Shown: piece by piece, positions 1 through 64,000 of the stretch
Position numbering within the stretch: position 1 is the first letter of the stretch
Layout: every line of letters starts with the position of its first letter
Source: Haliclystus octoradiatus
Taxonomy: Eukaryota; Cnidaria; Staurozoa; Stauromedusae; Haliclystidae
Direction of reading: 5' to 3'
DNA length: 64,000 nucleotides
Assembly (NCBI GenBank): GCA_916610825.1
Contig: OU744453.1
Location: 1,618,724 to 1,682,723 of the forward strand
Notes under the pieces: generated by a model
Told to the model about the DNA's origin: nothing
Seen by the model: only the letters and a program-made list of their open reading frames with translations
Databases searched by the model: none
Translations under genes and position numbers: made by a program

Positions 1-309
1 TTTATACATTGATACGAATTTAAAGTAAGTTATTAATTATAATATTGTAAATTAGTAGAAATAATAAGGATAATAGTATTAATAATATAATATAATTTTT
101 ATTTTTATTTTATTATTTTATTATTTTTATTTTTTATTTTTTATTTATTTTTTTTTTTTTTCGTTTTTTGAACGAGACAAGTTCCATAATTATGCTAATT
201 GTATTATATTTATGACGAGAATGCTAGTGTTTTTGATATTTATAACATTATAATCTAACTATCGACAGCTGATTGGCATAAACCAATAATTTATTTTCCA
301 TTCCAGGGA

Positions 310-1225
310 TGTCAAATACGCAAGAGTTGACTCTTTGAATGTTCTTATTGCTTCCCCACGTATTACTTCCGGGATAAAGTTCCAGACTCTAGTACCTACT
401 GCTACAATCGACCATTTCATCAGGGTTGTTCTACAAATGGGTGGGATGAGTTTGTTTGGACGGCAAGATGACGTATATTTAGTGTTGGATATCTTGAAGA
501 GGGAGTGTAAAAGTTTTTGGAGTTTCTGTTATGATTGTTTTGTGGATCATATTGGTTAATTTTACTATTCTTCTTACGTGTAGAGATGGAAGACGATATT
601 CTTTTCCAGAATTGGGTCGTGTTAGGTGTTTTAGTGATTTTTCTTGAATTCTTTCTAATTTTAGTCTATCCGTTTGATTAATTCCAAGAAGAAGTAGGCT
701 ACAATGTTCTAGGTGAGGACGGATGTATGTCTTGTAAAGTGTATTGGCAAGGTGTGGGTTTAGGGATTTTTTAACCTGTTTGATTTGCTATAGGGAGAGA
801 TTGGCTTTTCTGATGCAATTGCGAAGATGACATCTCATGTTTAATCTACTGTCAATGTGTGAGCACCGAGTATCTTTATTATATTGAGCCAAGTTAAGGT
901 TACATCATCGATTGTAATGTCTTTGTTATGTATTTGATTAGTACTTAGAAGATTTGCGCTCGTAACGTGAATGTCGGGTTCTGGAATGTGAGTGATTAGT
1001 AGGCATTGACTTTTTGTGGGGTTCAGTTTTAGACAATTCAGCTGGAACCATTGGTGCACCTTTTCCAAGTCTTTGTTGAGGTGTTGGACAGCAGTGTTTT
1101 TGTGGTTGGAGGAATAGTATAGCGTTGTATCATCTGCGTATCGTATGATGGAAGAGGTTATTGGAAGAAATGAAAAGTCTGCTACGTAGATATTAAATAG
1201 TAGTGTGAAGCTTGTTTGACGTTTT
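310..1225 (-). pseudogene. Broken LINE reverse transcriptase fragment
   Basis: Minus-strand frames give the RT catalytic motif RYADDTTLYYSS near 1110-1155, followed by EKVHQWFQLNCLKLNPTKS and, after several stops and shifts, a typical LINE C-terminus with VWNFIPEVIRGEAIRTFK near 330-430. It is a non-LTR retrotransposon remnant in the intron downstream of gene B exon 6. Positions 1-165 to its left are T-rich low-complexity DNA. Confidence 0.8.
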
Positions 1226-1400
1226 AAATTAAAAAAAAAAATAAAATAAGTAAGGACACATTAATTGTATAAATTCCACTTGTCACTGTCGTAAACTTAT
1301 AAAAAATTATAGTTTGTAGTCTTTTATATGTTACAGTTTCAGATCTTCCTATTATACTAAAAAGAAATAAATGTTATATAATTGGATGGTTACTCCTTAC

Positions 1401-12218
<10,818 letters not shown>

Positions 12219-13052
12219 TACTTATCCTGTAAAGTAGGACACAATAAATGTATACGTTAGGCTGTACGACCATGTGATATTTTGTTTAAAACAGCAACAA
12301 CTATAATAAACCCTTTGCAAAGTTTATTTTTTCCCGTATGAGAAAAGACTTTAATTACCTTTTTTAAAATCATTACAAAACTTCAAGCTTTCTCAAACTG
12401 TGATTAGTCATTGTTCCAAGTATATAGCTTCATAGCTTTACACGTGACGAAATATATTTCAATTTAGTGGAAACTGTGCGCTTTTTGTTCCTGCATAAAG
12501 ACTCTCAACAATGGTAATTCGCAGGTGTTAAAACTTGTTCGAAGTAATTATTTTCAAATATAAAATGTATTCAGTTTCAGTGTTGGCTATCTGACGCGAT
12601 CAAAGAATAGTTTCAATGATAACCATTATAACCCTGATGATTATAGCCTTTCAAATCAAGTCTATTCAAATCTTTTCAAATCTATTTATATGTAATAATA
12701 ATCACTCCAAATCCACACTAGTCTGGATTATAGAAATTTTAACTGTTGTTGTTTCTACCCGACAGTTTAAACTCAATTACAGACAGAACACGTGTTTCAA
12801 AAATGGCAACGAGCTGCAGCAAATGTTATGATGTTTCAGAACAAGAAATTTACTCTATTATTAAAGTTCAACTCGCAAAATTGCGATAAAAAGAAGCTTA
12901 TAGGATTGTGATATTGAAATTGCAGGTATTTCTAATAAAATTTTAATCACATTAAAAATTTGTAAAACCAGTATGTTAAATTCTTTTCGTTTGTTTTGAT
13001 ATGTTGTAAAGATGCAGGAGGAATTTAATTGAATTTATTTAATAAAAACCTA

Positions 13053-13508
13053 TAGACCGAGCACCACAGAACTAATACTGCAGGTTTCTCAAGGAAACTT
13101 GAAAATCATTGAGAAAGTGTTCATAAAAATATTCTAAACAATTGCATATTTCGTGTTTTGAATAAAATCTATTGTAAACACTTCAAGAATCCAATATATA
13201 TCTCATGGTTCACAGTCAAAACCTTCCTATCGTTTTGAGAAAATGCTGCATGTGAGCTTCATGGTCTTTTATTCTTTTGTTCTCCCAAGATTTTGCGAAT
13301 TCATAGAAGCATGATGAAAACACAAAATGTATGAATTAAGAGGGCTCTGACCGTGAAATGATTATAAATTCATCTCTGGTGAGCTCCACAATAAAGTTTG
13401 ACTAATAAAAGAAACGGGAAAGTATTTATTAAATTCTTATGAACACTGTATGTGAATTTCAGGTTACCCGGAGAAACCTGCCGTTTCAGTTCTGTTGCGC
13501 TCGGTCTA
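13053..13508. mobile_element. MITE with TAGACCGAGC ends
   Basis: Inverted ends TAGACCGAGCACCACAGAAC and, on the other strand, TAGACCGAGCGCAACAGAAC continue for about 50 bp; a TA duplication is plausible. It lies in the A-B intergenic spacer. The remainder of 12219..15280 shows only the TTAA MITE and unclassified AT-rich DNA. Confidence 0.7.
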
Positions 13509-14712
13509 TCTAATGATCCATGAAATTAATGAACATTCATTATTGTTTATAGTGAAATTTATTAGCGACTATTGAAATTTCAGACAAACGTTTTGTTACA
13601 TGACTATTGAAATGCCAGCAATCAAAGTTCGACAAATCAAAGTTGGTCTTTGGATCAGTCAATACCTGCAGAAACATGGCAGCAATGATAATTGAGTGAC
13701 TTGTTATAGTGTCAAATAAGAGCAGACATAAAATTAACATACCAACTAGGTACCGAACCTTTACTTCTATCTTAAAACGCATTGTGCACAAAATCTGTAT
13801 ACCTACATCTAAGCAGAATAATATAATTTGGCTCTTCGTTTCTTTTTCCGCCGTTTACGCCTAAATTTGAAATGAATTGAAGCATGGTCGTCCAACCTTC
13901 TAAACAAAAACGGACTTTTTTCAAAACTGGAACATTACATGTCTGCAAAGGATCTAGAACCAATCAATATTAATTTGGAATTAATCCAAAGCTGAAAATT
14001 ATTCAAAAATGTCATTGGAACTAGTCCCAGACCTTGTGCAGAAACACAAACGTGTAATTATGCTGCAACCGATTTTCAAAACTCTTTTTGCCTCTGATAC
14101 CTATCCACCTTTACTGCAAATAAATCAACGCAAGATTTCAAATAAAATAGCAAATAAATCTTTAGAAAGAGGGCACTAGAAAACCCTTGGCGCTTTGTCA
14201 CCTAATACGTATCAATTGATGAGCAATGTGTCTATTTTACTCCAATGTACAGGTTCCCTTTTTATCACTCAGTGTCCGAAACCAGTGGAGGAAGGGATAT
14301 TTCTTTAAAGGTTCAATGTTCTTTTTTCGGAATTAATTTTGTCTGAAACAATAACACAACTTTGTTTGTTTTATCGCTGTCTTACGAAGATTATAAAATA
14401 AACTGTCACAGTTTCAATAATTAATGTGGGACCGTCGTGTAAATGTCATATCTAGCAGGCAGACATTGTTAAATTGACCTGTATTTTCAACAAATAAACA
14501 GAAAAGGGCTAAAATGGATCCAATTTATTATAATAATTATTAACTATAGCTATACTTAATATAATTAGGTAGCTTGAAAGTCAAATATAATCAAGAATTG
14601 TTTCTTTTCATAAGTAAAATAAATGATGGGATTTGAGAGGAAATCAAAAGTTCAGCAGCAGTTCCTCACGTTATCTAGTACTTAATTAGTATCATTATAA
14701 TTATCGTCACAA

Positions 14713-14919
14713 TTAAAGGAGCAAAAATGACTGGCAGGCGCTACGCACTTAGGATCACGTGCACGCTTATTGTTATAACACAATGTTCATTGTTGACATG
14801 AATTTTATTACAAGTTAGGCCTGCGTATAACAATTGTTTCAAAGCGAGACGGTTGAATTACGCTAAGCATAAATTCAACTTGTGCTCGCAGCGGTCGCCG
14901 GTCAATTTTGCCCCTTTAA
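14713..14919 (-). mobile_element. TTAA-flanked MITE copy 3
   Basis: Inverted copy of the 2048..2254 element with TTAA at both ends, in the spacer between genes A and B. Confidence 0.82.
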
Positions 14920-15280
14920 ATGAAATATTTTCTCAATAAGATTTATGTCCCACTTTTTAAGTTAATTATGCCTACTTTTATTGTTTCATATATTTCAAAT
15001 CTCTTACTACTGCATTTTGATAATTTTTTGAATGTTTACCTAACTTATAGTTTACTTACTTTATGTTTAACTATAATTGAATTCTCTTTCTCAAGATTTA
15101 CGCGGTAACAAAACAATCATCAATGATTGTAAATAGTCAAAATGTCAATTATCAATAGTCTAAAATACTTTTCTATAGATGAACTAGCACATATATAGTT
15201 TATAATTCCATAAATTCTAAACTGAAGTTAATCTGCAAGTTTTGTAATAAAATTTCTGTGAATACGCTTTATCATCTTCT

Positions 15281-15450
15281 TCATTTGTCCAGTATTCCAA
15301 GTTTTATAATTTGTCTTACGTGGTTTTTTTCCATTGTCTTCAGCCGTTTCTCTAACCTCTGATGTAGATCTTTGATAGATTCACTCAAATCTTTCGCAAT
15401 TTCAATAGGTTCTCTCGCAATCTCATGATTGATATCTTTATCTTCGGAAT
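15281..15450 (-). CDS. Gene A exon 24: cytoplasmic coiled-coil tail and stop
   Basis: Phase 1 exon encoding 55 further residues then TGA. It is highly charged with heptad-like hydrophobics (IEIAKDLSESIKDLHQRLEK), predicting a short coiled coil that could help tetramer assembly. The acceptor (cgtacatgcag) is good and the carried phase matches only the spliced form of exon 23. Confidence 0.75.
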
Positions 15451-18400
15451 CTGCATGTACGTAAATGATAGACTACAAAATTATACAAGAATCGAAATAT
15501 TAATTTTATTTAACATGTTCCATGGGGTATACTTCCAAGCGAAGATGTTAAAACGGAGATGCGTCATTTCTATGGGTACCATTTTGGCTTAACGATTGTG
15601 AATTTACGGTATCAAGGTTCAAAATTTTACTATTGGCTACCTGCTGAGAAAATTCTGGTTTCTAGTGGTAAATACGGTGTATATTTCATACCACTGAGGT
15701 CTCCAGAACGCTGCTGCAAGGTGAAGAATTGCAATTTAAATTATTCTGCAATTCTGTTTATGGAAAGTTTTGAGTATCACTCCAAGCAAAATCTGCTATT
15801 TTGGATGCTAGTATGGTTCTCAAAATAGAACACCCCCGTGCAAATCATGTTATTCTGATCTAAATCATGGTTTGAGTTTGAATAGCCTATTTTAAATAGG
15901 CTAGCAAGTGTGAATGTTTCAAATGAAAACCATATGTTTCGATGATATAATTTCATAATGCTGCAACTTCTGATAATACGAACACTAAACAGTATAGATT
16001 TACGATTATCTGGGGGATATTAAAGGTAGGAAGAACTGGTGATGCAAAATAAAGCGAGCTCGGAGTTGATGTGCCTAAATTGATGCCAAAAAATGTTAAT
16101 TCATCTAGGCAATATCAGTACGAATGTTAGGAATTCCTTAACAATTCACTCTACACATGTATCTTGTCTAAATTCTGCATTTTCGGAAACTGACAATCTA
16201 CAGTGAGTTGGATGACGCAGTGATCAATCATTAGTCTATGTCTTGGGCCTAGATGAAACAGTCTCCGGTAGAGACCTTGGTTGCTGTAGCAAATATTCAA
16301 ACAAGAAAGTGGAAGACTGAATCGCAGAATTGTTTCATGTGAACAGAAGTGAGTATTACTGGAAGGTAGATTTTCTCCGAAGCTTTCATTTCAGCTAATA
16401 TTCGTGTCAGATTTTCATCAATATATAGCTGATTAGTACGTCTTTAATTAATTTGACTCTGAATAGACAAGCAACATGATAAATTCTTCCTCCGAGTAAT
16501 AGATATAATTCAACATTTGAATGGTTCTAATTGAGATTTCCATACCGAGTTTGTACCAATCCAAAGATGTTAACTTAACTTAAATTAAGATGAAACACTG
16601 CTTTGTGTATCATCCATCAAAACTTTAGCATTCGATGCACCATGCTTACCTTTCTTAATTAGTCTGTATACAGCCTTGATGAGCTTAAACATTAGTGCTA
16701 GAAGCCATAAGCAAGCAACAAGAGAGATACCACCAATTATCACCAGTTTTGCAAATTCAGAATCTTCATCAAATAATGTCACCATTGGGGGAACTTTGCC
16801 AGTACCCTGTAAGAAAAACAACAGGAAATTATAAATATGATAAAAAGCGTTTGTGGGTCATTGCGTCCAGTTTTTTTTTACTGTTTTTCAAGCCATTTAT
16901 ATAAGTTTGTGGAGGATTAGCTCAGATAGCAGTGCAACCGAAATTCAGATCGGATCATATCTGATCGACTGTGCTTCAAATCCTCTTGAGGTCTACTCCA
17001 CCTTGACTTTATCTGAAACATCAAATGAGTACAATCTAAGGATATCTTATGCACTCTGAGTAGCTGCGGCGCATCGTTGCGCATTGACAATCGAAACCTA
17101 TCTACCATGAAATCTGTTGAAATTGATCTGCAGTGTCGCGGCTGAGATCAACAAAGAGCGTCTAAAATCATTGCTCTCAGCGGATTTAGAAATATAGGAG
17201 TAGAACGGGGGCCTTCGGTAGGATGACACCGTCTACATTACTACCTTAATTTATATAGGGCTCAAGCATTAGAATCCTCATTCTCCAGTTGTTACTCAAA
17301 ATGGTTTGATTTTTAATGCGCATTCTATTATGCATAACAAACAGAAATTATACTGTAAAATGATGTTTTAGCTGTATCATTTGTCTGACTTTCGCTTTAG
17401 ATTTTAAAGTTTCACCAGATTTCTTTCATCAATCTGGTTAAAGCATTTAATGTTGATTTACATGTTTGATGTAATTTAACCAAGCAACAGAGATGACTCA
17501 TTGCGCTTGTATATAGATCTGTTCGTATTGGATATCGCCTTATAGTACATGTATATGAAATACATATAACATAGAAACACAGTCATGGACATCAAAGCCT
17601 CTTGATGGAAATCTCCCTTGCTTGTTCATTCAATTCATTTTCGTATAATGGTCTACGTTTGATGTTCATAAAGTGCTAGCTATTATAGCACTGCAATTAA
17701 TCTGTATCGTATAATACTCGCCTCCAGCTCTATAGTGTGATTCTTTATTTCACTTGCAATTTCAGATGATAAATCATTGATAGTTTGTTGAAAGTATTCT
17801 TGTGCATATTCTAAACTACCCGATATCACAATCCCATAAGAAGCAGGATATCGGATTATGGAATCAATCCTAATGTCTGGATCTTCAAATAATGACCATC
17901 GCGCTGCTGTTGCATCCACATCTAAAATGACACCATCAACTTCTCTTGCCTTCAATGCCAATGCTAATTCTTCTATGGTAGTGTAATTAGCATCTGTAAT
18001 GAAAACAAATCACCTATAATATGCCGTCAAATAATGATATCTAACAGTAACATTGGCGTAGTAGTTAGGACATTTGAACATGACCTGCAAGGTCTTCGAT
18101 TCAGTCCTTGCTGCATCATTCATTCATAAATCCTTCAATTTTTGCTATGTTATTGTACCTAGTCAGATCAAAGTGTTCTGCATTAACTTCAGGATGCAAA
18201 CAAAAATCCATGTGTACATATTTTTGTACTTCGCTCTTTCTATTCAATAAAAGGAAATATTTTCAACATATGATTGTATTTGCTATGTTTTCAGTCTCTC
18301 AGATATATTCGTTTACCAATGCTTTCATTTTCCTTCATGAGAAAGACAATTAATAATTTATCCATACCTTGATTAACTTTTCCATTTCTAAGGACACCAA

Positions 18401-21400
18401 CAGAATATGCTTTAGAATGCATTAAGGCTCCAATCTTTTAAAAATACAAATGAAACTGAGCTTTAACGTTATTTTTAATTAAGCCTCAAATCCCGGGGGG
18501 TAACTCCAGCTTTTTAGGGAAGGAGAGGTTCCACTTTGGAAAGAGGTAAAGTACCCAAACAGTTCCAAAAATTCTGTTTATGCTACCCTAAAAGCTCTAG
18601 CAGATTGATTGACTTTAGATAAAGACACAAAAATGATGCAAATGTTTTCAAAAAGTCTTGAAAAAGTCAAAAATAGGACACCCAAAAGCTCCAAAATTAG
18701 AAATCTCATACCCAAAAAGGTTTTCTCAGCTGGAATATGGATCCAAAAAATGTGGCACGTCCCCGTATAGCCGTCCGAGTGGATTACCCCCCCCGGATTC
18801 AAATATAGATCAGACTCAATATTACTGGACACGCTTCTGTTCAAATGTTCAAGAAAACTGAGCAACATATAAGCATCTATTGTATGACTTATTGTTAAGA
18901 CAAAACTAGTCTATACGTAAATAATCTGAACCAGGCTTGATGATTATTAAATACCAGTAATAAATTGAGATAAACCAAATCATGATAGCAATTGTATAAT
19001 AAAAAGTAATAATGTATCGTAATAATGAAGTATAGGAAGCGAGATCAACTCCCTTGAACATATAATTTAGATCTCATTGTTATTTTCAATTTACATTCTC
19101 CGTATCAAATCATAGAGGATCAGGTACTAAAAATATTGTAAATCAATCAATGCTAGATAGCTAATATTATCATAACATTATTACACGGTCTACCCTGGTA
19201 CTGCATGCATTGTATTTACTGTATTTTTAAATGTATCTCTATCGTATGCACGTTATATATAACTATAAGTCATTCCAATCAATGTACTGATTTGAGCATC
19301 AACGAAGTATATTTTAGTTTCAACAACGATCAGTCAATACAGTCCTTTTTGTGACATTTATTTATACCATGTACTTTGTTGAGCCTTTTGGTGTTTATTT
19401 AAATTTATAAAGCATGTCCAGTTTATGGCCTTGTTAATTTATTCCATTTGCTGAATTTCTTCCTGTTATTGTTTTTGATTATTGTTTTATTAGTTGGTAT
19501 TCTTTTTTGTTAAAAAAATCACTTGTTGAGAAGTGTAAGATGGAGAAGATTGAGGAGAAGTTTTATACTGTTAATTAAGACCATTCGAGTTTTTATTATT
19601 TAATACTCTTGTTCTTAAATAAAACCTGTAAAGAATCCGGAATCATAAAATTCTTGGTGACACTCGATTATCGTATAAAGAGGAGCAGAAAATTTGAATA
19701 TTTTTCTGCAATCAATAAAATATATGCTAACCTTTGAACCGTAAATTTTGAAGTCATCATTCTGGTAACCAGCATTTAATGACGATGTCAATGCTCCCAT
19801 TAAAACTGACATACATATCAAGCTAATTAGAATCCAAACAATGGCAAAGCATCGACCAATGCTTGTCCTGGGTGTTATATCACCATATCTATGGAATAGA
19901 TAAATGAATTAACGAGTAATTTAGTGAGTACATAGATGATGAATACAAGATTTCCATACACACTCATAAGAACAACAGCAAAATAACGAAATATCTGTTA
20001 GCTAAAGTATAAAGTAAAAACGTAGATTCATACTTGTATTAAGTTGTTTAAAGGAATTAAAATACACTATTCTATATTCTATTCTATTCTATTCTATTCT
20101 ATTCTCTTCTCTTCTCTTCTATTCTATTCTATTCTATTCTATTCTATTCTATTCTATTCTATTCTATTCTATTCTATTCTATTCTATTCTATTCTATTCT
20201 ATTCTATTCTATTCTATTCTATTCTATTCTATTCTATTCTATTCTATTCTATTCTATTCTATTCTATTCTATTCTATTCTATTCTATTCTATTCTATTCT
20301 ATTCTATTCTATTCTATTCTATTCTATTCTATTCTATTCTATTCTATTCTATTCTATTCTATTCTATTCTATTCTATTCTATTCTATTCTATTCTATTCT
20401 ATTCTATTCTATTCTATTCTATTCTATTCTATTCTATTCTATTCTATTCTATTCTATTCTATTCTATTCTATTCTATTCTATTCTATTCTATTCTATTCT
20501 ATTCTATTCTATTCTATTCTATTCTATATTCTATTCTATTCTATTCTATTCTATTCTATTCTATTCTATTCTATTCTATTCTATTCTATTCTATTCTATT
20601 CTAAGAAAATAATTTAAAAAATATATTCTTTATGAAATATTCAAACCACTTAAATTCTTGTTTTAAGAAAATGTGTTGCTTAAAACAAGAATAAAAGCCC
20701 ACCCAAGCAAATGGATTTTCCTGTGTATAAGGATTCACTTTCATTATTGGTTCTCACTGGTCTAACTTTTTCAAAATTATCCAAATAAGTCCTGTGAAAC
20801 ATCATTTTATACTATACTCACAGGCGTCAAGCAAGAATTAGATCAAGCGGATGTCACATCTGGTCAACTTTGCTTCAAAGTCCGAAGTTCTGCTATGTAA
20901 AGATTAAATGCGTACCATCTTTTGATGTTCGATGGAATTGTCGCAAAACAATACTCTTAATTCTTATCAGTTTAGAAGTTTCATATTGGGACATATCAAG
21001 CAAATTCAATAAAATTATCCCGCGTTTTCCCCTATGGGACTGGTGTTAACAAGGAGAAATATGGAGTAGGCAAGCAGCTTCAAAGAGATGCATAACGAAT
21101 AGATGCGGTGTACCTCTGTGAAAGTGAATTTCTATCTGTCACAGCTTCTGTTGCAATTGATATAAGATGCGGCTACTGAGATCAGTAGCAATGAGTATTT
21201 ACAACCATTGTTCTTGTTGAAAAGCCTCGTGAAATAGAAATGTGCAACGTGAAGTGCATTACTACACCTTGTATTAAACTTTTCAGACAGAAGACATCTT
21301 TGAATTCGATACTCCTCGATTGTAGTTTGCATGAAAGCTTGCTTTGATTGTTTATTACGGTACCTCACCAATCAGAACTATTCTAAAGACCCCCTCCTGC

Positions 21401-24400
21401 TGAAATTTAATACATCTTATTTACCTCGTCCATAGTAACCTATTATTGCAGTAGTCCTGTATCTTGCATCCTAGGATTACAGTTATGCACTTACCCGACT
21501 GTTCCCATTGTAACAAATGCCCAGTACATCCCAGTGAAGACTCTATTTATAAAATGATTAGGATCTTCCACGCCACGTCTTCCCTCCTTCATGATGAAAA
21601 AATATTGGTAAAATTAACATTTATGATCGCAACAGAGTATAGTGCTTTTTTAACTTTTTTAAAACAATGGACTTAATGTAATTATTTCAAAAAAAACTTC
21701 CATGCTGCCATGTATTTTGTAGGAGTATTATACATAGATTCATATTAACTTTAATCTTAATGGCAATTCTTATAGATAAAATACGTAAATGTTGCAATTT
21801 TTCTTGCCTTCGAATTACTGAAACCAAGCTTTATGCTATATAGATGTAAATCCTGTTATGCTTTATGTATGACCCGTCCCCCATCAACTGAGTACATACG
21901 ATATGAATGACCCATTATATACTCACGAGTGTGGCTATCATTATTCCTGATGCCCCAATGAGAAGAATATTCATAACTAGAATGGTCCATAATCGAGTTA
22001 ATGCTGAAGCCATTTTGGTTAACCTTAGTGATAGAGCCTCATTTATAATTATAACTGCCATACCAGGATATTCAACCATAGGTACAAAGGCAGATCCCTG
22101 ATATCTATCAATTCCAGTATGGCCAAGTATTGGAAAATTAACCTGTGGATATTCGCCAATATTTTCCATAATTTCATCGGTGGAACGCTTTAACGACCAT
22201 TTGTTATTTCCATCCCTCAAATAATTTACATCAGGTGGCGATTGGTTTATTCCACAAACTCCACAAGTCATTAGTATGATGCTGTCTAATAGCTGTGGAA
22301 ATATTCCTCTTAATTTTCCATCTGAATTTTTGTAAGTATATGGTTTTATTTCTGTATAACTAGTTCTGATCTCAGATGGGCATTTGCATGTTTCTAAACA
22401 AAAACAAATAGTCGTCGCAAGTAAATTGAAAGATAAGAAATCCTCATACAACATCATCGCTTTTTTTGAGATCTATATTATTGTGAGCTCAAGCCAAAGT
22501 AATAATACAAATATATATATATATATAGCAGCAGACAAGTACTTGTTTCTGGCCATTAGCCGTGATACTGCTCAGTGAACAAGAGACTGATTTCTCCTGT
22601 TATAGCTAGGTCTAGATTATGAGTTAGTCAATGTGGTGAAAAATTCAACATATGAAAAAAAACATAAGTGCCACATACCAGAGTGCTCAAATGACAAAAG
22701 TAGTGAGCATCTCATATATATATAATATAATAAAAGAAGTCAAAGACTACACATTCATAATTGTTACTAATAGTTTCATGCTTACGCAATCATCAGACAA
22801 ATAAACTAATTAATGAAAAACATACAGTTCCGCCTATATCGATTTACAAACCTACAGTTATTGTTTAACAGAACAAAGGATTTTGATGCTAGAAATAAAT
22901 TGCATTGTTATTATTTCCTGTTGTCGCTGGTTAGTCATCATCTGCATATGTAAATTATAAAGTATATGTTATGTTTTCACGGATTTATAATTAGTTAGAT
23001 AAAATGTATTTTCATGTCTACAGTTGGAAATGAGTTCAGACTTTACTAAGGGTTGTACTAAACAATGCAACTGTAGGGTAAAACGGCCTTGCCCATTTAA
23101 CAATGAATGCCTTACGGAAAGCCTCGTTTACAAGGCAGATGTTACTACCACAGAAGATCAGGAAGGTCAAAATTATATCGGTTTGACGGAGGGAACCTTC
23201 AAACTAAGATACACGCAGCATATGATGTCATTCAAACACAGAAAATATATTAACAGCACACAACTTTCGAAATACATTTGGGGACTAAAAGATAGGAAAG
23301 AAAACTACAAAATTGAATGGACCTGCCTAGCTAAAGAGAAAGCATACAGCAACAAATCAAAAAAATGCCATCTATGTCTAATTGAAAAGTACCATATCAT
23401 TTGCGCAGAAGAAGATCTATTGAATAAAAAGTCTGAACTCATTTCCAAATGTAGACATGAAAATACATTTTATCTAACTAATTATATATCCGTGAAAACA
23501 TAATATATATTTTCTAATTTATATATGCAGATGATAACTAACCAGCGAAAATAGGAAATAATAACAATGCAATTTATTTCTAGCATCAAAAGCCTTTGTT
23601 CTGTTAAACAATAACTGTAGGTTTGTAAATCGATATAGGCGGAACTGTATGTTTTTCATTAATTAGTTAATTTGTCTGTTGATTGCGTAAGCATGAAACA
23701 GGCGCGGATCCAGGAATTATTTTATGGGGGTCAAAATTAATTACGTCATTTGCCACGCCCATTTTGTACACCAAAGAAAGATTGAGTAAGAAGAAAGGAG
23801 TCAGTCAAAAAATCACATAACGATAAACATACAATCAGGCCCGGATACAGGATTTTGAATACCCCTGTCAAAATGACGTAATCAAATCGCCACGCCCATA
23901 TTAGGGGACGAAAGCCCTCTACTGCAATGGCCCTGGAAGAGGAAATAAATAGTCATTTAACAGTCCCCCGGCACCAGTAACTCCCCTCATCATTTATTTT
24001 GTTTAATAAAAAGGGAATATTTTATTGTTTCTATTTCTAAATTTGATACCGTTACATTAAATTACCAAATCAAGGCAATATTAGCCTGCGTGCAAACTGA
24101 AATCTATGTTGGCGAAAGTGTAAATATATGTTATGTACGTTGTTCAATCAAATTTAAAAGCATAATGATAAAATATAAATTAAATAGTATATTTAGCTTG
24201 TTAAATTAATCATCAACAAACAGCACTGATAATCCTTCTGATCTTTGACTACTAATCGTAGCTAATCGCCGCAGGAATCAGTTCTACGGTTCTCCACAAT
24301 CCAATAAATCAAAATCAAAACAAACGTACATGAGATCATTTGAGCAGTGATCATATTCATCTCGTATTGATACAGTAGGCTCATAATCTAGGAAAGAAGC

Positions 24401-27400
24401 CAACATCTCTTTCTTAATTAATGATTACCCAGTTTTGAGTTTGCTAAATCTGGATATCAGTTCATAATTAGGCATCCAGAGAATAAATGTGTAGCTTAGT
24501 AAACAATTCATTGAGCTGCGATAAACTTGTAAAGCAAACCAATAATGTAAATGAATAGCGAGATACCAATTATTTTTGTTTCACATAGTTAACAGTCGCA
24601 TTGGTAATTCCATATTCTCGAGGACATATATATGGGAAAATGACAACTTGAATCGATTTTACGATTTGGCCAAAACTGCAGATAAAATAACGTTCGCCGT
24701 CTGATGTCCTTCTATGATAATCCTCCACCACGTATCAAAGCTCAGATAATAGCTTAAATGTTCGAATATACTGTATACTAAGTGAGTAAGTGTTCAAAAC
24801 AGCAGTCATGGCTCCTGACTGCACGCCAACAAAATGACCGTGTGTCAAAACAAGTAAGTTTACCGCTCGTTGTTTTTGAATTTCTTTAACGATCATGTGC
24901 ACTTGTTCAGATTATCTCTCTGTCAAATATGTCCAAGATTGAAGTAGTTTGTCAATTGTTTAAGAACCAATCATATTGCGTAAAGCAAGGACAGGCTTGA
25001 GTTTCTGCCAATCAAATACTTGCCTCAATCTGCAGTTTGACATTTTCTATGTCACGATTGTTACAAAGTTTGTCAATTGTTATCGAAGAGAATCAAAATT
25101 TCAATCTTTAACCAATCAGGTGCCAAACAGAAATCATGTCAATTGTTATCAAAGTAGGTCAATTGTTAAAGTCTCTGATGGTTACCCAATCATAGCGGAC
25201 TGAGATCATTTGATTGATGCAAGCTGTTCAATTGAATAAGTATAGGGAGCGATGACGTTTGCAATGATCATTCAATTGAAAAGGCCCTACTTCATAGACA
25301 TGATACTTCATAGACATGATTACGCAGAAAACCAGATTACGTCATGATTACGTCATTGAGAGAAAAGGAACGTTTGTCAATTGACATACGAGACCCCCCC
25401 TCTATCCGGGCCTGCATACAATGACAATAAATGTTAAATTGTAATGGTTATTTTGAGTTAAATATATATAATTATATTGAACTTCACTTCATCAAGAATT
25501 AGTCTTTAATATCCAATATACAATTCAGCTACAATCTGCAACATTAAAAAAATGACAATCCACAAATAAAACATACATATATGAACTATAAGTGGATATC
25601 CACTCTTGAAAGGGTGTAGTGTTATATAAAATTGATGAATTTATCCTGGATTTATATCGATTATAAGCTGTTCCATTTTATTAGAAATCCCTATAGTCCT
25701 GGTATTTGAAGTGAGTTTACCATTTTGATCAAGAAATCCACAAAGCTAAGTTCATTGTCTATTCCAGGTATAAAGTTTTCAAGGTAAATAGTTGTAGCAT
25801 TGAGTTCCATAGCCTTATATTTTATGTTAACAGTTGGGCCGGCTTGTTGTGCTTTCTATTTCCGGTACTCAAATTTTGATGCCAGGCTAGATTTGCAACA
25901 ATTTGCAAGAGACTAATAGCAGCAAAATGAACCCAGAAAGGACGGACAAGCAGTCAAAAGAATCCAATAGCGTGACAAATTCAAACACAGTAGTGACATG
26001 CTTTGAACACATGTCTACGACAAATTACAGTTTCGAGACACGCAATTTTAATTTTGAAATTTCATTCTCATAACACTGTAAATCGAAATTAAATCAAATC
26101 AGAACTACAATCACAATTATTTCAAATATAAACAATTGTTATGGCTTATCTGACTTTGCCCTCTTTCTGGTTGCTTTTGTCAGGTTCAAATTTATTTATT
26201 CTTTGTCGACCTTGGAAATTGCGACACAATTGAGTTCAGGTTGAAATGATATAAACAACGTTATTTATATAACAGACGTACTTACACATTTCCTCCGAGT
26301 TCTCTACCAGTTTGTACAATTTCTAATTACTGCGTATAATTCTGCGTGTAAATCTATCTGCCTTCCAATTCATTCTTCCAAATATATCTCGTTGTTGATT
26401 AGGGATCAATTCGTAATAATTCAAAGAAAGTCTTGATAAAATAGGTAATCTCTGTCGTCATGACCATTGCAATAAACATGGTTTGTCTCTTTCGTCATGA
26501 CCATTGCAATAAACATGGTTTACAGCAGAGTAGATTTGCTTTGAATTTGTTCTGATGCTTCAACGCTGATAGTCACACGAGAACAAGACCGTTGAATAAA
26601 ACTGCAGAAATATCTAGAACCGCCATGTGAAGTTACTTTGAATTTATCCAATCAGATATCAAGACTGAGCACAACGCGTGCAATTTCTGCGAACATATTT
26701 GCGAACATATTTTTGAGATTACGACCCTGAAACACAGGCAAAATTTCCTCAAATTCTGTAGGTCAAAACTACCACGTGGGTAGGTCAATTGTTATTTTTT
26801 CAGCCAATTCACCAATCGGTGACTCGAACGCACAAAAGAAGTGGGATGGGCGGTCAAAATAGCTCCCGGATGAGTAGGTCAGTCCTGTTTTCTCTTTGAC
26901 AACGAGCTCGCCGACGGTAGGTCAATTGTTAAAAAAATTCGAGACAGAAACAATAGACAGAGTTATAAACAATAGATTTTTTAAGACCGCAAAACTGTAG
27001 TCGTGACGCTGGTGTGGGTCTTTTCTACTGCCGCAGCACACCGCAGCCCCGCTTGACTTCAGTATATTACGTAATTTAGTACAACTTCTGAGGGAATCAA
27101 AACGTTAAAAGCTGAACATTGAATTCAATACGATTACGATCATTTATTACAAAATAAATACGAACATTAAATATTGAAAGTTTATCGTTAAAAATAATTG
27201 AACAGAAGATAAAAAGGAATGAGAATTTTGATCAAAATACAAAATAAATTCATCATTAACAAATGAACGATGACGTGAATTTATAGTGACGTCATCTTTA
27301 AATTTTACCGAAAAATTTAGGGGTGGCATTTGACCTACGTGCACCCGTCTGGATCCGCGCCTGGCATGAAACTATTAGTAACAATTATGAATGTGTAGTC

Positions 27401-27469
27401 TTTGACTCCTTTTATTATATTTAGCTCTGTCAAATGATATCGAGCACTATTTTTTGTTATTAGATAATA

Positions 27470-27500
<31 letters not shown>

Positions 27501-30500
27501 ATAAAATTTATGTTTATCTAATAGCAGATAATATAGGGCTCTATGTCTTCATTTGACAGAGCGGTAAATAATAATAATATATGGCGAAAGACTCAAAGAA
27601 TACACATTCTTTACTGTCATAAATATTCATAAAGAATGAATGTAATGAACAGTAAAGAATGTGTATTCTTTGACTCTTTCGCCATATATTATTATTATAT
27701 ATATATATATATATATATGTGTGTGATTTCATACCTTGAACTTTGAATTGACAATTAATTGCTTGCTTCTTCTCTTACCTGCTTTCACTGCTTTTGCATA
27801 TGGACCCTTTCCATTTTCATTAACTCCGTGAATATCAAACATATAGCGCGCACCTGTTGCCAACCCATACACAGTCTTGGATGTGTAAATAGGAGAAACT
27901 TTTACTTTTTCCCATTTATTACCGAAAACAACTTTATCAAAAATCCTGAGATACTCTATAATATAGTACAGGAGATCGCCATTCAAAGAAGTTTTTGGTA
28001 TATGCACCCATTCAGCAATTACCGATGTATCGCCAGATAAAGAACTCACGGTTAAATTTGATGGTGCTACACTTGGAGCTGCAAATAATATAAAGAAGCA
28101 AACAGTTATTTACAAACTCGAGGTGATTATCACCAATATTCAGCAATCCTGAGATCAATAACTGTCTTAATCAATAAATAACTGCTCGATTTTGTAATAA
28201 ATATTCATAGCATGAATTTTAATATAATTGTAATGCATCAATTGCGTAATTATCCGTTGTGACAATACAGCTATTAGAATCGACCGTTGTTCGATCAATC
28301 GAATAGCTCCATTTTCGTATTGACCTGTTTTTCCATGACTAGTCATAATTAAATACAGTGATAAAGTGAAACTGCATCACCATCATCACCATCTCGTCAC
28401 TATCATATATAAAGTCATATAATTCTATAGCCTCCGACTATATTACAAAAAGGGACCCAAGAAAACCCAGAGAGCCCGGATAACCGCAAGCCGATATTTC
28501 AGTTTGAATAGGACCTTCCTGTAGGACCTTCCTGTAGTGGTTAGGGCATCGGATTTCTGCCTAACAGGTGTCATATCAAATTCACCAACAGCTCAATTCG
28601 AGGCAGAAGCAACTATTGAGTAGCGGGCGATTAAAGTAACACACGTTCGAAACCAAATAATCAATCATGAGATCCCTGGTTACTCATCGTTTATATTGCA
28701 ATCATGTAATTCAGAATGGCAACAAATACATCCGTACCTTGAAATGGAAAATTGTTTCTGGACACTGCGGTAATAGTTATTTTCATTTAATTTTGACATA
28801 TCGCCGCGGGATATAAAATAATTTCAAACACCGAGTCATAAGCAACCTATTTATATAACTCACCAGCAGTTGGTACTCGTACGGCTTTGCTAGTACTAGG
28901 ACCACGACCAGCTTCATTAAATGCATAAACCGAAATCACGTATTCCGTATTTGGCTTGCAGTCATACAAGAATAATCTTTTCCGCCACGAATTAAATAAT
29001 GATGGTGGATCTGTGTAATTTCGTTGCACTTCTAATTCGGTTTCAACAGTAACCATATAGCCTGGTTCTCCATCACCATAATTGTTGACAATTTCATTCC
29101 AATAAATTCGAACATAGGTCTTACCATACCACGATGAAGTGTAGATAGATAAACGCTGCGGGGCGGTTCTAGGAGCTGAAAAATACTATCAATTAATCGT
29201 CATGTAGAGGAACTTGAATTAAAATAATATCTGACATTTGGGCGGGTACTTCGGTGGTATATGGTGCCATAATAGCAAGAGGGAGAGACAATTTTAATGT
29301 TGTCGTGTTATTGTGTAGAGTTTATTTCCAAGGTAGTTAATGAGTTTCTACCTAATATTGCTTCAAAGTATTCTAGTATCCATGTCAGATCTATTGAATG
29401 TCAACCAGAGTTAGTCAGGATGAATGATGTAGCGGATTGAATTATCGAATAAGCGAATTAGCGAATTCCTACTCATATAATCGATATATTTATATAATAT
29501 AGTGTCATCGTTATATACTTTATAATTCCTATTTACTCCACGATAAATGGATTGAAAAACATCGAAATAATTTTTACCAAATCGGTGATGTTTTGGTGAA
29601 GCATAATTGGAATTAAGATGAATACGCGATATAAAGCAAAAGCTTATAATCCATTCGTACGTGATAACGCATTATTTTTATTATAAGACTACTGTGAATA
29701 TGTGTGTTTCTATACAACTACATTATTAATCAAGAATTTAATGGTGATCGTCAAGGGTATTTTAACTTTGAAAGATAAGCTTGAGACATGAATACAGAGG
29801 GAGTTATATGAACAGCGATGTTTAATTTATATTTCTTTATGAAAACATGCGCTGGTGAAAAGTCTACGGCCCTATTGTGAAATTTTCGCGACATTTTCTT
29901 TGGTCTACTCTCTATTATATTAACTTCGATTGTTCTTTCTAAATCGCGTATTACGTTAATCGCATAATGCATTATTTTCTTCGGGGTCCCAACGATAACG
30001 TATTATGCGATATTGACTGTATCACTATTGAACAATGCCAAAATCAGCATGCTATGCATATTATATGGCCAATATCAACTTACCCGAAATGTTTGTTTTT
30101 GCATACACTATATTGCTTGCCATACCATTGCCTTTATATGTACATGGAATGACTCTTATTGAATACTTTGTATTGGGAGACATCCCTTGTATAAGAACGG
30201 GACTCTGTAGTGCTCCTACAGCTGTATAACCTACAAGTAATGCGTTGACTTGACGATAAACAATGATGTACTGAGAAACGTTTAATTCAGTCAGATTGGA
30301 TGATTCATGGATCCATGTGATTAGGATTTCTGTATCACTATTTGTTGTTGCATTGACAAAAGTCGGTGGATTATTGGGAGCTACAAATAGAAGCATTTCA
30401 TTTCATTTATTTTGTTAAAATTGACAGGCAAAACAAAGGAGAGTCACATAGTATGATCTCTCACTAAAATGTAGCCTAGTTACAAATGATGATAATAAAA

Positions 30501-33500
30501 TTGATATAAATTTAAGCATGCAAAATCATTGTTCGATTTACATTAAGTTGTTTTATAATTACTAAGTGCCGTAAATTACGAAAATACCTTGCAAAAAGAT
30601 GAGAGTCTTGTCTCATCAAGACCACTTTTAAAGGTAGAAAAACTGGCTGAGGTAACAATGATTTATATATTTTTATAAAAAGCTTCTTTGGAGGTGATTT
30701 GATAAGAAAAGTTAACGAAAATCCTTAAAGTCCCTAGTGTTTAAATATATATTTCCTCTCAATTTCATTTGTATACTTTCATTTTGTATTATTATATTAT
30801 TATCCTTTGTATATTGTATTAAATTATCCCATACAAATAGTTCTATAATAAAATATTAAAATTAACTTAAAAATGATTGCATGAAACAATCAACACGTTG
30901 TTGATTAATATGAAGAAAAATTTAAGAAAAATTTTGTTGACCTTTCTTATCAGATTTATCAATTAATACATTATGCTCTCATTGGCTCATTAGAAATATA
31001 TCTATTTTCTTACCGCTTTCAATTTCTATTGTAGCATTTATAGATTTCAATGACATATTTCCAACAGTTTTTCTTTCAATGGCTTCTTGAAGAATCAACA
31101 GTTGGAAAGAATCAAGACTTTGGAATGACATTTCTAAATCACAGATAACACTTCCTTCCCTGATGAAATAAAAAAATAATTTTGCAATGAACAAGACCTA
31201 TCATTAATTTTATTTTAATCTGTTTGGGAGACCTCTTAATTCACAAAATTGAATATATCAGTATGAACATGAACATAAGTAAATTTGAAAACATGGGTCG
31301 ATGAAGCCACTTCCAAGACAAATTTGAAATTATTCCATGGTAATGGAAATTATTTTGTAGCATGCATGCATTGTTTCACGGATCTTGTTTCTGCAAAACG
31401 AAAGAGAAAAATATTTTCTTGACGTCGATGAACTTTTTGAACATAGAAAATGTTTTAGATACAAAACCTTTGATTTGTGAAGTGTTTTTGATACTTTATG
31501 ATTGAAAATTACACACCCATTCTTATAAAATAATATAAGCAATAAGTTCTATTTGTGTCAATTGTCACCATAAAACCAGTAACTCTCTATTAATAACTAA
31601 AAACTCTTTAAAAACGTGGGAATGTAATGTTTCTATCTGGGATCCCTGTGACACACCTCATTTTGGTCACATGGAAACCAGACAGAAATATTACATCATA
31701 TAACAAAGTTGTTGTTGCTGCAGAATAAGCATTGTTTTAAGCGTAATTCAACCAACAATGTGTGAGTCATTGTTCAAATTTCAAGTATCAGTCTGGTTTC
31801 AGACACAGAAACAACATGAACGACATCTTCAATGTGACCAACAGCCAACAGTTCATTGTAGTCACTTTAGACTGAACCAGGCTGTTATCACGTGATCCAA
31901 ACCCTAAAGTCCTCATGGTTCCTAAATAAGCTGGGAGGGAATTACGTGATCGAGATACAAGCCACCGATTCATTAGCCTGCGCGCAGACCCAAATCTTTT
32001 TTTTATGATTAGTATGGTCTGCGTGATATCGACAGAAAGCTTGCGCTGGGCGGAAGTTGGAGGGAGTGGTGGAACGTCATTACACTTTAACTCCTGCTGT
32101 TCAGCGTTGTTCAACTACAGACGGCGTCACAAACAGCATTTCTGCAAGTCCGATTTTCGTAAATAACAAAACTTTTCACAATCAAAATTGACACTTATTA
32201 TTTACGAAATAAAATGAGTTGATTCATAATCACGTTCAAATGATTAATACTAACTTCATACAACGTACTATTTCTGTTCAATATGAAGCGATCTAAGTTG
32301 TCTAATGTTTTTAATGCATTTGTTTTTCACAAAGAAACTCGAAAATTGATATCAATGATGAGAATTAGTCTTTCGTAAAGAAATATATTTGTAATCCATT
32401 GCCATGGCGCAGTGAACAAGATCCAGAGATTAAATCGTTCTATATCTAATACAATGATTTGTTCTTTCGATATTACCCATGACAAATTGGCTTTTACGAC
32501 GAACACAAACACAATCCAAATAAATTTCAGTATCTTGAAATCAAGTCTTTGTTGGCCGATGCTGCAAGTAAACGAAGTTTGTCTTTATGGAGAAAAGTTT
32601 AATGTAGAAAAGTTTAATGAAGAAAAGTTTAACGCCGAAAAATCCGCCGCGTTTGAAAAATGTTTAATAGAGAAAAGCGGAAAAATATCGTAAAAATGCG
32701 ATTTTTTTTCAAAATGCGGGAAATAATATAAGTCAATGCGGTTTATTATCACAACAACTCGAAAACATAGTTAATGGAGAATCTACATTGATTCATCGAA
32801 TTAATAAATATCGATTAAACTTTATGAACATGTTCTTATCAATTATACTGAATCTACGAAGTTTGCAACGAATATAATTAACGTGTGAAACAGTAGGGAT
32901 TAGATCGGAAAGTTTCACAATCCAGGAATAAGTTTATGTCGAAAATGATTAACCATCACAATATAACCATAATCGTTATAGCTATTTCTTCATATAAAGG
33001 TACATCAGTATAATACCTTGCTATAGTGCACAAAAGTTCGTATCTTAAACAGTTTTATCATCGACTTCTTAATTTTCCTCATCAAATTTATCGATACAAT
33101 AGCCGATATTCTTTACTAATAAACACGTATAATTTAATCCAAACAAATTCATCGTTAATAACTATAATTCGTGAGTAATACTTCATACAAAGGTGTATCC
33201 GTATCATACGTTGCTATAGTGCACAAAAGTTCGTATCTTTTACGGCTTTTTCATCGACTTATTCATTTTCCTCATTAAACTTATCGGCTCAAATCAGGAT
33301 TTTTTACTACTGAACACGTCTAATTTACCCCGATTTTGATCAAAACAAGTCATTTTGAAATAACTCCAATTTGTAGCTAATTCTTCACACAAAGGTGTAT
33401 CAGTATCATACCTTGCTATAGTGCACAAAAGTTTGTATATTAAAGGGTTTTTTCATCGACTTATTCATTTTCCTCATTAAACTTATCGGTTCAAATCAGG

Positions 33501-36500
33501 ATTTTTTACTACTGAACACGTGTAATTTACCCCGATTTTGATCAAAACAAGTCATTTTAAAATAACTCCAATTTGTAGCTAATTCTTCACACAAAGTTGT
33601 ATCAGTATCATACCTTGCTATAATGCACAAAAGTTTGTATATTAAAGGGTTTCTTCATCGACTTATTCATTTTCCTCATTAAACTTCTCGGTTCATTTCA
33701 GGATTTTTTGATCAGTACTAAACTCATGTAGTTTAATCCACGCCAATTCATGGTTAATCGCTATAATTGCTAGCTAATACTTCACACAAATGTGTATCAG
33801 TATAATACCTTGCTATAGTGCACAAAAGTTCGTATCTTAAACGGCTTTTTCATCGAATTATTCATTTTCCTCATTAAACTTATCGGTTGAAATCAGGATT
33901 TTTTACTACTGAACACGTGTAATTTACCCCGATTTTGATCAAAACAAGTCATTTTGAAATAACTCAAATTTGTAGCTAATTCTTCACACAAAAGTGTATC
34001 ACTATCATACCTTGCTATAATGCACAAAAGTTTGTATATTAAAGGGTTTTTTCATCGACTTATTCATTTTCCTCATTAAACTTATCGGTTCATTTCAGGA
34101 TTTTTTGATCAGTACTAAACTCATGTAGTTTAATCCACGCCAATTCATGGTTAATCGCTATAATTGATAGCTAATACTTCACACAAATGTGTATCAGTAT
34201 AATAGCTTGCTATAGTGCACAAAAGTTCGTATCTTAAACGGCTTTTTCATCGACTTATTCATTTTCCTCATTAAACTTATCGGTTGAAATCAGGATTTTT
34301 TACTACTGAACACGTGTTATTTACCCCGATTTTGATCAAAACAAGTCATTTTGAAATAACTCCAATTTGTAGCTAATTCTTCACACAAAGGTGTATCAGT
34401 ATCATACCTTGCTATAATGCACAAAAGTTTGTATATCAAAGGGTTTTTTCATCGACTTATTCATTTTCCTCATTAAACTTATCGGTTCATTTCAGGATTT
34501 TTTGATCAGTACTAAACTCATGTAGTTTAATCCACGCCAATTACTGGTTAATCGCTATAATTGCTAGCTAATTCTTCACACAAAGGTGTATCAGTATAAT
34601 ACCTTGCTATAGTGCACAAAAGTTTGTATATTAAAGGGTTTTTTCATCGACTTATTCATTTTCCTCATTAAACTTTTCGGCTCAAATCAGGATTTTTTAC
34701 TACTGAACACGTCTAATTTACCCCGATTTTGATCAAAACAAGTCATTTTGAAATAACTCCAATTTGTAGCTAATTCTTCACACAAAGGTGTATCGGTATA
34801 ATACCTTGCTATAGTGCACAAAAGTTTGTATATTAAAGGGTTTTTTCATCGACTTATTCATTTTCCTCATTAAACTTTTCGGCTCAAATCAGGATTTTTT
34901 ACTACTGAACACGTGTAATTTACCCCGATTTTGATCAAAACAAGTCATTTTGAAATAATTCCAATTTGTAGCTAATTCTTCACACAAAGGTGTATCAGTA
35001 TCATACGTTGATATAGTGCACAAAATTTCGTATCTTTTACGGCTTTTTCATCGACTTATTCATTTTCCTCATTAAACTTATCGGTTGCCTATCACGATAT
35101 TCTTCAAAATTAAACTTGTGTAATTTAATCAAAACAAACTATTGTGAAATGACTACGGAAAATTATCAAGTCTTTATCAAGTGGTTGACCTAAGTGTGAT
35201 TTCACTACTTTCAGAATTCAAAAAAAAAGCCGGTTTTTCACTTTCTCGACTTTAAATGGCTCTCACGCCACAGCGGGCGAAACAATTCACTGTTAATTTT
35301 AGTATGTCCATAGTTTATAGAGACAAACCCTGGTAATATAGGGTTTGTCTCTATAAACTATGGTATGTCATACGCAGATATGTATCGAAGTGATTTAAAA
35401 AAAACTTCAAGTCTATATTTACTAGCTAGCAGCAATCTAGGTTGACCTGTGACTTCACCCATTTTTCAGAATTTGAAAAAAGCCGTTTGTTCTCTTTCGC
35501 GACTTTAATTGTCTCTCACACTATAACCGCCTATACAATTCACTATTAATATTAGTATGTCATACGCAGACATGTATGGAAGTGATTTTAAAAAACTGGA
35601 TTAAAAAATGTCAAGTCTATACTTACTATACAGTGTAACCCGCTTATGTGCAATTCGGATAAATGAAATTCCCGCTTATTTGCAAATTGGCTTTGAAACC
35701 TGTTAAAAACAATTTTCTGGTCTTTTCCTTGAGTCTTTTCCTTGGTAAACGATTTCGGATAACTGCAAATTCGGATAAATGCAATGAAAACCTTTGGCAA
35801 ATTTGACTTGCACTTAAGCGAGTTACGCTGTAGCAGCAATCTAGGTCAACCTAAGTGTGATTTCACCACTTTTCAGAATTTGAAAAAAAAAGCTGGTTTT
35901 TCACTTTTTCGACTTTAAATGTCTCTCACACTATAACCGCCGATACAATTCCCTATTAATTCGCAGTTATAGTATATCATACGCAGGCATGTATCGAAGT
36001 GATTTAAAAAAACTGGATTAAAAAATATCAAGTCTATATTTACTAGCAGCAATCTAGGTTGATATTGACATCAGGCATAACCTTGCAGATTTATCAATAG
36101 ATAATCCAAGTTAATACTACCCTATAATACCCTGGTGGAACAATCTGACGGGTGATATTTACATCAAAAACTATTGCTCAATTCAAGGAGAAACTACGAT
36201 CATTGAATTTGTCATCATTTTGCAAAGTTATTATATAGATAAATTAATCAGTCGTATAGTATTGCATCACATAGCTAATGTATAGATACATATCTTTACA
36301 TTCATAGTTGTTAACCTGATGCTATATGCCATATACGGTATTTATGCATATAACAAATTAATAAATGATAGGGTCATATTCATGTTTTAACTAGAAACCT
36401 TAGATTTATGACAAAATATAATGATTATTTATGATTCAACAAAATGACAAAATATATCATATCATATCATAACATATCATATCATATCAAATCATATCAT

Positions 36501-39500
36501 ATCATATCTCTAAATCCCTCGGAATCCCTAAATATCTCGGAATCCCTATCTCATCAAGGACATAAATATTTTAGAAAATGTTCAGCGCTCTTTCACAAGA
36601 TATGTTTGTTTGAAAAATAATTCTTACAAGCCCTATGTAGATCATCTTACCTACCTCAACCTTGAGTCTCTAGAATTACACCGCCTTAAGTTTGATCTTC
36701 ACATGGTCTTCAGAATTTTGAAAACTTGATTGACTTGGCTCCAGATGAATTTTTCACTATTAAATATTCCAAATATTCCTTGCGCGGACATTCACTGACG
36801 CTTTACCCAACTAAATCATTTAACTATGACTGTTGCAAACATTACTTTGCAAATAGAATAATCAAGCCATGGAACTCTCTTCCTGAAGAAGTTATATCGT
36901 CTAATTCTTTACAAACATTCAAATTTAAACTTAATCACGTTAATTTATCACAGTTCTGTAACTTTTCCTTTGCCTGTTAATTATTTCTGATAACATAGTT
37001 TTCTTTATATATATATACTTTTTTTTAAAGGTCACATGTAAGTGAGGATACATTTAAAAATATCCTCCTTTGTTTATTTGCCTGTTAGCCATTGTGCTAG
37101 AAAATACATACATACATACAAACATAGCATACCCATTAGAAGCCTTTCAAAAAAAAGTAATGCGTAGTATGCTAAATGCACCAAAGAATGTTACCCTGAC
37201 TGCGATACGCGGTGACTTAGCATTATTACCATTAAATATCGATGTTAAAGTTAAAATAATTAAATACTGTATTCATTTGTTAAACTCTGATCAAAATTCA
37301 CTAGTATATAAAGCTTTTGGAGAACAAGTCTTAGATAGTTCCCCCCTTACTTGGCTTGCAAATGTCAAAAATATTTTGAGAGAAGTTGGAGTTGATTTTA
37401 CACTCCTTTGCAATAAGGATTTATCAACCTTGACTTCTCAAAACTTATTTATAAAAGCAGTAGAGCAAGATTTGACGCATAAATTTATTCAATTATTTGA
37501 AAATAATCTCTCCGCTAATCAAAACTCTAATCAATTGAACTTTTACCGAAAAATTAAATCAAAGTTTCAAATCGAAAACTACCTACTTATACCTCATACA
37601 AAAGCTAGGATAACGTTAACTAAACTGAGAGTAAGTTCTCATAAATTAACTGTACAAACAGGACGCCATATTGGTATCCCATACGAAGATCTCCTGTGTC
37701 CAGTTTGCAACAAAGATGATATTGATGACGAAATTCATCTTCTCTTTTTCTGTTCTTCAAACCATAATAATAGGATATCCTTCTATAATGCAATAAATAG
37801 AATGTATATAGTAGTTTTAGCTCGTCGACAACTGAAGAAAAGATTCACTTCTTATTCTCGGATCCACCTACTATCGTGAACAATGTTCTTGGGGCATTTG
37901 TACTCAATTCTTATCGTGCAAGAGGCTTATAAAATATTTAAAAAAAAAAAAAAAAAAAAAATGATATTAGATTATACTATATTTTGGTTGTATTAAACAA
38001 TGATAGAATAATTAATAATTATCACATATTATACCAGATTTGTAATAATTGGTCAGTTATTTTATTAGGATTGTTAATAGTTACTATCATTGTAAAAAAA
38101 TAATAATAATAAATAAATAAATAAAATAAATATTGTATATACATATATGTTATATAAATAGAACATAATTATGTAATTATCACACATCCTGTAAAATTGG
38201 GTATATTGATATTAAAGTGACAACAACAACAACAACAACATATCATATCATATCATATCATATCATGTCATAATATATCCTTAAAACCGCTCTAGTCATT
38301 CCACTTTATAAAAAGGGACTATCATCAAAGAAACAGAACTATCGTCCAATATCTCTAACATGTATTGCCTGTAAAGTAATGGAAAAAGGTCTACACGATG
38401 AATTACTTTGCTTTCTTCTCAGTAATAATCTTATCACCGACAAGCAATGTGGTTTTTTTCGCCGAAGATCTACATGTACTCAGTTGTTATTAACAATCAA
38501 TGAATGGTGTGACGTGATCAACATACGAGCGCGAGTAGATGCAGTTTATATAGATTTCAAAAAAGCATTTGACACTGTCACTCATTCAAAATTACTTTCA
38601 AAACTCAAAGCATACGTTTTGAGCTTTTGAATTGGTTAGAAAGCTATTTAAATGGTCGTTCGCAACAAGTAGTTATTGGAAATTCTTTATCGTCATCAAA
38701 AAATGTTACTAGCGGGGTACCGCAGGGTTCTGTTTTGGGACCTTTATTGTTTCTAATTTATGTAAATGACATTGATTCTTGTTGAAAGCAGAATTGTGAA
38801 GTTGAACTTTTCGCTGCTGATGCTAAATTTTCAGTTGGTCGTTACACTAACTCAGACGATAATGCACTCCAATACACGCTTGACGCTTTTTGTGATTGGG
38901 CAAATGCCTGGCAACTTCAAATCGCCATAGAAAAATGCGATGCTATCTCTTTTGGAAATAAGAACTTATCCATATGCAAATATTATCTGAATAGTGAAGA
39001 AGTTGTTAGAATAGATAAAGTTAGAGATCTTGGTGTTATTATATGTTCTGATTTAAGGTCATCAAGTCACTATGCTAAAATCGCTGGTAAAGCTCATTCA
39101 GCATCTTACCTTATATATATATATTCAACTGTTTCTCTTCTAAAGACCATAGATGTCTAATAAAAGCCTATACAACGTATGTACGTCCTATATTGGAGCC
39201 TAACTCACCAGTATCATGCCAGTATGGAGTCCTTATTTATTAAAAGATGTTAAATGCATAGAAAAAGTTCAACAGAGATTTACAAAACGCGTATGCCGAA
39301 AATGTTCAAATTCTGATAATTCTGATTATTGTACTCGACTTAAGATGCTAGGTTTGGCTTTCTTTAGAAGTTCGGCGAATTTACGCCGATCTATGTATGG
39401 TTTACAAAGTTGTTAATGGAATGGTTGATTTAAAAAAAGAAATGTTTCTTGCCTCTCACAAAACCAAAACTAGAGGACATTCTCAGAAATTATATCAAAG

Positions 39501-40646
39501 GCATTTACCTGTTAATAACACTGTAGCTAATATATTTGCAAACCGCGTAATACCAATATGGAACTCATTACCAGAATCATTAGTTACTGCCCCTTTTGTT
39601 ACGTTTAAAAAAACTTTAGACCGAATAAATTTTTCAAATTTTTGTAGAGTTAGCTTTTAATTATTATCATGTTGTATTTCAAATTTAGGCTCCAATGTAA
39701 GTGTAAGCTATATGTAACTTACCAGTGTTTGCCAGTCAAACTTTTATTTCATTTGACAAATAAAAATCAATCAATCAATCAATATCATGAGGGGTAATTT
39801 AGGTGTTTTTCTTAATGCTGGTTTTCTCACTTTCTCCAACTTGTAGGTCTCTCAAATCAGAACGAGGCGTGCGGATGACTCCATACTACTATATATGCTC
39901 TTAGTATAGATGTTCATCGTATTTAGAAAGCTTTCATGAAAATATATTATGCTTCTATTCAGATACAGTCATTTAAAGTCCATATGGGGGTATATCTTAT
40001 TTTAGTGTAATGCTGGTTTTTCATTTTTTTCTTTTCATTGGGTATTAGATCTTTTATATCAGAACGAGGCATGCATATCATTAAATAACAATTGACAACG
40101 TCTAGTTTTTTGCATTTCTTTCTATAATGCTCTGCATATCCGCATCTAGCACTCTATTGATGTTTTGCCACCAATAAAGTTACCAATTGTTGGTTCGTTT
40201 GTGTCCTTCAAAAAAGAATCTGCCTTTGGCAAAAATGTGCCTTACATATGAAATTATATAAGATTAACAATATTTTTTTCAGATATAGATGAAGGTGCAT
40301 ATTGGTTAATATGCAAGAAGATTTTAATTCGCGATAGTTCCATACGTCACAAAACTAGGTTAAAAATTATTCAAAAAAATGTTCACATACTTGTAGTTCT
40401 CTCAAATGACAACGAGAAATGCAGGTGACTTGATAAAGCTATTATGTGTAGTTCTTAGATGTGTATCAAGACAAGTTAAAAATTTCATGAAAATATATCT
40501 TGCTTTTATATAGATACTTCCATTCAAGCTGTAGGTAGCATTTTAGGGTTCCTCACATTGCAGGTTGTCCCTTTCTCCAACTTGTAGTAGGTCTATCCAA
40601 TCAGTCTTGTGAAAAAAAGCTTTTAGCTTATTCAAGTTCTGAATAA

Positions 40647-40689
<43 letters not shown>

Positions 40690-43600
40690 CGATAAATGGA
40701 TATATTATTATATATAGTTCTTAGATGTGTAGTCGAGACAATGGAAAAGATTTTTGAAAATACATCATGTATTTATCATTAGATACAGCCAATGGAGTTG
40801 ATCTAGGTTGTATCTTAGGGTTTTTCAAAATGCCGGTCTTCCATTTTCTCCAAAATTTATACGTCTCTGAAATTAGAACGAGGCATTACCGATGAATACA
40901 TATCTGTAAATGTAGTTTTTAGACTGTATCGGATTTAAGTAGAAAAGTGAAGTAATAACTAGCAATTATAGTTATTTACCATAATCATTCCATAAATTAA
41001 ATGCTTCGATTAAACTACAGGTGATAAATAGTGACTTAGAATATCGCGATAGGGAATTAACCGATAAGTTTAATCAGGAAAATGGATAAGTTGATGAAAA
41101 ATCCCTTTAAGAAACGGAAGTATTAGCTACCAATTATAGCTATTTCTAAATTACTTGTTTTGATTAAAATCGGATTGAAATACAAGTGTTCAGTAGTAAA
41201 AAAATCCTGATAGCCTAAGTTTAATGAGGAAAATTAATAAGTTGATGATAAAGCCGGTCAAGACACGGACATTTGTGCACTATAGCAAGGTATTCTATTG
41301 ATACACTTATTTGTGAAGTATTAGCTACCAATTATAATTATTAACCATGAATTTGTTTGGATGAAATTATACGTATTTAATAGTAAATAATATCGGCTTT
41401 TGTAGCGATAAGTTTAATGAGGAAATTTAATAAGTCGATGATAAAACCTGTAAAGATACTAACTTTTGTGCACTAGAGCAAGGTATTATACTGATGCACC
41501 TCTATATGAATTATTACTTACGAGTTATAGTTGTTAGCGATGAATTTGTTGGATTAAATTATACGTGTTTATTAGTAAAGAATATCGGCTTTTGTACAAA
41601 TAAGTTTAATGAGGAAAATTGAGAAGTCGATGATAAAACCCGTAAAGATACGAACTTTTGTGCATTTTAGAAAGGTATTATACTGATGCACCTTTATATG
41701 AAGTATTACTTACGAATTATAGTTATTCACCATGAATTTGTTTGGATTAAATTATACGTGTTTAATGGCAAAGAATATCGGCTTTCGTATCGATAAGTTT
41801 AATAGCAAAGAATATCGGCTATTGTACCGATAAGTTTAATGAGGAAATCTATAAGTCCATGAAAAAACCCGTAAAGATACGAACTTTTGTGCACTAGAGC
41901 AAGGTATTATACTGATGCACCTCTATATGAAGTATTACTTACGAGTTATAGTTGTTAAGCGATGAATTTGTTTGGATTAAATTATACGTGTTTATTAGTA
42001 AAGAATATCGGCTTTTGTACAAATAAGTTTAATGAGGAAAATTGAGAAGTCGATGATAAAACCCGTAAAGATACGAACTTTTGTGCATTTTAGAAAGGTA
42101 TTATACTGATGCACCTTTATATGAAGTACTACTTACGAATTATAGTTATTAACCATGAATTTGTTTGGATTAAATTATACGTGTTAATAGTAAAGAATAT
42201 CGGCTTGTTTCCCGATGAGGTTAATGGGGAAAATGTTTCCCGATGAGTTTACCCAAAGCAATGGTAGATGATAACAGAGTAAAACGACGTGGCGCATTTA
42301 TTGGAGTCATTTTTCAATTGTTTATTTAGACATTTCCCGCTTTTCTACATAAACTCTTCGAGAAAATTTTAAAAATCGCGCGTGTTATTTATTGTTCTCG
42401 CGCGGGAAAATATTAAGTTTAACGTAGAAAAATTTACAAAATGGCGGTTATCGTGGAAATTTAACGTAGAAAATCGCAAAAATAAAATTTTCTACATAAA
42501 ACTTTTCTTCATTAAAACATGTAATCCAAGTAAAATAGCATGTCCCGTCCTCTGTGAAAGGCAAATTAATAATTACAACAAGAAATCGTTTTCGTCAATA
42601 CACTATGTTCATTTTACTACAAACATAATTACAAAAAGTCTGTGTTGAATAAAAAAGTCTGAGGTCTTCCCTCGTACAAAACTTAAAAACGAACACAAGC
42701 AAATGATTTTATCGAAGAAGAACGACGTTTTACTTTTACTGAACGAAAAGGAATTCGTCAAGAACTTAATATTTATCGACCAATCATGTCCTGGTTCTAG
42801 TTTTGGAGAACTCGCTATCGATTGGCTGATGAACAATAGACAAACAATAGATTTCTCACGTTTCTGCCTCTCCCCCTAATTCAGTCCAGCGCAAGCTTTC
42901 TGTCGATATTACGCAGACCCTACTAATCATATAAAAAAGATTTGGGTCTGCGCGCAGGCTACCGATTCATAAACAATGGACTAACTTAATTGTTGTATTG
43001 CAAGGATTAATATTTACCTCAAGGCTAGCACTGCTACATTTGAGTAACTCCCAATGTTGATTGAACCATTGTATAGTGAGAAGATCTATAAGATAAATTT
43101 CGAATATCGATCAGGTAAATAAATGCATATGTCTACAATACATCATGGAAATGAAATTAAATTAAGGCGCATTAATTATTATATTTACTCGACTTTACAT
43201 GTTTTTGTAGAAATACAAGAGGTTCTGCATTGCTTTTCCACAGATTTATAAATCTAAACATTTAAAAGAGAGTTTTCGAAACCCCGGCAATAGGAAAGCG
43301 AATAAATCTGCTCACATGTTGCAATGGACATGCCTCATATTCCATAATTATGAAAAATTTACTCAATTTCTAACAACCAAAAGCAATTTATGACTTCAAA
43401 TTATGACAGTTGCAATTTCCCCTAGTACACATGTTTCAGCAAAATTTGTCAACTCCATTCGCTATAGAATTCACAGTAAAATGAATTGGAAGTCATTTTC
43501 AAATCTCTAATCTGCAACGCGGCTAACCAACCCATTGCTAGTGAAATAAATTAATCTTACATTTATATTCAAAGCTTGCTCAAAGTTATAAAATTGAAGA

Positions 43601-46600
43601 CTTTCACTATCACTCAGATCTTGATTCCATGGAATATCAAATAATATTGTTGCAGTCAAGGTAGCATCTGAAACCAACAAACAAGCCGATCAAATCCTTG
43701 AAATCATTTAGTTGGTAGATGTGGAAATAATTAGATTGTAAATAATGATTAATTAACACATATAATCGAATAAGGAACAACTGAAGTATGATTAGGCCTT
43801 CGATTTACCCGGGGGGGGGGTAACTTCCATATTTTTGGTATACGGGGACGTTCAAATATTAAAGGGTATCTTTTTCAAAATCCTGAAAAAATTTTCAGGG
43901 TATCCTTAGTCATGAAAATATTTTGAGGTATCCTTTTGACGCTTTTGCAATTTTTTCATTCTGCAAAACAAATTCTGCCTATGAATTTGTTTTTTTCACT
44001 TTTGTTTTGGTTAAATCTGTCATTCATAAAAATATATTGGGGTATCTTTTTCATTATGTGGAAATTTTTTATGGTAATTCTGGCAAAGTTCCATTTGAAC
44101 GACCCCATCGAAGCGCAATGGAAGTTACCCCCCCCCCCCCCCCCGCCGGGTCGATTTATTTCCACTCTCTTACACGTACATAAATGATGATTGATTCCAG
44201 GACTCGTATAACAAAATCCTACATTGTATAGTAATAGTATTACCCCTATTTAGTTAATTTTTACAACTAATTATCTATATTTATAAACGTCAAAGTCTGT
44301 CTGTGTGTACGCGTGCTGTCGCAACCATGGATTTGTTTTCGTTTTTCTCTGTCAATTGTTACATGAACATTTTGAAAAACATATCATTAGAATCAATGTC
44401 ACCCTGCGAGTTTAATGATGCTTTCATGATGATAATCCAACTTTGCGTGACAAAAACAAAGCAATTTTTCCTTCTCAATTTAACACGCATCATTGACCAT
44501 TCTCTATTGTTCACGCGATTACTTTATTGTTCTTTTTTTTTGAAATCCGTCAATCAAATTCTGAATCTAAGTAACGGAGACTTGCAGTCTTGAAAATGAA
44601 TGGATCAACCCAGCAGCGTGGGTCACTCATTGCTAAGGTGTTTATACAAAGCATGTTTAGTACTCACTTGGACAGCCAAACATATTGCAAGGTAAAGTTT
44701 GTTCTTGTTCGCCCAGGCAATCGATTCCACCGTACAACGGCAGAGGATTCGTACATGATCTTAAACGCCGAATAGTGCCATTGTTGCATGGCTTATTACA
44801 TTCGGTCCATTCCGTCCAATGTGAAAATCCACCATTTGCTTGAAAAAGAAGAGAATTGAGCGTGTCATTGATAAATTGATGAGGATGGTCTGACACGTGT
44901 TTCGTTCCTGCCAAGGAACTCATCAGAGACCTTTCTGATGTCGTAGCTCGTCAGGCATCGCGCCTGAAGTCCCGCTAGCGAATTGTAGAGATTGTGACAA
45001 CATCCCGGTATTGATTGTGCATTGGCCAGATAGGGTAAAATAGCGTTTTCGTGTGTTGTGATATCAGTAGCCCACAAATGAGGTATTTAAATGTTAGAAT
45101 GTCACCTTACCTTATATTAATCATCACCTTTGTTGATTAATGGATGCCATTTATAATTGTTCATTGATTTATAAAATTGATCTAAATTTTAAAAATGTTC
45201 AATACTTCGTTTCCGCGCAAACAAGTATAGAACTCATGTGGTTGTATATGTGTAATTTACGGAGCAATTTATTAATCAGTTCCTTGGCAGGAACGAAACA
45301 CGTATCAGACCAGCCTCATCAATTGATTGTTCAATCACGTTGTTATTCAACCGGGACTGCGCATGCGATATGCACCGAGGTTCCCGAAACAAATCATCCC
45401 TTGGCAAAGAATAAGTATTATGTTGTTTAGAATGGATTGTAAGTGGCCGTGTGATCGAGCTAATACCGTCGCATTGGAAAAAAGCATAACGAAGCTTAAT
45501 CATTGATATATCGTACATATCATAGTTTTGATCAACACAGCTCAAAATTGGCACACTGCTTTGTAATGTTGTTTATAACCTTAAGCAAGTACCTCTTTTC
45601 ATAGTAGTTTTATTGAGAAATGTAAACTTGATTATATTCTACATGTACTGACCAAGTATTCTTCTATTTTCTTACGAAAATGGCCATTTTATGATATAAC
45701 AGCGAATAAAAAAATAAAAGCAGTTAAGACGGTATCGCCCTACCGAGGATTACCGTACCACTCCTCTATTTATAGAGGAGTGGATATCGTCTCTGAGAGC
45801 ATTGATGTTAAATTCTCCTTATCGATCTCAGCCGTGTGACACTGTTGATCAATTTCAACAGATTTCATGGCAGATGTAGATTGTCAATGCGCAACGATAC
45901 ACCACAGCTTACCACAATGCAATTCCCTCTGAACCATTCCATCTGCCATCCTTAGATGGTATTCATTAGATGTTTTAGATAAAATTGAGGCTGAGTTTGA
46001 CCGGCTCAAGTCCTGCTATCTTTTCGCTGCCTAATTTTCAGGATTGGAAAACGGAATCCTGCATAAGAGTAATTTGTTTGATCATATTGTTTCATAGATG
46101 TTCACGCGTCCATAAGGCACAAAAAGATGGGGCACCCAACACAAGCAAGTTCTCTAATGGTGATAACGCTTAAAAGAATTTTAGCCTGGAAACTGGGTTA
46201 ATCCTCCCTATATGTTCATAAATGGATGTCTCACATCGCGAAATGAAGCTATTCAAAAGCATTAATGTTAATCTCACCTGGGCATGGATTGACCTCACAC
46301 ATATTCATTTGTGTTGAAGTACCATAGCAAGGATTACCTCCAAACATTGCGGTTGGATTCGAGCATATTCTTGACCTAATTTTAGTCCCACCATCGCATG
46401 TTACAGTGCAGTTATTCCACCTTGACCAACTTGTATAACCGCCATCAACTATTGGAGTAATTATAATATCGAAGTACAGTAACTCCAAAGCTCTCTTTAT
46501 ACACATTTGTATATCGTGTATATATTCACCAGCGGTTTGTATTTTAGATTATTTTGTGAAAATCCTGTACGAAATTCTGAGTTTACATGTGATTAGTAAC

Positions 46601-49600
46601 ATGTAAATAGCATATATTAAATGTTTATATTGATCAAACGGCCGTAAAGAGTTTGTTGAAATAACTTTTGATTCTTTTCCCAATTCAGGCTTTAATCTAT
46701 CATTGTTGAAATTCATTATTTTGACTCTTTTACAGTAAACAAAAACGGCCAACAAATACAAATGCTGTAACATAATCATGGTAACATTATTCCACCATGT
46801 TGATTTTTGCATGCTGCTTTAGTATGCCAGCCAAAACATAAATGTGTTTCAAAGTTGTTGATTATTTCAAACGTACTACATTTCGATAGTCCGCCTTTAT
46901 AATTTATTGATTCTAAAAATATCATTGTAAATAATTCTATAGGTTGCTTCCAATAACTATCAATGATAGTCAAAGCGTCCATATGATTGATTGATATTTT
47001 CTATGAGACCATACCACTAGTCTAACTGCACACATTGTAGTTTTGTTTTCTCGAGAACGGAATTTATAAGACTCTCGTATGAAAGCGATTCAAAAACATT
47101 TGCGAATCGCTTGTTTACTTTTGGAACTTTGTGAAGGAACGTGCCAGCGTTCACTATGAGAAAATAGTGAACGATCGAGAAACCAATCAGAATAGCACTA
47201 TACCAGCACGTGTGCGGTTATAGACCTACACCTGAACGGTTTTAACAAAAAAGCTAGAACACGTGTTTTGAAAATATCGACGAACTTCGGCAGATTGAAT
47301 ATTTTTTCACAAAATCAAACTAAATGTATACTCTGTAATTGAAAATTCAACTTGAGAAATTCAAAAAAGTAAAAATTTGCGACTTGCTATATTAAGATGT
47401 AACTCTTACTATATTTTTAATATTGCAAAATATGTTTTAATATTAAATTAGAAAACAAATCATTGTTGTAGTGAAATTGATGAGAGATAATTGATGTTCC
47501 AGACAAAGGTTATGTGACATGATTATTAAAATAATTTAAGCACTCTTGTTCGTGGGCCATCGAAATTTAGACTCACTCGTTTGTTGTTAGTGAACTCGTG
47601 GGTCTAAATTCTGATAACCCACTCACAAGAGTGATGTAATCCCTCATTGCACCATAAATTACACAAAAGACGCATATTATAGCTTGGAATGTGTAAATAC
47701 TTAACTCACTTGGGCAAGGAAAATCATTACAAATGTAAGTTTCTTTTTCAGTACCAACACAAACGCTTCTGTCATAACACCTTCGCTTCCTTTGCTGTAC
47801 ACCTCCGTCACATGTAACATCGCAACTTGACCATGAAGACCATTCTGTAAAACCGCGATTAGCTGAATAACAAAAAACAATTAATAGGAAAAATGATTGA
47901 TAAAATTAATTTTCCAAATGTCACAAGTATTCAACTATGTTATGCATGCCTTCTATTCAGGGCTGAGTTGATGAATCTATGGGATTTGCAATTATGGCTG
48001 TCAATGTATTCCGCTGAATCAATCAAAAACTTTATTGCATACCTGAATTGCAAATGTAGTATCGTAGTCGATCTCAAATGTAGCAAATAAATCAATAAAT
48101 CGCTATCAATAGGATATTCCCAGCTTAACCCACCTCTCGGTTGCTCTGTATTTATTGTAATATACTATTGGATGCTGTGATTGGTTGATCATACTAATTT
48201 AAAATAGAATAATAGGATCAGAAGATTTTGTATGTGAAAATAAACTGGAAGTTTCATCGAGGATAAGGAGAGACAATGTTTTGTGTTATCGAGTTGTCGT
48301 ATTTACACCTTTCATTTCCACGTAATTTGTAGCAGATACGTTAAGCGAAAGAGGGACGGCACATTATTACTTGTGAATGTCTATACCACTTCTATTATTT
48401 ATCAATTTATACTAGATAATGCAGTGAATTTCAGTCCCTGTTGCACGGCATAAAGACAGTTTGATTTCATAATCTGTAACTCACGTCATAAACCTGATGT
48501 AAATTGTATAAAAATAAGCCTACGAAAGATGATTTTGGTTTCCATACATCATTTTTCATCACTTATTGATGTGCATAATTCACGAGAGCACAGAAAATTG
48601 TTTATCAAGTGCTCAAAATTAAATCTCAGAGCGATGATCTTCGAGCGATTGAGATATGGTTTTCGAATGGAAAAATAAAATCATATCTCGAAAGGCTTTT
48701 ATATAAATTATTTATTTATCCACTGCGGACGTCAATCATAAAATACAGTTAACAAATACAGTTTTCTATACCTGGGGAGAAACAGTTACAAAGTCTCTGT
48801 TGAGTTGGCAGTGGTTTGCACGAGCAGTTGACATATTCTGGAACACCAACAAACCCTGAATAAAGATCAGATGCCTTGTCGTAATAAGGATGACACGGAT
48901 CCTTCCACGTGAGATTGGATTGATCTGCCTTGCGAACTAACCAGAATACCAATTCAGGAAATGATTCGATGGTGTCACCAGTCTCTATATTAGAGGAGCA
49001 TTGATTTCCTAAGAATGAAAAAATAATCAATACATGGCATCTGAAATTGATATACTACTAACCTTGAATTTTCCAAGAAGGAGGGTCTCTTTTCACATGA
49101 CCATATATGGGAGTGTTCAAATATCAAAGGTGTGATTTTTGGCTTTCATAAACATTTTTGGGTATGTGATATTTTTTTTTAAATAAATTTGAGGCAAGGC
49201 GTTCTTGATAATGTTGCTATTTTACGTACCCAAAAATCGGTGATACGTTTTTCAGGTTGTCTTGTAATAATTACTTCAAAACATGAAAAACACACGTAAG
49301 ATACAATAAAAATTTGCTCCGTGAAAGTTGATGTCGTTCCACATAGCATTAGCTTTCCCAACTGAAATTAACAATGCAGGCAGTAGTTATATATGAACAA
49401 AATTAAACTCAAAGTATAATAACATGATTTAAGCTAATAGCATATTCGTTGAAAGTTGCTTTACAGCTGTTAGTTTTCTTCTTCCTGCATTACATCAAAT
49501 TGTATAATTTATGGTTCTATGGAAAAAAATTTTTGTGTAACGATGTGGGTAACACCATCGCCTTTTTTTATTCACAAATAATTCCCTATTAATTTCAAAG

Positions 49601-52600
49601 TTTAGCAAATAGACCAATCACAACCTATAAGGTCAAAGGTCATACATGCTATAACTGTGATTGGTCATTCTAACTTTTTGTAATGAGCACATCACTATTT
49701 ACGTTTCCCTTGTAAAGAGCTGTTTGTAAAGGGAGATACATGAGAGGTATGTAAAACAGGGCTATCGAAATATCCCTTACCATCTTTCAGGCATGCTGTC
49801 GTGCAATCTTCTCCTTGATCTGCCAGTCGCAAGCCGGAAGAGAGCGCTGGATCACATGCTCTTTTGTCTAATTCCGTCTCGCATTCAGCATACATACTAT
49901 GTGATATACTAACATTGCAGAATCTTCTACGTACACTGGTAGGGTCAAAAATCAAAAACTTGTAACATAATGTCCAGGTGCTCCACTCAGTATATCTCAT
50001 CTCTTCGGCTATTGGCTCTAAAAGATAATGAAAATACTATAAAATAGTTTCTCGCGGCACATTCATCCAATACGCATCCATCTAATATAAACTGAATATT
50101 ACACCAAGAAATAGGTTTCACAGTTTTTAACTTAGTTGGCTTACTCTGAGATTAATCTATTGGCATAATATTAAACTCATGATTTACATGTTCTTTCTAT
50201 ACGGTACTTTATAGCCTGCGTGCAGACAGACTTTTCCTTCGTATAGTCCGTCTACGTATTGGCACCGAGTATCGTGGACTAAGTGTTTGTACTGAATTCA
50301 TATTAAATCAAATTACCTATAGTGTGATTTCCGGTTATTACTCAATTTCTTTTATTTTAATATACTGGCCAATTATTCATATATTTTATTATCCAATCAG
50401 AATTTACTACCAAAAAAGTGGCAGTAAAAAGAACAATAAGAACGCTAAATTCGGTGCTGATGGGCAGATGGACTATACGAAGAAAAAGTATGTCTGCACG
50501 CAGGCTAGGTACTTTATTGCAAATTGAAAAACATATCATTACAGTAAAACCCGTATATAACAGCCAGCTACGGGAGTTAGATAATTGACCATTATATGCA
50601 GGGGGCTTTCTATACAGGGTTGATTAAATAGAAAATGGTATAACTTAGACATTGCAAGGATGATCCCTTATATAGACAGGTGGCCACTGAATAGAGATGA
50701 CTGCTGCAACCAGTTTAGCTGCACTACAAGATCAGCCAGAAGAGGTATAGGTGCCACAATTGTTTTCCTGATTGTTAGGAATTAGAAAGGTAACATTTAG
50801 TTTACCCGAACGGATACTTTGAAACAATGACATGTCGTCTCTAAGCTGTTAATTTAACCTACCCACGGGAATCAGTTCTAATCAAAATTTAAACAAATTT
50901 AAATATAGAATGAATGAAATAGAGGACACATCAAGATTTATTCTGTAGCCATTTAATTCCCATGTTGAATTTTAGTACATTCCATAGGAACGCACTCCTT
51001 AATTGTATTTCCAGGTTATATATATTATATATATATACTATACTTTAAGGAGGATTAGCTCAGATAGCAGAGCAACCGAACTTCAGATCGTATCATATCT
51101 GATTGACTGTGGTTCAAATCCCCCTAAGGTCAAATCAGCCTTGACCTTATCTAAAACATCACTAAATGAGAACCCTCTGAGGATGGCGAATGGAATGGTC
51201 CAGAGGGAATTGCATTGTGAGTAGCTGCAGCGCATCGTTGCTCATTGACAATCAAGACCTATCTGCCATGAAATCTGTTGAAATTGATCTGCAGTGTCGC
51301 GGCTGAGATCAACAAAGAGCTTTAAAATACATTGCTCTCATCGAAAAAAGCCACTCATCTAGAAATAGAGGAGTGGTACGGGTGCCTTCGGTAGGGCGAC
51401 ACCGTCTACATTACATTACGTACTATATCATTACATTACATTACATATCGTCTAAGTTTTAAAATAAAAAGGTATAGTAGTTATTGTTAATGTCCCTCAT
51501 AAATGTCATTCTCGTAACTATACCTGTTGGGGTAGTTGGGAGAATGCCAGTCGTTGTCGATGATAGATTAACACTCAGTGATTGAGATGAGTTGATAAGG
51601 CCTAATTAATGAAACGAAAACGTTCAAAGGCACTCAATATAACCATGACTAGCTATTTATGCAAAGGAAATTATGTAACGAAAGCAATAAATAAGATTAC
51701 TTCTCTGACAAAAGAAGCTTACCGATAGGCAATCTGATTGTTGAAATAGAGTTTAATTGTAAGTGTGATGATGAAAGGTTTGTCAATGTCATCTGGCCTA
51801 ACAAACAAAGAAATTTTTCCACAATAATCGTTTAAACATAATGTCACTATCCTCTGCTTAATTCTGCACGGTATATAGGACTTGGAAACGATCTTTCATA
51901 TGAATACTACGCGAAGATCAAGATAGTATAAAATAGAATATCTCTCAAGCTATTCTTCAAAATTTGATATTCAATAAAGTTTTTATTCATTAGTTATAAT
52001 GAAAATGAGCGACAAAAACAATTCAAATGGCATTTGAGCATGGAAATGGAGACATGTTTCATTTTCACGATCGCTAACATTGATCACTTTATGACGTTTC
52101 CAAATGTTTTGAAATTAACTAAATAATATGACATGACAAGTGCTTTCCATGTAAATAATCGCAATTGAAATTAGGGATAAATGAGACAACTCTCCAAAAT
52201 GAACAAAGATTCGATAAATTGAGAAATACTAAAACAGTTTAAATTCGAGAGCGGTCTTCGAAATTATTCGAAATTGATGTGTGCCGTATATTTGTACATC
52301 AAGCTGGACGAAAAATTTTACAATAGGTGAGAATTGAGAACAATTGATGGGAGTTGAGACCATAAATGAAAAATAAAAATTGAAAATGTTTTAAATCGAT
52401 AATGTAAAATTTCACAAAAATTTGTGTGCATTTTAAAATTGGAACGTCCCCATACAATGGATTACGTTTAGTCACTAGAGTATTTTTTGTTACTGAGATT
52501 ATCCAGATTTGAAATTGGACTAATGGAATTAAACTAGCTATATATTCCCCCTGTGATATAGAGTCTACATATAGAGTGACCTGAACAAAGGAAATGTTCA

Positions 52601-55600
52601 ATTTAAAAGCTGGCTATATGTATTATATTGCCCGGGGTGTAATTTTTACTGTGCTTCGAAGAAGTTACTCTAATGAAACTTTTGTAGGTTAACCATACCA
52701 AAATATTTCAGATCAAGAAAAAGATACTCCAAATATTGTTTTAAAAAGGAAATACGTGTCGCATTACCTTTAAATAAAACCACAAAAAATGAAATGAAAA
52801 ATGTACGCTATAGTTGAACTATGCACCTAAAAAAAAAAATTTCTTGTAAAAAGTACCCCAAATTTCTTTCTTCCAATTTTTAATAATGTACCCTTCTAAT
52901 ATTTGAAGGTCCCCGTAAGCGAAAAGTATGGACCTTACCCCACGGGATTATTGTATAGCAGACTATTTGGACTTACTTGATGGAGTTGACGGAGTTGGGT
53001 TTAATCTAGTTGATAGAGTAACATGTTGGTATGTTGTCCTTGTCACTCCAAAGTAGCTTGATATTACAACATGTGCAGTTTTTGTCAGGGATGTTGCTGA
53101 TACTGCAGTAGATATGTTTAGTGATGAAGAAGAGATAGTTCCGTTTGGAAGGCTGCATAAACCTAATATAAGCAACGGGAGAAAAATATGATACATATCA
53201 AGTATTTTAAATGGTGAAAAATGATGGCTAATGGAAAGAGTTTGGATTTTGCCTGCAAAAAGCTGAATAAAAAAATCTAGAAACGAGTACAGGAATGCGT
53301 CATTAAAAGAAGATGAAAAGAAAAATTGTTTTTTTTTTGGTTTTGTTTTTTTTGCTCCCTTGGAAGATGAGTTGAACTTCGTTTGGACCAAAGTAATTGG
53401 CCAATAGCTGCACTTGAGTCGTGAAAAATATACTGATAGAAATTTCCTTCTCATAAGCGAAGTCTATCGCAGCATTTGAACATGTGTGTGCACCGAAGAG
53501 GAATCGAACCCCGGTCTCCCTCCCGCACATAGTGCGGACACTCTGCCACTGAGCTACCACTGCTCAAGAAAAAAAAAGATGTTGTTCGTCGTCAATTGTG
53601 TTGTTACTGCAAAATATTTTCATTCGGTACAAATCATATTAAATTATTCTGTGGCACACATAAGTGGATGTACATCCCTGTGTTCTCGAATCATATTTGA
53701 AAAAAATACATACATACATACATTTACATGTAATATCATGTCATATCAAGAGTTAAATGCTAGTCGATCAACTCACTTTCATTGACAATTTGAATTGTTT
53801 GAGTTGGTGTACACGGAATAAATATTAGTTTTCCATCATTGTAACCAGCACATTTCCCATCCAAGACATTAACAATATGATCGTTGTTGAACAAGTAAAT
53901 ATGATTGAAGGAGCAATCTAAAATAAAAATATGTAAAGAGTTAGGAGATGATATACCTACTAAATATACGATGTCGGAAAATTACTTAGGAAAGACGTGT
54001 AATTGTGTATTCAGCGGGTATGCAAAATGTTAATAGTGAAGTGAAAATTCATGCTGGACTTTAATTTACATAATTATGAGGGCTATCTGGGGGAATTTAT
54101 GTTTCGTGTATCATTCGTTGTTAGTGGAAACTGTCATTTCTAAATAATAAAGCTCGGGGGGTAACTTCCATTGCGCTTCGACAGAGTCGTTCAAATAGAA
54201 CTTTGGCAGAATGACCATCAAAAATTTCACATGATGAAAAAGATGCACCAAATGTAATTTTGTGAATGGCAGATTGAGCCAACACAAATGAAAAAAAAAT
54301 TTCATAGGCGAAATTTGTTTTGCACCATGAAAAACTTGTAAAGTCGTCAAGAGGATACCTCAAAAAAAATTATCGCTAAGCATACCCCAAAAACCTTTTT
54401 AGGGATTTTGAAAAAGTACCCTTTATACATCCCCGTATACCCAAAATATGGAAGTTACCCCAGCGGGTAATAAAGCGGCTCCACCATTTGAGGCTTTCAT
54501 TCACCAATTAGCAAACAAAATGCTGTTTAATGACATGGATAAACAAAATAAAATGTTTCTCCTGTCTTTTGCATATTCATTTGAGGAGGATTAGCTCAGA
54601 TGGCAGAGCAACCGAACTTCAGATCGTATCATATCTGATCGACTGTGGTTAAAACCCCCTAAGGTCAACTCAGCCTTGACATTATCTGAAACATCAAATG
54701 AGTACCATCTGAGGATGGCGGATGGAATGGTCCAGCGGAAATTGTATTGTGAGTAGCTGCGGCACAACGTTGCGCATTGACAATCAAGACCTATCTGCCA
54801 TGAAATCTGTTGAAATTGATCTGCAGTGTCGTGGCTGAGATCAACAAAGAGCGTTTAAAATCATTGCTCCCAGCGAAAAAAGCCACTCATCTAGAAATAG
54901 AGGAGTGGTACGGGTGCCTTTGGTAGGGCGACACCGTCTACATTACTTTTTTTACATATTCAATTGTTGGTTTGATAACAGCGTGGGGCTTAAATATTTC
55001 TCATCAAAGGCAATCATATTATGGAGATGAGTTACCCTTATGTTTTAAATATGCTGAGATGCCTCCAGCAGTGCTACATGCAGCAATCATGTGGTAGCCA
55101 TTAAGTATAACACTGATGATAGAAGACAGATATTATTCTCCTACCTTCACTCAATACCAAATGTCTGAGGTTAACCTTTAAACACCAGTATTTGTAACCA
55201 TCATAAACATTGATGACATTATTTTCTTTCACAATAAACGATGTATGGCAGGTTTGATTTTCAACCAGTTCCAACATTTTCCCTTCTTCAAAATGTCCTT
55301 GAACAGCAATTGAGAATTCTCTGCCATCATAAATTAATCGTAGTCCAATTTTATCTGTAGGAATAAGGTATAATACAAAGCAATTGGCGCACAGTTTCAT
55401 ATGAGCAATTGTTATTTGGTGCACTCGAGTCACTTCAGGATAAAAACTCGAAGGCGAAGAATGCTCGACGAGGTGGCTCGTAATGTTCTGCTACCTTCTC
55501 GTTTTCTCTTTACATGCCTCTCGTGCGCCAAATATTAATAGCTCATAGGAGAATGTGCACCAATTGCTTAGTATCATGTAAGTATACAATGAAAGATATT

Positions 55601-56535
55601 GGATCAATCTGATTGGTTTAAAGTTATGACGCCAAATCAACATAGAAAATCTTGGTTCGAAAACACAATCGATCTTACAATTCAAACTTGACATCACGAA
55701 TGAGGAGAATCACCAATCTGATTAAGAGTTTTCAAAACCTTTTTTGGGGCAAAGAGGTAATGTAGATATTTATGAATGTATGCTATAAATAAAAGCAATC
55801 TGCGCACAGTTTCCTATGAGCTATTGATATTTTGCGCACGAGAGGCACGTGAGGAGAAAACGAGAAAGCATCACAAAATTTCGAGTCGCCGCGGCGAGTG
55901 ATTTTTGCCTTCGAGTTTTCGCCAAGTTTGCTGTTATGGATTTTGTGTGTATTTTAGAAATGGTTACAAAGAGAAAACTATTGAAGATATGAATGGAAAC
56001 ATGAACTTATTTTATAACATTAGGTTTCATTTTACGATAAAATAACACTAACATAGAGCCTAGAAATATTTACAGAGTTAACTTGAATTCTGCTTGATGG
56101 AGATAAGGAATTCTATACCGGTCTAATTCAATTGAAATACTATTGAAGGCAAGGTACTGCTATATCGTGAAAATATCTTGATTTCAGTCGCAGACAGTGC
56201 CTCCTTGAAATTTTTGATCATAATAGTGAATAGTAGCGGTCACGTGGTAATTCAACTAAGCTGTTAAGAATCATTAAAAACCATCAAAATACCAAGTGAT
56301 ATTCAAGTGACATGTGTCTATGTAAATATAGAGATATCTTGTGTGCTTGATTGTAGCTTGCATAATCACCACATATTTCATCATATATAATTTCATATTT
56401 TTGACAACGTCATACAATTATAATTTATTTTTAACATCATAGAGACCGAATGAAAATTGTCAACTTACTTGGACTGCACAAGCCTTGGCATACCAGATAT
56501 GGTACAATAAGGAGGCAAAATGGCAAGAATGCCAT
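15281..56535 (-). CDS. Gene A: chimeric TSP1/SEA/FN3 ectodomain fused to a K+-filter iGluR-like channel (24 exons)
   Basis: Whole-gene entry; exons follow separately. Every junction has GT..AG borders and matching phase, and the exons sum to 4368 nt (1455 aa plus stop). Predicted order by residue: signal peptide 1-20; Cys-containing tandem module 23-139; Ser/Thr-rich spacer 140-252; divergent TSP1 plus Cys-rich module 253-410; TSP1 repeats 411-461, 462-518 and 519-575; SEA 576-682; FN3 domains 683-781, 782-885 and 886-985; iGluR-type S1 from about 986; M1 about 1120-1141; pore loop with TVGYGD about 1168-1174; M2 about 1184-1203; S2 about 1210-1345; M3 about 1368-1387; cytoplasmic coiled coil to 1455. 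This topology matches the prokaryotic GluR0 type and the rotifer AvGluR1 type of potassium-filter glutamate receptors. The ectodomain suggests anchoring to matrix or to another cell. Likely a plasma-membrane K+ channel gated by a small ligand; the ligand is unknown. The weakest junction is exon 22 to 23. Confidence 0.88.
16650..16806 (-). CDS. Gene A exon 23: last membrane helix M3
   Basis: 157 nt, phase 0 to 1, with acceptor tttttcttacag. It carries the helix LVIIGGISLVACLWLLALMF followed by basic KLIKAVYRLIKK, giving a cytoplasmic C-terminus. The strong donor AAAG|gtaagcat leads to exon 24. If this intron is retained, reading continues to a stop at 16585 and gives an alternative short tail ending DDTQSSVSS. 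Confidence 0.83.
16911..17241 (+). repeat. tRNA-derived SINE copy
   Basis: Starts GGAGGATTAGCTCAGATAGC, has a degenerate B box (GCTTCAAATCC), and shares the body of the other copies. It fills much of the gene A intron between exons 22 and 23. From 17242 to 17691 nothing is recognised. Confidence 0.8.
17692..17993 (-). CDS. Gene A exon 22: main part of S2 ligand-binding lobe
   Basis: 100 codons from acceptor tttcattacag. IEELALALKAREVDGVILD matches the iGluR S2 helix and the following (F/I)L(E/D) strand whose acidic residue binds the agonist amino group. PASYGIVISGS matches the GYGI...GS turn. The chosen donor is the weak gca|gtgcta at 17691, the only in-phase GT near the end that continues to exon 23; without splicing a stop follows two codons later. 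A stronger GT (gtattata) slightly upstream is out of phase, so a missed microexon is possible. Confidence 0.78.
18055..18118 (+). repeat. tRNA-like fragment (possible SINE head)
   Basis: GGCGTAGTAGTTAGGACATT followed by CTTCGATTCAGTCC resembles A and B boxes with tRNA spacing. The cloverleaf is imperfect, so it is not called as a functional tRNA. Confidence 0.35.
18368..18434 (-). CDS. Gene A exon 21: start of S2 ligand-binding lobe
   Basis: 67 nt, phase 0 to 1, reading IGALMHSKAYSVGVLRNGKV, which matches the early S2 segment of iGluRs where a strand (..GV..NG..) follows M2. Acceptor is tttttaaaag and donor is gtatggat. Confidence 0.75.
18494..18800. mobile_element. G-run MITE copy (CCCGGGGGGTAACT ends)
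   Basis: Left end CCCGGGGGGTAACTCCAG and right end GGATTACCCCCCCCGG flank about 300 bp with motifs such as CCCGTATA. Same family as 43808, 52628 and 54153. Flanking intron sequence to 19731 shows no gene. Confidence 0.65.
19732..19888 (-). CDS. Gene A exon 20: filter end (YGD) and inner helix M2
   Basis: 157 nt, phase 2 to 0. Joined to exon 19 it completes TVGYGDITP, the canonical K+ selectivity filter. It continues with the hydrophobic inner helix FAIVWILISLICMSVLMGAL and then the linker SSLNAGYQNDDFKIYGSK into S2. The small residues MGAL could serve as a gating hinge (inference). Confidence 0.88.
20069..20603. repeat. (ATTCT)n pentanucleotide tract
   Basis: About 535 bp, a little over 100 near-perfect ATTCT units, with an early CTTCT interruption block and one ATATTCT slip. 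It lies in the gene A intron between the two exons that encode the selectivity filter. Confidence 0.98.
20850..21240 (+). repeat. Old diverged SINE copy
   Basis: Weak but collinear similarity to the SINE body (TCTGGTCAACTTTGCTTCAA, ATGCGTACCATCT, CGGCTACTGAGATCAGTAG). It is too diverged for exact ends. Confidence 0.45.
21495..21586 (-). CDS. Gene A exon 19: pore helix and first half of the selectivity filter
   Basis: 92 nt, phase 0 to 2, ending MYWAFVTMGTVG. The pattern W.F.TM.TVG is that of potassium-channel pore loops, not of glutamate-receptor Q/R-site pores. The donor gtaagtgc cuts within the filter Gly codon. The acceptor is a tandem site (gaag|gag|), so one Glu codon may be included or skipped. 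Confidence 0.87.
21927..22393 (-). CDS. Gene A exon 18: iGluR-type S1 ligand-binding segment and first membrane helix
   Basis: 155 codons, phase 1 to 0. After a Cys pair (CKC) come EIKPYTY and GKLRGIFPQLLDSI, matching the S1 start of ionotropic glutamate receptors, then a CGVCG motif. The Arg in GIDRYQG lies where iGluRs carry the agonist alpha-carboxyl-binding Arg (inferred by motif order), and FVPMVEYPGMAVIII matches the segment before M1. The exon ends with helix TRLWTILVMNILLIGASGIM (M1). The full-length amino-terminal domain of animal iGluRs is absent; TSP1, SEA and FN3 domains replace it. Confidence 0.85.
22700..23022 (-). repeat. Left inverted arm of Penelope-like element
   Basis: Inverted copy of 23450..23698 plus 27364..27440. 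It includes the end of the GIY-YIG ORF in reverse (positions about 22970-23022) and the downstream noncoding tail. Such inverted partial copies are common in Penelope-like elements. Confidence 0.8.
23024..23503 (+). CDS. Penelope-like element GIY-YIG endonuclease domain
   Basis: 159 codons, open from 23024 to the stop at 23503. Motifs: CPFNNECLTESLVYKADV, YIGLTEGTFKLRYTQH (GIY-YIG core with catalytic Arg), TQLSKYIWGLK, CHLCLIEKY and LLNKKSELISKCRH. These are the C-terminal endonuclease domain of Penelope-like retroelements. No reverse transcriptase is found upstream, so this is a 5'-truncated copy. It lies on the plus strand in a gene A intron, and the ORF is intact, suggesting a fairly recent insertion. 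Confidence 0.85.
   Translation: MEMSSDFTKGCTKQCNCRVKRPCPFNNECLTESLVYKADVTTTEDQEGQNYIGLTEGTFKLRYTQHMMSFKHRKYINSTQLSKYIWGLKDRKENYKIEWTCLAKEKAYSNKSKKCHLCLIEKYHIICAEEDLLNKKSELISKCRHENTFYLTNYISVKT
23699..27363. mobile_element. hAT-like nonautonomous element, 3.7 kb
   Basis: Ends CAGGCGCGGATCCAGG and CTGGATCCGCGCCTG are inverted, flanked by the 8-bp duplication GCATGAAA (23691..23698 and 27364..27371). No transposase frame seen. The interior has several GTCAATTGTT motifs and a nested element at 23836..25414. The 8-bp duplication and CAG ends fit hAT. Confidence 0.85.
23836..25414. mobile_element. Nested hAT-like element, 1.6 kb
   Basis: Ends CAGGCCCGGATACAGG and TATCCGGGCCTG with 8-bp duplication CATACAAT (23828..23835 and 25415..25422), inside the 23699..27363 element. 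It has repeated GTCAATTG motifs near its right end (about 24950-25380), a likely set of subterminal transposase-binding sites. No coding capacity recognised. Confidence 0.85.
27420..27690. repeat. Nested hairpin repeats
   Basis: Outer arms GCTCTGTCAAATGA and TCATTTGACAGAGC (about 27424 and 27549). A second palindrome at 27579..27688 has arms of about 45 bp (ATGGCGAAAGACTC / GAGTCTTTCGCCAT). (AT)n tracts lie at the hairpin tips and edges. Confidence 0.75.
27779..28078 (-). CDS. Gene A exon 17: fibronectin type III domain 3
   Basis: Phase 1-1 exon of 100 residues: PSVAPSNLTV start, VIAEWVHIP with the core Trp, YYIIEYLRI, then LATGARYMFDIHGVNENGKG. It is the last ectodomain unit before the channel core; the following 5.4-kb intron is full of transposons. 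Confidence 0.9.
28530..28610 (+). repeat. tRNA-like fragment (possible SINE)
   Basis: GTAGTGGTTAGGGCATCGG is a good A-box-like segment and ATATCAAATTCACC a weak B box. Not a functional tRNA. The rest of introns 28079..28863 and 29176..30083 shows nothing recognised. Confidence 0.35.
28864..29175 (-). CDS. Gene A exon 16: fibronectin type III domain 2
   Basis: Phase 1-1 exon of 104 residues: PRTAPQRL start, RIYWNEI with the core Trp, GYMVTVET, then CKPNTEYVISVYAFNEAG and GPSTSKAV. The NTEY and NEAG.G.S motifs are typical FN3 F-G strands. Confidence 0.9.
30084..30380 (-). CDS. Gene A exon 15: fibronectin type III domain 1
   Basis: Phase 1-1 exon encoding one complete FN3 domain of 99 residues: start PNNPPTF, ILITWIHES around the B-strand Trp, YIIVYR on the C strand, and MSPNTKYSIRVIP in place of the L..NT.Y...V motif. 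One exon per FN3 domain with symmetric phase 1 is the classic exon-shuffling arrangement. Confidence 0.88.
31014..31159 (-). CDS. Gene A exon 14: SEA domain, last part with EGSV motif
   Basis: 146-nt exon, phase 2 to 1. It carries REGSVICDLEMSF, matching the strand around the G|SVVV autocleavage site of SEA domains, followed by a helical stretch (FQLLILQEAIERK) and the strand NATIEIES. The previous exon is almost 12 kb away. If cleaved as in mucin-type SEA domains, the ectodomain would be held non-covalently to the FN3-channel part. Confidence 0.82.
32990..35105. repeat. Satellite array, left arm (about 200-bp units)
   Basis: About eleven imperfect units spaced roughly 200 bp, each with CTTGCTATAGTGCACAAAAG, TTTTTCATCGACTTATTCAT and CCTCATTAAACTTATCGG. 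Two unit subtypes alternate in part (CTACTGAACACGTGTAA and GTACTAAACTCATGTAG). Confidence 0.93.
35160..36065. repeat. Second tandem repeat family inside the 11-kb element
   Basis: About three imperfect units with CACTTTCTCGACTTTAAATG, TAGTATGTCATACGCAGA and TATCGAAGTGATTTAAAAAA. It is interrupted by the MITE at 35629..35832 and contains a near-perfect hairpin at 35316..35362. Confidence 0.75.
35629..35832. mobile_element. MITE, TA-flanked (second copy of the 1605 family)
   Basis: Ends TACAGTGTAACCCGCTTATG and, inverted, TACAGCGTAACTCGCTTAAG; closely similar to 1605..1793. Inserted in the repeat units of the 11-kb element. Confidence 0.78.
36455..36506. repeat. (ATCAT)n pentanucleotide tract
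   Basis: About ten units of ATATC/ATCAT type. A similar tract is at 38240..38270, before the second LINE. Confidence 0.85.
36560..36985 (+). pseudogene. LINE ORF2 C-terminal fragment (CR1-like)
   Basis: Frames give NVQRSFTRYVCLKNN and LNLESLELHRLKFDLHMVF, then after a frameshift near 36715 ANRIIKPWNSLPEEVISSNS to a stop at 36980. These are the conserved C-terminal motifs of CR1/Jockey-type non-LTR ORF2. 5'-truncated and frameshifted. Confidence 0.82.
37060..37951 (+). pseudogene. 5'-truncated LINE of a different family, with poly(A)
   Basis: One long frame (to 37879) with RITLTKLRVSSHKLTVQTGR and LCPVCNKDDIDDEIHLLFFC, the Cys/His C-terminal motif of several non-LTR ORF2 proteins, followed by an A-run ending at 37951. 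The frame is open for over 250 codons, so this copy is younger than its neighbours. No RT domain is present. Confidence 0.82.
38275..39785 (+). pseudogene. LINE reverse transcriptase, broken (CR1-like)
   Basis: RT motifs in several frames: NYRPISLTCIACKVMEK, DAVYIDFKKAFDTV, then WLESYLNGRSQQVVIG, TSGVPQGSVLGPLLFLIYVN, and C-terminal ANRVIPIWNSLPESLVT to a stop at 39660. The catalytic YADD is replaced by FAADAK and there are stops and frameshifts, so it is inactive. The 3' end is a short (TCAA)n tail at 39762..39783. Same family as 36560..36985. Confidence 0.88.
39786..40935. repeat. Diverged tandem repeat region
   Basis: Several imperfect units with CTTTCTCCAACTTGTAGGTC, CAGAACGAGGC and ATGAAAATAT. 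A (GAT)n tract lies at 40648..40689 after GTTCTGAATAAATGATG, a tail also seen at 59168. Confidence 0.65.
40990..42240. repeat. Satellite array, right arm (inverted relative to 32990..35105)
   Basis: About six units with ACTTTTGTGCA, AGTTTAATGAGGAAAAT and AAGTCGATGATAAAAC, the reverse complement of the left-arm satellite. Together they give the 11-kb element long inverted arms. Confidence 0.9.
43018..43085 (-). CDS. Gene A exon 13: SEA domain, middle part
   Basis: 68-nt exon, phase 0 to 2, reading IFSLYNGSINIGSYSNVAVL, which leads directly into the REGSV strand of exon 14. Its donor (gtaaatat) lies 56 bp from the end of the 11-kb element that fills the next intron. Confidence 0.72.
43561..43667 (-). 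CDS. Gene A exon 12: SEA domain, first part
   Basis: Phase 1-0 exon of 36 residues beginning ATLTATILFDIPWNQDL, matching the first strand and helix of SEA domains. It joins exon 13 in frame. Recognition depends mainly on the exon 14 motif. Confidence 0.75.
43808..44152. mobile_element. G-run MITE copy (long CCC/GGG ends)
   Basis: Left end CCCGGGGGGGGGTAACTTCC and right end GGAAGTTACCCCCCCC... form inverted termini around about 300 bp with TGGTATACGGGGACG. Reading frames over it (poly-Pro or poly-Gly) are artefacts. Confidence 0.75.
44668..44838 (-). CDS. Gene A exon 11: thrombospondin type 1 repeat
   Basis: Phase 1-1 exon of 57 residues with TSP1 pattern FSHWTEWTECNKPCNNG, RRLRSCTNP, YGGIDCLG and ending CNMFGCP. 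It is the third and last TSP1 repeat of gene A before the SEA domain. Acceptor is tctttttcaag and donor is gtgagtac. Confidence 0.9.
44865..45345. repeat. Inverted repeat pair, about 65-bp arms
   Basis: GTGTTTCGTTCCTGCCAAGG (about 44898) is mirrored by CCTTGGCAGGAACGAAACAC (about 45283), with flanking TTGATGAGG/CCTCATCAA also mirrored. A hairpin-forming element of unknown class in the gene A intron before exon 11. Confidence 0.68.
45729..46003 (-). repeat. SINE fragment lacking its tRNA head
   Basis: Reverse complement matches the SINE body from GACC...CTGAG to GGGCGATACC. A small piece of the head (AATCCTCC) appears about 200 bp to the right, at about 46200, suggesting a later insertion split the copy. 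Confidence 0.7.
46278..46448 (-). CDS. Gene A exon 10: thrombospondin type 1 repeat
   Basis: Phase 1-1 exon of 57 residues with the complete TSP1 pattern: YTSWSRWNNCTVTCDGG, then RSRICSNP, GGNPCYG and ending CEVNPCP. NCT is a sequon. Acceptor is ctccaatag and donor is gtgagatt. Confidence 0.9.
47541..47634. repeat. Short hairpin MITE remnant
   Basis: Imperfect palindrome: CACTCTTGTTCGTGGGCC at left, CACTCACAAGAGTG at right, with AAATTTAGACTCAC / GTGGGTCTAAATT inner arms. The flanking parts of introns 46449..47709 and 47863..48771 show no gene. Confidence 0.6.
47710..47862 (-). CDS. Gene A exon 9: thrombospondin type 1 repeat
   Basis: Phase 1-1 exon of 51 residues. It shows the TSP1 core FTEWSSWSSCDVTCDGG, then basic residues QQRKRRC and the ending CNDFPCP. 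W..W..C and CD.TC..G are intact. Gene B exon 5 has the same length and is clearly paralogous. Confidence 0.9.
48772..49008 (-). CDS. Gene A exon 8: Cys-rich module (MGAT5 C-terminus-like)
   Basis: Phase 1-1 exon of about 79 residues with motifs CSSNIETGDTI, NLTWKDP, VPEYVNC and RLCNC. The Cys pattern with exon 7 resembles the Cys-rich C-terminal segment of MGAT5-type N-acetylglucosaminyltransferases (recalled, tentative); no catalytic domain is present. Compared with gene B exon 4 this copy has lost one Cys (DLYSGF against GLCSGF) and gained two (DPCHPYY, VNCSCKP), so its disulfides may be rearranged. Confidence 0.82.
49781..50017 (-). CDS. Gene A exon 7: divergent TSP1-like domain and start of the Cys-rich module
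   Basis: Phase 1-1 exon of about 79 residues. It opens with the TSP1 signature TEWSTWTLC and an RRRFC strand, but lacks the usual CS.TCG loop. It ends with GLRLADQGEDCTTACLKD, the start of a Cys-rich module completed by exon 8. It is paralogous to gene B exon 3 (5293..5517). Confidence 0.85.
50212..50507. mobile_element. Small TIR element related to the 11-kb element
   Basis: 296 bp. Ends TAGCCTGCGTGCAGACA and its inverted copy extend about 38 bp; flanked by the 9-bp duplication GGTACTTTA (50203..50211 and 50508..50516). Same terminal motif and same 9-bp rule as 31974..42961. Confidence 0.87.
51049..51414 (+). repeat. tRNA-derived SINE copy, full length
   Basis: Head GGAGGATTAGCTCAGATAGC, B box GTGGTTCAAATCC, then a body of about 290 bp ending GGTAGGGCGACACCGTCTAC and ATTAC repeats. 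With 54585..54946 this is the best-preserved copy. Confidence 0.88.
51524..51601 (-). CDS. Gene A exon 6: short Ser/Thr-rich spacer
   Basis: 78-nt phase 1-1 exon, Ser/Thr-rich, with NLS and NSS sequons and a Pro/Thr end. It continues the mucin-like spacer and could also be skipped in frame. Acceptor is cattaattag and donor is gtatagtt. Confidence 0.65.
51723..51797 (-). CDS. Gene A exon 5: short Ser/Thr-rich spacer
   Basis: 75-nt phase 1-1 exon encoding a Ser/Leu/Thr/Asn-rich stretch with NLS as a sequon. Acceptor tttgttag and donor gtaagctt are good. As a symmetric phase 1-1 exon it could be skipped without breaking frame. Confidence 0.65.
52628..52946. mobile_element. G-run MITE copy
   Basis: Ends GCCCGGGGTGTAATTTTTAC and TATGGACCTTACCCCACGGG, same family as 43808..44152 and diverged. 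It contains GGTCCCCGTAAGCG near the right end. Confidence 0.65.
52977..53162 (-). CDS. Gene A exon 4: Ser/Thr-rich (mucin-like) spacer
   Basis: Phase 1-1 exon of about 62 residues, mostly Ser, Thr, Asn and Pro, with N-glycosylation sequons such as NGT and NIS. It is probably an extended O-glycosylated spacer between the N-terminal module and the TSP1 region. Acceptor is cttatattag and donor is gtaagtcc. Confidence 0.78.
53495..53570 (-). repeat. tRNA-like sequence (pseudogene or SINE head)
   Basis: Reverse complement reads GCAGTGGTAGCTCAGTGGCA then GGGGTTCGATTCC, good A and B boxes, with D and T arms. The anticodon stem CCGCA/TGCGG encloses a 5-nt loop, so a functional tRNA is unlikely. Confidence 0.5.
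53777..53917 (-). CDS. Gene A exon 3: second half of the N-terminal Cys-containing module
   Basis: Phase 1-1 exon of 47 residues with motif NDHIVNVLDGKC, echoing exon 2, and three Cys in total. It ends at donor gtgagttg. Extracellular by position; specific function unknown. Confidence 0.78.
54153..54470. mobile_element. G-run MITE copy, inverted relative to 43808
   Basis: Left end GGGGGGTAACTTCCATTGCG and right end ATATGGAAGTTACCCC. The interior matches 43808..44152 in reverse (ATCCCCGTATACCC). Confidence 0.72.
54585..54946 (+). repeat. tRNA-derived SINE copy, full length
   Basis: Closely similar to 51049..51414 over its whole length; the B box is damaged (GTGGTTAAAACCC). Confidence 0.86.
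55145..55354 (-). CDS. Gene A exon 2: first half of an N-terminal Cys-containing module
   Basis: Phase 1-1 exon of about 70 residues. It contains the motif NNVINVYDG with flanking Cys, repeated as NDHIVNVLDG in the next exon. The two units look like tandem repeats of one small fold; a beta-trefoil (ricin-B-like) lectin module is possible but unproven. Acceptor is ttcctacag and donor is gtaggaga. Gene B has no equivalent in this window. Confidence 0.78.
55375..55935. repeat. Inverted related repeat pair upstream of gene A exon 2
   Basis: Segments with CTCGTTTTCTCTTTACATGC / TCTCGTGCGCC (about 55498-55535) are mirrored by GCGCACGAGAGGC and GAGAAAACGAGAAAGC (about 55835-55870). Unclassified element in the first intron. 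Confidence 0.55.
56469..56535 (-). CDS. Gene A exon 1: start codon and signal peptide
   Basis: The ATG at 56535 opens MAFLPFCLLIVPYLVCQG, a hydrophobic signal peptide with probable cleavage near the Cys/Gly residues. The donor gtaagttg follows at phase 1. A polypyrimidine acceptor (acccattgtag) ends only 3 nt before the ATG, so an upstream noncoding exon or a trans-spliced leader must supply the 5' end. No upstream exon was identified. Confidence 0.8.
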
Positions 56536-56538
56536 GGC

Positions 56539-59500
56539 CTACAATGGGTAAAAAGTAATGCTAATTATATCAACAATAACGTGAACAATATATTGCTATT
56601 TCATAGGAAAATATTCCATACCAATTCGCTTCCAATTTTAAGATTTACGAATGTGGTCCCCTTGTAATTTAAAGAAAAGATTTCAGTTATTAGAATTTTG
56701 TTTGCTTTTACCGTTCTTTCTTTTCCATTGTTATAAATGTGATAATTTGATGTGATAACTTTACTACCAGCAAAACACTATCCGACCTATTCCGACGAAC
56801 ATGTAAGTCGGAATAGGTCAGAATATGTTCGGAGAAAATATTAATTGGGCGGTGATACGGAAAACTTTGGTAAGAAACTAGTTGAAATGACGTCGAATAA
56901 TTAAGTCACAACAACATATAATACTTCGTCTTTCCGACCTACTTTTCCGACTACGAAACGACGACGTACGTTTAGCGGGTGATAATTTTAATGCAATATA
57001 GTTTTAAAAATTTGCAAACCATATAAAAGTGGTCTTCATTGCAGATAGCAGCACATGCTTTAAACGAATAGAATTTAATTACATTTTCAATTATTGCAGC
57101 CATTATTGAAAACTTTTGAACAACTGGGTATTGCTATTGTTACTCGTAATGAAAACCTTGGAGTTAACTGCGAATTTACTGGTATAACTGTGTCTCTCTC
57201 TCTTGATGCCGCCAGCATTCGGGACCCCGTGTTTAGGTCCAGACATCTGGATTTTAAACAGCGAGCGCACATTTTGAAAACAAAACAAGTAGAAAATGTA
57301 ATAGTTTCATTATCATGATGCTGTAATAATTGTAAAATAGGGAATTGATCTAAGAATTTAAATGTCTTATCTTTAAGCGTACTTTCAACACCAAGTCCTC
57401 AAAACAATTCAAGAGAAACATTTTTCGAAACACGTAATTTTTGGGATGAAAGTGAAAAAAGTAGAGCAATAAGGGACATTCTACTGAAAATATATTTTTC
57501 ATATGAACGATTGAATCTGATGTATATCAACTGAATAATAAGAATAATAATAATAATTTTATAGGTAAAAGTTTGAAACCGATCCGATAAGAAATGACGG
57601 GGTAATGGCGATGTTTTAAAGCCGAGTCTATTTCTGCTACGCGTTTATTTTGATGAAGTAAATATTCAACTAATTTGAAATAACATTGAGCTACATAGGG
57701 GACTATTGCAAAAGATGCATTAATATGCTAGATTAAGATCGAAGTAAAAATATTACTGAATACTTTGTAATAAATATTATTATAAAATGATTAATCGCTT
57801 GTATTCATTATTACTCTGTTCCCGACTCATTTTCTTGAAGGTTTTGTTCGAAATCACTAAAAGTATTAATTATGGCAGTGCATTTTCAGCATTCTAATTT
57901 AGTTTTCAATAAAAGTCTAAATTGTAAGAAGTGAGACAGGGAGATCAAGTTTGATTTAGTTTGATTTACTACATTTCGTTACAGTTTATAGCGCAAACGA
58001 CTGATCTCTGTCTGTATAAATTTAAAGTCCACAAAAAATGTGTGCGAAACAAAACAGTATTTTCATAAAACGCAAGTCATAAATATTCCAATTGAAAAAC
58101 TTCTACAAACAATTTGATCTAAAGAAAAATTGTAATTCATAATGTATTCTTATAGTTAAACTGAAATTATATCGTTGAATGAAAGTAATAACGAATAGAA
58201 ATTGAAATGGAATATATTCACTGAGTCAAATGAAAATGAATGTTATAATCATTATCTTCTAACTTCATAACTTCAGCTTGATGTCTAGTAATTTATACAA
58301 AAACTTACCAAACAATGTTTAATATTCTGCGTCACCTATATGCACTTCAAATAATTATATAAACCATCCAATAAATAAATATGAAACATTTTTATTTACT
58401 AAACCGTTTAAGATCTTGTCAAGATAACCAACAGTCAACTATAGAACGACAAAAGTCGGCAAATCAGATCAAAATATAGAATTAATTATATTCATATCAA
58501 AATAGAAAACTAATTTGAATAAATAATTCTTACCTCGTATTAAAACTGGTGGCAAATGTTTTGCGTATACTTTTGACGTTTTTTACGATATCTTTATTTG
58601 AGTATATGTTGCGTAAGGCTGTTGTAGAATTTTATGCTCGAATTCAATTTATACAACACCATAAAAACGAGAGATATATCATTAAAAAAGTAACCACTGT
58701 ATTTTAAAAAGATTGAAAATGTTTTCCTACCGGGGAATAAGACAGCTTTCATTAGTTTAGTAAACTTCAGGGAGAATAATTGTGCTGACGTCATCAAGGC
58801 TAGCTCGTTGGGACTACAATTCGATCACGTGATGCTCTCGTTGCCTCGTCCTTTGAACCTATGGTTAGAACCCTGTCCATTGGAACTCATTATGATGATA
58901 TGATGATGAGGCGCTATACAGTACTAATTTCTAGCCTCATCCGCATCGACCGTGGCGCAGATGATTGTGAAATAACCTTATATAAAAAATATTATGTCTT
59001 TATCGTGTGACGTCGACACTATTGCTCCTGAACAAGGCTAAACGATTTTGATGCATTATAGGACGTACCGATCTAATGGCAAATGTCTCTGGCCACTTTA
59101 TCAGTCCTTTGAAAAAAAGTTATGTATAACTTAAGGGTTCTGAATAAATGATAATGATGATGATGATGAAATTAACGTAAAAGTGTTCACAAAAATCATT
59201 AAATGCTTTCCTGTTTCTTGTTTTAGTTAGACCTCAATTACATTATACCGGTTTGCTACCCGAGCATTTTCATACCGGTTAGTCCACTCAATTTCACTAC
59301 ATACTTGCTGACCGGTACGCGTCACTCGCTTTCGCAGAGTCAAAATTATCCCACCTTGGAAGTGGTATACAATAATTGTATATATCTTTACGAAATCAAA
59401 AACAAGATTTCGATTCTTTTGTAGCTAAATTAAGGGAGAGAAATTATTCAAATGTTTTAGGGACTTTGACACAAAATAATTTAAGAGACTTCGTTCAAAG

Positions 59501-60107
59501 CTGTACAATTTTTAATTTTTAGAATCACCAATCGCTGCAATTAACCCATAACTTAACGTAAATATAACAATAACTAATTATTCTATTTACAATAATTAAT
59601 TATTCTATTTACAATTACCTATTTATTAATATATCTATAATAACAAGCAAGCTATTCAATTTTTGAATATTAAACTTACAAATTAATTGATTAAATGAAT
59701 AAAACGCTGATATTTACAAGTCTCCAAAACAAAATTAAATTATCATTATAAATTTAATCAGTTAATCGTGTATAATCGGATAATCCCTTCGTAAGAAAAC
59801 CCATGATATGTAGCCTCTTTCTTCCAGTATTACAATATTTGCTTGATCAAAATAATTATATATCTCACATTTAAAAATGTACGATTTTGCTGGATATCGG
59901 ATTGCTATCATCACTACGATTCCGATTTTGACCAAAAAAAAATTCAGTAATTTTTAGCCTAACTATTTATAAATTTTGAAATATATAATTATTGATAGGT
60001 TTTTATGACAAATATGTGTATGCATATGTTTACAGAACTTGATCGAAAACGTATTATGCGTTTTATAAAAAATATTTAACCGTTTAAAATATAATATATT
60101 TCTATTC
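56539..60107. other. Intergenic spacer between gene A and the PH gene
   Basis: Holds a small hairpin at 56784..56814 (CCGACCTATTCCGAC / GTCGGAATAGGTC), an unclassified retroposon-like stretch ending in (GAT)n at about 58905..59168, and AT-rich DNA. Plus-strand frames near 57094..57318 could not be tied to splice partners or a known family. No promoter motif is confidently visible. Confidence 0.5.
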
Positions 60108-60283
60108 TTATGAGTCTTCAATAATTAATGATTGAATATCAGGAGCTGAAAAGGTGAAATGTCTTGAAAAAGATTTGGTTGTTTCTCGATCAGAGAATAC
60201 ATTCATTGTAACATTTGAGAGAGGTGCTATTGAACATTCGGGACTTGTTGAAGGTCGAGAGTGAAGAATGCTGTTTTTATTGT
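60108..60283 (-). CDS. PH gene last exon with stop
   Basis: Phase 1 exon from acceptor tctatttttag, encoding 58 codons including the stop, Ser/Thr/Pro-rich (SRPSTSPEC, FSAPDIQSL). The carried phase matches the donor at 62203. Confidence 0.72.
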
Positions 60284-63200
60284 CTAAAAATAGAAAGAAA
60301 TTAATGGTTAATATTAACAGTGTATGTATGTTTATTTGGCGAATAAATGTTGACCGGCTAAATACGGAAAGGTTACGGCTCCCAATGTTGTACAGCCATA
60401 GAAAATTATGCAATATATAGCTATCATCATTATCGTCATCATTTATATTTATTTAGGACCTTTATACTGTACCCTAGTCAAATGATAGCATGAAATGATA
60501 GCAAGAAATGTATCCGCAAAAAAAGATAGTTGATGAGTTCATGAACTGTTCATGAAAGATGAAATTTTCACAAACTTTCAATGAAATGTGAATGATTATT
60601 CATGAATTTTTCAAGAAAACAGTTCATGAACTGTGTTTGAGCTGATGAACTATTACTCCAGAGATGAACACTATTTTCAGTATCGTTCTCAAATCTTAGA
60701 TTCTAGCATCTAAACTTTAACCTCAATTTCATTATAAATCTAAAATTGTATATTGTAATTGTGGTGTCGTTCTAGACAGAGAACACGCTTGCATTTTGTC
60801 TGAATAGAACTGACTATATTTCAACATACATTACAATTACTATATTAAGATCATATGACTTTAGCAGTTACACAATAATCACAGTAGGTATTTACATGTT
60901 CATAATTAGGTGACTACGTCACAGTATTATTTAATAAAATGTTGTCTGATACTCACCCAAAAAATGATTATGTAAATTTCGTTTGTTTTTCTGTAATCGA
61001 AAGATCGAATGGGATTTGCTAGACGGATAAGGACTTACAATACCTGGGTAACAAAATAAGCATTTGCAAATAAATCATGCTAATTATAATCAGACAGTAC
61101 AAGAAACGAGACAATTATTTCATATTACACTTTGATATTGTATAGAATATGGATAGGGTCCAACAGAAGTAGGAATCCTGCGTCCTAGATTCCAGAAGTT
61201 TAGAGCAACTTCAGAAGAAAATTGATAATTTTACGATTTTTCATTTGTCAAACCTCAACAACAAAAATTGAAAAAGGGCCATTTAACGTTCAATAAAGGG
61301 TTTGTGACTAGTTAAAAAAACCCAGATAATTTCATGTTCATAAACAGTTCATAGCCAGTTCATGAAAAACGACCCATTTAAAGTTCATGAACAGTTCATG
61401 ACCAGTTCATGAAAAAAGGGTCATTTAACATCCGTTAAAGGGTTTGTGACGAATTCATGAAAAACAGGCCAATTCACTTTCATGAACAGTATACAACCAG
61501 CTCATGAAAAACGACCCATTTAAAGTTCATGAACAGTTAATGACCAGTTCATGAAAAAGGTCGATTACCATCTGTTAAAGGGTTTGTGACGAATTCATGA
61601 AAAACAGGCCATTTCACTTTCATGAACAGTTCACAATCAGTTCATGAAAAACGACCCATTTAAAGTTCATGAACAGTTCATCATGAGTTCATGAAAAAAG
61701 GGTCATTTAACATCCGTTAAAGGGTTTTGAAAAATTCATGAAAAACAGGCCAATTCACTTTCATGAACTGTGCACAACCAGTTAATGAAAAGCGAACCAT
61801 TTATAGTTCATGAACAGTTCATCATGAGTTCATGAAAAAGGGTCAATTAACATCCGTTAAAGGGTTTGTGACGAATTCATGAAAAAACAGGCCAATTCAC
61901 TTTCATGAACAGTACACAACCAGCTCATGAAAAACGACCCATTTAAAGTTCATGAACAGTTCATGACCAGTTCATGAAAAAGGGTCAATTACCATCTGTT
62001 AAAGGGTTTGTGACGAATTCATGAAAAACAGGCCATTTCACTTTCATGAACAGTTCACAATCAGTTCATGAAAAAAGACCCATTTAAAGTTCATGAACAG
62101 TTCATCATGAGTTCATGAAAAAAGGGTCATTTAGCATCCGTTAAAGGGTTTGTGACGAATTCATGAAAAACAGGCCATTTCACTTTCATGAACTGTTATT
62201 ACAGGAGTGAGATAGTCTACTACGCTCACCATTTGGCGATTTTCTATTGATTTTATTGTTATAGTCTTTGTTCCATTCAACAGGCTGTGACATGAATGAT
62301 CTAACTGTTGGAGATGCTGCTGAGTTCTTTGATTCAACAACGATCAGATTTGGTATATTATAATCGATATCCATTAACGTGTCATTATTTGCAGGTGTCA
62401 TACATCCAGATGAACTGTCATCGATATTATAAAGTGACATTTCTTCAGAGTCTGTACTTTTATCACTGGATGAAATACAATCTATCATTGTTCTGTCTTC
62501 AATTTCAGGAGATTTTTCATAACCAGGATTTGAAAATGATGATTGGTGACCGCCTAATGGTGTTAAACCCTATTGGGAAGAAGAAATTAATAACAAGTTT
62601 AGATCATATAGCTCCTGTTGAAATAATTTGTGAAAAGTTGATGAAGCAGCTTATCGGCAACATACCACTTAACGTTTATTAACTTTCTATGAACTAGAAA
62701 TAAAAATCTTAGAACACAACTCATGAGGAAAAGTTTATGAAACAGTTCATAGACAACAAGCCGTTTAACGTTTATGAACTTTCAATGAACTGATGATATT
62801 CAAACTGATTTTGTTACATGAGGCAATAGAAGGGTGACATAATTAATATAGAAATACAGATAGTATAACAAATCACTGGGTTAGTATAAATAACATAGGT
62901 AACGAGGGAAGTAGGGGTCCTTGGATCCTAGATTCCGTATGGTTAGAGCAAATTCATAAGTAAGTTTTGACAATTTTAATATTTATTGGTCAAACATCAA
63001 CAAAAAAATTCAAAAAGAAATGTTGAAATGGCTCTAGGATTCCAGAAGGAGGCTGAACCTTTTGTCAGACTTAGGGTAAACAATAATAAGTGTTTCAACT
63101 AAAAAAGCAGTTTTTGTGTTCGTTTTTAGAATTCAACAACAAGTGAAGTTTGATATTGAAAATGAGAGCCCAACGACTAATAAAGTTGAAACACAATATA

Positions 63201-63899
63201 TTTTATTAAAATCTACAACAGCTTCTTACTTTTGATGAAGAGATGATGGCATTTATCCACTGGTGACGACTTGCAGCAGATTCGCACTACAAACAAAGAA
63301 ATATGAAATAAACAATATGTAAGTCTATAGATAAATGTATTTGTGATTGCATTTCAAAAACGAAGTATCAGCGATTCTGCAATGTGGGGAGACATAAACG
63401 ACAGAGTATAAGATTCAAATAATTCTCATATCACTGGTCCCTCGACGAACTCTAAATGCAAGTCCCTCTGCGCATAGCTGCAAACTCTGTTTTATATATT
63501 AACAATCACCGGTGACCTACGATCCCGCAGTCAGCTGGCAGACTTTACAAGCTTACATTACATCATAAATTACATCACGGCTATGATCACAGGAATGGAC
63601 AACGCGTAATATATCTAAACATAAATCACACATCCCTACCTGATCTCAAGATCACATAGCACATAATTTACAAACTTAAATAATAAACTAAACAGTCCAC
63701 ATACAAAATGTACACCTTTGGACATACAATTGATCTTTTGGCTCACAATTTAGTCAATATTTATGATATGACAGAGCCTCTATCATACCTTGAAATAATA
63801 TTTCGCTCTCTCTGTTGAAACAAAAAATGGAAAGTGAAATTTCCGTCTTTCTGTAATCAAGCATTTTATTCTTGTTGAGATTTCAATGAAGCCTTGTAT
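60108..63899 (-). CDS. PH-domain protein gene, 3' part (four exons)
   Basis: Exons 63789..63899, 63230..63286, 62203..62569 and 60108..60283 join in phase and sum to 711 nt (236 residues plus stop); the 5' part is beyond the right edge. The first two exons encode the end of a pleckstrin homology domain: ERRKFHFPFFVSTERAKYYF strands followed by the C-terminal helix CESAASRHQWINAI with the conserved Trp. The rest is a Ser-rich, probably disordered tail with NPGY and Asp/Ser clusters. A cytoplasmic phosphoinositide-binding or adaptor role is likely for the family; the exact protein is not recognised. Confidence 0.8.
61270..62200. repeat. TTCATGAA-rich minisatellite
   Basis: About six imperfect units of roughly 145 bp with GAATTCATGAAAAACAGGCC, AAAGTTCATGAACAGTTCAT and AACATCCGTTAAAGGG. 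Isolated monomers also occur at 60530..60660 and 62700..62800. Lies in the last intron of the PH gene and runs up to the exon border at 62203. Confidence 0.92.
62203..62569 (-). CDS. PH gene exon: Ser-rich tail
   Basis: 367 nt, phase 0 to 1, from acceptor cttcccaatag to donor gtaataac. It encodes GLTPLGGHQSSFSNPGY and then an acidic Ser-rich stretch. If the donor is ignored, reading stops at 62186. The exon is flanked by TTCATGAA-type minisatellite units, one of which begins only about 10 bp beyond the donor. Confidence 0.75.
63230..63286 (-). CDS. PH gene exon: C-terminal PH helix
   Basis: 57 nt, phase 0-0, encoding CESAASRHQWINAIISSSK. The Trp followed by INAI is the hallmark of the closing PH-domain helix. 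Acceptor is gtttgtag and donor is gtaagaag. Confidence 0.82.
63789..63899 (-). CDS. PH gene exon: PH domain beta-strands
   Basis: 111 nt, phase 0-0, from acceptor ttttctttag to donor gtatgata. It encodes 37 residues with the basic ITERRKFHF and STERAKYYF strands of a PH domain. Confidence 0.8.
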
Positions 63900-64000
63900 C
63901 TAAAGAAAAATAAACGAAAAGATGTGATTCAAATATTTATAAGCAGCAGTAGGCTACTAATTAGAACTACAGTCAAACCTGTTATAACGGTCACCTGTCT

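Follow-up and report, generated by a model that had tools for sequence, protein, structure and literature searches.

In a stretch of 64,000 nucleotides from Haliclystus octoradiatus (C10:1618724-1682723 in a searched genome of 261,861,806 bases and 33 contigs; "the window" is this whole stretch), a first-pass annotation had seen a potassium-filter channel of glutamate-receptor topology fused to an ectodomain of TSP1, SEA and FN3 domains. A step between K+ channels and the ionotropic glutamate receptors (iGluRs) of animals has been postulated in the form of K+-filter glutamate-receptor-like channels, and to my knowledge one K+-filter case has been described in animals, a rotifer protein. The question that this locus raises is whether ectodomain and channel are parts of one gene and, if they are, what kind of channel this is, whether it stands alone, and how it might be opened.

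Gene A and its tandem paralog

The gene in question, here called gene A, lies on the minus strand. I built its chain by hand from minus-strand open frames and splice sites, and, as the annotation had claimed, 24 phase-consistent exons between 56535 and 15281 give a single frame without internal stop, with a predicted protein of 1445 residues in the final model, in which exon 13 is corrected. This protein runs from a signal peptide through a Ser/Thr-rich stretch, TSP1 repeats, SEA and three FN3 domains to S1-M1-P-M2-S2-M3 and a tail. The acceptors of exons 2-24 are AG, and the donors of exons 1-23 are GT except for exon 22, where the intron is GC-AG (GC donor at 17721..17720); the neighbouring copy, gene B, has GT-AG at the same boundary. 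The exons of gene A, with the evidence for each, are:

56469..56535, minus strand: exon 1, start and signal peptide (MAFLPFCLLIVPYLVCQGLCSP); ATG to GTAAGT donor, phase 0>1; hydropathy 2.02, residues 2-20
55145..55354, minus strand: exon 2, Cys-containing region, tentative; splice sites and frame
53777..53917, minus strand: exon 3, Cys-containing region, tentative; splice sites and frame
52977..53162, minus strand: exon 4, Ser/Thr-rich stretch; splice sites and frame
51723..51797, minus strand: exon 5, Ser/Thr-rich stretch, tentative; splice sites and frame
51524..51601, minus strand: exon 6, Ser/Thr-rich stretch, tentative; splice sites and frame
49781..50017, minus strand: exon 7, divergent TSP1-like, Cys-rich; homologous gene B exon 5293..5502
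48772..49008, minus strand: exon 8, Cys-rich module, no clear Pfam family; gene B 62% identical
47710..47862, minus strand: exon 9, TSP1; one of three Pfam TSP_1 stretches; gene B 66% identical
46278..46448, minus strand: exon 10, TSP1; Pfam TSP_1 468-517; gene B 48% identical
44668..44838, minus strand: exon 11, TSP1; Pfam TSP1_spondin 524-574; gene B 59% identical
43561..43667, minus strand: exon 12, SEA, first part, phase 1>0; Pfam SEA above cut-off on exons 12-14
43018..43085, minus strand: exon 13, SEA, middle, phase 0>2; gene B exon C10:1616479-1616415
31014..31159, minus strand: exon 14, SEA, last part, with GSVIC; Pfam SEA on exons 12-14
30084..30380, minus strand: exon 15, FN3; Pfam fn3 687-775; gene B 58% identical
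28864..29175, minus strand: exon 16, FN3; Pfam fn3; gene B 33% identical
27779..28078, minus strand: exon 17, FN3 abutting the channel; Pfam fn3; gene B 49% identical; same junction in relatives
21927..22393, minus strand: exon 18, S1 (CxC...CxxC) and M1; gene B 57% identical; Cys invariant in aligned members
21495..21586, minus strand: exon 19, pore loop to TVG, filter Gly codon split by intron; Pfam Ion_trans_2 1138-1208
19732..19888, minus strand: exon 20, filter YGD and M2; gene B 79% identical
18368..18434, minus strand: exon 21, start of S2; gene B 74% identical
17722..17993, minus strand: exon 22, S2 with conserved Asp, then GC donor; gene B 66% identical; S2 profile match to GluR0-like S2
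16650..16806, minus strand: exon 23, M3; hydropathy 2.64; gene B 58% identical
15281..15450, minus strand: exon 24, putative cytoplasmic tail (coiled coil by eye) and stop; gene B 46% identical; tail alignable in relatives

Gene B consists of 18 exons that are equivalents of exons 7-24 of gene A in the same order and phases, bordered by 18 AG acceptors and 17 GT donors; the phase entering its exon-7 equivalent was set from its open frame. It begins in the window and continues to the left of it:

5293..5502, minus strand: equivalent of exon 7; homology to gene A
3520..3771, minus strand: equivalent of exon 8; homology to gene A
2581..2733, minus strand: equivalent of exon 9 (TSP1); homology to gene A
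1401..1583, minus strand: equivalent of exon 10 (TSP1); homology to gene A
C10:1618261 down to about 1590820, left of the window, minus strand: equivalents of exons 11-24; search of the same genome

As gene B repeats exons 7-24, and as 11 further stop-free S1-M1 exons are found in the genome, chance is excluded as an explanation of gene A. I regard it as confirmed that the gene predicted from the genome sequence is real and that TSP1/SEA/FN3 and channel are one gene. The channel exons of A and B are 62% identical (dN 0.25, dS 1.29 over 456 codons) and the TSP-part exons 7-10 are 59% identical (dN 0.35, dS 1.23 over 243 codons), both dS values being close to saturation; with a dN/dS near 0.2, the channel evolves under purifying selection. 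In length the first six channel exons agree exactly between the two genes, and the last one is about 10 residues longer before the stop in gene B. Exons 1-6, with splice sites and frame as their basis, are the weaker part of the predicted gene A, and a tblastn search gave no match to them above chance in the region of gene B. Exon chaining gives a possible start of gene B near 12152..12218 and 7771..7941, with a signal-peptide-like MDYLSLNILTLITLLSKGCSSS and a Ser/Thr-rich exon. To the left of gene B lies an extra M3-like exon (C10:1587362-1587270), a remnant or an alternative last exon, with no other matching exons between it and C10:1498724. Upstream of its S1 exon, gene B has an intronic open frame that by eye resembles reverse transcriptase (about 600 bases into the reversed locus L028).

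The ectodomain was claimed to carry TSP1, SEA and FN3, and all three were found above their Pfam cut-offs in the profile search of the final model: TSP_1 with 107.5 bits in three stretches, fn3 with 71.3 bits in three stretches, and SEA with 29.8 bits in the full protein against a cut-off of 26.4. A motif search located TSP1-type W..W..C motifs at 49965..49985, 47822..47842, 46408..46428 and 44798..44818 in gene A, and at 5453..5473, 2693..2713 and 1543..1563 in gene B. The SEA domain is encoded by exons 12-14 in phases 1-0-2-1 and, by spanning these exons, ties the TSP1 part to the part with FN3 and channel. It is above cut-off in both genes once exon 13 is corrected from gene B. An earlier candidate for this exon, at 39156..39110, was rejected when gene B pointed to 43085..43018, by which the score of the isolated SEA domain rose from 17.0 to 35.5 bits. 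The SEA domain of gene A contains GSVIC close to the usual place of self-cleavage, which I take to resemble the self-cleavage site of mucins and adhesion receptors; the corresponding site in gene B is without the Ser, so that cleavage cannot be essential to the family. Nearer the start, exons 2 and 3 (118 residues) match no Pfam family up to E 10, and residues 140-252 are rich in Ser and Thr (47 of 113). The earlier model of 1438 residues has 25 glycosylation sequons, of which two lie in S2 and none in the tail.

Repeat units close to 200 bp in length are arrayed in tandem at 32979..35086 and 41216..42234, and copies in the former carry splice-like open frames of 87 bp, possible false exons for gene finders; these pseudo-exons, at 33-35 kb, have phase 1-1 and are incompatible with the phase-2 intron that contains them. 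Chaining exons by codon and splice scores alone took satellite copies as exons and missed M2, and was dropped. A supposed decayed copy of M2 at 18584 turned out to be a gap artefact. Further arrays are ATT x359 at 3841..4921, TATTC x105 at 20075..20603, inside the intron that splits the filter of gene A, and one with a 142-bp unit at 61269..62197.

Pore and putative ligand-binding lobes

The claimed K+ filter is present in gene A as TVGYGD, with the T-x-G-Y-G signature, and differs from the non-GYG cation pore of ordinary metazoan iGluRs (AKDF/NMDA/epsilon). A pore of the K+ type, with selectivity read from the filter, is well supported. When the predicted ligand-gated channel was checked against profiles, the pore families Ion_trans_2 (56.9 bits) and Ion_trans (41.2 bits) were above cut-off in gene A, whereas Lig_chan (PF00060) reached 20.8 bits in gene A and 20.5 bits in gene B, below its cut-off of 30.8. 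In the earlier model, whose channel part is identical, hydropathy peaks above 2 coincide with the signal peptide, M1, M2 and M3, and weaker ones with S1 (1.71) and an FN3 (1.34). If the hydrophobic stretch of S1 were a membrane helix, it would reverse the topology. The tail is charged and by eye coiled-coil-like.

Ordinary metazoan iGluRs have the order S1-M1-P-M2-S2-M3 with a last helix, and an inverted pore orientation is known for iGluRs. The iGluR-like order that was claimed for this locus is borne out by the sequence, with pore and S2 related to those of GluR0. Because the signal peptide would export the FN3 chain and a single helix (M1) precedes the pore loop, an inverted iGluR orientation is predicted for gene A as well; for GluR0 it has been shown, according to the available text (PMC13099474).

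The claim that S1 and S2 form a clamshell is not supported as a whole: S2 agrees with it by profile, and S1 as a lobe is not detectable by sequence. A profile of the family, compared with a profile of 11 GluR0-like proteins, gives E 6e-36 and covers the last S1 strand, M1, pore, M2 and S2. With S2 alone, the GluR0-like S2 is matched at E 1.2e-6 and none of 60 column shuffles is equal (hhalign), a measure that relates S2 to the second lobe in GluR0-like channels. For S1, taken from the paralogs in the same genome and Nematostella, the comparison with GluR0-like S1 gives E 0.029 with 1 of 100 shuffles equal, in a plausible register, and that with ordinary iGluR S1 gives E 0.12 with 5 of 100 shuffles equal. 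Against GluR0-like S1, a coral-heavy alignment reaches E 0.64, and gene A plus Nematostella is equalled by 6 of 60 shuffles. As positive control, S1 of ordinary iGluRs from the same genome matches GluR0-like S1 at E 7e-13. The S1 of gene A is Cys-rich and, by these profiles, not demonstrably a clamshell lobe.

Neither S1 alone nor S2 alone of gene A matches a binding-protein family in Pfam. Against solved structures, the S2 profile finds none at E<=0.001 and 36 rows at E<=10 (best 0.011), a mixture of amino-acid-binding proteins, viral hemagglutinins and other proteins in which the best aligns an ambiguous lobe; I rejected them as proof of a lobe. The four rows found with S1 are not convincing. 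When relatives and GluR0-like proteins, without gene A, are combined in one profile, it strongly matches iGluR and binding-protein structures; this profile was left unused since the GluR0-like rows may carry the signal.

An Arg in S1 and a Ser and an acidic residue in S2 are presumably the amino-acid pocket positions of iGluRs, and I take the position six residues before a conserved Phe in S1 to be that of the iGluR Arg which holds the ligand's carboxylate. Of ten aligned members, all have the S2 Asp and nine have the S2 Ser. At the carboxylate position, gene A has Arg, gene B and the unnamed P0022 have Lys, and 8 of 10 GluR0-like rows have Arg; all eight coral-type rows have neither Arg nor Lys there, and Nematostella P0019 has Tyr.

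Relatives in the genome, in anthozoans and among GluR0-like proteins

Used as query against the genome, the gene A channel finds at least 66 exon-level matches at E<=0.001 (93 of 132 candidates scored); many are confined to the pore and probably belong to other channels. Thirteen stop-free matches start at channel residue 1 or 2 and reach residue 108 or further. They are A, B, a third close copy, C, at C10:3782471 (58% identical), and ten more distant ones on C10, C8, C2 and C1. I read nine of the 12 paralogs besides A, gene B among them. The upstream FN3 exons of these paralogs score 25.3 to 52.4 bits against a Pfam cut-off of 25. In each of the ten members whose filter was read (A, B, C and seven others), an intron splits the first Gly codon of the filter after GG. 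The loci L029, L036, L039-L042, L045 and L046 appear as FN3-linked K+-filter channel genes, many of them on C10. The same genome encodes ordinary iGluRs too (L003, L006-L008), and those that were read show a normal S1 and lack GYG; they share the topology of the family (compared from S1 to pore), but their S1 passes the test that the family fails.

The first protein search and the search of solved structures used the older gene A model of 1438 residues or its identical channel part. Eleven proteins were found, the best being Montipora P0001 (E 1.8e-24, 28% identity over 77% of the channel), and the other ten are K+-channel-like over 8-23% of the query. Searching with P0001 gave nine rows including itself: seven named anthozoan proteins, from Montipora, Oculina, Acropora palmata, Nematostella and, as three isoforms, one Stylophora locus, and two without name. 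FN3 is present in all seven relatives scanned for it with Pfam (P0001, P0012-P0014, P0017-P0019), P0017 also having F5/8C and TSP1, and the last FN3 runs into [EVD]TCxC in the relatives read, as in gene A. Lig_chan exceeds its cut-off in two of nine relatives scanned, P0014 (42.4 bits) and P0017 (39.8 bits), and P0020 reaches 30.4 bits. The same join of FN3, [EVD]TCxC and K+ filter is seen in P0001, P0019, Stylophora LOC111323926 (P0017), Oculina P0014 and Acropora palmata P0018; with gene A these proteins share about 21-29% identity in the aligned part of the channel. Their ectodomains differ, with C-type lectin, F5/8C and up to nine FN3 domains and with no SEA in the Pfam scans, and the S1 of the corals is shorter than that of gene A. 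In the databases they are annotated as 'PTPRQ-like' (Montipora P0001), as 'sidekick-1' (Nematostella P0019) or as uncharacterized. A precomputed domain, PF28033, is given for P0001, P0012, P0013, P0018 and P0019; it is absent from my own Pfam scans and may be a newer family definition.

Among shorter proteins, a profile search gave at least 84 matches, with the 7999 candidates that share most words being scored. Pocillopora P0020, Acropora millepora P0021 and the unnamed P0022 come first, followed by 12 GluR0-like proteins (P0023-P0034, E 1.2e-28 to 9.5e-17) and then mostly pore-only K+ channels. P0022 has 455 residues and no adhesion ectodomain, with a signal-peptide-like start and a last helix seen by eye. 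The GluR0-like proteins carry SBP_bac_3 and Lig_chan, most of them also Ion_trans_2 and Ion_trans, and from this domain make-up I infer them to be bacterial. With GluR0 of Synechocystis they have in common with gene A the T.GYGD filter, the order S1-M1-P-M2-S2 and a related pore and S2. In contrast to the gene A family, the aligned GluR0-like rows are without a third helix and without CxC...CxxC; they have a classical SBP_bac_3 lobe, and no adhesion ectodomain is among their listed domains.

In a tree of the pore (45 chosen rows, with 23 other K+-channel matches hand-picked, P0088 dropped as it has no filter pattern, and P0015, P0016 and P0026 left out), the family and gene A form one clade (97/96). 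This part of the phylogeny that had been proposed against GluR0-like proteins stands, but the outer grouping, in which the clade adjoins the GluR0-like rows, is weak (84/49). Gene A is here sister to all other family members (96/77). The tree of the whole channel (23 rows, without P0015, P0016 and P0024; profile A2 was without P0031) separates the family from the GluR0-like rows at 100/100, and places A and B near Nematostella and P0022 (81/76), the latter being inside the clade though without FN3. I am unsure of gene A's place within the family.

A recent review names GluR0 and AvGluR1 as K+-filter glutamate receptors (PMC12332018). AvGluR1 of Adineta vaga has a eukaryotic iGluR architecture and a K+-type filter (same source); it shares with gene A an animal iGluR architecture and the filter type, and is set apart here by its description, not by sequence. 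A synthetic fusion of Kcv with a glutamate-binding domain also combines a K+ pore with the binding domain of a glutamate receptor, but is engineered and not natural, as described in the available text (PMC6385376). The available sections of animal iGluR surveys (PMC6307864, PMC12226733) and of a coral receptor survey (PMC9897584) mention no such proteins, and the word 'glutamate' is absent from a survey of cnidarian voltage-gated K+ channels (PMC9989356). I found no description of this channel family in the open-access literature, a scope that leaves most subscription journals and bioRxiv outside. The annotation had called the locus a candidate for an undescribed system, which agrees with this search result; however, gene A is not alone, as its design is common to anthozoan proteins and to a family in its own genome. 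I know of no TSP1/SEA/FN3 ectodomain in GluR0 or AvGluR1, and the claim that known K+-filter iGluRs are without one is supported to this extent. Judged by their sequences, the proteins described here would belong to a new family, for which I propose the name FN3-linked K+-filter channels of cnidarians, having in common FN3, an S1 of the TCxC type, a K+ filter, the S2 Asp and a last helix.

Gating and alternative readings

I consider it likely that gene A encodes a large single-chain cell-surface receptor-channel, in which a K+ pore that senses through S1/S2 is anchored by the ectodomain. Four subunits would form the pore in the inverted iGluR orientation, the membrane-adjacent S1/S2 pair would sense an extracellular signal and pull M2 open, and the exit of K+ would hyperpolarise the cell, or damp its volume or excitability. 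The TSP1/SEA/FN3 arm would be an anchor at matrix or cell contacts, and could decide where, and perhaps when, the channel opens. As S1 has diverged beyond recognition around its conserved Cys, it is unlikely that a ligand is bound in the way in which ordinary iGluRs bind glutamate. A bolder version, tentative and on the whole doubtful, would see an undescribed class of cnidarian receptors that combines a bacterial-type K+-filter pore with adhesion ectodomains, in which S1 was rebuilt as a cysteine-clamped coupling module, and an inhibitory K+ conductance is opened directly by matrix or cell contact, or by tension on the SEA joint, which would cleave itself in gene A.

It is rather unlikely that the ectodomain itself opens the channel, by binding or pull on TSP1/FN3, with SEA as a breakable joint, S1 as a Cys-rich linker and no small ligand. 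This would agree with the unrecognisable S1, in which four Cys are invariant in nine aligned rows and which measures only 90-98 residues in seven coral-type members, with the missing Arg/Lys in 8 of 8 coral-type rows, and with an FN3-type exon that adjoins S1, within 1.5 kb upstream, in 9 of 9 paralogs checked, as well as with GSVIC in the SEA of gene A. However, S2 retains its lobe signature, gene A and gene B have Arg and Lys at the carboxylate position, gene B is without the Ser of the SEA site, and the second Cys pair of S1 is missing in three of nine paralogs (L036, L040, L041). Sensing by S1/S2, with the ectodomain as anchor and modulator, is favoured over gating by the ectodomain.

An ordinary amino-acid-gated K+ channel of the GluR0 type, with the ectodomain as a mere localisation tag, is equally a minority reading. 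Once members of the family are set aside, the channel profile matches GluR0-like proteins best, and at the carboxylate position ahead of the conserved Phe gene A has Arg and gene B Lys, with Ser and Asp in S2; yet S1 has diverged while the positive control passes, and the Arg position is lost in 8 of 8 coral-type rows and in Nematostella.

That gene A is a common K+ channel in the usual orientation with unrelated flanking domains, its iGluR likeness being convergence, is improbable. The best 60 of 291 solved-structure matches of gene A, and the best 60 of 456 of the family profile, are voltage-gated and other K+ channels, aligned over the pore region, and Lig_chan is sub-threshold in gene A. 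Against this stand the homology of S2 by itself, the Lig_chan scores above cut-off in P0014 and P0017, and the fact that just one helix separates the exported FN3 from the pore loop. Slightly less probable still is a purely adhesive protein that has lost conduction, for which the iGluR-like delta receptors, mostly non-conducting, are a precedent; the filter is kept as T[VL]GYG[DE] in all ten members read, and the channel of A and B has the low dN/dS given above. Two neighbouring genes, or an artefact of the gene model, are practically excluded, for although introns of gene A reach about 12 kb and symmetrical 1-1 phases are common, SEA bridges TSP1 and FN3 across exons 12-14, the unit recurs in gene B from the exon-7 equivalent onwards, and in the relatives FN3 runs into the channel at the same place.

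With S1/S2 sensing and an anchoring ectodomain as the preferred reading, the family would be of interest in several respects. As a multi-gene cnidarian family with a K+-filter pore, it makes the postulated step from K+ channel to iGluR accessible in living animals, and it is a natural fusion of adhesion domains with a K+-filter glutamate-receptor-like pore. Annotation has hidden it under names such as sidekick-1 and PTPRQ-like. It may also provide a route, open to experiment, by which contact with the matrix leads to electrical inhibition without G proteins.
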